Source: Henriciella sp.
GTDB lineage: Bacteria; Pseudomonadota; Alphaproteobacteria; Caulobacterales; Hyphomonadaceae
Direction of reading: 5' to 3'
NCBI GenBank assembly: GCA_027019605.1
Contig: JALUWJ010000214.1
Location: forward strand, 1 to 40,353
DNA length: 40,353 nucleotides
Shown here piece by piece: positions 1 through 40,353 of the stretch. Under the pieces are notes generated by a model that did no database searches, was not told the origin of the DNA, and saw only the letters and a list, made by a program, of their open reading frames with translations. The stretch's first letter is position 1, and each line of letters begins with the position of its first letter. A program made the position numbers and the translations under genes.

Positions 1-123
1 CGATTATATCGAGCTGTTCTACAATCCGAAGCGCAGGCATGCTAAGAACGGGATGCTGTCACCCGCCGAGTACGAAATGACAGCACAATGAAGCCGCAGG
101 GCGTCTACATTCTTAGGGGCACA
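1..123 (+). mobile_element. Right end of an IS3-type insertion sequence
   Basis: The segment holds the last transposase codons and a terminal inverted repeat at 97-123 that ends in CA, as IS3-family elements do. The reverse complement of this repeat matches the sequence starting at 40251 at 22 of 27 positions, so both window ends belong to the same kind of element in the same orientation. Only the end is present; the body lies outside the window. The IS edge falls 38 bp before a broken tRNA-Leu gene. Confidence 0.85.
2..91 (+). CDS. IS3-family transposase (orfB), C-terminal fragment
   Basis: The reading frame gives the last 29 residues of a DDE integrase-core transposase. It contains YIELFYNPKRRH followed by LSPAEYE, the usual C-terminal signature of IS3/IS150-type OrfB proteins. 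In the full protein this region follows the catalytic DDE domain. The 5' part lies left of the window. The stop TGA at 89-91 is followed within 6 bases by the right inverted repeat, which fits IS3 architecture. The fragment is not functional alone; whether the whole gene is intact cannot be seen here. Confidence 0.85.
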   Translation, partial: DYIELFYNPKRRHAKNGMLSPAEYEMTAQ

Positions 124-161
124 TCAGCCTGCGGCAGTTAGGCGGCCTGCCATCTTACGGA

Positions 162-200
162 GCCTCCCTGGCGGAATTGGTAGACGCGACGGATTCAAAA
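162..200 (+). pseudogene. tRNA-Leu(CAA) gene, 5' half (split by insertion)
   Basis: The 39 bases give the acceptor 5' strand (GCCTCCC), a D arm with GAATTGGTAGACGC and the left anticodon-stem strand ACGGA, and stop after the loop TTCAAAA. After position 200 the sequence no longer pairs. The missing half is at 2520-2576. Joined over the shared GATTCAAAA (192-200 and 2520-2528) the two halves give a well-paired 87-nt tRNA-Leu with anticodon CAA: 7 acceptor pairs, 5 anticodon-stem pairs, a variable arm and a perfect T arm. The gene is therefore interrupted by about 2.3 kb. Confidence 0.9.
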
Positions 201-480
201 ACTTTTTCTAGTTGGATGCAGCGGATTCTCAGTCTTTTCAATGACTTAGAAAAATGTGATTTCATTTCAGCAAAAGAGACGATCTAGCTCCAATTCTATC
301 TGTGCGAGAAAAATACTCTTTCGTCCGGTTCTATCGCTATCTGAAGTAGTATTCTCGTCGCTACCTCGCTTCTTGTCTTGATATGGCAACGAAAGTGACA
401 ATTTGGCGTGACAATGAACACCTAAACGGCTCTTCACGCTTGATCTGCGATGCGCCTTGTGCGATGCGCATGGCCCGCGT
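201..480. other. Intergenic, AT-rich, no gene seen
   Basis: This stretch between the broken tRNA half and the intact tRNA-Leu has no convincing reading frame on either strand. It holds two GTGACA repeats at 395-400 and 408-413, which match the repeat array at 2413-2468. Confidence 0.5.
395..413 (+). repeat. GTGACA repeat pair
   Basis: Two GTGACA copies (395 and 408), each followed by A, lie about 100 bp before the GATTCAAAA core of the intact tRNA-Leu. They match the denser array at 2413-2468 and could be arm-type integrase sites or remnants of them. This is inferred from the pattern only. Confidence 0.45.
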
Positions 481-566
481 GCCAGCGTGGTGAAATGGTA
501 GACACAGGGGATTCAAAATCCCCCGGGGGCAACTCCGTGTCGGTTCGAATCCGACCGCTGGTACCA
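481..566 (+). tRNA. tRNA-Leu(CAA)
   Basis: This is a complete class II tRNA. The acceptor strands GCCAGCG and CGCTGGT pair with one G-U, the D arm carries AAATGGTAGACAC, the anticodon stem GGGGA/TCCCC encloses the loop TTCAAAA with anticodon CAA (reads UUG), and there is a long variable arm. The T arm is CGGT-TCGAATC-CGACC-like, followed by A and an encoded CCA at 564-566. Its stems differ from the split tRNA-Leu at 162/2520, so it is not a recent copy. It lies inside the segment that splits the other gene and may supply the lost decoding function. It also contains the same 9-bp core GATTCAAAA at 510-518. Confidence 0.95.
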
Positions 567-597
567 ACGGATACGGGGAATATTCGGCGCTTGGTGT

Positions 598-1560
598 TTA
601 GTTCTCCTGAGGTAGCGGTCCCTCACCAATTGTCGCAAGAATCCTGTTTTTCAGCTTATCTCTGAGGTCGTTCGTATCTGTCCAAACGATGTGATTGAAC
701 ATTTTTGTATCGAAGTGAACGTGTTCGATCTGATCTTCTCGAACTGAAAAAATTACTGGGATCGATATTCCGATACCAAACCCAGCTTCAAAATATACTC
801 CACCTCTCGGGTTACCTATCTCACTCGTGAAATCCGCAATAACAAATCTTGAACGTTTAATCTCCGCCATTATTTGGTCGTCGATTTTCTCGTTAAATTC
901 CTCACGGTCAACGCGCACGGGATAGTAACCTGATTGTCTTACCGCCTCTGCTATACCTTCCGTATAAGGTTCATCCATTTGCTCATTGAACCACATTGCG
1001 ACGAAACACCTGTCGCTTTCGCTTTGGGGTTTTTGGGTGTTCAAATAGCACTTAACGGTTGTTGTTGGTTGGTGGTTCCAATTGTACATTCCCTGAGCAG
1101 TAACTACAGGTCGGATCGATCCCTCTTCGGCGAAAACACTTAGGTACTCAATGAGTGCAACTTGCGTGTCCACGAATGCGGCGCTCAGAAATTCCTGGAA
1201 CGCCGGGTTGTCGTCAGCACGACCTGACAAGATATCAATCTTGTCACCTGGGTCCGGGTAATATCGAGCAATGACTCCAAGTCCGCGCGCGAGTCTTTCT
1301 TGGACGCTCGGAGGAGAGGTTTGTATCGCTGTTGCAACTAAAGCTTCATCGATCAAAATCCTACGATCATGAGGGCGAGGGTCGCGGTATAAGAACTCCC
1401 CAAGGCGCTGTTTATCGGAAGGAGCCAACGGGTTCGCTGCCCGCCAGCCGGCCCCTGTGATCTTGTAGTGTGTTTTCGTGCGGAGACTGAAATAATTTGT
1501 GGCGTCCATCTGCGGATCGTCGCCTTCATGAATATCAGATGGCCATATCGGTCCATACAT
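598..1560 (-). CDS. Nucleoside 2-deoxyribosyltransferase/TIR-like domain protein (putative defence gene)
   Basis: The C-terminal 130 residues look like the nucleoside 2-deoxyribosyltransferase-like fold related to TIR domains. They contain CFVAMWF, then EFNEKIDDQIMAEIKRSRFVIADFT, then RGGVYFEAGFG. The glutamate in the last motif is in the place of the family's catalytic glutamate. The N-terminal half is less clear; a segment YKITGAGW resembles the LTxxGW wing seen in winged-helix parts of such proteins. No membrane segment or signal peptide is visible. Proteins of this kind are often found next to integrases and in defence islands, where they are thought to act on nucleotides or NAD. The divergent gene at 1693 shares the 130-bp promoter gap. 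The start could also be the methionine 17 codons further in. The domain call is fairly firm; the defence role is inference. Confidence 0.65.
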   Translation of the reverse strand: MYGPIWPSDIHEGDDPQMDATNYFSLRTKTHYKITGAGWRAANPLAPSDKQRLGEFLYRDPRPHDRRILIDEALVATAIQTSPPSVQERLARGLGVIARYYPDPGDKIDILSGRADDNPAFQEFLSAAFVDTQVALIEYLSVFAEEGSIRPVVTAQGMYNWNHQPTTTVKCYLNTQKPQSESDRCFVAMWFNEQMDEPYTEGIAEAVRQSGYYPVRVDREEFNEKIDDQIMAEIKRSRFVIADFTSEIGNPRGGVYFEAGFGIGISIPVIFSVREDQIEHVHFDTKMFNHIVWTDTNDLRDKLKNRILATIGEGPLPQEN

Positions 1561-1692
1561 GACTTTTAGTTCCTCCGGATATTTTCCCTCAAGCCATCAT
1601 GAGTTGATTCTTTATAATTGAATTCCCGAACCTGCTCGCGCGATAGGTGATTCTGATGGACATATATTGCGGCTTCACTGCAAAGATTTTCC

Positions 1693-2391
1693 ATGAATGA
1701 AATAAAGTTCAATTTTGTATTGAGGGTTCATAAGGAATCCGACGTCCAAAAGTCCTTCGATTTCTTGACCGACGATGACATCGAACAAGGGGCGGCTCAC
1801 CCATTTTTTGCAAATTTCAAGCAGAGAATGAAAGATGAAACACAGCCTGACCGGGTAGTCCTCGCCTTACCTGTGGTCGAAGAAGGGAGTTTGGTGCTTT
1901 CGGCATCTGTAACTCTTTTTTACGTCGCACCCAGCGCGTTTGCTTTTGCCATCAGCGTAATTCAAGGTACCGACTGGCTGTCGGCCCACTTATATGCGAC
2001 GGCGAAGCAAACGTTCGGCGACAGAATTACGGTTTCCGAAAACAAGGTCCGAAATTTTCATCTCCACCCAGATGCCAAGTGGCTGTTCGACCAAGAAAAT
2101 CCACGCAAGCTCCTAAGCGAAGATGTCGTTAAGGAAACTGAAAAGACTAGAGACCCTCGGGTCTTAACGCACCGAGTCCTGATTTTCTTATTGTTGGGTT
2201 TGTGGGCTGTGGTTGCGTCGTGGGTGCTGACCACCAGCAGTGGTGAGCAGTCCAAGTGTGAATGCTGTGGCATTGCTCAGGCTGAGAACTCGCCACCCCC
2301 GTCTATAGTGAAGCAGGTTTGTACGCTAAACGAATATTCTGATGATGGTGGCGTGTCTTCGAAAGAGCCTAAAGTCAGAGTCTATAAGTGA
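1693..2391 (+). CDS. Hypothetical protein with one C-terminal membrane segment
   Basis: I do not recognise this 232-residue protein. Residues 1-155 look soluble and globular. A hydrophobic stretch at about 162-180 (VLIFLLLGLWAVVASWVL) is a likely membrane anchor, followed by a short cysteine-containing tail (KCECCG). There is no N-terminal signal peptide, so the large domain is probably cytoplasmic. It is divergent from the deoxyribosyltransferase-like gene at 598-1560 and both lie in the segment that splits tRNA-Leu, so it may be its partner or unrelated cargo. The integrase-type repeat array begins 20 bp after its stop. Confidence 0.6.
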   Translation: MNEIKFNFVLRVHKESDVQKSFDFLTDDDIEQGAAHPFFANFKQRMKDETQPDRVVLALPVVEEGSLVLSASVTLFYVAPSAFAFAISVIQGTDWLSAHLYATAKQTFGDRITVSENKVRNFHLHPDAKWLFDQENPRKLLSEDVVKETEKTRDPRVLTHRVLIFLLLGLWAVVASWVLTTSSGEQSKCECCGIAQAENSPPPSIVKQVCTLNEYSDDGGVSSKEPKVRVYK

Positions 2392-2412
2392 CTTCATGTG
2401 CGATTCTCCTAA

Positions 2413-2468
2413 GTGACAATCCGTGACAACGTGACAGAAACGGTGACAATGGGTGTCACTTGGTGACA
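2413..2468 (+). repeat. GTGACA repeat array beside attachment core
   Basis: GTGACA starts at 2413, 2423, 2431, 2443 and 2463, with a variant GTGTCA at 2453. The intervals are 10, 8, 12, 10 and 10 bp, close to one helical turn. The array ends 51 bp before the tRNA-derived core at 2520. This layout is typical of arm-type binding sites for a tyrosine integrase or of a phased operator. The function is inferred. Confidence 0.6.
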
Positions 2469-2519
2469 GGTGAAGCCATTTAACATATTGATAATAAACA
2501 ATTTTATTTTAAGGTATCA

Positions 2520-2576
2520 GATTCAAAATCCGTTTCTGGCAACAGAGTGCCGGTTCGAGTCCGGCGGGAGGTACCA
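2520..2576 (+). pseudogene. tRNA-Leu(CAA) gene, 3' half (split by insertion)
   Basis: This segment begins with GATTCAAAATCCGT (anticodon loop and right stem strand). It continues with a variable arm closed by a GCAA tetraloop, a T arm of GCCGG-TTCGAGT-CCGGC, the acceptor strand GGGAGGT, A and CCA. It complements the 5' half at 162-200: GCCTCCC pairs with GGGAGGT and ACGGA with TCCGT. Upstream bases do not continue a tRNA. It may be the chromosomal 3' half displaced by insertion, or a 3' half carried by the integrase element to the right. Confidence 0.9.
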
Positions 2577-2583
2577 TTGGACT

Positions 2584-2661
2584 GTCCATAGACGTCCATC
2601 GCAGTCTAAAAAATACATAAAAAACAACGTAAAGGGTTGGTTTGATGTCCAGGGACGTCCA
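2584..2661 (+). repeat. Paired GTCCA repeats before the integrase gene
   Basis: GTCCA occurs at 2584 and 2594, and again at 2647 and 2657. Each pair is spaced by exactly 10 bp, and both pairs share the frame TGTCCA-N4-CGTCCA with one base of variation. They lie between the tRNA 3' half and the integrase gene, where P4-type integrases have arm sites. The assignment is inferred. Confidence 0.5.
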
Positions 2662-2687
2662 CGGACATTTGTAGCAATCTGAGCCGA

Positions 2688-2750
2688 TTGTTGGTATTTT
2701 GTTGGTATAATCCTTGCGTTCGATACCAACATGGAAAGAAATACCAACAA
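2688..2750. promoter_or_regulatory. Fourfold TTGTTGGTAT repeats upstream of the integrase
   Basis: TTGTTGGTAT occurs directly at 2688-2697 and 2699-2708, and inverted as ATACCAAC at 2723-2730 and ATACCAACAA at 2741-2750. The last copy touches the integrase start codon at 2751, so binding there would block the ribosome site and promoter. It is a likely operator or excisionase/integrase site. Confidence 0.5.
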
Positions 2751-3944
2751 ATGAAGCTAAATGATCGAAAAATCAGGAACTTAAAGCCAGAGAGCAGACC
2801 GGTACGGCACAGTGACGGGTATGGTTTGTTTCTCGAGGTTACGCCCAAAGGTTCGAAGCTTTGGAAAATGGCGTATCGATTTGGCGGTAAGCAGAAGCTG
2901 CTATCTTTCGGTGCCTATCCGATCGTGACGCTCTCGCGAGCTCGCGAAAAATGTATCGACGCAAAGCGCCAGCTTTCGGAAGGCATAGACCCTCGGGCGC
3001 AGGCTGCAGAAGTCAAAGCGCAGCAAATAGCGAAAACCGAACATACGTTTGAAAAGATCGCGGCTGAATATGTGGAGAAGCGTAGAAAAGAAGGTTTGTC
3101 AAAGACGACAATCCAGAAGAAGGAGTGGTTCATACAGTTGGCGTGTGCAGACCTCGGCAAAATTCCAATCAAAGAAATCACCGCGCCCATCATTCTGATT
3201 CCACTTCGAAAGCAGGAAGATCGAGGAAACTACGAAACCGCTCGGCGGCTAAGGTCCACCATTGGACAAGTGTTTCGCTACGCGGTGGCGACTGCGCGCG
3301 CCGATACGGATCCAACCTTTGCGCTGCGCGACGCGCTCATCACTCCGCGTGTTCAACATCGAGCGGCAATGACAAAGCGGGATGACTTCAAGAATCTCGT
3401 TCAAACAATTTGGACGTTTAAGGGTAGCTCGGAGAGTATCATTACGGCGCTCAAATTGATGACCTTCCTTTATACTCGTCCAGGAGAGCTCAGACTGTCA
3501 TACTGGGATGAGTTTGACCTAAAAAATGGCGTTTGGACCATCCCGGCGGAACGTATGAAAATGCGCCGTGAGCACGCCAAGCCGCTTTCTCAATCAGTCG
3601 TCGATTTGCTCAAACAACATCGCCTAGTCTCCGAAGGGCATAGCCGAGTCTTCCCGTCGCTCACCGGAAGAGACCGGCCGATCAGCGAGAATACGATGAA
3701 CCAAGCGCTTCGCAGAATGAGTTTTTCACCCGAGGAAATGACATCTCATGGTTTCAGAGCGTCAGCTTCAAGTTTGATAAACGAGAGCGGTCTCTGGAAT
3801 CAGGACGCTATTGAAGCCGAACTTTCGCATGCCGATCCAAATCAAGTCCGTAGGATCTATCACCGCGCTTTGTATTGGGAAGAGCGGGTGAAGATGGCTG
3901 ATTGGTGGGCAGACGAAGTCTTGAAGATGGTGGCTGGTAAGTAG
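2751..3944 (+). CDS. P4-type tyrosine integrase
   Basis: This is a site-specific recombinase of the P4/prophage integrase family, which inserts genomic islands at tRNA genes. The N-terminal arm-binding DUF4102-type domain covers about residues 1-85 (MKLNDRKIRNLKPE, SDGYGLFLEV, WKMAYRFGGKQKLLSFGAYP). A core-binding domain follows, then the catalytic domain with arginine in TRPGELR, HxxR in HGFR, and the tyrosine region RRIYHRALYWEERVKMADWWAD at the C-terminus. The 397-residue length is normal. I chose the ATG at 2751 because family members start at MKLND-like sequence; an in-frame ATG at 2688 would add 21 untypical residues. The gene lies just after the tRNA-Leu 3' half and its candidate arm sites, as expected for an integrated island. 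Confidence 0.93.
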   Translation: MKLNDRKIRNLKPESRPVRHSDGYGLFLEVTPKGSKLWKMAYRFGGKQKLLSFGAYPIVTLSRAREKCIDAKRQLSEGIDPRAQAAEVKAQQIAKTEHTFEKIAAEYVEKRRKEGLSKTTIQKKEWFIQLACADLGKIPIKEITAPIILIPLRKQEDRGNYETARRLRSTIGQVFRYAVATARADTDPTFALRDALITPRVQHRAAMTKRDDFKNLVQTIWTFKGSSESIITALKLMTFLYTRPGELRLSYWDEFDLKNGVWTIPAERMKMRREHAKPLSQSVVDLLKQHRLVSEGHSRVFPSLTGRDRPISENTMNQALRRMSFSPEEMTSHGFRASASSLINESGLWNQDAIEAELSHADPNQVRRIYHRALYWEERVKMADWWADEVLKMVAGK

Positions 3945-4346
3945 CGGTTCCAATGCGATAGCACCTGACTCTGAGTCAGATTCCGGAAAACAAACAAAGA
4001 AAAATAAACAATAAAAACAGGAGCTTCGTGGTCCACTGCGATCGTAAAGTGTCACGCAAAACCGCAGAAAAGCATAGTTTGCGTTACACTTGCGTTACAC
4101 GTTGAAGCCTCTCACGACCCCACGATTAATTGGCAAAAAGGGACAAATGAATCGTGGTGGCGCGATAAACTCTGTAACGCAAACAAAATACGTGGGACGT
4201 CTTATCATCAACGTTTATTGCGGTTGAAGCAGCGTTGCCAGTGTAACGCTGACTGCGGGGGCTGCATGAATTACTTATTCGACGGTTGAAGCGATTGGTG
4301 GGTGGTTCATTCTTAACTGCATTTCTCCAATGGGAGAGCGCTTTCT
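3945..4346. other. Intergenic region with repeat cluster, no gene
   Basis: There is no convincing gene. The region holds the TTGCGTTACAC repeats (4079-4249) and an 8-bp inverted repeat CCACGATT/AATCGTGG at 4120-4157. It probably marks a junction between the integrase element and the stress cassette. Confidence 0.5.
4079..4249. repeat. TTGCGTTACAC direct and inverted repeats
   Basis: TTGCGTTACAC is present twice in perfect tandem (4079-4089 and 4090-4100). Inverted copies follow: GTAACGCAA at 4174-4182 and GTGTAACGC at 4241-4249. The density in a gene-free stretch next to an integrase suggests recombinase arm sites or an origin-like iteron set. The family differs from the repeats at 2413 and 2584, so a different recombinase may be involved. 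Confidence 0.5.
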
Positions 4347-4619
4347 TCAGTCGGTTTGCGGTAAATCGTAGAATTCGTCTTTGGAATCATCTTTTGGACT
4401 ATGTCGACGGACCCACTCATCTCGCTCACGCATTTTCAGGAGCTCGTCTAGCGCTTGATCGTCTCCTCTGCGCAGGAGTTCCGAAAGATCATTCAGCGCT
4501 TCAATCGCTGCCTTCACCTCGGTGCTTTTCGCCGCATCGGGAGCAATCCGACCGGGAAGCGAAGCGTACCGAGCAACCCACGTGGATAGATGTGGATACT
4601 TTTTCAATCTCATGGTCAT
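4347..4619 (-). CDS. Small hypothetical acidic protein
   Basis: I do not recognise this 90-residue protein. It is predicted soluble, largely helical and charged, and ends in DEFYDLPQTD. I chose the ATG at 4619 because GGAGAG lies about 8 bases upstream; a longer version from 4661 is possible. It is the third gene of a minus-strand cluster after the 51-residue protein (5133-4978) and the LapA-like protein (4906-4682), with 62 bp between it and the latter. The DEFYD motif near its C-terminus also ends the 51-residue protein, which hints at a functional link. No homologue comes to mind. Confidence 0.55.
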   Translation of the reverse strand: MTMRLKKYPHLSTWVARYASLPGRIAPDAAKSTEVKAAIEALNDLSELLRRGDDQALDELLKMRERDEWVRRHSPKDDSKDEFYDLPQTD

Positions 4620-4681
4620 TTCTCTATTCTCTCCGCGGGCGACGTCGAGCTTCTCGGCCATTCGCAGAGAAGTCGAGTATC

Positions 4682-4906
4682 TTAAACCGGATCACCTTCC
4701 TCGATTGGATATTCCTCTTTGCGACGAAATCGAATGGTTTTCCCGAGAAGAAATCCAACTCCAACCGACGCTGCTATCAAAAAGAACCGGCGCGTTGTGA
4801 ACTCGAAACCGAGAAATGATACGCTAACCTCAGCCATGTTCTGGATCGCAAATACTATCAGCAAGATCCCGAGAACGATGGCAAACCACATCCATACTGA
4901 TTTCAT
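4682..4906 (-). CDS. LapA-like (DUF1049) small membrane protein
   Basis: This 74-residue protein has two membrane segments: about 5-23 (WMWFAIVLGILLIVFAIQN) and about 38-57 (RRFFLIAASVGVGFLLGK). The linking NMAEVSVSFLGFEF matches the N-x-x-x-V-x-V-x-F pattern of the LapA/DUF1049 family. LapA proteins of E. coli work with LapB in lipopolysaccharide assembly control, but short single-domain members are widespread and mostly uncharacterised. The start has GGGAG 9 bases upstream. Two more LapA-like genes are at 17463 and 24838. Here it follows the 51-residue MSGLKK protein, an arrangement repeated at 24838-25263. Confidence 0.75.
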   Translation of the reverse strand: MKSVWMWFAIVLGILLIVFAIQNMAEVSVSFLGFEFTTRRFFLIAASVGVGFLLGKTIRFRRKEEYPIEEGDPV

Positions 4907-4977
4907 TCTTTTCTCCCAGTTACATAGATCTCGCGAATTTCAACGTCACACGCCGACAGGCCTCGATTGGCCATACA

Positions 4978-5133
4978 CTAGTCGTAAAACTCGTCGTATT
5001 CATCATAATCGTCCATATGCGGAAACCGTCTTGCCGGACGACTGCGACGCAGTGGTCGCTGATTTTCTGTTTCAGGGCCACGCCGCGACTTTTGTGGCCG
5101 ACGCGCGGGGCCTTTCTTCTTTAACCCGCTCAT
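4978..5133 (-). CDS. 51-residue MSGLKK-family microprotein
   Basis: The 51-residue product starts MSGLKKKGP, is rich in Arg and Lys up to residue 38, and ends in an acidic aromatic tail, DDYDEYDEFYD. A second 51-residue protein at 25108-25263 has the same layout (MSGLKKSGP, then RRFRYFDEYKALDEFCD). I chose the ATG at 5133, with AAGGAG upstream, because it makes both proteins the same length; a start at 5160 is also open. The sequence suggests a soluble protein with charge separation, perhaps binding nucleic acid or an acidic partner. I know no described family. It is 71 bp upstream of a LapA-like gene, and a dyad site lies 106 bp upstream. Confidence 0.7.
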   Translation of the reverse strand: MSGLKKKGPARRPQKSRRGPETENQRPLRRSRPARRFPHMDDYDEYDEFYD

Positions 5134-5238
5134 GAGAATTCTCCTTAATCCTGCTATCAAGCGAAGCCTCTCATCGAGGCAAACAAGAAAATAGTGATTG
5201 TGATAGGGTCGGGTAAAATGAATTTATCTGATCGACCT

Positions 5239-5253
5239 ATCGGTGAATCGAAT
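5239..5253. promoter_or_regulatory. Dyad site 1 (ATCGG-N5-CGAAT)
   Basis: The sequence ATCGGTGAATCGAAT is a variant of the recurring ATTCG-N5-CGAAT element. It lies 106 bp upstream of the minus-strand gene at 5133. Confidence 0.5.
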
Positions 5254-5344
5254 AATTCTCGCCGCCAGCGTACGAGCGCCCAGTAGTTCCTGCATCTTCC
5301 AAGATGCTCAATACCAACGGCGAGAAAGTCGTTCCGTGCGGGTG

Positions 5345-5779
5345 CTAATAACGCCCAGAAATGTAACCCCGCATGACTTCAGCTTCGGCTTCAATCTCGT
5401 CGAGCCGATTTTGAATAATATCGCGAATGCTCAATAAGCCGACGAGGCGATCATTGTCCAAAACTGGAATATGCCGAATATGGTGTTTGGCCATCATCGC
5501 CCGAACCAACGCGACTTGATCGTTCGGCGAGCACGTTATGACATCGGTCGTCATCAAATCGGAGACTGTTGCATCGAGAACCTCGTCGCCCATCGTTCGC
5601 AGTCCCCGAACGACATCGCGTTCGGAGATAATGCCGCGCATTGTTGTTCCATCGTCACTGATGATGAGAGCACCGACATCATTTTCTTCAAGACCCTGTA
5701 GAACATCCCTGACGCTCGCATCGGCAGAAATCGTAGGTATGGAGCCACTTTTTTGAACGAGAATACTGTTGACGGACAT
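5345..5779 (-). CDS. CBS-pair domain protein
   Basis: The 144-residue protein is almost entirely a tandem CBS pair. The first CBS motif covers about 10-65 (SVRDVLQGLEENDVGALIISDD, then GIISERDVVRG). The second covers about 78-130 (VSDLMTTDVITCSPNDQVALVRAMMAKHHIRHIPVLDNDRLVGLLSIRDII). Stand-alone CBS pairs bind adenosine nucleotides and regulate partner proteins or sense energy state. There is no other domain, signal peptide or membrane segment. It is divergent from the MscS gene at 6098. The start has a weak ribosome site, and the leader contains an inverted repeat CAGCGGAC/GTCCGCTG at 5807-5841. The partner is not known. Confidence 0.9.
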   Translation of the reverse strand: MSVNSILVQKSGSIPTISADASVRDVLQGLEENDVGALIISDDGTTMRGIISERDVVRGLRTMGDEVLDATVSDLMTTDVITCSPNDQVALVRAMMAKHHIRHIPVLDNDRLVGLLSIRDIIQNRLDEIEAEAEVMRGYISGRY

Positions 5780-6097
5780 GTTGCCGCTCCTATCGAGTTA
5801 AAGAGACAGCGGACGACACACGAAAAGTGGGCCGTCCGCTGGCGCAGCCAGATCGTTTAGCTTCGATCCGCGCGCAGAAGGGGCCTTTGGTAATGGACAA
5901 GGCCGGAGCGTCGATCGCGAATTCTCCCAGGCCAAACCCTCTCGATGAGGCCAATCCGCTTCGACACGATGAAATATAGGTGACGAAGTAAAAGCAGGAT
6001 AACGAATTTAATCGCTTATATCTATCGGATAATCGAATGTGTGGGGGCTTGGTGAATACCCATTGCAGAAATCTGCTCAGCGCGAGAAAAGAGTCCT
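5780..6097. other. Divergent promoter region between CBS and MscS genes
   Basis: No gene is evident in these 318 bases. They hold the leader hairpin at 5807-5841 and the dyad site at 6024-6038, and probably promoters for both flanking genes. Confidence 0.5.
6024..6038. promoter_or_regulatory. Dyad site 2 (ATCGGATAATCGAAT)
   Basis: This 15-mer is identical to the reverse complement of the site at 31873-31887; with one flanking T the match is 16 bp. It lies 60 bp upstream of the MscS start. Confidence 0.6.
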
Positions 6098-8443
6098 ATG
6101 AGTTCGCTACGTTTTGTCTTTGCTGCCGTTTTCCTTTCCGTGCTCGCGCAAGCGATGCTGGTATTTGCTCAAAACACGGTGGATGCGAGTGAATTCGAGC
6201 AACCATTGAGTTTGCAAGCCGACCGAATTGAACAGTTCGACGAGGCGCTGAATTCGAGTGGTTCGGATCTCGATGAGCTTGCGGATGCCATTCGACTGGA
6301 ACGTCCAGAGTATCGAGGCATACTTGATCGCATCGAGCGAGAGGTGTCACTGGCGCAAGAAGAAGTCGACATACTAGCGCCGGATGAAAACGGTGTATCG
6401 ATCGATGAAAATGCCCGGGCATTCGCATTAAGGCGTCTGGCTGCGCTTAGACTGACACAGCGACGGGCGGAGCGTCAGTATGACGAACTCGACCGGCTTC
6501 TCGGCGAGATCTCAAGTGTCCGGCGAAGTCGGCTCATCGGAGAAATCACGCGTCGCGGAGAGTCTGCACTGGCCCCATCGGTATGGACCAATGCTTCAAA
6601 TAAAGCGTCGTCGCGGATATCCGAATTCAACGCGCATCTTTCAGCGTGGGCGTCCGAGCGCAGCGACGCCGAGCGCTATTGGATTGATCTATCGATCATC
6701 ATCACCGCTTTCATCGGTGCTATCATTCTCTTTTGGCCAATTAGAAGCTGGGCGAATGGAACGTTCCTGCATGCCCTGCAAAAACGCCATGCCACGCCAG
6801 TTTCTCGTGCGCTGGGTCTAGTCCTCCGCATCGTTTTCCGTATGGCGCCTGGTGTTCTTGGCGGATTGGTCGTGCTCGAAGCGCTTCGTTATACGGGGTT
6901 TTTGGTCGATGAGGGCGCAGCTGTGGCCCGCGCTCTATGGCACGGCCTGTTGCTGATCTTATTTTCTGAAGCATTCACCACCAGCGTTTTTGCTCCAAAA
7001 CTTGAGAATTGGCGCATCATTCCCGTCTCAACTGAAACCGCGCGCCGGGCTCGAGTTTTCTCGTTGGTAGCTGCCATCGCTTTAGCCATTGATCTCGCGT
7101 TCACCAGCTCTTTAACGCTCGCAGATGCGACCGGCGCGATCCTTCAGGCGGGGCGGGCCATCACGACGCTCATATTACTCGCATTGCTTTTCTTTGCCGG
7201 TAGGGCAGGTGTGTGGTCCTTAAGTCCAACACGCGCACACGAAGTGTCTCAAAGCACCCAGACAACGCTTAGTATTGTGCGCAAGCTGACACGCCCGATC
7301 GCGATCCTTCTGCTCGTCGCATGGCTTGTTGGATATCAGAGCTTCGCCCACTTCTTTACAACTCGCGCGGTCTTGTTCGCGTTCCTTTTGCTCGGAACGT
7401 GGATTTTGCGAGACTCCATTCAGTCTTTGCTCGCTGGGCTCGACAAACAAGCCGCGCGCCGTGCGCAAGGTAGTGACCAAACTGAAGAAACCGTGTTCGG
7501 ATTCTGGGGCGGGGTGCTCGCAGATGGGCTTTTGCTACTCCTTATAGCACCATTGCTTTTACTGATATCTGGGCAAAGCTGGTCAGACGTTCGTGGCATC
7601 ATGTCTGATGCGTTCGAAGGCGTGGACATTGGCGGGATTCGATTCTCGCTCTCCGAAATTCTAGCCGCGGCTTTTGTGTTCGCAGCCGTTCTTGGTGTGA
7701 CGCGCATTATCCAGATCGTTCTGGATCGGCGCCTATTCTCCAACTCTCGCGCAGATCAAGGCTTCAGAAATTCATTTCGTACGCTGCTCGGTTATCTAGG
7801 ACTGATCGTAGCAACTATTATGGCGATAACGGCGATCGGATTGGATTTGTCCAACCTTGCCATCGTTGCAGGTGCCCTCTCCGTTGGGATCGGCTTTGGG
7901 CTGCAGAGCATCGTAAACAACTTCGTTTCAGGTCTTATTCTTCTCTTTGAACGCCCCATCAAAGTCGGCGACTGGATCGTAACTGCGTCAGGAGAGGGGT
8001 TCGTCAAAAAGATCAAAATCAGATCGACTGAGATAGAAACATTCGAGAACGCCGCCATCATCGTTCCAAACTCAGAACTGATTTCGGCGGCTGTCCAAAA
8101 CTGGACGCTTAAAGATAAACGCCGCCGCATCAGCGTCGATGTCGGCGTGCATTATAAGTCTGACCCCAAGCAAGTGCATCAGCTTTTAATGGATGTCGCC
8201 CGCGCAAGCTCCAAGGTCATCGCATATCCCCCACCTTTTGTGCTGTTTAAAGGCTTCGGAGATAGCTCGCTCGATTTTGAAGTGCGCGTCTTTATCGCCA
8301 ATGTCGATGATCGGTTTAACGTTCAAAACGACCTTCGGATCGAAATCTTCTCTGCCTTCTTAGAACACGGAATTGAGATCCCGTTTCCACAGCGCGACAT
8401 TCATATCATTCCTCGTACCGAAAAAGATGTTGAGGACGATTAG
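6098..8443 (+). CDS. Large MscS-family mechanosensitive channel
   Basis: This inner-membrane channel would release solutes when membrane tension rises. A signal peptide (about 1-24) precedes a periplasmic helical region (about 25-190) rich in charged coiled-coil sequence. About ten membrane segments follow. The MscS core is at about 580-760: the pore helix LSNLAIVAGALSVGIGFGLQSIVNNFVSGLILLFERPIKVGDWI with its Gly/Ala pattern, then the beta domain (GEGFVKKIKIRSTEIETFENAAIIVPNSELISAAVQNWT) and the C-terminal alpha/beta domain. At 781 residues it belongs with the larger MscK/YbiO-like proteins with periplasmic extensions. The stop overlaps the start of a small gene at 8443, suggesting coupling. 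It is preceded by a dyad site and is one of two MscS genes in the window. Confidence 0.95.
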   Translation: MSSLRFVFAAVFLSVLAQAMLVFAQNTVDASEFEQPLSLQADRIEQFDEALNSSGSDLDELADAIRLERPEYRGILDRIEREVSLAQEEVDILAPDENGVSIDENARAFALRRLAALRLTQRRAERQYDELDRLLGEISSVRRSRLIGEITRRGESALAPSVWTNASNKASSRISEFNAHLSAWASERSDAERYWIDLSIIITAFIGAIILFWPIRSWANGTFLHALQKRHATPVSRALGLVLRIVFRMAPGVLGGLVVLEALRYTGFLVDEGAAVARALWHGLLLILFSEAFTTSVFAPKLENWRIIPVSTETARRARVFSLVAAIALAIDLAFTSSLTLADATGAILQAGRAITTLILLALLFFAGRAGVWSLSPTRAHEVSQSTQTTLSIVRKLTRPIAILLLVAWLVGYQSFAHFFTTRAVLFAFLLLGTWILRDSIQSLLAGLDKQAARRAQGSDQTEETVFGFWGGVLADGLLLLLIAPLLLLISGQSWSDVRGIMSDAFEGVDIGGIRFSLSEILAAAFVFAAVLGVTRIIQIVLDRRLFSNSRADQGFRNSFRTLLGYLGLIVATIMAITAIGLDLSNLAIVAGALSVGIGFGLQSIVNNFVSGLILLFERPIKVGDWIVTASGEGFVKKIKIRSTEIETFENAAIIVPNSELISAAVQNWTLKDKRRRISVDVGVHYKSDPKQVHQLLMDVARASSKVIAYPPPFVLFKGFGDSSLDFEVRVFIANVDDRFNVQNDLRIEIFSAFLEHGIEIPFPQRDIHIIPRTEKDVEDD

Positions 8444-8619
8444 TGACGTTTTGGACGATCAGCTTTTTGATTACTCGTTTTATCCTGGTCATCGAACATA
8501 GCGTCAGACAGTATCGAAAAACCTGTCGCCAAGCGTTTCAGGGCAATGATGAGGCGGTGCGCGAAGCGTGTGAATATCTGGTCCATACTGACCAGATAAG
8601 ATCTCTTTTAATATCGTAA
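8443..8619 (+). CDS. Small hypothetical protein, coupled to MscS gene
   Basis: A GTG start overlaps the MscS stop codon by one base, and the frame runs for 58 residues. The N-terminus (FWTISFLITRFILVIEHSV) could be a membrane segment; the rest is a charged helix (CRQAFQGNDEAVREACEYLV). The overlap and amphipathic composition support a real coupled gene, but I see no family. It might be a small accessory subunit. It could also be chance. Confidence 0.4.
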   Translation: MTFWTISFLITRFILVIEHSVRQYRKTCRQAFQGNDEAVREACEYLVHTDQIRSLLIS

Positions 8620-8657
8620 TAGCGAATTTGTTTCGACCTTATGATCGGAAAACGCGA

Positions 8658-9536
8658 TTACTCGGCCCAGAATGGGGCTTCCAAATCACCTTTTTGATAT
8701 TCGTTCGTGACCTCATAAAGCAGATCTAGAGCCTGTTCGTAGACCTCACTGGCCGTATCGGTTTGGTAAGCGACGTAAAGTGGGTATGGAAAGATAGGGG
8801 CATCCTTCGCCTCGTATAAATAGCCCTCTTCCAAGTGAGGCGTGACCAGACGGCGTGGCATATACCCCGCAGCATTTGCACTAATCAAAAACGGTGCCCC
8901 GAAAAATCCAAGACCAACCGTCGTTCGCACGGCCAGATAATCAGGTAATTTGTGAGAATGCTGTTCGTGAAACGCAGGCCCCCAATCAACGTACATGTAG
9001 CGATCTTCAAACCCGCGATCCGGATCCGTCGTGACCAAAATGAGCTCGTCATCCATCAAATGTTTGACTTCAATATCGGCTCTCAGCCTCGGTTGGTGCA
9101 TCACGGCAATATCGATTAATCCTTCCGACAGACGGTGCGACAATGCCAGAGGTGTTCCGACCTCAGCGCGGAAGGCAACACGCGGCAATTCTGATCTTAA
9201 GCTGATCAGCCACTGCGTCAGTAGCTGGCTCCAAAGGCTGTATTGTCCACCAATAACGAGTATCTCATCAAACCGATCGGGAACGCCCGCCTGGTGTTTT
9301 CCCTGTTCCCACGCACGCACCATCGCCCGTGCATACCGTTCAAAGTGATGACCAGCCGAGGTGAGCCGCGCCCCAGACTTGGAACGCTCGAACACGATTT
9401 GACCGAGCCTTTCTTCCAAGTTCTTAATTCTCATGCTCACCGTAGACTGTGTGACGTGGACTTTCTTCGACGCCTCGAAAAACGTCCCGGTTTCGATAAC
9501 CGCTAGAAATGTACGGGCGACTTCAACATCAATCAT
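8658..9536 (-). CDS. LysR-family transcriptional regulator
   Basis: The 292-residue protein has an N-terminal winged helix-turn-helix (about 3-60: VEVARTFLAVIETGTFFEASKKVHVTQSTVSMRIKNLEERLG with FERSKSGARLTSAG). A periplasmic-binding-like effector domain follows (about 90-290). Length and domain order are normal. The ligand is not predictable. A dyad site, ATTCG-N5-GTGAA, lies 30 bp upstream of its start. The fuller consensus ATTCG-N5-CGAAT has the T-N11-A spacing that LysR proteins bind, so it may regulate itself and the surrounding cassette. Its 3' end faces the small gene at 8443-8619. Confidence 0.93.
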   Translation of the reverse strand: MIDVEVARTFLAVIETGTFFEASKKVHVTQSTVSMRIKNLEERLGQIVFERSKSGARLTSAGHHFERYARAMVRAWEQGKHQAGVPDRFDEILVIGGQYSLWSQLLTQWLISLRSELPRVAFRAEVGTPLALSHRLSEGLIDIAVMHQPRLRADIEVKHLMDDELILVTTDPDRGFEDRYMYVDWGPAFHEQHSHKLPDYLAVRTTVGLGFFGAPFLISANAAGYMPRRLVTPHLEEGYLYEAKDAPIFPYPLYVAYQTDTASEVYEQALDLLYEVTNEYQKGDLEAPFWAE

Positions 9537-9565
9537 TTGTATTTCCGATCTAAACCATCAAAACT

Positions 9566-9580
9566 ATTCGCTTTTGTGAA
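9566..9580. promoter_or_regulatory. Dyad site 3 (ATTCG-N5-GTGAA)
   Basis: The left half-site is exact and the right half is degenerate. It lies 30 bp upstream of the LysR start, where autoregulation would act. Confidence 0.45.
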
Positions 9581-9599
9581 CTATTAGTCTGGTCATAAT

Positions 9600-9784
9600 G
9601 AGCTGGCAAGCCGAGCCCCTTTTCGGTGAGCCATTAGTGTGCACCCGGCCTTCACGTCTCCCCGAAAATTGCAACGTGAAGCGCCTGGTTGCTGGGTGAG
9701 GCTAGGTCCTCACTGGATCGTGCCAATAAACCCGGCCCGGGACTGTACTTAAGTCCCGGGCTCCATCTCCCATGAGGCCTTCAC
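9600..9784 (+). promoter_or_regulatory. Structured leader of mgtE, candidate Mg2+-responsive RNA
   Basis: The 185-nt leader can form three stem-loops: TTCACGT/ACGTGAA (9651-9657 with 9674-9680), GTGAGG/CCTCAC (9696-9701 with 9708-9713), and a 10-bp stem GCCCGGGACT/AGTCCCGGGC (9735-9744 with 9752-9761) with a 7-nt loop. The last stem ends 23 bases before the mgtE start and has no U tract. Magnesium transporter genes often carry riboswitch leaders. The segment CTGGGTGAGGCTAGG recalls the M-box opening, but the rest of that motif is not recognisable. Confidence 0.45.
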
Positions 9785-11164
9785 ATGACCGCGCTCGCTG
9801 AACAACAGGACGAACGAACCGAAATCGAGCTCATCGAATCGCTCACTCAGCTCATCGAAACTGAAGCTCAGGAAAAAATTACGTCGCTTTTGAGCGCTAT
9901 GCCCGAAGCGGATGCGCGCCACCTCTTGTTTCGCCTAGAGCAAGATCAATTACGCCAAGTCATCGCGCTCGCAGCACCTGAAACAATCAGCGACATTATC
10001 GAGCCCCTTCCTGATGTCGAAATCGCGATGCTGCTGGAGGATATTGAGCCAACCCGCGCTGCGGAGATTTTGGCCGGTTTCACCGCGGCCGATCAAGCGC
10101 ATATTCTGGATGAACTCGGCTCGGAAGATGCTGCCGCGGTTACAGCGGCCATCGATATCGAGGTCGCCGAAGATATCTCGCGCCTCCAAGCCTATCCTGA
10201 AAATTCAGCTGGATGGCTGATGAACCCGTCGCCTTTGGTGTTCAGCGCATCTGAAACAATAGGGGACGTGCTAAAACGCATCGTCGAAGACGAGAACGCA
10301 CTCGATCACGCCGAAGGTCAGCATCCTTATGTCATAGACGCAGAAGGGCGATTGATCGGATTTGTAAGCTTGCAAACGCTACTGACCGCCAAGCGGTCCA
10401 CCACGCTCGATGAAGCGTCGAAAATTGCAGTATCTGTTTCCGATAACGCCTCATTGGATGACCTTAGAGACTTTTTTGACGAGCATGATTTCCTCGGCGC
10501 TGCCATCACCAATGAGAACGGCATTCTGGTCGGTGCGATTTCAAAAGATACAGCAATGGAGGCGGTTCGCGACCGATTGCAATCGAATGCGCAAAAAGCA
10601 CGGGGCGTTGTGGAAGACGAACTTCGTACCATGCCGCTCCTCTTTAGATCGCGTCGCCGCCTTTCATGGCTCAGCGCCAACATCTTTTTAAACGTCATTG
10701 CGGCGAGCGTTATCTCGGCATTTGAACCGACGCTCGCTGCCGTGATCGCGCTCGCGGTTTTCTTACCCATGGTGTCCGACATGAGTGGCTGCTCTGGCAA
10801 CCAAGCCGTTGCGGTGTCCATGCGAGAAATCTCGCTCGGTCTCGCACGGCCAAACGACATATTTCGCGTTTGGCGAAAAGAGGTCATGGTTGGTCTTATC
10901 AACGGCGTCATTCTAGGGGCAATTATCGGTCTCGTTGTCTTTATATGGAAAGGCAACGTGGTGCTCGGCGGTGTCATCGGAACAGCGCTCGCCATCAATA
11001 CCGTTATCGCCGTCTCAATCGGCGGCTGCGTTCCGCTCCTTCTGAAACGGTTCAATGTCGATCCTGCGGTCGCCTCCGGGCCATTGCTGACGACCATCAC
11101 CGATATGGCTGGGTTCTTTCTCGTGCTCGGCCTGGCGACCCTGACTCTGCCTTGGTTGATATAA
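9785..11164 (+). CDS. mgtE: Magnesium transporter MgtE
   Basis: MgtE is a Mg2+-gated Mg2+ channel of the inner membrane. The 459-residue protein has the acidic MgtE N domain (about 30-130, with repeats such as LLEDIEPTRAAEILAGF), a CBS pair (about 140-255), a connecting helix and five membrane segments (about 300-459). The pore region shows FLPMVSDMSGCSGNQAVAV and DPAVASGPLLTTITDMAGFF, which fit the family. The pore motif MSGCSGNQA differs from the more usual MGGNVGTQ, so selectivity may differ. A structured leader precedes it. A small membrane protein gene follows after 18 bp, and an MscS gene after a terminator. Confidence 0.95.
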   Translation: MTALAEQQDERTEIELIESLTQLIETEAQEKITSLLSAMPEADARHLLFRLEQDQLRQVIALAAPETISDIIEPLPDVEIAMLLEDIEPTRAAEILAGFTAADQAHILDELGSEDAAAVTAAIDIEVAEDISRLQAYPENSAGWLMNPSPLVFSASETIGDVLKRIVEDENALDHAEGQHPYVIDAEGRLIGFVSLQTLLTAKRSTTLDEASKIAVSVSDNASLDDLRDFFDEHDFLGAAITNENGILVGAISKDTAMEAVRDRLQSNAQKARGVVEDELRTMPLLFRSRRRLSWLSANIFLNVIAASVISAFEPTLAAVIALAVFLPMVSDMSGCSGNQAVAVSMREISLGLARPNDIFRVWRKEVMVGLINGVILGAIIGLVVFIWKGNVVLGGVIGTALAINTVIAVSIGGCVPLLLKRFNVDPAVASGPLLTTITDMAGFFLVLGLATLTLPWLI

Positions 11165-11182
11165 AAATGGGAGGAAAAAAGG

Positions 11183-11368
11183 GTGAAACCAGAAAAACAA
11201 CAAGGACCGGGCCATCGTCTATTGGGCTATTGCCGCGACGCGCTGCTTATCGCCTTTGCAACAGGTATTCTTGCGCTACTTGCATTAACCTCTGAGACGA
11301 ACAGGAACGCAGATTCAGGGGCACTGGATCGTGCAGAGATTGGCTCGGATTGCGATTGCCCTTGTTAG
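11183..11368 (+). CDS. Small single-pass membrane protein
   Basis: The frame begins with GTG and has GGGAGGA upstream at good spacing, 18 bp after the mgtE stop. The 61 residues include one membrane segment at about 20-36 (ALLIAFATGILALLALT) and a C-terminal CDCPC cluster that could bind metal. It ends shortly before a terminator, so it is probably the last gene of the mgtE unit. I know no family. Confidence 0.5.
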   Translation: MKPEKQQGPGHRLLGYCRDALLIAFATGILALLALTSETNRNADSGALDRAEIGSDCDCPC

Positions 11369-11389
11369 AAAATAAGATCACTAAATCAA

Positions 11390-11409
11390 ACCGGAACCCG
11401 GTGTTTTTT
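11390..11409 (+). terminator. Intrinsic terminator after mgtE unit
   Basis: A short ACCGG-AAC-CCGGT hairpin at 11390-11402 is followed by six T residues (11404-11409). Confidence 0.6.
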
Positions 11410-11437
11410 ATCCAAACTTGCATAAAGGCGTGGGCGA

Positions 11438-12559
11438 TTGAGCTTCTTGAATAAAATTCCATTCGAAATAGGGACGCTTCCAGAGTGGCTTCAACCCCTC
11501 GCTGGACCTAGCTGGCCATGGTTGATGCTCGTCTTGCTTTTGACCCTAGCACTGATGATCTCGGTCTTTGCCAAACGCTTGGTAAGATCCTTGGCTCGGC
11601 GTAGATACGCTGATGAAAAGGCATTTGAAGGATCTGGCTGGGACCTTGCAGCGCCCGTTGTCCAATTGGTCGTTTTCGCCGCCGGCGCATTGCTCGCCGC
11701 AGACCTGACCGCAGTTTACGATACAAATAGACTAGATGCGATTTGGACGGGCGCGCTCATTAGCCTCGCCATTATTGCGGCTGCCGTTATGTTCTCAACT
11801 TGGATGGTGCGCTCCATGCGTTCCTTCGCGGCTAAGGCGCATGGTCATGGTCGTCGCAAAGTCGATGATACGGTCTTCATATTTGTCGGCTCCATGTTGC
11901 GCTATGCGATTTTTGCTGTCGCATTCTTGCTTGTGCTCGGTCAGTTCGGTTTTCAAACCGCCTCCCTCGTCGCTCTGGTCGGTGCGATTGGTCTTGCCCT
12001 CGCGCTCGCCCTCCAGGACACGCTAAAAGCAGTTGCGGCAGGCGTAATGCTAGCTGTCTTTAGACCTTTTAGGATCGGCGATTTTGTTGGGATCGCGAGC
12101 CAAGAAGGCGAAGTTCACGATATCACCCCGTTCGTGACCTCGATTAAACAAGTCGACAATAAAGTCATTTCGATTGCTAATGATCAGGTTTGGACTGAGC
12201 CAATCGTAAATCACACTCGAGATTCACGCCGCCGCCTCGATCTCTATTTCAATCTCGCATTTGAAGATGATGTCGAAACTGCGCTGAGCGCTTTGATAGA
12301 CGCGGCGCATGAATGCAGCGCCGTGATCACGCGTGACGAGACATGGTCTGGTGTCCACACAATGGCCGATTGGTGCATAAAGCTACGACTGCGTGCATGG
12401 GTGAGAACTGAAGACTTCGTGCAGGCCCGGTCAGATGTAACCAGATTGGTGCTGTCCAAATTCAAAGAGCGCGGTCTCTCAATTCCTTATCCAGCGCAAG
12501 TCGAATATCAGGTGCACAACCACAAATTTGGAACGCCGGGAGGGTCCGAAAATGACTAA
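11438..12559 (+). CDS. Small MscS-family mechanosensitive channel
   Basis: The 373-residue protein has an N-terminal membrane segment at about 28-46, further segments at about 70-90, 100-122 and 150-168, and the MscS pore helix at about 172-205 (QTASLVALVGAIGLALALALQDTLKAVAAGVMLAVFRPFRIGDFV). The beta domain and C-terminal alpha/beta domain follow. It is a compact MscS-type osmotic release channel. The start is TTG at 11438 with a weak AAGGCG upstream; no better ATG lies nearby. It is followed after 26 bp by the MscS-like gene at 12586, so the two are probably co-transcribed and may form mixed complexes. Confidence 0.93.
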   Translation: MSFLNKIPFEIGTLPEWLQPLAGPSWPWLMLVLLLTLALMISVFAKRLVRSLARRRYADEKAFEGSGWDLAAPVVQLVVFAAGALLAADLTAVYDTNRLDAIWTGALISLAIIAAAVMFSTWMVRSMRSFAAKAHGHGRRKVDDTVFIFVGSMLRYAIFAVAFLLVLGQFGFQTASLVALVGAIGLALALALQDTLKAVAAGVMLAVFRPFRIGDFVGIASQEGEVHDITPFVTSIKQVDNKVISIANDQVWTEPIVNHTRDSRRRLDLYFNLAFEDDVETALSALIDAAHECSAVITRDETWSGVHTMADWCIKLRLRAWVRTEDFVQARSDVTRLVLSKFKERGLSIPYPAQVEYQVHNHKFGTPGGSEND

Positions 12560-12585
12560 GCTGTCACCTTCCGTGGACATGCGGC

Positions 12586-13515
12586 GTGCCAATCGCTTTT
12601 AGCCCTTTTTTTCCGCCGCTCCTCTTAGCTGCGGCATGGATAGCTGCCGCCACACTTTTTGCGAGACGCTTAAAGCCCCGTGTTTTCTGGATCCATCTGA
12701 TGGTCTGTGGCGGTGCTATACTGTCCACTCTCATTCTCTTTGTTTGGCCAGCTGGATTAGCGTTTGGCGATCGTATTGCCCTCGAAATGTCGGCACTTAT
12801 CATCGCGTTTACCTGCGCCATCGCGGACCTGGTCTTAGTAACTCGGAGAACTTGGCGTCATGAAGTCAGTCTCTCCTCCGAGTTTCATCTCCTTGCTGCA
12901 AGGCTCATGGTTTGGGCCTGCTTTCTTATCTCGCTCATGATCAAAGTTGACCCCACGCTCCAAGCTTTAACCTGGTTTCTTGCCGGTTTAATTGTTTTGG
13001 TCGTTGGCGCGCTCTCGCCATTCCTAACCGGAGCACTTCAAGCCGAGCGACTAAAGTCCAATTTCGGCTACAAAGTCGATGACTGGGTCATCGTGCGAGA
13101 CAATGCCTACAAGCTCAATTCAATGAGGCGTTTTCAATGGGAGTTAGAAGGACCTTCGAAAGAAAAATTGAGCCTTGCGACGCGGACGATTTACCAACTT
13201 TTTCGGCGTTCAAACCTGTCGAAACCGTTTTCTCGAGTCCAACAATCTTTTTTTGTCGCATACTCAGAAGACGCTGAAACCGCGGTCGAGGCGCTTAACG
13301 CTAAGCTCGCTCAAATAGACTATCTCCATCTTTGCAATAATTTGGGCGTGGTAGTAGCGGGAGATCTCGAGCACGCGCTTGAAGTCCAGCTGAGCGCCTT
13401 GGTCGTCGCCATCGATGTCAAAAGAACTGAAAGTCTATTTAGAGACGAACTACGCCGCGTTTTTGATCAGTTCGGGGTCGAACTCTCAGATCAAACACCT
13501 GTCACATACCATTAG
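12586..13515 (+). CDS. Degenerate MscS-like membrane protein
   Basis: The 309-residue protein has four or five membrane segments in residues 1-155, then KVDDWVIV, which resembles the PFKVGDWV turn after the MscS pore helix. Its C-terminus (QQSFFVAYSEDAETAVEALNAKL onward) resembles the MscS alpha/beta domain. The Gly/Ala-patterned pore helix is missing, so it may not conduct by itself. The start is GTG at 12586. It follows the MscS gene at 11438 by 26 bp and may be an accessory or regulatory subunit. The distant MscS relation is inference; structure prediction would settle it. Confidence 0.6.
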   Translation: MPIAFSPFFPPLLLAAAWIAAATLFARRLKPRVFWIHLMVCGGAILSTLILFVWPAGLAFGDRIALEMSALIIAFTCAIADLVLVTRRTWRHEVSLSSEFHLLAARLMVWACFLISLMIKVDPTLQALTWFLAGLIVLVVGALSPFLTGALQAERLKSNFGYKVDDWVIVRDNAYKLNSMRRFQWELEGPSKEKLSLATRTIYQLFRRSNLSKPFSRVQQSFFVAYSEDAETAVEALNAKLAQIDYLHLCNNLGVVVAGDLEHALEVQLSALVVAIDVKRTESLFRDELRRVFDQFGVELSDQTPVTYH

Positions 13516-13541
13516 TATTTTGAATTCAAACGTTCAAATAA

Positions 13542-13556
13542 ATTCGTTTTTCGAAT
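13542..13556. promoter_or_regulatory. Dyad site 4 (perfect ATTCG-N5-CGAAT)
   Basis: A perfect inverted repeat with a TTTTT centre, 101 bp upstream of the CNNM/CorC-type gene. Confidence 0.6.
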
Positions 13557-13656
13557 GCTTCTATAAACTGCTACCTAACCCTGACTCGCGCGTCGATACG
13601 CATGAGCTACAATCGAATTTCCAATACCTACAAAGCTAACAGAAAAGAGATCGCAT

Positions 13657-14988
13657 ATGAGCGACGCCAACATCTTACTACCCGCCCTCGCTGTGCTCGG
13701 TCTCATCTGCATGTCTGCATTTTTCTCTGGATCCGAAACCGGTTTGACCAGTGTCGCGCGCGAAAAAATCCATGCCTTGAAAATGGAGGGTAATCGCCGC
13801 GCCGAAACGCTCGGGCGAATTCGTGAAGATACCGAGGGACTAATCGGCGCCATTCTCCTCGGAAACAATGTCGTCAACATTGCCGCGTCAGCCATCGCGA
13901 CAGCGATCGCAATCGAACTTTTTGGACAGTCCGGCGTCGTCTTTGCAACGGCGGCTATGACGGTTTTGGTGCTCGTCTTTGCTGAAGTACTTCCGAAAAC
14001 ATATGCGGTGCGGCACGCCGAGAGCGTCGCATTGGCGGTGGCACCGGCTTTTGTGATCATTACTAAAATCTTCGCCCCATTCACACGAGCTGTCCAATTC
14101 GTCGTCAATTTGGTGATCGACCTTTTCAGTCCTGAACCACCTTCGAGCATGTCGGGCGCAGATGCGCTGCGCGGAGCTATTAACATGTACCATGAAGAAG
14201 GAGAGGTTGCGCCAGAAGATAAGTTCATGCTGAGCGGGATCATCGATTTGGATGTGACCGACGTTCGTGACATCATGATCCATCGCGGCGATATGTTCTC
14301 AATCAACGCAGATGCGCCCGTAAAAGAAATCGCGAAGCAAATCGCCGATAGCTGCCATACGCGGATACCGGTCTGGAAAGGCGACGCCAACAATTTCATC
14401 GGCGTGCTCCACACCAAAGATCTCTTCCGCGCCTTGCAAAATCACGAAGGTGACCTCGATACGCTTGTTCTCAGCGAACTCATGCGCCCCGTTCTGTTTG
14501 TACCAGGAACGACGACTTTGAAAAATCAACTGGCAGCTTTCCGGCGGCAACGATCCCACTTTGCGCTCGTGGTAGACGACTTTGGAGGCGTGGCGGGCTT
14601 GGTCACTCTTGAAGACATCTTAGAAGAGGTTGTCGGAGAAATCGAAGACGAGCACGACATCCCAGAAACCGATCGAATCAAGGCTAACAAAGACGGCTCG
14701 ATTGATGTCGATGGTGACTTGCCCTTGCGCGAAATCAATAAGTTCCGCAACTGGCAGCTACCTGACCAGGATTCTAAGACCATTGCCGGCCTTGTCATGC
14801 ACGCTGTTCAATGCGTCCCAGAAGCCGATTCAATTCACTCGATTGGAAAGTATATGGTGCGCGTTCTAAACCGCACAGATAGCCAGATCTTGCGACTTAA
14901 AGTTCGAGAAACAGGTGAGCAAAAGACAGGTTCAAAACGACAAGACGAAACATCGCTTGAGCCCGACGAAAAGGAAGTCGAACAATGA
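13657..14988 (+). CDS. CNNM/CorC-type (HlyC/CorC) transporter
   Basis: The 443-residue protein has the DUF21 (CNNM) membrane domain at about 5-180, with SGSETGLTSVAREKI and LLGNNVVNIAAS. A CBS pair follows at about 205-325 (VRDIMIHRGDM, TRIPVWKGDANNFIGVLHTKDLF, SHFALVVDDFGGVAGLVTLEDILEEVVGEI), then a CorC_HlyC domain at about 345-415. Prokaryotic CNNM proteins export Mg2+ with Na+. With MgtE upstream, the cassette can both import and export Mg2+. The stop overlaps the next start (ATGA at 14985), so the SRPBCC protein is translationally coupled. The C-terminal 25 residues are charged and probably disordered. A perfect dyad lies 101 bp upstream. Confidence 0.93.
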   Translation: MSDANILLPALAVLGLICMSAFFSGSETGLTSVAREKIHALKMEGNRRAETLGRIREDTEGLIGAILLGNNVVNIAASAIATAIAIELFGQSGVVFATAAMTVLVLVFAEVLPKTYAVRHAESVALAVAPAFVIITKIFAPFTRAVQFVVNLVIDLFSPEPPSSMSGADALRGAINMYHEEGEVAPEDKFMLSGIIDLDVTDVRDIMIHRGDMFSINADAPVKEIAKQIADSCHTRIPVWKGDANNFIGVLHTKDLFRALQNHEGDLDTLVLSELMRPVLFVPGTTTLKNQLAAFRRQRSHFALVVDDFGGVAGLVTLEDILEEVVGEIEDEHDIPETDRIKANKDGSIDVDGDLPLREINKFRNWQLPDQDSKTIAGLVMHAVQCVPEADSIHSIGKYMVRVLNRTDSQILRLKVRETGEQKTGSKRQDETSLEPDEKEVEQ

Positions 14989-15440
14989 GCGAGACATCCC
15001 GGATTGATACAAGCCTTGTTATCTCGGCTTCGCCCTCTCGCGTCTGGAAAGTATTGACCGATTTCGCACGGCTGGACCATTGGTCTAGTCTCTATCGTGG
15101 GATCGAGTGGCCGCCGCTGATGGAAGTCGGCGAACAATTTCGCTTCCAACTCGCACTGTTTCAGAAGAGTGCTCAGGCCGAAACCGCTCAATTGGAACGC
15201 TACGATCCGCCTGTGCGGTTAGTTTGGAGTTCGCAAGGAACGCTTGCTCTGGTGAAAACAGATATAACACTGTCTCAGCATGGATGTGATCAAACCAAGC
15301 TGCGGCACGCGATCGAACTTACGAGCCGCAACGACGCTGAAGCGGTTGCAACAGGCTTTAATAAGGAAATTGCCGCTCGGCTCGATCATTTTAACCGTGC
15401 CCTTGCCGAGGAAGTCTTGCATCGTAGCATGGGAAATTAG
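14985..15440 (+). CDS. SRPBCC/START-like ligand-binding protein
   Basis: The 151 residues start with RIDTSLVISASPSRVWKVLTDFARLDHWSSLYRGIEWPP, the typical beginning of SRPBCC (Bet v 1-like) polyketide-cyclase/dehydrase proteins. A long C-terminal helix is at about 125-148. These proteins bind hydrophobic ligands or lipids; the ligand here is unknown. The start overlaps the CNNM stop by ATGA, so the two products are made together and may act together at the membrane. Confidence 0.85.
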   Translation: MSETSRIDTSLVISASPSRVWKVLTDFARLDHWSSLYRGIEWPPLMEVGEQFRFQLALFQKSAQAETAQLERYDPPVRLVWSSQGTLALVKTDITLSQHGCDQTKLRHAIELTSRNDAEAVATGFNKEIAARLDHFNRALAEEVLHRSMGN

Positions 15441-15462
15441 GCGCCTTGGACCCAATGAGCAA

Positions 15463-15493
15463 AAGCCAACCTCCGAAAATAAGAGGCCGGCTT
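15463..15493. terminator. Bidirectional terminator between convergent genes
   Basis: AAGCCAACCTC and GAGGCCGGCTT form an 11-bp stem with a 9-base loop. The stem has two mismatches on the plus strand but G-U pairs on the minus-strand transcript. A CCTTTTG stretch follows on the plus strand. It separates the genes ending at 15440 and 15515. Confidence 0.5.
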
Positions 15494-15514
15494 CCTTTTG
15501 AGTGCGTAGGCCGT

Positions 15515-16072
15515 TTAGTTGAAATCGTTGCTGGCCTGTATTTCGGCTCGAATTTCGTTGATCCGACGCCGGCTCGCGCGCGAGGCGAGAAGATCCTTTT
15601 TAATCAGCGCTTCTGTCTCACCGGAAAGCGGCGTGCTCAGGACGCGCTCATATTTTTCGATGATAACAGACTCGCTTCGATAAACTTGCTGCGCGGCTGT
15701 CAACGAGTCGTTCTCCACGAAAGATCTCATTCTGTCGGCAGCGTCGGTGGATGGAAGAAGACCTTCCAATGAAGCGCCGTCGAGCTCTTTTGCATGCTCC
15801 TGCAGAGTGTCAGCAAGCCTGAGCCGGCGGTCTATCAAAAGGCGTATCTCGTTTCTCAGGCTAACATTTCGTGCCGCGAGACGCGCCTCGTCGTAGATCG
15901 CTGCAGCATCAAGGTTCATTTGAACTAAGACGCGAAGGGTTTCCTGTTCGGCGTGAAGCTCATTGCCATTCGAGTCAGCAATAACTTTAGATTCTTGTGC
16001 GCTCATGAAATGCAACGGGGCGCAAGCGGCGAGCATAGAAAGGCCCGCCAGGGATGAAAAACGCAGAGTCAT
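15515..16072 (-). CDS. Putative lipoprotein with ferritin-like/DUF2383-type helical bundle
   Basis: The 185-residue protein has a signal sequence with a lipobox-like LAAC at residues 14-17. A mostly helical domain follows, with regularly spaced charged residues (ETLRVLVQMNLDAAAIYDEARLAARNVSLRNEIRLLIDRRLRLADTLQEH). This pattern recalls the PA2169/DUF2383 family of four-helix proteins, often found among stress genes. Iron-ligand residues are not clearly conserved, so I would not call it a ferritin. Two overlapping dyad sites lie 67-94 bp upstream, and a terminator lies just downstream. The family call is tentative. Confidence 0.6.
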   Translation of the reverse strand: MTLRFSSLAGLSMLAACAPLHFMSAQESKVIADSNGNELHAEQETLRVLVQMNLDAAAIYDEARLAARNVSLRNEIRLLIDRRLRLADTLQEHAKELDGASLEGLLPSTDAADRMRSFVENDSLTAAQQVYRSESVIIEKYERVLSTPLSGETEALIKKDLLASRASRRRINEIRAEIQASNDFN

Positions 16073-16138
16073 TTCTGACCTCCTTTACGAAGACGCGCCT
16101 AAACTGACTTGTCTAGATTGATCTGAAAAACGAAATTA

Positions 16139-16166
16139 ATTCGTATTATGAATTGGATTTTCGAAT
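16139..16166. promoter_or_regulatory. Dyad sites 5 and 6, overlapping
   Basis: ATTCG-N5-TGAAT at 16139-16153 and ATTGG-N5-CGAAT at 16152-16166 overlap by two bases. They lie 67-94 bp upstream of the lipoprotein gene at 16072. Confidence 0.55.
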
Positions 16167-16203
16167 GCTTGTGTTTGTGAATCCGGTTCGGACCCATCAA
16201 TCA

Positions 16204-16335
16204 TTAGAATGTGAGGGCTAGCGCTACGAGCGGGCCGAAAAATACCAATGCTAAGAGTGCGATTAAAGCAACAACTCCAAGTCTGTCGATTTTGCTGGCT
16301 CGCTTCTCTGGGAAGCGATGTTGAAATTGGGTCAT
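16204..16335 (-). CDS. 43-residue single-pass membrane protein
   Basis: A 43-residue frame starts MTQFQHRFPEKRASKIDRLG and ends with a hydrophobic segment (about 21-43, VVALIALLALVFFGPLVALALTF). The leader has GGAGGAGA; GGAGG is six bases before the chosen ATG at 16335 and three before an adjacent ATG at 16338. A strong ribosome site, an N-in basic head and a C-terminal anchor support a real small gene. The family is unknown. It sits between two minus-strand envelope genes. Confidence 0.6.
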   Translation of the reverse strand: MTQFQHRFPEKRASKIDRLGVVALIALLALVFFGPLVALALTF

Positions 16336-16427
16336 CATTCTCCTCCGATTACAGAGGTAAAAATGGCGCCAGCTGTACGGTTAGTAAAACGAATATTAAT
16401 GGCTATTTGGATCGTAATATAAAATAC

Positions 16428-17132
16428 TTAAAAATGGCGCTCCAGCCAAAGCCGCGCTTCAAGATCGCTTGCCGCATCGGTCGCGCCGAAGAGCGTACCT
16501 GCAAGAATAGACCAGTCTTCGCCGACGCGCCGCTGATAGGTTGGTCCTATCCGGTGACGCTGTTCGCTGAGTTTTCCAAACCCTGTCGCTCGACCGAATG
16601 AGTTAAAGGCATCGATTGCGATCCATTCTCCGTCGTTGATACGCCGCGCGAAGCTCGCCCGTGTTTCGATACGCACTCCATCACTGCGATTAGGACCAAG
16701 ATCGACGCCGGTTAAGATCACAGCGCGGATGCGTACATCTTCATTTGGTCGCCATTCATTGGTCCAATTCATGCCGAGAGAACGCGAAGATGTTTCTGAG
16801 GTTGCAAAACGAGCATCCCAGCGAAGGCCCGATGCCCAGCGATCTTCATTTGGGCGTTTAAAGTTCCACAAAAGCTCGGCTTGCACAAATTGAGCATCCA
16901 GCTCGTCATCCACCTGCAAAACCAAGCGCGATCTGGTGTCCGCCCCGATCGCAGACTGAATATGTACGCGTTGCGCAAACCTGTCATTCTCCATATCACG
17001 CACGATCCGATAACCAGCTGCCGCCTCATTGGGAAGCACCGTTGGTCCAAACACGCCACCTGTTGTCTGAGCTTCAGATCTAAGGACGCCGGCGACCGCC
17101 AGCAATAGGATAATAAGGAACTTGCGCAGCAT
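16428..17132 (-). CDS. Putative outer-membrane beta-barrel protein
   Basis: The chosen start gives 234 residues with a signal peptide (MLRKFLIILLLAVAGVLRSEAQ). The rest has alternating beta-strand-like sequence with many Arg, Asp and aromatic residues, and the C-terminal residue is phenylalanine (WLERHF), as in outer-membrane barrels. I preferred the ATG at 17132, with GGAG upstream, over one at 17246, because the extra 38 residues are basic and would hide the signal peptide. A 10-bp hairpin lies just upstream of the ribosome site. No specific transporter family is recognisable. Confidence 0.6.
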   Translation of the reverse strand: MLRKFLIILLLAVAGVLRSEAQTTGGVFGPTVLPNEAAAGYRIVRDMENDRFAQRVHIQSAIGADTRSRLVLQVDDELDAQFVQAELLWNFKRPNEDRWASGLRWDARFATSETSSRSLGMNWTNEWRPNEDVRIRAVILTGVDLGPNRSDGVRIETRASFARRINDGEWIAIDAFNSFGRATGFGKLSEQRHRIGPTYQRRVGEDWSILAGTLFGATDAASDLEARLWLERHF

Positions 17133-17152
17133 GTTACTCCAGAGACGCACAA

Positions 17153-17176
17153 CCGGCAGCTCGATAGAGCTACCGG
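17153..17176 (-). promoter_or_regulatory. Leader hairpin before beta-barrel gene
   Basis: CCGGTAGCTC and GAGCTGCCGG (minus strand) form a 10-bp stem with a TATC loop and one U-G pair. It ends about 20 bases before the start codon and could affect translation or RNA stability. Confidence 0.35.
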
Positions 17177-17462
17177 CCGGGCATTGCCGCACTCGGAGTC
17201 CGGGCTGGGTTGGGGGGACGCGCCGGGCTCGTCGTGCTTGCGACACCTGCAGTGTCTTGCACTGCTCCCATAAATATGTGGCGCCCTATTGTATTGGTAA
17301 AACTGAATTTTTAAAAGGTTATGATCGGATTTTTGCATAATTCTGTTTGATCAAAGGTTTGGATAGAATCCCGATGATGTCGCGACTCATTCATCTGATC
17401 GTTGGACAAATCGAGGGCAAAAATTAAACTGCAATCAGGGTCGAGCTGGAAAGGGTATCGTC

Positions 17463-17657
17463 GTGCAACTCATCAATATTCTCATCGCTCTTGGCATTGG
17501 TGCAGTTCTCGCAATTTTTGCGATTGAGAATATGGCCGAAATTGATGTTTCTTTCCTCGGTCAAGAATTCAAAATGAGACGAATAGCGTTGATTGGCGGC
17601 ACGTTCGCTGCCGGTTTTGTATCGGGCAAGCTGATAAAACTGATGCCGAAACTATAG
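17463..17657 (+). CDS. LapA-like (DUF1049) small membrane protein
   Basis: This 64-residue protein has two membrane segments (about 4-22 and 38-56), linked by ENMAEIDVSFLGQEFKMRR. The linker closely resembles that of the protein at 4682-4906 (QNMAEVSVSFLGFEFTTRR). The start is GTG at 17463 with GGAAAGGG upstream. Unlike the other two LapA-like genes it has no MSGLKK microprotein neighbour. It precedes a small lipoprotein gene, and the intervening gap contains a dyad site. Confidence 0.7.
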   Translation: MQLINILIALGIGAVLAIFAIENMAEIDVSFLGQEFKMRRIALIGGTFAAGFVSGKLIKLMPKL

Positions 17658-17718
17658 GCGTCTACCGGACGCCCAGCGCCCCTAATAATCGCAATAACCG
17701 ATAGTAAGCATGCGATAA

Positions 17719-17733
17719 AAGCGTTTTTCAAAT
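17719..17733. promoter_or_regulatory. Dyad site 7 (AAGCG-N5-CAAAT)
   Basis: A degenerate copy that shares the TTTTT centre and the following GCTT with the site at 13542. It lies 49 bp upstream of the lipoprotein start. Confidence 0.4.
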
Positions 17734-17781
17734 GCTTGGTGCGGTCATATATGACCCAGGTCAACTTGTAGGAGACCTGAT

Positions 17782-18165
17782 ATGAAACTCGTCATCACAT
17801 CTGCGCTCATGGCTATTACCCTTGGCCTTGGCGCCTGTGCATCCACACCGGTCGTCGGTATGGGCTCTGACATGAAAGCCACCGCTGCGACTTACGGCGA
17901 CTATTCCAAGTCATGGGAAAAAGCCTCAAAAGATGAGCGCAAGGCGCTTGATCTTATGGAAGACGGAGAAAAGCGCGTCGCCAAAGGCGAGAAGCTGATC
18001 CGTGAAGCGCGCAAAGACATTCGCCGCGGCGAAGAGATGATCGAAAAAGGCGAAGCTGAAGTGCGCAAAGGCACACGCGACTCTGAAGCCGCTAAAGCTG
18101 AACGCATCAGAATCGAAAACGAATATAAACGTGCAGTTTCTGAGACTGATCAGGCAATTGGCTAA
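17782..18165 (+). CDS. Small coiled-coil lipoprotein
   Basis: The 127 residues begin with a lipoprotein signal ending LGLGAC (Cys about residue 19). After a short linker the protein is one long, highly charged helix with imperfect repeats of the type GEKRVAKGEKLIREARKDIRRGEEMIEKGEAEVRKG, spaced about 11 residues apart. It is probably an outer-membrane-anchored periplasmic rod, in the manner of Lpp-like or spacer proteins. No enzyme motif is seen. The ribosome site AGGAGACC lies upstream and a strong hairpin downstream. Confidence 0.7.
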   Translation: MKLVITSALMAITLGLGACASTPVVGMGSDMKATAATYGDYSKSWEKASKDERKALDLMEDGEKRVAKGEKLIREARKDIRRGEEMIEKGEAEVRKGTRDSEAAKAERIRIENEYKRAVSETDQAIG

Positions 18166-18181
18166 ACGTCAATTTTGATAA

Positions 18182-18208
18182 TGCGGGGCTGCAATATGTA
18201 GCCCCGCA
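18182..18208 (+). terminator. Hairpin after lipoprotein gene
   Basis: TGCGGGGCT and AGCCCCGCA form a perfect 9-bp stem with a 9-base loop, 17 bp after the stop. The T tract is weak. Confidence 0.5.
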
Positions 18209-18325
18209 AACCTATTCTGGGAGCGAGATATGTCCGATGATCTGATTACCATGAAAAGAGCCATGCGGCTTGCATGTGAGTTGCTTCGCTCCCAGGCGCT
18301 CATCGCTTAGACGACTGATACAAAT

Positions 18326-18736
18326 GTGGCAACTGTAGCGGAATGGCGTAATCCCGACTCAGCAAAATTGCCCAACCTAATCCAATGCGCCGCGATCGAT
18401 TCGGTCTGCGTTTCTCGCGGAGCTGCCCGCGCACCCTTCTTTGAAGCCTATGCAGCATTCCTAGACGAAAATCATGCTGAACAGCCAATAAAGTCAGTCC
18501 ATATGATGCGCGCGACCTTAGATCTCCAGCGCCAAGTCGAAGCTCTGGCACAATCTATGTTCGCCGCGACCTCCTTCGAAAGCGAAGCGGGCGAGGATAT
18601 TGGACCATCCGAACAAGCAGAACTCCAGCAACAACTTGAAGACATTGCTGGCATCGAGCGCACGCCTTCAGGTGATTGCAGGCCGGCGGCGTTTGATCGA
18701 AGCCATCTAAAGAACTACACCTGTTTTCCGTTTTAG
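18326..18736 (+). CDS. Hypothetical protein, possibly the remainder of a broken gene
   Basis: The frame gives 136 residues from a GTG start with no clear ribosome site. The middle (about 38-110) looks genuine and helical: FFEAYAAFLDENHAEQ, then LDLQRQVEALAQSMF and AELQQQLEDIAGIE. The same frame continues upstream to an ATG at 18230 with GGGAG before it, interrupted only by a TAG at 18308-18310. The true gene may thus have been 18230-18736, now split by a nonsense codon. It converges on the ATP-grasp gene. I recognise no family. Confidence 0.45.
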   Translation: MATVAEWRNPDSAKLPNLIQCAAIDSVCVSRGAARAPFFEAYAAFLDENHAEQPIKSVHMMRATLDLQRQVEALAQSMFAATSFESEAGEDIGPSEQAELQQQLEDIAGIERTPSGDCRPAAFDRSHLKNYTCFPF

Positions 18737-18774
18737 TTTGTTGCGTTGGTACTGATGACAGATATTGGACGGCA

Positions 18775-20079
18775 TTACTGTTCGCGAAGGTATCCCCACG
18801 TGTGCAACCTGTCAGAATCCTCAAACCAGCGCTCTCCGATATCCGTTCGGTAGTACATGTTCGGAATGAGAATATTTTCAACTCGGCGATACGCCTGAGC
18901 TCGGGCTTCGCGCATCGTTGTCCCGTGTCCTGAAACCACAAGCGCAACACCAGAAGAGCCTGTGACGAGCCATTCTCCATCAACGTTCTTGACGTCTTCG
19001 ATATGAACCCCCTCAAGAGCAGGTTTTTTGAAAACGATCGTTGCGTCTTTTGAGTAGGTGTCGAATGTTTGCTTATCGCGAAACGGGTAGGGCGGAACGA
19101 CGAGGCGAATACCGACCTGAAACCCCTTGCGCACTTTAATATCAGCACCGGAACCCGACGCCATATTGTAGAAGAATTCTGAAAGAGGTTGGGTCAGGGC
19201 GTCCGATTGGATTTGTATCGTGGGATAACCAAACCGTGACGTGAACTCGAGAGGATATATACCCTGTCCATTCACGATACAGTTGACGTCGATATAGCCG
19301 ACATAGCCTTCCGCTGCGAGTTTGCCCTCCATCTTCTTTAGGGTCTGATTGAAAAGGCGATTGGGCCGCGACCAAAACATCGAGGTTCCCATCTCTCCAG
19401 TGGCAGGACCAATATTTCCCGGAAAAAGCTTCTTGTGTTCAAAATTGATATTGATCGGTTCTAAGAAGGTCTTGCCATTGAAAAACGCGCCAACGGCGAC
19501 TTCCACACCGGTCACACGATGTTGAAGCTGAAAGATCTTTATCGTGTCGGACCACACCTTTTTATAGGCTTCAAGAACCCGAACGACATCTGAGCCATCT
19601 TCCTCCATGCCGACGAACAAAAGCCGTTTAATGTTTTGCGCTTCACCAGATGGTTTGATGACGTAACGGCGCGGGTTCGCCCGGACGTGCTCGATCGCTC
19701 GATCAAAATCATCGAACTCTTGATACTTCAACGTTGTGACGCCGACCGATTTTAGCTCTTCCTGACCAAACGAGCGATCGTCTTCCAAACGGTCCGTATA
19801 GGCAGTTCCACCAATTACGAGCTTTCCCCGCGCTCTCAGCTCTTCAGCTATCTCGCCATGGCCGAGGACGTCATCGAACACGATGATATCCGCCCAATCA
19901 ATATGAGGTTCCCATGCGTCGACTTTGGGAACGAAGCCGTTGCCGATATCGTTCTCTTCTTTGTTATCGATATAGTATTTTACCTGGTGCCCTTCACGGA
20001 CAATTTTCCAAGCGCAGTCGATATGAAGGCCGTCATTCGAAACAAACAAGAAATTCTTTTTGAGGTCCAAAGTCATTTG
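18775..20079 (-). CDS. PurD-like ATP-grasp ligase
   Basis: The 434-residue protein resembles phosphoribosylamine-glycine ligases. It has an N-terminal Rossmann-like part (NFLFVSNDGLHIDCAWKIVREGHQVKYYI), an ATP-grasp core (RYVIKPSGEAQNIKRLLFVG, LQHRVTGVEVAVGAFFNG, GYIDVNCIVNGQGIYPLEFTSRFGYPTIQ) and a C-terminal domain (about 330-430). The conserved EFTSRFGYP is in the position of the metal-binding E-x-N segment. No other purine genes are nearby, so it may ligate a different amine and carboxylate in stress metabolism. I chose the ATG at 20079 because homology-like sequence begins there; 20235 is possible. A perfect dyad lies 95 bp upstream. Confidence 0.75.
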   Translation of the reverse strand, partial: QMTLDLKKNFLFVSNDGLHIDCAWKIVREGHQVKYYIDNKEENDIGNGFVPKVDAWEPHIDWADIIVFDDVLGHGEIAEELRARGKLVIGGTAYTDRLEDDRSFGQEELKSVGVTTLKYQEFDDFDRAIEHVRANPRRYVIKPSGEAQNIKRLLFVGMEEDGSDVVRVLEAYKKVWSDTIKIFQLQHRVTGVEVAVGAFFNGKTFLEPININFEHKKLFPGNIGPATGEMGTSMFWSRPNRLFNQTLKKMEGKLAAEGYVGYIDVNCIVNGQGIYPLEFTSRFGYPTIQIQSDALTQPLSEFFYNMASGSGADIKVRKGFQVGIRLVVPPYPFRDKQTFDTYSKDATIVFKKPALEGVHIEDVKNVDGEWLVTGSSGVALVVSGHGTTMREARAQAYRRVENILIPNMYYRTDIGERWFEDSDRLHTWGYLREQ

Positions 20080-20173
20080 TGCAGGTCCGTTTGTATTAGG
20101 GATTGTTTGAATATCGACCACCCGGTTATCACGGAGAATAAGAACTGAATATCGAAACAATCTGCTGTTTAAT

Positions 20174-20188
20174 ATTCGAATAGCGAAT
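20174..20188. promoter_or_regulatory. Dyad site 8 (perfect ATTCG-N5-CGAAT)
   Basis: A perfect inverted repeat with centre AATAG, 95 bp upstream of the PurD-like gene. Confidence 0.6.
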
Positions 20189-20370
20189 AGACTGGTTTCG
20201 ATGGAACGCGCCCGGATGAAACTAATATTAATCAATAATATCAGTTGCTTGTGTGCTGATTGGATGCGAGTGGAAACGCATCGAAGCGTGACGGCCTATA
20301 AAATTACATAAAATTTAGATTTAGGGCGAATTGACGAAAGTGAGATCGCGCATCACATCGTGATTTGGCG

Positions 20371-20397
20371 TTAGCAGTCGCCGGCCAAGAGTGCCAA
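20371..20397. promoter_or_regulatory. CIRCE operator (HrcA site) of groESL copy 1
   Basis: TTAGCAGTC-N9-GAGTGCCAA matches the CIRCE consensus TTAGCACTC-N9-GAGTGCTAA with one change in each half and the correct spacer. It is 76 bp upstream of groES, where HrcA repression would act. Confidence 0.85.
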
Positions 20398-20473
20398 AAA
20401 GAGGCGGGTTTCAGTCGTTACAAAAACAGACGACGCCCGGTTCAATCTGCTGTCTGGCAAGGAGTAGACAGCC

Positions 20474-20776
20474 ATGACTTTTCGTCCATTACATGACCGT
20501 GTTCTCGTCCGTCGCATCGATGAACGCGAAAAAACCGCTGGCGGCGTAATCATACCGGACACGGCGAAGGAAAAACCCATGGAGGGCGAAATCATCGCCG
20601 TGGGAAAAGGCGTTTACGCCGACTACAAAGAACGTATTCCGCTCGACGTGAAGCCAGGTGACCGCATTCTATTCGGAAAATGGTCGGGCTCAGAAGTTAC
20701 GATCGATGGCGAAGAATTTCTGATCATGAAAGAGAGCGACGTCCTTGGTGTCACAGACAGCAACCGGACGCTCTAA
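20474..20776 (+). CDS. groES: Co-chaperonin GroES, copy 1
   Basis: GroES forms the heptameric lid of the GroEL folding chamber in the cytoplasm. The 100 residues start [17 protein letters not shown] and contain [25 protein letters not shown], the mobile loop that binds GroEL, and [26 protein letters not shown]. Length is normal. The groEL gene follows after 47 bp, making a standard groESL operon. A CIRCE operator upstream indicates HrcA control. It is a paralogue of the copy at 35776-36090. Confidence 0.97.
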
Positions 20777-20823
20777 CGAGTTGTTTTACCTAATTTTATT
20801 CCATTTTTTTATTGAGGTAGACC

Positions 20824-22449
20824 ATGTCTGCTAAACAAGTTGTTTTCAGCACAGAGGCGCGGGAGCGCATGCTGAAAGGCGTTGATACACTCGCAAACGC
20901 CGTAAAAATCACGCTCGGCCCAAAAGGCCGTAACGTTGTCATCGAAAAATCTTTCGGCGCACCGCGCACCACGAAAGATGGTGTCACCGTCGCAAAAGAG
21001 ATCGAGCTTGAGGATAAGTTCGAGAATATGGGCGCTCAAATGCTCCACGAAGTTGCTTCTAAAGCCAATGATGTGGCTGGTGACGGCACGACGACCGCAA
21101 CTGTTCTGGCCCAAGCGATCGTTCGAGAAGGCATGAAGCGGGTGTCGGCTGGCATGAACCCAATGGACCTGAAGCGCGGCATCGAAAAAGCGACCTTGGA
21201 TGTCGTTGCCCACCTCGAGTCTTCATCGAAGAAAGTCTCGTCAAATACCGAAATTGCGCAAGTCGGATCTATCTCTGCCAATGGCGACAAAGAGATTGGC
21301 GACATGATCGCTCAGGCGATGGAAAAAGTCGGCAATGAAGGCGTCATCACCGTTGAAGAAGCCAAGTCTCTCGAGACTGAGCTCGACGTTGTTGAGGGTA
21401 TGCAGTTCGACCGCGGTTACCTGTCTCCTTACTTCGTCACCAATGCTGACAAAATGACGGCTGAGCTCGATGATCCATTCATCCTGCTGCACGAGAAGAA
21501 ACTGTCTTCTCTTCAGCCTATGCTGCCAATCCTGGAATCTGTTGTTCAGTCTCAGCGTCCACTGCTGATCATCGCAGAAGACGTCGACGGCGAAGCGCTG
21601 GCCACTTTGGTTGTCAACAAGCTGCGTGGCGGTCTGAAAATCGCTGCTGTCAAAGCCCCAGGCTTCGGCGACCGTCGTAAAGCCATGCTGCAGGACATCG
21701 CGATCCTGACAGGCGGCCAGGTCATCTCTGAAGACCTCGGCATCAAGCTTGAGAACGTCGCTCTCGACATGCTCGGCACAGCGAAGCGCGTGAACATCTC
21801 TAAAGATGACACAACCATCGTTGACGGTGTTGGCACGAAAGCAGACATCGAAGCGCGCGTGGGCCAGATTCGTAAGCAAATCGAAGACACCTCGTCTGAT
21901 TACGACCGTGAGAAGCTGCAAGAGCGCCTCGCGAAACTCGCTGGCGGTGTTGCTGTCATCAAGGTTGGCGGTGCGACTGAGATCGAAGTGAAAGAGCGTA
22001 AAGATCGCGTCGATGACGCGCTTAACGCAACCCGCGCGGCTGTTGAAGAAGGTATTCTCGCAGGTGGCGGTACAGCACTGTTGCGCGCCGCAAAAGCAAT
22101 TTCGACCAAAGGCGACAATGATGACGAGCAAGCTGGCATCGATATCGTTCGCAAAGCGCTCGAATGGCCGTTGCGCCAGATCGCTGAAAATGCGGGCATA
22201 GAAGGGTCAGTCGTAGTTGCCAACATTTTGTCGGAGCCATCGACGTCGTATGGGTTCAACGCGCAATCTGAGACTTACGGCGATCTCATGTCTATGGGGG
22301 TTATCGACCCAACAAAAGTCGTCCGATCAGCCCTTCAGAACGCAGCGTCCGTTGCCTCGCTGCTCATCACCACCGAGGTCGGTATTACCGAAATGCCAAA
22401 GAAAAACTCAGCGGCTCATAACATGCCAATGGGCGGTATGGATTTCTAG
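20824..22449 (+). CDS. groEL: Chaperonin GroEL, copy 1
   Basis: This is a full-length 541-residue 60-kDa chaperonin. It shows [11 protein letters not shown]-like sequence ([21 protein letters not shown]), the ATP motif [12 protein letters not shown], and [18 protein letters not shown], and ends in NMPMGGMDF. The protein is very similar to copy 2 (34112-35737) but differs in patches, for example [10 protein letters not shown] against [10 protein letters not shown] and the segment around residues 465-475. The differences suggest two maintained paralogues rather than a fresh duplication. A terminator follows at 22461-22490. Confidence 0.98.
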
Positions 22450-22460
22450 CTACCAAAACG

Positions 22461-22490
22461 TGCCGCGCCCGAATGATTTGAGGCGCGGCA
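22461..22490 (+). terminator. Terminator after groESL copy 1
   Basis: TGCCGCGCC and GGCGCGGCA form a perfect 9-bp stem 11 bp after the groEL stop. No long T run follows. Confidence 0.6.
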
Positions 22491-22604
22491 TCCATTCACT
22501 TCGCAGCATATATAACATCGAAAGACCCGAAACGGACTGTAGAGCTTGTACAATCATATGCGTTCAGCGATTGTGAATGAACAACCCAGGGCACACGCTT
22601 ATCC

Positions 22605-23600
22605 ATGCAAGTAAAAACTGATCACGATCATCATCCGTTTATTCTGGGATATAGCGTCGCTTCGGACGGCACGGTTCAACCGCTGGATTGGGTTGAGTTG
22701 AGGCAAAAAAAGATCAGCGATGCCTCAGAACGGACCTGGGTGCACCTCAATCGCCTATCATCAGAAGCCCGAGCGTGGTTGGATCAAGACTCCGATATCG
22801 ATCCGCTTGTGACAGGTGCCTTGTTCCAAGAAGACACCCGTCCCCGCGCGACTCGAATTGGCCAGGGCCTTTTGATGAATTTCCGGGGTGCGAACCATAA
22901 TACAGGCGCAGAGGCCGAGGATCTCATTTCTATTCGGGTTTGGATGACCGACAAAATCGTCATCACCACCCGGGCTTACAGCATCAGGGCCGTAGATGAC
23001 CTTAAAGACAAAATAGACGCTGGCGATCCGCCAGAAACGAACGGCGATCTTGTTTGCTTTTTGGTCGAAAGACTGACCACGAGACTTGAGCCGGTTGTCG
23101 CGTCTTTGGAAGAGAAAGCTGACGAGCTGGAAGCAGAATGGCTAGACCTCTCCACACCGGCCCCAAAACTAAAACTGTCCGACTTTAGACGAACAGCGCT
23201 TTCATTAAGACGCTATATAACGCCTCAACGTGAAGCGATCTCCTCTTTGATCCGCGAAGGCAATGACCTGTTCAGCGATGGCGCGAAGATAAAATTTCGC
23301 GAGATCCAAGATGTCACAATTCGCCTGTCTGAAGATCTCGATCTTGCCCGAGAGCGCGCCGTCGTCATACAGGAACAAATCGTAGAGCAGCGCGGTGAGG
23401 CGATGAACCAGCGCTTATTTGTTCTGGCAATTGTTTCAGCAGTTTTTTTACCGCTCGGGTTTCTAACTGGCCTTTTTGGGATCAATATTGGGGGGATGCC
23501 CGGTGTGGATAATGCCTATGCATTCTCGATCTTTCTGGTTTTTTTGATCGCCGTGACCGCGGGATTGTTCGGCCTATTTAAATGGTTGAAATGGATGTAG
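22605..23600 (+). CDS. CorA/ZntB-family divalent cation transporter
   Basis: The 331-residue protein has a large cytoplasmic funnel domain (about 1-265) with a long helical region (FREIQDVTIRLSEDLDLARERAVVIQEQIVEQRGEAMNQRLFVLAIVSAVFLPLGF). Two C-terminal membrane segments (about 268-290 and 303-325) follow. The loop motif is GINIGGMPG, as in ZntB-type members, rather than the GMN of magnesium CorA, so Zn2+ transport is the best guess. Length and topology are normal. It lies between groEL and PPK2 with 47 bp to the latter. Confidence 0.9.
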   Translation: MQVKTDHDHHPFILGYSVASDGTVQPLDWVELRQKKISDASERTWVHLNRLSSEARAWLDQDSDIDPLVTGALFQEDTRPRATRIGQGLLMNFRGANHNTGAEAEDLISIRVWMTDKIVITTRAYSIRAVDDLKDKIDAGDPPETNGDLVCFLVERLTTRLEPVVASLEEKADELEAEWLDLSTPAPKLKLSDFRRTALSLRRYITPQREAISSLIREGNDLFSDGAKIKFREIQDVTIRLSEDLDLARERAVVIQEQIVEQRGEAMNQRLFVLAIVSAVFLPLGFLTGLFGINIGGMPGVDNAYAFSIFLVFLIAVTAGLFGLFKWLKWM

Positions 23601-23647
23601 CGAGCGACGCTTACAAAGCATGATCGCACAGCGAATGAGGAAGAGGC

Positions 23648-24565
23648 ATGAAAGGCGGTATCAACTCATACATATTGGCCAAAGAATCTCTGACCTCAGA
23701 AGAGCTTCATTCCGGCATCGTGACGGCGAAATCCGGTTTTGATCCATCCCACGCCTCGACGGACGAGATTAAATCGCTGTTTCGGGAAGGAGAGTATGCC
23801 TACTCCGATCGCCTTCCCCTGGACGACTATTTTGCCCAAATGTATGCGCTCCAAGTCGAGCTTGTGAAATTGCAGAACTGGGTGAAGTCTTCCGGCGAGA
23901 AAATCGTAATCCTATTTGAAGGGCGCGATGCAGCCGGCAAAGGCGGGACCATTAAAAGGTTTGTCGAGAACCTTAATCCGCGCGGTGCGCGCGTGGTCGC
24001 GCTCTTCAAACCGACCAGTGAAGAAAGACAACAATGGTACTTTCAACGCTATGTCGATCACTTACCGACCGCTGGTGAAATCGTACTTTTTGATCGCTCC
24101 TGGTACAACCGTGCGGGCGTCGAGCGGGTTATGGGATATTGTTCGGAGGAAGAGTATTGGAGCTTCATTGAGCAAGTGCCCGATTTTGAGAAAATGCTTA
24201 TCAAAAGCGGGATTCACCTCTTTAAACTCTACCTTTCTGTCAGCAAAACCGAGCAGGCACGCAGGTTACATGAGCGCTCCATCAGCCCGCTGCATGCATG
24301 GAAATTAAGTCCCGTTGATACCGAAGCACAGGCGCGATGGGACGAATATAGTGTGGCTAAAGAAGATACGTTCACGCGAACCAATACCAACCTCTCACCC
24401 TGGATAATCGTGAAAGCAGAGGACAAGCTCAGGACCCGGCTGAACGCGATCCGGGCCGTGCTCAGCCAAATCGATTATGCAGGCAAAGACGAAACCGTCG
24501 CCTGCAAACCAGATCCACTGATCGTGGCCCGCGCTGCTGATATCATTGCAATGGATGCAAGTTAG
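23648..24565 (+). CDS. ppk2: Polyphosphate kinase 2 family enzyme
   Basis: PPK2 moves phosphate between polyphosphate and nucleotides. The 305 residues contain Walker A in EGRDAAGKGGTIKRF (about 92-106), the following NPRGARVVAL, Walker B with the catalytic Asp in VLFDRSWYNRAGVERVMGYC (about 150-170), and the lid FKLYLSVSKTEQARRLHER. It is a single-domain PPK2; I cannot tell whether it favours ADP or GDP. The start has AGGAAGAGGC upstream. Polyphosphate also acts as a chaperone and phosphate reserve, which fits the location beside groESL. Confidence 0.95.
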   Translation: MKGGINSYILAKESLTSEELHSGIVTAKSGFDPSHASTDEIKSLFREGEYAYSDRLPLDDYFAQMYALQVELVKLQNWVKSSGEKIVILFEGRDAAGKGGTIKRFVENLNPRGARVVALFKPTSEERQQWYFQRYVDHLPTAGEIVLFDRSWYNRAGVERVMGYCSEEEYWSFIEQVPDFEKMLIKSGIHLFKLYLSVSKTEQARRLHERSISPLHAWKLSPVDTEAQARWDEYSVAKEDTFTRTNTNLSPWIIVKAEDKLRTRLNAIRAVLSQIDYAGKDETVACKPDPLIVARAADIIAMDAS

Positions 24566-24632
24566 GGTAATTTTGGCTCTCTCGACTAGCTCTATTCAGG
24601 TGGAATCGCCCAGACTCAATAGGCACGCATCT

Positions 24633-24678
24633 ATTCGAATCTCAAATATATAATCGCAATATAATTCGCTATGCGAAC
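24633..24678. promoter_or_regulatory. Dyad sites 9 and 10
   Basis: ATTCG-N5-CAAAT (24633-24647) and ATTCG-N5-CGAAC (24664-24678) start 31 bp apart, three helical turns. They lie upstream of the LapA-like gene at 24838. Confidence 0.5.
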
Positions 24679-24773
24679 CTTAAATGACGGCTTTTTTTCG
24701 CATTAGCCGAAGATCCAAGGAATGGACCGGCAATAGTGCGAGCCAGAATCCACAAAGGGAGGCCACCGCACGG

Positions 24774-24809
24774 AACGGGTAGCGCGTCATTATCCGCGCG
24801 CTACCCGTT
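24774..24809 (+). terminator. Strong hairpin upstream of LapA-like gene
   Basis: AACGGGTAGCGCG and CGCGCTACCCGTT form a perfect 13-bp stem with a 10-base loop, followed by TTACCTTT. It lies 28 bp before the next start, so it may be an attenuator in that gene's leader as well as a terminator. Confidence 0.55.
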
Positions 24810-24837
24810 TTACCTTTAGGATAATGAGGCTGAAGGA

Positions 24838-25062
24838 ATGAAAACGACAATTGCTTGGTTCGCCGCGATTTCCGCTGTACCGCTTCTGGTGATTGTCGCG
24901 CTTAGTCCAAATCGCGTGGCGGTTGATTTTGCCATCGCCAAATTGTCAATCAGCCCATTGCTCTTGGTCGGATATTCAATCGCCGTCGGCCTCTTGATTG
25001 GGATCGCGGTCTCCATCCCAGCCAAATCCAAAACAAAGCACACTTATGGAATTCCTCGCTGA
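24838..25062 (+). CDS. LapA-like small membrane protein (divergent)
   Basis: The 74-residue protein has membrane segments at about 4-22 (TIAWFAAISAVPLLVIVAL) and 38-60 (SPLLLVGYSIAVGLLIGIAV). The linker NRVAVDFAIAKLSIS keeps the N-x-x-V-x-V-x-F spacing of LapA-like proteins. It is more divergent than the copies at 4682 and 17463. AAGGA is just upstream of the ATG. It is followed after 45 bp by the second MSGLKK microprotein gene, as at 4682-5133. Confidence 0.6.
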   Translation: MKTTIAWFAAISAVPLLVIVALSPNRVAVDFAIAKLSISPLLLVGYSIAVGLLIGIAVSIPAKSKTKHTYGIPR

Positions 25063-25107
25063 AACGGAGCGGCGGATCCTTACATTCTCATCGAAGGAAA
25101 TGACATC

Positions 25108-25263
25108 ATGAGTGGACTGAAGAAAAGCGGGCCTGATCAAAAACGGGCGCTCAAAAAACCAGCATTCGAGATCGGACAAGTCGCGCTGCCAAAACCTTAT
25201 CGCCCTCATCGCAGATTCAGATACTTCGATGAGTACAAGGCGCTTGATGAGTTCTGCGATTAG
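25108..25263 (+). CDS. 51-residue MSGLKK-family microprotein, copy 2
   Basis: The product is MSGLKKSGP followed by a Lys-rich segment, a central hydrophobic patch (FEIGQVALPKPY), then RRFRYFDEYKALDEFCD. It has exactly the length (51 residues) and layout of the protein at 4978-5133: shared start MSGLKK-GP, RRF, DEY and DEF-D. The start has GAAGGAAA upstream. The two copies are divergent in the middle, so conservation of both ends probably reflects function. It lies directly after a LapA-like gene. I know no described family. Confidence 0.7.
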   Translation: MSGLKKSGPDQKRALKKPAFEIGQVALPKPYRPHRRFRYFDEYKALDEFCD

Positions 25264-25384
25264 ACCCAACGAGCGTGTCACGTTAGCAGTCTAATCCTTC
25301 ACCTCTCAAAACGACAACGCCAAAACACCTTAAAGACGTTTCAGTTTGATCGGCGCCGATCAAGCTTCTCCCAAACTAAGTAAT

Positions 25385-25399
25385 CTCGGATAATCAAAT
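25385..25399. promoter_or_regulatory. Dyad site 11 (CTCGG-N5-CAAAT)
   Basis: This variant has the ATAAT centre of the sites at 6024 and 31873. It overlaps the proposed start codon of the DUF389 gene, so binding would block that gene directly. Confidence 0.4.
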
Positions 25400-27020
25400 G
25401 CCTTTCTCCGCTTTCAATACGACGGCAGATACAACGCGCCGTAAGCTTCGTCTCGGAATCAAACAGCTTGCTCGCCGCGTGAACCACGAGGACGTGGTCG
25501 AACACGTTCGCGAAGAAGGACAATTGTCCGGCCGCTATATCTTCATGACCGTGATGTCCTGCGCCATCGCGATGCTGGGACTGCTCTTGTCGTCCCCAGC
25601 TGTGATCATCGGCGCAATGTTGATTTCCCCGCTTATGGGGCCGATTATGCTGATGGGCTTTTCGCTCAGCATTCTCGAACTCAAATCCCTCCGCCAGGCG
25701 GTCTTCTCCATGTTTTGCGGCGTGCTTGCAGCGCTCGCGATCTCGATTGCCATCGTGAAACTCTCGCCTTTGACCGAGGCGACTTCAGAGATTCTGGCGC
25801 GCACGCGGCCGAACTTTTTCGATCTTCTGGTCGCTGTATTCTCTGGACTGGCGGGCGGATATGCGGTGATCCACCGCAAAGGCGAAACAATTGTCGGCGT
25901 CGCGATCGCAACGGCATTGATGCCGCCGCTCGCCGTAACTGGCTACGGAATTGCTGTTGGATCTTGGCCAGTTGCGTCAGGCGCTTTTTTCCTCTTCATG
26001 ACCAACTTGCTGGCGATTGCATTATCTGTAACAGTCCTGTCTCGCATCTATGGGTTCGGCGCAGAGCATAGCCCAAAACACACAATCTGGCAGTCTGGAT
26101 TGATCTTTCTCGTCTTTGGCGCGCTGTCTTTGCCGCTCGGTATTGCCTTGCGTGATATCGCATTTGAAGCCTCATCGAGCGCGACCATCCGCGCCCAGCT
26201 TTTAGGGCCATTTCCAGAGAACCAAGCCCGTATTGGTGACTTTGCAGTCGCGTTTCCTCGAGAAGGGGCCATTCGGGTTGATGCAACGATTTTGACGACG
26301 TCACGCGTGCCAGACGCTGAGCAAAGAATGCAGAGCGATCTATCAGAAAAAGTGGGCCGCATGGTCGAGCTCAATCTCGATCAAGTCATCGTTGATGCAG
26401 ACGAAAACCAACGCAATGCCGAACTGTTGCAAATGGCAGAAAGCTCATTGGCCGCGCCGCTGCGAGCAGAAATTTCTCGCGTCGAGAACTTAGCGCTAGC
26501 TCAGCGAAGCGAACGCGAAATTCGAAATGCCGTTTCGTTTCCGCTGGCCGGGGCCGATATCGACGCAGACACTAACAAAGCAACCTTCTTTGCTGCGCCC
26601 AATTCCTCCTTTTCAATCGCAGCTTACCGCGCCATCGAAGCGGGGATCGCAACCAATTTTCCCGAATGGCAGGTATGGGTTGTGCCGCCTGTGCAAGAAT
26701 TGCCGCTGATCGTTTTTGAAGAAGGCGGCGAAACGCTGAATGATGCGGCCTTACGCACGCTTGATGACAGCCTTTGGGCGCTTGAACATTGGGGCGTGTC
26801 CCAAGTTGAGGTGGTGGGATATGCCTCCACCGCTGGCGCGCTGCAACGCTTCAACAATCAAGCCCTCGCCTTTAGGCGGGCAGATGCAGTGGCTCAGCGC
26901 CTTCTCCAAGAAGGCATAGACGCGCAGCCGGTTGGAGAGTATCGGGCATTCAGACAAGAAGAAGAAGAACGCGTGCTCGGCTATCAGCGGTTCCAAACTG
27001 TGCTGATCAGACCCTTCTGA
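25398..27020 (+). CDS. DUF389 membrane protein fused to an OmpA-like domain
   Basis: The 540-residue protein begins with a short cytoplasmic part, then about six membrane segments (about 48-265). These carry the DUF389 hallmarks RYIFMTVMSCAIAMLGLLLSSPAVIIGAMLISPLMGPI and IATALMPPLAVTGYGIA. A long extramembrane region follows, and residues about 440-535 (TLDDSLWALEHWGVSQVEVVGYASTAG, then NNQALAFRRADAVAQRLLQEGI) resemble an OmpA/MotB peptidoglycan-binding domain. DUF389 proteins are unknown transporters or sensors. The fusion could tie the membrane part to the cell wall. No clear ribosome site precedes the ATG at 25398, so the start is uncertain. Confidence 0.8.
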   Translation: MPFSAFNTTADTTRRKLRLGIKQLARRVNHEDVVEHVREEGQLSGRYIFMTVMSCAIAMLGLLLSSPAVIIGAMLISPLMGPIMLMGFSLSILELKSLRQAVFSMFCGVLAALAISIAIVKLSPLTEATSEILARTRPNFFDLLVAVFSGLAGGYAVIHRKGETIVGVAIATALMPPLAVTGYGIAVGSWPVASGAFFLFMTNLLAIALSVTVLSRIYGFGAEHSPKHTIWQSGLIFLVFGALSLPLGIALRDIAFEASSSATIRAQLLGPFPENQARIGDFAVAFPREGAIRVDATILTTSRVPDAEQRMQSDLSEKVGRMVELNLDQVIVDADENQRNAELLQMAESSLAAPLRAEISRVENLALAQRSEREIRNAVSFPLAGADIDADTNKATFFAAPNSSFSIAAYRAIEAGIATNFPEWQVWVVPPVQELPLIVFEEGGETLNDAALRTLDDSLWALEHWGVSQVEVVGYASTAGALQRFNNQALAFRRADAVAQRLLQEGIDAQPVGEYRAFRQEEEERVLGYQRFQTVLIRPF

Positions 27021-27043
27021 CCGCACGCGATTTTGGAAGCAGA

Positions 27044-28093
27044 ATGAAGACTACCTCAGTTCAACCGTTCGTCATTGCAGATCAAACCATACAATCAGGA
27101 CATCAACTCGAGCTCGATCTCCCAATTAGCGCCATGTCCAACCGGCAAACCATGAGTTTGCCAGTTAAAGTCTATCACGGCGCTAAGCCTGGTCCGGTGC
27201 TCTTTGTCAGCGCAGCCATTCATGGCGATGAAATCATTGGTGTGGAAATCATACGGCGTTTGTCGAAGCGCCCAAGTCTAAAACAACTTGCAGGCACACT
27301 TCTGCTGGTTCCGATCGTCAATGGTTATGGCTTCCTCAATCGGTCTCGATATTTGCCCGACCGCCGAGACCTAAACCGCAGCTTCCCGGGCAGCGAAACA
27401 GGATCGCTCGCTGCAAGACTCGCTCATTTATTCTTAGACGAAATCGTTGAGCGTTCCGACTATGGAATTGATCTCCACTCGGCGGCCATTCATCGCGAGA
27501 ATCTACCGCAAATAAGGGTGACGTCAGAAGACGATAAACTTCTCGCGCTCGCCAAAACATTCGGAGCGCCTGCGACCATCATATCATCCATTCGAGATGG
27601 ATCGCTGCGCGAAGCAGCCTCTGAGCGAGGCGTGCCAGTCCTCCTATTCGAAGGCGGAGAAGGATTGCGCTTTGATGAAACTGCCGTTCGAGCGGGATTA
27701 GCTGGAATCTTGCGGGTCATGAGCTCAATCGGCATGCTTCCAAAAAAGGCCAATCAACCACCCTCGATCACGAGCTTTGTCTCCTCGAAAAGCAATTGGG
27801 TTCGTGCACCAGAAGGCGGTCTGTTGCAGCTGAAAAAGCGGCTCGGAGCAACAGTAGAGCCTGGCGACCGAATTGGTGTCGTGACCGATATTTTTGACGA
27901 GGAACAGTACGAGATTTTCTCAGAGCATGCCGGCATCGTCATCGGGCGCAGTACGCTCCCCATTGTCAATGAAGGCGACGCAATCATGCACATAGCGCGC
28001 GCCGCTGAAGCCGAAATTGCAGGAGAGCGCGTGGAAGCCTTTGTCGATCACTTGGCCCTCGCGCCGATGTTCTACGAAGATGAAATTATCTGA
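27044..28093 (+). CDS. Succinylglutamate desuccinylase/aspartoacylase-family protein
   Basis: This is a zinc carboxypeptidase-like amidohydrolase of the AstE/AspA family. The zinc motif HGDE is at about residue 65 (SAAIHGDEIIGVEIIRR). NGYGFLNRSRYLPDRRDLNRSFPG gives the substrate-binding arginines, and GIDLHSAA carries the second zinc histidine. A C-terminal domain (about 240-349) carries biotinyl-like beta structure (GLLQLKKRLGATVEPGDRIGVV). Such proteins are often encoded near RimK-type ligases and ATP-dependent zinc proteases, as here. The substrate is unknown; an N-acyl amino acid or peptide is likely. It follows the DUF389 gene by 23 bp and ends exactly where the convergent MFS gene ends. 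Confidence 0.85.
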   Translation: MKTTSVQPFVIADQTIQSGHQLELDLPISAMSNRQTMSLPVKVYHGAKPGPVLFVSAAIHGDEIIGVEIIRRLSKRPSLKQLAGTLLLVPIVNGYGFLNRSRYLPDRRDLNRSFPGSETGSLAARLAHLFLDEIVERSDYGIDLHSAAIHRENLPQIRVTSEDDKLLALAKTFGAPATIISSIRDGSLREAASERGVPVLLFEGGEGLRFDETAVRAGLAGILRVMSSIGMLPKKANQPPSITSFVSSKSNWVRAPEGGLLQLKKRLGATVEPGDRIGVVTDIFDEEQYEIFSEHAGIVIGRSTLPIVNEGDAIMHIARAAEAEIAGERVEAFVDHLALAPMFYEDEII

Positions 28094-29329
28094 TTAATCG
28101 GTTCTCGGATCTAAATCGCCACCCGGAATGCCCGCAGGCATAGCGGGCTGCCAATCTATTTGTTCTTCCTCCGGCACCGGGGCACGTTCAAACCGGCGGA
28201 ATAACATGATCGCTGTGAGCAGAGCGAGGCACCCAAACGCATAAGCAAATAAGCCCGATGCGCCGAGTGTGGTTTGCATGATAAGACCGGCAATCAGCGG
28301 CCCGATCACTGATCCAAGCGCCCAGACGATGAGCAGCATAGACATCATAGGGGTCATATCCTCATCCTCGACCCGGTCGACCCCGTGCGCCACACACACA
28401 CCGTAAAACGAAAGCGACCCCGCGCCCCACACAAAGAGCAAAACAAACATCACAGTGGAGGATATCCCATTGCCCAACATCCAAAGTGCAGCTGCTGCGA
28501 GCGCCGCGACAAAAGCCATCGCAGCCACGACATTTCTACGATCCATTTGATCCGAAATCCGCCCGGCAGGCCACTGACTGAGCAAGCCTCCGATGTTTGC
28601 GATACTGTAGGCGATGCCAGCAATCGCGAGCGCATTTACGTCGGCGTTTAGACTGCTTGTATAGATTGGGAGCAAAGCGAGGGTTCCGCTATTTACGAGA
28701 CCCGCTATGAAGACACCCGCACATGCCGATGGTGAGATTTTCAGCATCCGTAATAGCGGTAGCCGTCCGCTCGCGACGCGTTTTGGTTCCTGTTGACGGG
28801 TAATACAAACCGGAACCAAGGCGGCGGCTAGAAAGAGCCCGCACCATAGAAATATTTCAGGATCGAGCGGGGCCATGCTGAGAATGATCAAAGGCCCGAG
28901 AAGAAGTGCTGCCTTCGCAGCCACATTGTATACGCCGAGAACACTGCCGCGATGCTCTTTCGCGGTGACGCGGCCAAGCCAGGCTTCAGCTGCTGCAAAC
29001 ATCGCCGCGAAGGTTGCGCCCTGCAAAAACCTGATCGCTGCCCAGCCAATTTCTGAGGTCCATAGGCCTTGCGAAATCGCGCCGACTGCTGTTAGCGCTG
29101 CGGCAGCCGCAAAGACGCGGATATTTCCAAGCTCGCCAATAATCCGCGGCGCAAAATAAGCGCCCGCCATAAAACCGGCGGCATGCAAAGCAGCGACGAG
29201 CCCGACGGCGCTTGAACCAGCGCCGAGCTCCGCGAGCCCGAGCGGTGTGACGACGCTGAGCATTCCGCCAGCAAGCTGCAAAAACCAAACGGCCAGTACC
29301 AAGGAAAGAACAGGGCGAATCACGATCAT
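28094..29329 (-). CDS. MFS transporter
   Basis: The 411-residue protein has about twelve membrane segments and the typical MFS pattern GRISDQMDRRNVV in the central cytoplasmic loop. The N-terminus resembles YcaD/YfkF-like small-molecule efflux carriers (LAELGAGSSAVGLVAALHAAGFMAGAYFAPR). I chose the ATG at 29329, which has AAGGG eight bases upstream; starts up to 29425 would overlap the upstream gene. It follows the RimB-RimK fusion by 10 bp in the same operon and may export or import the product or substrate of that enzyme. Confidence 0.9.
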   Translation of the reverse strand: MIVIRPVLSLVLAVWFLQLAGGMLSVVTPLGLAELGAGSSAVGLVAALHAAGFMAGAYFAPRIIGELGNIRVFAAAAALTAVGAISQGLWTSEIGWAAIRFLQGATFAAMFAAAEAWLGRVTAKEHRGSVLGVYNVAAKAALLLGPLIILSMAPLDPEIFLWCGLFLAAALVPVCITRQQEPKRVASGRLPLLRMLKISPSACAGVFIAGLVNSGTLALLPIYTSSLNADVNALAIAGIAYSIANIGGLLSQWPAGRISDQMDRRNVVAAMAFVAALAAAALWMLGNGISSTVMFVLLFVWGAGSLSFYGVCVAHGVDRVEDEDMTPMMSMLLIVWALGSVIGPLIAGLIMQTTLGASGLFAYAFGCLALLTAIMLFRRFERAPVPEEEQIDWQPAMPAGIPGGDLDPRTD

Positions 29330-29339
29330 GTGTTCACCC

Positions 29340-30731
29340 TTATTGAGCGCGCAGCGCATCTTTCTGTTTGGACAGAGGACGTACCCGCGACTCCAAGAAT
29401 TGATAAATCTGATCGGCGACATCAATGCCGGTTGATTTTTCGATACCCTCTAGCCCTGGCGAAGAGTTCACTTCCAGAACCTTTGGGCCAGTTTCCGATT
29501 GCAGAAGATCAACCCCTGCGATCTTTAACCCGAGAACGCGCGCCGCTTTTCTTGCCGTCTCCCGTTCGACCTTACTGAGTTTTACCGGCTCAGCCGTGCC
29601 GCCCCGGTGAAGATTGGATCTAAACTCGCCTTCCGCCGCGCGGCGGCGCATCGCCCCGACCACGCGGTTCCCAATCAAAAAACAGCGCACATCTGCGCCT
29701 GCCGCTTCGGCCACAAACTGCTGGACCAGAAAGTTTGCATCCAGACCCCGAAAAGCATCCACAAGACTCTCAGCCGCCTTTTTCGTTTCAGCCAAAACGA
29801 CACCGCGTCCTTGCGTCGACTCCAAGAGCTTCACCACCAAAGGCGCCCCGCCTGTGAGATTGATCAAGTCTTTGGTGTCTTTAGGCGAGCTCGCAAAAGC
29901 TGTTAGCGGCATGCCGATTTGTGCGTCTGACAAAAGTTGATGGGCCAGAAGTTTATCTCGGCTGGCAATGATACCGTTCGCTGAGTTGAGGCAGTATGCG
30001 CCAGTGCTCGAAAATTGCCTCAGGACAGCTGTGCCATACGCGGTGATTGAGGCTCCGATCCGCGGGATGACGGCATCATAATAGGGCAAGACATTGCCAT
30101 CATAATGAACCTCAGGCCGGATCCCGCCGATGCGCATGTAGCAACGGCGTGTGTCGATCACCTCGATAACATGACCGCGGGCTTCGCCGGCTTCGACCAA
30201 ACGCTTTGAAGAATAAGAGTTCGGCTCGCGAGAGAGCAATGCAATGCGCAGCGGCCGACGAACAGGCTTGCGCTTTGGCAGCGCTTTATAGGCATCATAA
30301 CTCAGGACGGGCTGGACAAATGATCCATTGGGATCGACCACCATGTCGTCGCCAATCGCTTGGCGGCCCAAGAGCATGCGATAAGCCATATTCTCGCGGT
30401 TCGAGAGCGTGATTTGAATTGGCCAGGACTTCTCGCCAACGCGCGCAATGGTCTCAATCACAAACCGAAGCTCGGTTTCACCGTTTGAGCTCGTAACTTC
30501 GCGGCGATCGACCACGCGCGCCGAGCAAGTGAGCTCTAAATTAGGGTTTTGCGGGTCGGGCTGAATCAAAAAGCGAACTTGCGGATTATTGGCCGGGCCA
30601 AATGGTTCGATTTCGACAGCATGGAGCGCAGATGTTTTCGCGCCTGTGTCTACTTTCGCTTTAATCGCAGGCAATCCGAGGTCGGAGAGGTCTACCCATT
30701 CCTCCCACCCAAGCTTAAACAGATCCGACAT
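29340..30731 (-). CDS. RimB-RimK fusion: ATP-dependent zinc protease-like plus glutamate ligase
   Basis: The 463-residue protein joins two domains. Residues about 1-150 are the retropepsin-like RimB/ATP-dependent zinc protease family ([35 protein letters not shown]). Residues about 160-450 are a RimK-type ATP-grasp ligase ([84 protein letters not shown]). RimK adds glutamates to ribosomal protein S6 and RimB counteracts or regulates this. The fusion places both activities in one chain. It lies in a minus-strand operon with the MFS gene and converges on the AstE-like gene. Confidence 0.93.
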
Positions 30732-30770
30732 GGGCCAACCTTATAGTTGCTAAAATTCGCGCTCTAGCGT

Positions 30771-31364
30771 TTAGCGAGCAAAGCGCAAGCGATATTTTTC
30801 GCGAGAATTTGTACCTGAAAGATAGGCCTCTTGCGTTTGATACATACGAAGCGCGTCTTGGTATTCGCCGTCGACGAAGAACTCATCAATTAAGCGGCCT
30901 TCTTCGTCAAACCCGCAGGCGCGGTAGACGCTGACCGCGACGCTGTTTTCTGTAGAAACAACCAGGTATAGTTTATGCAAGTTTAGGACGCGAAAGGCAT
31001 AATCGAGCGCTGCCAAAGTCGCAGGTTTCGCATAGCCTTTGCCCTGGTGAGGCGGGGCGATGATGATCTGAAATTCAGCCCGGCGGTGAATGTAGGTAAT
31101 CTCTACCAATTCCACGAGACCGATCGGTTCGCGCTCGTGAGTTTCGATAATAAACCGTCGCTCCGACTGATCATGAATGTGTTTGAGATACAATTCCTCA
31201 AGCTCGACGAACGACTCATAGGGTTCTTCAAACCAGTAGCGCATGACACGCCGATTATTGTTCAAACCATGCACAAACCGCAAATCATCGCGCTCTAGGG
31301 CGCGAAGGCGGACGAGTTTCAAAGGCTTGTCGCGTTCCAGGTGAACGAGCTTCTCATTATCCAT
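30771..31364 (-). CDS. speG: SpeG-like spermidine N-acetyltransferase
   Basis: SpeG acetylates spermidine and spermine with acetyl-CoA and so limits polyamine toxicity under stress. The 197 residues carry the GNAT fold with the SpeG-specific N-terminus ([55 protein letters not shown]). The acetyl-CoA loop is [17 protein letters not shown], and the C-terminal part has [38 protein letters not shown]. Length is slightly above normal because of a basic C-terminal tail (about 183-197). It lies 39 bp upstream of the RimB-RimK gene in the same direction. Confidence 0.93.
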
Positions 31365-31451
31365 AGTATCGTAGAATTCCCGTGTTACGCGAATTGCACC
31401 TAAGGTGTGCTGGTTAGGTCCGGCGATACGAGCGTTAACGCGTCGAGTTGG

Positions 31452-31784
31452 TTACTGACCATTCAACGGTTTGGTTGGGGCTGTCTTCGATAGCTCGGGC
31501 GGGACAATCGGATCGAAGTTACAGTCCAAATCAAAGTTCCGGTCTTCGTCGGACCGTTCTAAAACGTGCTTGTGGCCTCTGCCGTGAGCGCCAAAGGGCC
31601 ATGAAGGTTTGTTTCGCGCCGATGGTCGAGCTGGCACTACATCGAACGGGTCTTTCTCGGCAATAAATGCCTCGATCGATTCAATCAGAGACCGAGCCGC
31701 GGACTTCGCGCCGAGATTTGCTCGATTATCGCGCTCATCTGTAAATTTTTGTGCTGAATTAGGAGACGTAGGGTCAATAGACAT
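31452..31784 (-). CDS. Hypothetical soluble protein
   Basis: I do not recognise this 110-residue protein. It starts MSIDPTSPNSAQKFTDERDN and has one helical segment (about 25-45, AKSAARSLIESIEAFIAEKDP). The rest is low in hydrophobic residues, rich in Pro, Asp and Arg, and probably disordered. I chose the ATG at 31784, which has GGAAATTGG upstream; in-frame starts exist up to 31820. A dyad site identical to the one at 6024 lies 89 bp upstream, so it is probably expressed with the cassette. Confidence 0.55.
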   Translation of the reverse strand: MSIDPTSPNSAQKFTDERDNRANLGAKSAARSLIESIEAFIAEKDPFDVVPARPSARNKPSWPFGAHGRGHKHVLERSDEDRNFDLDCNFDPIVPPELSKTAPTKPLNGQ

Positions 31785-31872
31785 TTTGCCAATTTCCATA
31801 AATGCAAAACAGATGAGCATAGAAATGCCCTAAGACCTTCAATTTGACGAACGAATTTTTCGGCAAGTATCT

Positions 31873-31887
31873 ATTCGATTATCCGAT
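31873..31887. promoter_or_regulatory. Dyad site 12 (ATTCGATTATCCGAT)
   Basis: The exact reverse complement of the 15-mer at 6024-6038. It lies between divergent genes, 89 bp from the start at 31784 and 163 bp from the start at 32050. Confidence 0.6.
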
Positions 31888-32049
31888 ACCTGGGGCTGAT
31901 ATTGCTCACTTTTTTGGTCGATCTTGCGCGTGTAAGCCGGAATGAGGCGCGTGTGACCTAATTCGACGATCCGCGGCGCTATTCAATCATGCGGAGAACA
32001 ACTAAGAACCCAAAAAGAGCTCGCATACTCTACTCATTTGGAGGCCAAA

Positions 32050-33030
32050 ATGTTCGCTATTTCCATCGCGTTGCTCGGTCTACTGTTCTTGGTGATTGGC
32101 GGGGATTTGCTCGTTCGTGGAGCCGTCAATATCGCCCAATTTGTTGGCCTATCGCCGCTCGTCATCGGTCTTACCTTGGTCGGGTTTGGAACCTCAACGC
32201 CGGAACTTGTGACATCTGTGAGAGCCTCTATGGCGGGCGCTCCAGGCATTGCCTATGGCAACATCGTTGGTTCGAACATTGCCAATATCCTTTTAATCCT
32301 CGGGCTGTCAGCGATTTGTGTGGATCTCGCAGTTTCAAGCAAAGTTCTCAAACGGGATGGTTTAATGATGTTTGCTGCGACGCTTGGATTCGCGGGCATT
32401 GCAGCTTTTGGCGAAATCAACCGCGTTGTCGGTGCATTGGGTTTGGCATGGCTCGTTGCTTACATTTTTATTGCAATCAAAGACGAGCGGCGGAGACCCG
32501 TTGTCGAAGCAGGCGCGCTTTCTGATAAGGCTCAAGCAGCTGAAGGCGTAGATCCGGCCCTAAATCCTATGACACCGCCAAGTGCCAATCTCTTGATCTC
32601 GATAGGCTTGGTCTGGGCGGGCCTCGCCGGTGTCATCGCGGGAGGATATCTCTTGGTTGATGGCTCAATCACGCTTGCACGAAACTGGGGCGTATCCGAA
32701 ACGATTATTGGCCTAACCATCGTTGCAATAGGAACCTCAGCGCCAGAATTGGTGACCTCGCTCATGGCCGCGCTGAAAAAAGAAGGTGAACTTGCATTCG
32801 GGAATGTGGTTGGTTCGAACATATACAACATTCTAGCCATTGGCGGGGCAACCGCTTTGATCGCGCCTTCGAGAGTACCAGAGTCGATTATAGCTTTTGA
32901 CATGGTCGTTATGATTTTGGCGAGTGTCGCGCTGTTGGTTTTCGCCGTCACGGGGGCGAAAGTGCGACGATGGGAAGGAGTCATCCTGGTGGTTGGCTAC
33001 GCGTCATACATTATCGTGCTTTGGCCGTGA
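32050..33030 (+). CDS. CaCA-family Na+/Ca2+ (or H+/Ca2+) exchanger
   Basis: The 326-residue protein shows ten membrane segments and the two alpha repeats of the CaCA family. The first is GLTLVGFGTSTPELVTS with YGNIVGSNIANILLILG; the second is GLTIVAIGTSAPELVTS with FGNVVGSNIYNILAIGG. These carry the ion-binding Glu and Asn residues. It resembles YrbG. A short charged cytoplasmic loop at about 145-180 separates the halves. I chose the ATG at 32050, since GGAGG sits at 32040-32044; a TTG at 32038 would overlap that ribosome site. It extrudes Ca2+ or K+-linked Ca2+ and adds to the ion-control theme. Confidence 0.93.
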   Translation: MFAISIALLGLLFLVIGGDLLVRGAVNIAQFVGLSPLVIGLTLVGFGTSTPELVTSVRASMAGAPGIAYGNIVGSNIANILLILGLSAICVDLAVSSKVLKRDGLMMFAATLGFAGIAAFGEINRVVGALGLAWLVAYIFIAIKDERRRPVVEAGALSDKAQAAEGVDPALNPMTPPSANLLISIGLVWAGLAGVIAGGYLLVDGSITLARNWGVSETIIGLTIVAIGTSAPELVTSLMAALKKEGELAFGNVVGSNIYNILAIGGATALIAPSRVPESIIAFDMVVMILASVALLVFAVTGAKVRRWEGVILVVGYASYIIVLWP

Positions 33031-33271
33031 TTGCAGGATAGCATCTGACTGGCGGCTCGACGACTGAGGATCGAGCTACGGTTGTGTTACGAAGACACGC
33101 TCGAACTCTGATGCGACGCCATGCGTAAATCCTTCCAGCTAACATCATGGCAGAAATGCATATGCGCGGTTTAGAAGGCGAATGATCCGAATGGCGAGCA
33201 ATAGGAGACATAAGAAATTCGCCCCTGGCAGGCCCATTGCAGCCGTTGGATCGGCAGCAAGGGAGTGAACA

Positions 33272-33895
33272 ATGCCATTTGATCAGTCAGAAGGAAAATG
33301 GATCCCATGGAACAAGGGAAAGCTAGTCGGTCAGAAAGCACCCCTCAAACCACAGGAAGTTTGGTCGATACGCGTTCGATTGCAACTCGCGGACAACAAG
33401 CGAGATTTGGCACTCTTCAATCTTGCGATCGACAGCAAACTTAGAGGATGCGATCTGTTGCGGCTACGCGTCTCGGATTTGCGCATGGGCGGTGAGATCA
33501 GAAACCGAGCCAAGATCATTCAACAAAAGACAGGTGCAGCGGTTCAATTCGAAGTCACGAAACAAACCCGCGATGCTGTTGAGGACTGGATTGAAGTGAA
33601 AGGCCTGCGACCACACGATTGGTTGTTTCCAAGCAGAAAGGACACGATGCGTCATCTCTCAACCCGGCAATATGCTCGGATCGTCGAGGGCTGGGTCCAA
33701 TCAATTGGTCTCCCTCGATCGTCATATGCAACTCATTCCATGCGACGGACCAAAGCAACATTGATTTATCGCAAGACAGGCAACCTCAGAGCTGTTCAAC
33801 TTCTGCTCGGACACAGCAAAATTGACAGCACAGTTTTGTATCTTGGTGTCGAGGTTGAGGATGCCTTGAGTCTGGCTGAAAGCATCGAACTATGA
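33272..33895 (+). CDS. Small tyrosine recombinase (catalytic domain only)
   Basis: The 207-residue protein has the tyrosine recombinase catalytic residues: Arg in SKLRGCDLLRLRVSDL (about residue 59), HSMRR with HxxR (about 157-160), His in LLGHSKIDST, and the nucleophile in VLYLG. The usual N-terminal core-binding SAM-like domain is missing; a short basic N-terminus (WIPWNKGKLVGQKAPLKP) replaces it. It might be a stand-alone invertase or element recombinase, or an integron-like remnant. The start has AAGGGAG upstream. It sits at the boundary between the stress cassette and the second groESL operon. Confidence 0.9.
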   Translation: MPFDQSEGKWIPWNKGKLVGQKAPLKPQEVWSIRVRLQLADNKRDLALFNLAIDSKLRGCDLLRLRVSDLRMGGEIRNRAKIIQQKTGAAVQFEVTKQTRDAVEDWIEVKGLRPHDWLFPSRKDTMRHLSTRQYARIVEGWVQSIGLPRSSYATHSMRRTKATLIYRKTGNLRAVQLLLGHSKIDSTVLYLGVEVEDALSLAESIEL

Positions 33896-34003
33896 TCAAT
33901 CCGGTGAGGGCATTCTTTTTCAACGATCTATAGGTCATCCGCCCTTGGAAAAACGGCGGAAGGAGGACTTTCGATCAGTCTTATCAACACCCGGATAGGT
34001 ATA

Positions 34004-34101
34004 GAAAGGGTCAGCCAAGTCGGGGGCTGGGGAGGGATGGAGGTCTTTGGCTGACCCTTTCCGAGGTGACGCGGGGCGGGTTTCATTTCCCCGCATCACC
34101 T
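34004..34101 (-). terminator. Tandem hairpins after groESL copy 2
   Basis: A 13-bp stem (34064-34101, AGGTGACGCGGGG with CCCCGCATCACCT, one wobble) starts 10 bp after the groEL stop. A 15-bp perfect stem follows at 34004-34061 (GAAAGGGTCAGCCAA with TTGGCTGACCCTTTC). Both are strong but lack long T runs. Confidence 0.6.
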
Positions 34102-34111
34102 GTTCGCAAAG

Positions 34112-35755
<1,644 letters not shown>

Positions 35756-35775
35756 TTAGAGATTTAGAATGCGCC

Positions 35776-36090
35776 TTAAGCGGCTTGCTTAAGCGCCTGG
35801 CTGGTTTCGATAATGCCGAGGATGTCGCTCTCTTTCATGATGAGCAGTTCTTCGCCATCAATGGTAACCTCAGAGCCAGACCACTTCCCAAACAGGATGC
35901 GGTCGCCCGTTTTAACCTCAAGCGGAATGCGTTCATTATCGTCTCCGACAGCGCCGTTTCCAACGGCAATGATTTCGCCTTCCATGGGTTTTTCTTTGGC
36001 AGTGTCTGGGATGATAATCCCGCCTGCAGTGGTTTCGCTTTCTTCGATGCGACGGACCAGAACACGGTCGTGAAGCGGTCGGAAAGTCAT
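35776..36090 (-). CDS. groES: Co-chaperonin GroES, copy 2
   Basis: The 104 residues begin [17 protein letters not shown] with the mobile loop [25 protein letters not shown], and end in a short extra tail (SQALKQAA) missing from copy 1. I chose the ATG at 36090: AGGAGG lies 8 bases upstream, and the upstream in-frame extension to 36288 is not GroES-like and runs through the CIRCE-like site. Confidence 0.96.
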
Positions 36091-36168
36091 AGTTTTGAGC
36101 CTCCTGGTGCTACAGTTGGATTTGGTACTTTGACCGAAAAACGGTGTCAGCAGTTTCAAGACGGCCAT

Positions 36169-36194
36169 TTGGCACTCCCCTGTTAGATTGCTAA
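36169..36194. promoter_or_regulatory. CIRCE-like operator of groESL copy 2
   Basis: On the minus strand TTAGCAATC-N8-GAGTGCCAA resembles CIRCE, with the second half-site as in copy 1. The left half has one change and the spacer is 8 instead of 9 bp, so HrcA binding may be weaker. It lies 78 bp upstream of groES. Confidence 0.6.
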
Positions 36195-36369
36195 CGAGAT
36201 TTTGATTGGGAATGGCGATTTTTGTTTTCAAGAATTTCGCATTCTTAAAAAGTGTTAATCCTTTGAACAGAATAGCAGCCGCACGCACCGAGTGCTACTA
36301 AGCCCATGAAAAAAATAAGATTATTGACAAAACGGCAAACTTTTCCAGACTGATTACAAAGGAGGAGAC

Positions 36370-36639
36370 ATGACCGATCACGACTTTTCAGAACGCCTTT
36401 CAGGTGGCGGCTTATTGACGGCGGAGATACTTTACCGGATGCCGGATCATCCCGGTATTTTGCAGACTTTTTGCTTCCAAAGCATCGATCAGGCACCGAA
36501 ATTTCCGAAGCTTAACGCGTTCCTCGATCATTGGCGCCGCGAGATAGAAGCCGTCATTCATTCAATTCGGATTGCTCATAGTGATTTGATCGGACCAACA
36601 GAGGTCAATCTTCACGACGCGGAGTTCCGTTTGAACTGA
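36370..36639 (+). CDS. usg: Usg family protein
   Basis: The 89 residues match the alphaproteobacterial Usg family: GGGLLTAEILYRMPDHPGILQTFCFQ, PKLNAFLDHWRREIEAVIHSIRIAHSDLIGP, and the ending EFRLN. Usg was named for its place upstream of trp genes in Caulobacter; its function is unknown. Here there are no trp genes nearby. The start has AAAGGAGGAG upstream. It is divergent from groESL copy 2, and the gene is a good taxonomic marker. Confidence 0.85.
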   Translation: MTDHDFSERLSGGGLLTAEILYRMPDHPGILQTFCFQSIDQAPKFPKLNAFLDHWRREIEAVIHSIRIAHSDLIGPTEVNLHDAEFRLN

Positions 36640-36706
36640 AGCCGGCCATGTCCGCACGTGTCTTCAGCGCTGAAGATTAAAAATTTTTTAGCTGAAAAAT
36701 CGGCCC

Positions 36707-36734
36707 CTTGAACACCGTTTTGGTTTTCCCAAAT
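36707..36734 (+). promoter_or_regulatory. Candidate heat-shock (RpoH) promoter of degP
   Basis: CTTGAA at 36707-36712 and CCCAAAT at 36728-36734, 15 bp apart, resemble the sigma-32 consensus CTTGAA and CCCCAT-T. The site is about 60 bp upstream of the protease start. A palindrome CTTCAGCGCTGAAG lies just before it (36662-36675). Confidence 0.45.
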
Positions 36735-36794
36735 CTCATCCCGCCGTGACGGCAAAGTTTATGAAAGTGAGGAAAATCAAAGCGGAGCTTTTCT

Positions 36795-38240
36795 ATGTTC
36801 AGGCAAAAATGGCTTCTTTCCGGCGCGGCTGCGGCGGTACTTATTTCAAGTTTCGGTGCGTTTCAGCTTGGTCAATCAACCGCGCAAGCTGAGACCCAAT
36901 CAGCGGTTCAAACCGTTTCATCTCCCCCTGTTATTCTAAACACATCAACGATCAGTCCCGCGATGACTCTAGACGAGGATCGCGGTGTTGCGACCATGGC
37001 GCCTTTGCTTGAGGCAACAACACCCGCCGTCGTAAACATCGCGGTCGAAACGCGCGTTCAAGCTCGAATGGGACCGTTGATGCAGGACCCGTTCTTCCGG
37101 CGCTTCTTCGACATGCCGGACCAAATGCCGGAGCAACGTCGCCAGTCAGTGGGCTCTGGCGTGATTGTCGATGCGGGTGACGGATACATTCTCACCAATC
37201 ATCATGTTGTCGATCGCGCCGACAGCATTACCGTGACATTGAAAGACGGTCGCCGCTTTGAGGCTGAACTGGTTGGGAGCGATGATGCCACCGATATTGC
37301 GCTCCTCAAGATCGACGCCGATAATCTGACGGCTCTGTCGCTTGCGACGGAAACCGATGTTCGCACCGGCGATTATGTCGTCGCGATTGGCAATCCGTTC
37401 GGGCTCGGACAGACGGTCACCTCTGGAATTGTGAGCGCGATCGGGCGCAGCGGCTTGAACAATGATCGCTATGAGAATTTCATTCAAACCGACGCCCCGA
37501 TTAATCCAGGCAATTCGGGTGGCGCGCTAATCAACTCCAAAGGCGAGTTGATTGGTATCAATACAGCCATCATCGCACCGAGCGGCGGCAATGTCGGCAT
37601 TGGTTTTGCCGTTCCAATGAGTATGGCGAAGAATGTCATGGATCAACTTATCGAGCATGGTGAAGTCAAACGAGGCCGGATCGGTGTGACCATTCAGACT
37701 GTGACGCCTGACCTTGCAGAAGCGCTTGATTTGAAAGTCACCGAGGGCGCGATCGTCTCTGAAGTGATCGACGGATCGCCATCCGATGAAGCGGGTATCA
37801 AAGCAGGCGATGTGATTATCTCGGTCAATGACAAGCCGATCACCAGTTCGACCGATTTACGTAATACGGTGGGCCTAACACCAACAGGCGAGAAGCTCGA
37901 GGTCACCCTATTACGCAATGGCAAGGAGCGGCGCGTCGATGTGGGGATCGATGAGATCCAGAATGACACCAATCGCGCGATCGCTCGTCTGGATGGCGCT
38001 CGATTTGGGAATGTACCCGACAGCGTTTCGTCGAATACCGAAGGCGCCTATGTGCTCTCTGTTCAACCCGGCAGTCAGGCCTGGCGTGCCGGATTGAGGG
38101 ACGGTGACGTCATTCGTGAGGTTAACAGAAGACCTGTTGAAAACGCTCAATCGTTCGAAGACGTAGTGTCCGAAAACGAAGGCGTGCTGGCACTGACCAT
38201 AGAGCGAGGATCAGCACAAGTTTTCCTCGTGCTTCGATAG
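36795..38240 (+). CDS. degP: Periplasmic serine protease DegP/HtrA
   Basis: DegP degrades or refolds damaged envelope proteins. The 481 residues have a signal peptide (about 1-32), a trypsin-like domain with catalytic His in LTNHHVVD, Asp in DDATDIALLKID and Ser in NPGNSGGALIN, and two PDZ domains. The first PDZ is at about 280-375 (IVSEVIDGSPSDEAGIKAGDVIISVNDKPI); the second is at about 405-480 (VLSVQPGSQAWRAGLRDGDVIREVN). The order matches Do-family proteases and the catalytic triad is intact. A hairpin terminator follows at 38254-38284. Confidence 0.95.
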   Translation: MFRQKWLLSGAAAAVLISSFGAFQLGQSTAQAETQSAVQTVSSPPVILNTSTISPAMTLDEDRGVATMAPLLEATTPAVVNIAVETRVQARMGPLMQDPFFRRFFDMPDQMPEQRRQSVGSGVIVDAGDGYILTNHHVVDRADSITVTLKDGRRFEAELVGSDDATDIALLKIDADNLTALSLATETDVRTGDYVVAIGNPFGLGQTVTSGIVSAIGRSGLNNDRYENFIQTDAPINPGNSGGALINSKGELIGINTAIIAPSGGNVGIGFAVPMSMAKNVMDQLIEHGEVKRGRIGVTIQTVTPDLAEALDLKVTEGAIVSEVIDGSPSDEAGIKAGDVIISVNDKPITSSTDLRNTVGLTPTGEKLEVTLLRNGKERRVDVGIDEIQNDTNRAIARLDGARFGNVPDSVSSNTEGAYVLSVQPGSQAWRAGLRDGDVIREVNRRPVENAQSFEDVVSENEGVLALTIERGSAQVFLVLR

Positions 38241-38253
38241 AATTCCAAGTTTG

Positions 38254-38290
38254 CTGCGCCGTTAGGCTTAGTCTGGCGGCGCAGTTTCTA
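38254..38290 (+). terminator. Terminator after degP
   Basis: CTGCGCCG and CGGCGCAG form a perfect 8-bp stem (38254-38284) followed by TTTCT. Confidence 0.6.
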
Positions 38291-38318
38291 CCCGCGTGAA
38301 AATAGAAAGGAGACTACT

Positions 38319-38624
38319 GTGAAACGCATTTCTCGACGTACTAAACTATTCGCACCTGCTGTGATTGGCGCAGCTGTCGCCTTTGCGCAGCCTTCGTTCG
38401 CGGACACGGATGCAACGGAAACCGCAGAAGCTGCGGCCGCGCCGGAACAAACGGTCGAAGCGACTGAACATGCTAAAGCGCAGGAGCCCAAGACCTTCTG
38501 GCAAAGAATTGTACACGCCGCCGCTCAAACGTCTCAGCAACTCAGCGAAGAGGTGACGGCTGACAGTCAATCCGCCGATACAGATCAGGCAAAAGACAAA
38601 GAGGACACGCAATACGAGCTCTAA
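38319..38624 (+). CDS. Small exported protein of unknown function
   Basis: The 101 residues begin (GTG start, with AAAGGAG upstream) with a basic signal peptide ending at about residue 28 (AFAQPSFAD). The mature part is rich in Ala, Glu, Thr and Gln, acidic and probably disordered, with one amphipathic stretch (TFWQRIVHAAAQTSQQLSEEV). It follows degP and is followed after 40 bp by the next small gene. It may be a periplasmic chaperone-like or protease-adaptor peptide; this is only inference from location. Confidence 0.6.
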   Translation: MKRISRRTKLFAPAVIGAAVAFAQPSFADTDATETAEAAAAPEQTVEATEHAKAQEPKTFWQRIVHAAAQTSQQLSEEVTADSQSADTDQAKDKEDTQYEL

Positions 38625-38664
38625 CTGCCCGCATGCGCCTCACAAATTTTGAAAGGTACTGAAA

Positions 38665-38850
38665 ATGGTCACACAAACCGAGATCACTGAAGATATCTTC
38701 AATGAATACCTAGAGATGGGATTTAACCCATTCGGGAGCGGGCCGGTGCCGGTTTTTGTTAAACCCGCTAGCAAGACTGCGCATGACGCGACCGACCTTT
38801 ATGCGGACGAAGAGAGCCCCCTCGGCCAAAATCGAGACGAAGGAGAGTAA
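38665..38850 (+). CDS. Small acidic hypothetical protein
   Basis: The 61-residue protein starts MVTQTEITEDIFNEYLEMGFNPFGSGPVPVFVKP and ends in an acidic tail (YADEESPLGQNRDEGE). GAAAGG lies about ten bases before the ATG. It has no membrane segment and no recognisable family. It is the last gene before a strong intrinsic terminator, so it is probably expressed with 38319-38624. Confidence 0.55.
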   Translation: MVTQTEITEDIFNEYLEMGFNPFGSGPVPVFVKPASKTAHDATDLYADEESPLGQNRDEGE

Positions 38851-38867
38851 ACCCAAGCAACTTTGAG

Positions 38868-38925
38868 TTCCGCTCGATCACGGTAATCGAAATATTTAAA
38901 GCCGAGGTCGAGCGGAATCTTTTTG
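38868..38925 (+). terminator. Strong intrinsic terminator
   Basis: TTCCGCTCGA and TCGAGCGGAA form a perfect 10-bp stem with a long loop, followed by TCTTTTTG. It closes the degP-side gene group. Confidence 0.75.
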
Positions 38926-39088
38926 CTTTGAAGTCGGTGACGTTCTGAAAAGATACTTCTCGTAAATCCAATCCTGCCACGAAACAGGCATCTAAAGGTA
39001 CGCTGAGCGAGCAGAAGCAGACATAACATTTGCTTGAACAATAGTAGCGACTCGCCAGACTATTGGGCATTATGTAGCGGGTGTTTGT

Positions 39089-40261
39089 TTGCTAAACCAA
39101 TTGAACGATATGGGGGCCAGAACGTATCTGGCCTTAGTAATGTTCGCCTGGGTTTCCATTATGCTATTCATTGGAAGCTTAGGCGCTTTCCTAGGTGCTC
39201 CCGAATCCCACGCACCTTTGTTCATCACACTGATTCTCACAAGCATCGCAACATTGAGCATATCGGCGCTTTCAGTTTCATTGCAGAAGATCAAAGATGA
39301 AGAAGAATCCACCCAACGCGCGACGGCTACATTTGTCTTTATAAACTCGGCTGGTGTGTTGGTCGGTATCGTCACCGACCTTTCAGAAGTTCTAGAAACA
39401 CGCAGCACAAAGGAGATCAACAACGGACTGACCTATCTTTATGGAAGGGTTTCAGATCAGAGCATTCCAATTTGGCTGTATGCCGCATTATTGGCGGTTG
39501 TGTTAGTTTTGGGGACTATGATCGTCATACGAGGCGCGCGATTGCTCTCTGAGGATCGTCGGGTATCTGAAGCCGAACTTCAGCGCGTTGGCGCTTACGC
39601 GATGTCTTTGCTAGCGCTCTGGATTCTGGTCTGTTTGCGTTGGCACAAACTTCCGTACGGAGCTGAAATTATAGCGCGAGGATGGACTCTAAGCTTATAC
39701 GCCATCCTTGTTGCCGTAACGGTGTGGTTTTACGGGCGCTGGAGTGTGCGCGGCATTGCACTATTTGTTCGGGCTCTTGCGGCTCTTCAGAATGGTTTGG
39801 TGGCGGTTATTCGAAGGCCACTCACTTGGAAAATAATTCTCATTACAATTTTGGCGGTGGCTGGCGGTTACCTACTTGCCACCATCGCGAGATACATTCT
39901 CGCAGTAGTCGTGTCTGCCCTAGGTCAAGCTGAAGTGGGCATGAGCGCCGAAGCTAGAAGCTATTTGGTGGAGTCTTCCCGTGGCGCAATGGTGCGAGCC
40001 ATAACGCTCGTAAGTTGGTTTTTAGTGACAGTTTTGATCGCCGTTTGTCTTTGGTTCGTCGGATTAGCCGTGAAGCACGGGGTATCGGTCTCCATTAGTG
40101 CTCTTTGGAGAACGATGAAGAGGGTAAAGGTTCCCTCATTCAAGCTGACACTTTTGCCTTCGATAGGCTTCGCATTGTCTAGTTGGCTGACGATAGGTCA
40201 AAAAATCGCCAGGTTTTTGAAATATCCCGCACTTTTCGTCGGCACGTTGATGTGCCCCTAG
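39089..40261 (+). pseudogene. Multi-pass membrane protein, truncated by IS insertion
   Basis: The frame encodes about 387 genuine residues with seven or eight membrane segments (for example about 10-35, 42-62, 130-152, 170-188, 200-220 and 247-270), a short charged loop (LQKIKDEEESTQRAT) and no motif I know. The last codons are read from the IS: the IS begins at 40251, and its bases supply the terminal CP and the TAG stop. The protein is thus cut, and its native C-terminus lies beyond the IS. The start could be TTG at 39089 or ATG at 39110. It may be another ion or osmotic channel component, but that is not shown. Confidence 0.7.
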
Positions 40262-40353
40262 AACGGTAGACGCCTTGCAAGGTAAAACTGGAAGCAAGGA
40301 GTTATGGTCCATGTCAGGACGGATTAGATATACAGAAGAGTTCAAGCGCGAGG
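40251..40353 (+). mobile_element. Left end of an IS3-type insertion sequence
   Basis: The terminal inverted repeat at 40251-40277 starts TGTGCCCCTA and matches the right-end repeat at 97-123 (22 of 27 positions). The orfA start follows at 40311. The element lies in the same orientation as the one at the left edge. It interrupts the membrane protein gene at 39089. Confidence 0.85.
40311..40353 (+). CDS. IS3-family transposase orfA, N-terminal fragment
   Basis: The first 14 residues, MSGRIRYTEEFKRE, match the start of IS3-type OrfA helix-turn-helix proteins. AAGGAG lies upstream. The rest is outside the window. Confidence 0.75.
   Translation, partial: MSGRIRYTEEFKRE

What the first reader, a model, noticed from the sequence alone, without database searches (positions are those of the whole stretch)
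5239..31887. A shared 15-bp dyad upstream of most units in the cassette
ATTCG-N5-CGAAT is perfect at 13542 and 20174. Near copies lie at 5239, 6024, 9566, 16139, 16152, 17719, 24633, 24664, 25385 and 31873. The 15-mers at 6024 and 31873 are identical in opposite orientation. Nearly all lie 30-165 bp upstream of a gene start: MscS, LysR, CNNM, the PurD-like gene, lipoproteins, the LapA-like gene, the DUF389 gene, and 31452/32050. A perfect 10-base pattern is expected about 0.04 times in 40 kb with equal base use. The pattern implies a dedicated regulon for the whole island.
Basis: seen in the sequence. Interest (0 to 1): 0.85.

Follow-up and report, generated by a model that had tools for sequence, protein, structure and literature searches.

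The report
LysR switch wired across stress island
A likely mobile bacterial DNA island carries its own LysR-type gene switch and about eleven copies of the matching DNA landing site in front of its stress and ion-balance genes, so much of the island can probably be turned on together.

Summary
The motif is real, but its unit is not the 15-mer. Single 15-mers with up to 2 mismatches are not enriched (33 found, 35 expected). The unit is a ~42-bp operator: two dyads about 31 bp apart. The same operator stands directly upstream of homologues of the island's own LysR gene (8658-9536) in other genomes. A matrix trained only on 11 such regions finds 9 window sites (>=12 bits) against 0.6 expected from 263 kb of the same genome. 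An outside-trained profile gives 4 matches in 3.37 Mb, 3 of them here. A profile that includes the window sites gives 13, all on two contigs that each carry a LysR of this family. Read in one direction the sites fit LysR promoter geometry, and 10 of 11 lead to a gene start. So: an HdfR-like LysR with an island-restricted regulon of about ten units. It is not the whole island: both GroESL copies, DUF389 and DegP lack the operator, and the MscS and DUF389 assignments are probably wrong. Two of the eleven sites rest on window-trained models only. Binding and signal are untested.

The parts
8658..9536 (-). LysR-type regulator (HdfR-like), proposed to bind all operators below
   Evidence: Pfam HTH_1 and LysR_substrate; nearest NCBIfam HdfR, 105.7 bits, below its cutoff of 240; homologues in other genomes carry the operator directly upstream
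5214..5255 (-). operator, target to the left: 51-aa MSGLKKKGP protein
   Evidence: 20.9 bits with outside-trained matrix; leave-one-out above all control positions; only E 2.0 with profile R1
4978..5133 (-). 51-aa microprotein MSGLKKKGP...; paralogues at 25108-25260 and L042 15852-15998
5999..6040 (-). operator; geometry points left to CBS-domain gene 5345-5779 (217-nt leader); MscS 6098 lies on the other side
   Evidence: 33.8 bits; R1 match in the whole genome, E 0.088
8619..8660 (-). operator at the 3' end of LysR, perhaps orphaned; similar place to the operator between LysR and lipoprotein-like gene in L034
   Evidence: 14.9 bits; R1 E 8.5e-4 in the window; no gene start with a ribosome site found
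9533..9574 (+). operator between LysR and MgtE 9785-11164; distal dyad at the LysR start, promoter geometry reads into MgtE (208-nt leader)
   Evidence: 14.7 bits; best R1 match of the whole genome, E 8.1e-4
13509..13550 (+). operator upstream of CNNM 13657-14988
   Evidence: 20.4 bits; R1 E 0.010 in the whole genome
16127..16168 (-). operator upstream of 185-aa protein 15515-16072 (signal-like start, judged by eye)
   Evidence: 22.7 bits; R1 E 0.18 in the window; ribosome site and ATG at 16072
   Evidence: 13.9 bits; R1 E 0.23 in the window; GGAGGAGA and ATG
17686..17728 (+). operator upstream of lipoprotein-like gene 17782-18165; homologue in L034 also has one
   Evidence: 14.7 bits; R1 E 0.033 in the window
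20148..20190 (-). operator upstream of PurD-like ATP-grasp gene (18775 to about 20076)
   Evidence: leave-one-out 17.0, R2 E 0.009; not found by the outside-trained models, so weaker
   Evidence: leave-one-out 23.9, R2 E 0.002; only 6.5-6.8 bits with the outside-trained matrix
31848..31890 (-). operator upstream of 31452-31820 and the following GNAT, RimK and MFS genes on the same strand
   Evidence: 12.0 bits; same layout as L042 11568/11599
20371..20397 (+). CIRCE-like site of the first GroESL operon: other regulation
   Evidence: 2 mismatches, 0 expected

Best explanation
The dyads are halves of a ~42-bp operator for the island's own LysR-type regulator (8658-9536). A LysR tetramer binds two dyads three helical turns apart: the distal one centred near -65 (recognition site), the proximal one against the -35 box (activation site). 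In relatives the regulator typically has one operator at its own start, facing a divergent neighbour; in this island the operator also stands in front of about ten cargo units (small proteins, CBS protein, MgtE, CNNM, lipoprotein-like genes, PurD-like gene, LapA-like gene, the 31.8-kb operon), giving an island-restricted regulon, with a LysR paralogue and further, weaker operators on a second island of the same genome. Shown by computation: the operator, where it lies, its tie to the LysR genes, and promoter-like geometry. Inferred: binding, activation, and the inducing signal (by cargo, ionic or envelope stress).
For: Conserved two-dyad stretch directly upstream of 12 of 13 LysR genes with at least 41.9% identity to the window's (in the 13th, L034, a copy lies between LysR and the lipoprotein-like gene). 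Matrix from 11 of these, no window letters: 9 window sites at >=12 bits, 4 in 262,621 control bases, 0.61 expected; 100 Markov shuffles of the window: mean 1.14, largest 4. Profile R1 from 19 outside sequences: 4 matches in the whole genome at E<=10, 3 here, the fourth inside a coding ORF. R2, trained with the window sites: 11 of 13 genome-wide matches here, 2 on the second LysR contig. All 11 sites, each left out of training in turn, score above every control position. Exact 31-bp pairing. A -10-like hexamer near the place that -65 centring predicts: 3.35 of 6 matches over 17 sites, random 99.9th percentile 2.65. Gene starts downstream in the predicted direction for 10 of 11. A Ruegeria plasmid LysR (46%), not used in training, has the operator at its start and CBS and CorA genes nearby. 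Microprotein paralogues: two of three sit directly behind an operator, the third behind one with the LapA-like gene between.
Against: No binding or expression data. Two sites (20148, 24631) are not recovered by the outside-trained models. With R1 run without filters on the window, only 5 sites have E below 0.05. Site 8619-8660 has no clear target. With the stricter two-block matrix two of the nine sites (13.0 and 10.4) do not exceed the control's top score of 14.0. In the 11 relatives the best -10-like match lies at another offset (49-51, 3.64), the one near 66 is second (3.27), and the random sample was mostly coding DNA. A generic sigma-70 scan of 4001-23900 shows no excess (16 found, 16.4 expected). 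A short IUPAC core with 3 mismatches is only mildly enriched (13, 5.9 expected). G093 has an R1 match (E 2.1e-4) with no LysR within its 3-kb locus. LysRs on Jannaschia, Phaeobacter and Aminobacter plasmids (38-39%) show no operator beside them. L036, with similar cargo, has only the operator at LysR itself above 21 bits.
Confidence: 0.83

Rival explanations
1. The operator belongs to another regulator (a chromosomal transcription factor or alternative sigma factor) that controls the LysR gene and the cargo alike.
For: The sites overlap putative promoters and LysR genes are among the neighbouring genes; no binding shown; G093 has a match without a nearby LysR.
Against: Of 41 genomes scanned with R1, matches at E<=1e-3 occur only in G000, G098 and G102, which have a LysR hit, and in G093 (G098 and G102 gave training sequences, so their presence is by construction, the absence in 37 others is not). 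In the own genome the operator is confined to the two LysR contigs. Two-dyad, -65, T-N11-A geometry is that described for LysR-type regulators (PMC4834489, PMC8407307, passages).
Confidence: 0.11
2. Chance: AT-rich intergenic dyads picked out by eye.
For: Single 15-mers with up to 2 mismatches are at the chance level.
Against: Outside-trained matrix and profile recover most sites; exact 31-bp pairing.
Confidence: 0.02
3. The sites are relics of duplicated DNA (copied with cargo or by a small mobile repeat) and few of them still work.
For: Site 8619-8660 seems orphaned; three sites share a 23-nt stretch that runs a few bases beyond the dyad (13538-13560, 16148-16170, 17715-17737); the island has two integrases.
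Against: Otherwise similarity lies in the operator positions that are also conserved at LysR genes, while flanks differ (by eye); a gene start follows for 10 of 11 and a -10-like hexamer is kept near the same distance.
Confidence: 0.04

Closest known systems
LysR-type regulator operators (recognition site T-N11-A near -65 plus activation site at -35)
   Same: Dyads of T-N11-A type, distal one near -65, proximal one at the -35, regulator gene start next to the distal dyad in relatives
   Different: Both dyads are recognisable in sequence, and about eleven copies lie within 27 kb of one island
HdfR (Enterobacteria)
   Same: Best NCBIfam model, residues 2-259 (105.7 bits); third-best PDB sequence match (6wn5, after NtcB and OxyR)
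   Different: Far below the HdfR cutoff of 240 bits; in the passages I read, HdfR is a poorly known activator of the Salmonella std operon (PMC6173445)
[quoted passage not shown]
   Same: Likely mobile island of stress genes with extra chaperone and protease copies (DegP-like here, Hsp20 on the second island)
   Different: No Clp disaggregase, FtsH or HdeD among the 37 window ORFs scanned with Pfam; ion channels, Mg transporters and GroESL dominate; here a LysR with many operators, while tLST is described with a promoter upstream of a Mer-like orf1 (PMC8290217, passages)

Membership tests
LysR-type operator | interrupted dyad with T-N11-A (or T-N10-A) | tested here: met
   ATTCG-N5-CGAAT contains T-N11-A; relatives' second dyads are ATCG-N7-CGA(A/T)T or, in L057, ATCG with one base less
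LysR-type operator | second site about three turns away, next to the -35 | tested here: met
   31-bp pairing; -10-like hexamer near the predicted distance in window and other sites; in the 11 relatives that offset is only second best
LysR-type operator | operator at the regulator gene's own start region in relatives | tested here: met
   12 of 13 LysR genes of at least 41.9% identity
LysR-type operator | binding by the regulator | not testable with these tools
   needs EMSA, footprint or DAP-seq
LysR-type protein | HTH_1 plus LysR substrate-binding domain | tested here: met
   HTH_1 4.8e-18; LysR_substrate 1.7e-12, matched over residues 93-169 only
HdfR equivalog | score above NCBIfam cutoff | tested here: not met
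   105.7 bits, cutoff 240
tLST | sHsp20, ClpK/ClpG, YfdX, HdeD, Trx, KefB, DegP gene set | tested here: not met
   of 37 window ORFs scanned with Pfam only the DegP-like 36795-38240 fits
CIRCE/HrcA control | TTAGCACTC-N9-GAGTGCTAA (recalled consensus) upstream of groES | tested here: met
   20371-20397, 2 mismatches; only the first GroESL has one at up to 3 mismatches

The most novel reading that the evidence does not exclude
A portable regulon: an HdfR-like LysR gene travels on islands and plasmids of Alphaproteobacteria with its operator, and each island wires its own set of ion, envelope and chaperone genes to it. In this genome two such islands, each with its own LysR paralogue and the same class of operator, may be cross-wired into one stress response, with a family of ~50-aa MSG(L/I)KK(K/S)GP microproteins as a core output.
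Probability: 0.45. Interest if true: 0.65.

Novelty: new member of a known kind. Interest (0 to 1): 0.52.

Why it matters
Stress islands are mostly described by their cargo; how a newly arrived island is switched on is seldom worked out (my general impression, not searched for). Here sequence alone gives a candidate regulator, its operator to the base, about ten targets with predicted promoters, and built-in controls (island genes without the operator, a second island with a paralogue). That makes the question directly testable and ties several genes of unknown function, including microproteins, to one response.

Tried and rejected
The 15-mer as the unit: rejected, not enriched. NhaR as the regulator, a guess from cargo: not supported, it is not among the 25 of 49 NCBIfam matches shown, and HdfR is the best. 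Site 25385: rejected, 4 mismatches, no paired dyad, overlaps the start codon. R1 hit C150:34274: inside a coding ORF, taken as chance. Search of genome contigs with the LysR: 14 loci, only distant LysRs of 23-37%. Literature: 8 searches of the open-licence PMC library (several listings were cut, e.g. 15 of 36); no listed title or abstract start describes this island or operator. Of papers I read only passages of four. Not done: tree of the LysR family, structure prediction, follow-up of the weaker operator matches away from LysR loci in G331, G126, G033 and others, gene content around the G093 match. With the all-site matrix three more window positions (16177-, 25246-, 31912-) score 14.0-15.2, no higher than the control's top of 15.6, and were left out.
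Full report
What was claimed. A 15-bp dyad ATTCG-N5-CGAAT, perfect twice and near-perfect ten times, upstream of most units of a cassette, taken as a regulon for the whole island.

Check of the letters. The two perfect copies exist (2 found, 0.16 expected). The near copies, as a class with up to two mismatches, are at chance (33 against 35.1). So the claim as stated is weak. But near copies occur in pairs exactly 31 bp apart: 13511/13542, 16121/16152, 24633/24664, 31842/31873 (4 of the 14 pairs found over spacings of 12 to 119 bp, on average 0.13 per spacing). This was seen after the fact; it suggested a two-dyad operator, and ATTCG-N5-CGAAT holds T-N11-A, the LysR box.

The island's LysR. The window encodes one LysR-type protein among the ORFs scanned (8658-9536). 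Homologues were sought in 150 relatives (10 genomes with E up to 1e-20, own genome included), in 398 genomes of the order (18 at E up to 1e-50, own included) and in 385 of the class (2 at E up to 1e-75, own included): it is sporadic. Of 24 LysR genes whose upstream DNA was read, 13 are at least 41.9% identical to the window's; 12 of these 13 have, ending within about 20 bases of the start codon, a two-dyad stretch, in 11 of them (C)AAACGAATATAAT(T/C)G-N8-ATCG-N6/7-CGA(A/T)T with variations. The twelfth, L042 from this genome, has the window's ATTCG form and was recognised by its layout; it does not reach 11 bits with the matrix. In the thirteenth (L034, the closest at 76-77%) a copy lies between LysR and the lipoprotein-like gene that follows. 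Of the 11 more distant ones (33-39%), 10 have a match of at least 11 bits within about 700 bases of the LysR gene, L063 has none.

Independent test. A matrix was built from those 11 upstream regions, none from this genome. In the window it finds 9 sites at 12 bits or more: 5997+, 16125+, 5213+, 13552-, 8617+, 17730-, 9576-, 16384+, 31846+. The control, 262,621 bases in 39 contigs or contig parts of the same genome, has 4, which is 0.61 per window; at 14 bits 7 against 0.15, at 10 bits 10 against 1.7, at 8 bits 16 against 2.9, at 6 bits 29 against 6.3. Markov shuffles of the window give 1.14 on average and 4 at most in 100. All nine lie at least 84% outside genes of my gene list, from which doubtful ORFs had been dropped. 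A second form with less freedom ranks the same nine sites first, from 32.1 down to 10.4; seven of them exceed the control's top of 14.0, the last two (13.0 and 10.4) do not. A profile (R1) of 19 sequences from other genomes, 8 of them picked by matrix score, run over the whole genome of 3.37 Mb, gives four matches at E up to 10: 9540-9574, 13517-13551 and 6000-6036 of this window and one inside a coding ORF on C150 (150 of 949 first-look candidates were scored). On the window alone and without filters R1 gives 36 matches at E up to 10, five below 0.05: 9540, 13517, 8620, 6000 and 17687.

Full set. Adding 20148-20190 and 24631-24672 gives 11 window operators. With each left out of training in turn, every one scores above every position of the control. 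The two added sites rest on that test and on R2: the outside-trained matrix gives the 24.6-kb site only 6.5-6.8 bits and does not show the 20.1-kb one among its top 30. A profile with all sites (R2) finds 13 matches in the genome, 11 here (one partial, E 5) and 2 on contig C140 (E 0.003 and 8; 150 of 604 candidates scored). The window hits and the stronger C140 hit are there by construction; the absence elsewhere is the informative part.

Geometry. Written in the direction in which relatives' divergent genes are read, each operator runs distal dyad, about 31 bp, proximal dyad, often a -35-like TTGNNN or TTTTTC (by eye), about 17 bp, a -10-like hexamer, and a gene start. The -10 match at the offset that puts the distal dyad near -65 averages 3.35 of 6 over 17 sites (11 window, 6 others), the highest of all offsets tried, and 3.09 over the 11 relatives, where another offset (49-51) is higher at 3.64; random own-genome samples, mostly coding, average 1.89 with a 99.9th percentile of 2.65. 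A generic sigma-70 scan shows no excess in 4001-23900. The arrangement is the one described for LysR-type regulators (PMC4834489 and PMC8407307, passages). Targets in this direction: 51-aa protein (5133), CBS gene (5779), MgtE (9785), CNNM (13657), 185-aa protein (16072), 44-aa membrane-type peptide (16338), lipoprotein-like gene (17782), PurD-like gene (GTG at 20121 or ATG at about 20076), LapA-like gene plus microprotein (24838, 25108), and 31820 with the GNAT, RimK and MFS genes behind it. Leaders range from tens of bases to 217. Site 8619-8660 has only a 48-aa ORF without a ribosome site; its place behind LysR resembles that of the L034 operator in front of the lipoprotein-like gene, so it may be a relic (inference).

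Second island and relatives. Own contig C140 (L042) has a LysR paralogue (42%), GroEL, CorA, TerC, a PRK-like protein, MscS, Hsp20, CBS and TauE. R2 finds one strong operator there (11576, 20.0 bits, used in training, upstream of a 120-aa gene that heads the GroEL-CorA-MscS run) and four weak ones within 4.2 kb (7.4-10.0 bits, E 0.11-0.76); the other 35.6 kb of C140 gave one partial match. With R1 these weak ones hardly show (E 1.4-7.6 or not at all). Three of the four lead to Hsp20, a PAS_5 gene and a third copy of the MSG(L/I)KK microprotein; the fourth (13405) leads to nothing clear. A Ruegeria plasmid LysR (46%), not used in training, has the operator at its start (26.3 bits with R2, 13.7 with the matrix) and CBS, CorA, DNA starvation protection and DUF2254 genes in the neighbourhood; it is the only R2 match at E up to 3 on 205 kb. 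Against wider generality: L036, with LysR, MgtE, DUF389, MscS, CorA and CNNM, has only the operator at LysR as a clear site; three plasmid LysRs of 38-39% have none beside them; G093 has a match without LysR within 3 kb.

What is not covered. GroESL (20474-22449), CorA, PPK2, DUF389-AspA, the second GroESL and DegP have no operator, and none points at the exchanger at 32038. The first GroESL has a CIRCE-like site at 20371. So the regulon covers about ten units, not the island as a whole.

Organism.

Verdict. It is a new member of a known kind (LysR regulon), unusual in operator number and density on one island among the LysR loci seen here. Binding, direction of control and signal remain to be shown.

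Noticed in passing
window 165-200 and 2520-2581: 5' and 3' parts that look like two halves of one tRNA-Leu (by eye), split by 2.3 kb that carries an intact tRNA-Leu(CAA) at 481-566; integrase 2688-3944 lies beside the 3' part
   Followed up: no
window 20474-22449 and 34112-36288: Two GroES-GroEL pairs in opposite orientation, 77% alike over 1644 nt; a third GroEL on the second island (L042 9485-11113)
   Followed up: partly
window 4978-5133, 25108-25260; L042 15852-15998: Microprotein family MSG(L/I)KK(K/S)GP with acidic, aromatic tail, 35-39% identical; not searched in family libraries
   Followed up: partly
window 25398-27020 and 29340-30731: Fusions: DUF389 with an OmpA domain, and a RimK ATP-grasp with a Zn_protease domain
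   Followed up: no
window 18775-20076: PurD-like ATP-grasp protein scoring 111 bits against the purD cutoff of 288, so perhaps not a purine enzyme
   Followed up: no
window 1-90 and 40310-40353: Both contig ends look like pieces of an insertion-sequence transposase (read by eye), perhaps why the contig ends there
   Followed up: no
L061, L064, L065, L066, L068: More distant LysR genes have two facing operator matches, one on each side of the gene
   Followed up: no
window 33272-33895: Second, short phage integrase (207 aa) inside the cassette, perhaps marking a nested element
   Followed up: no
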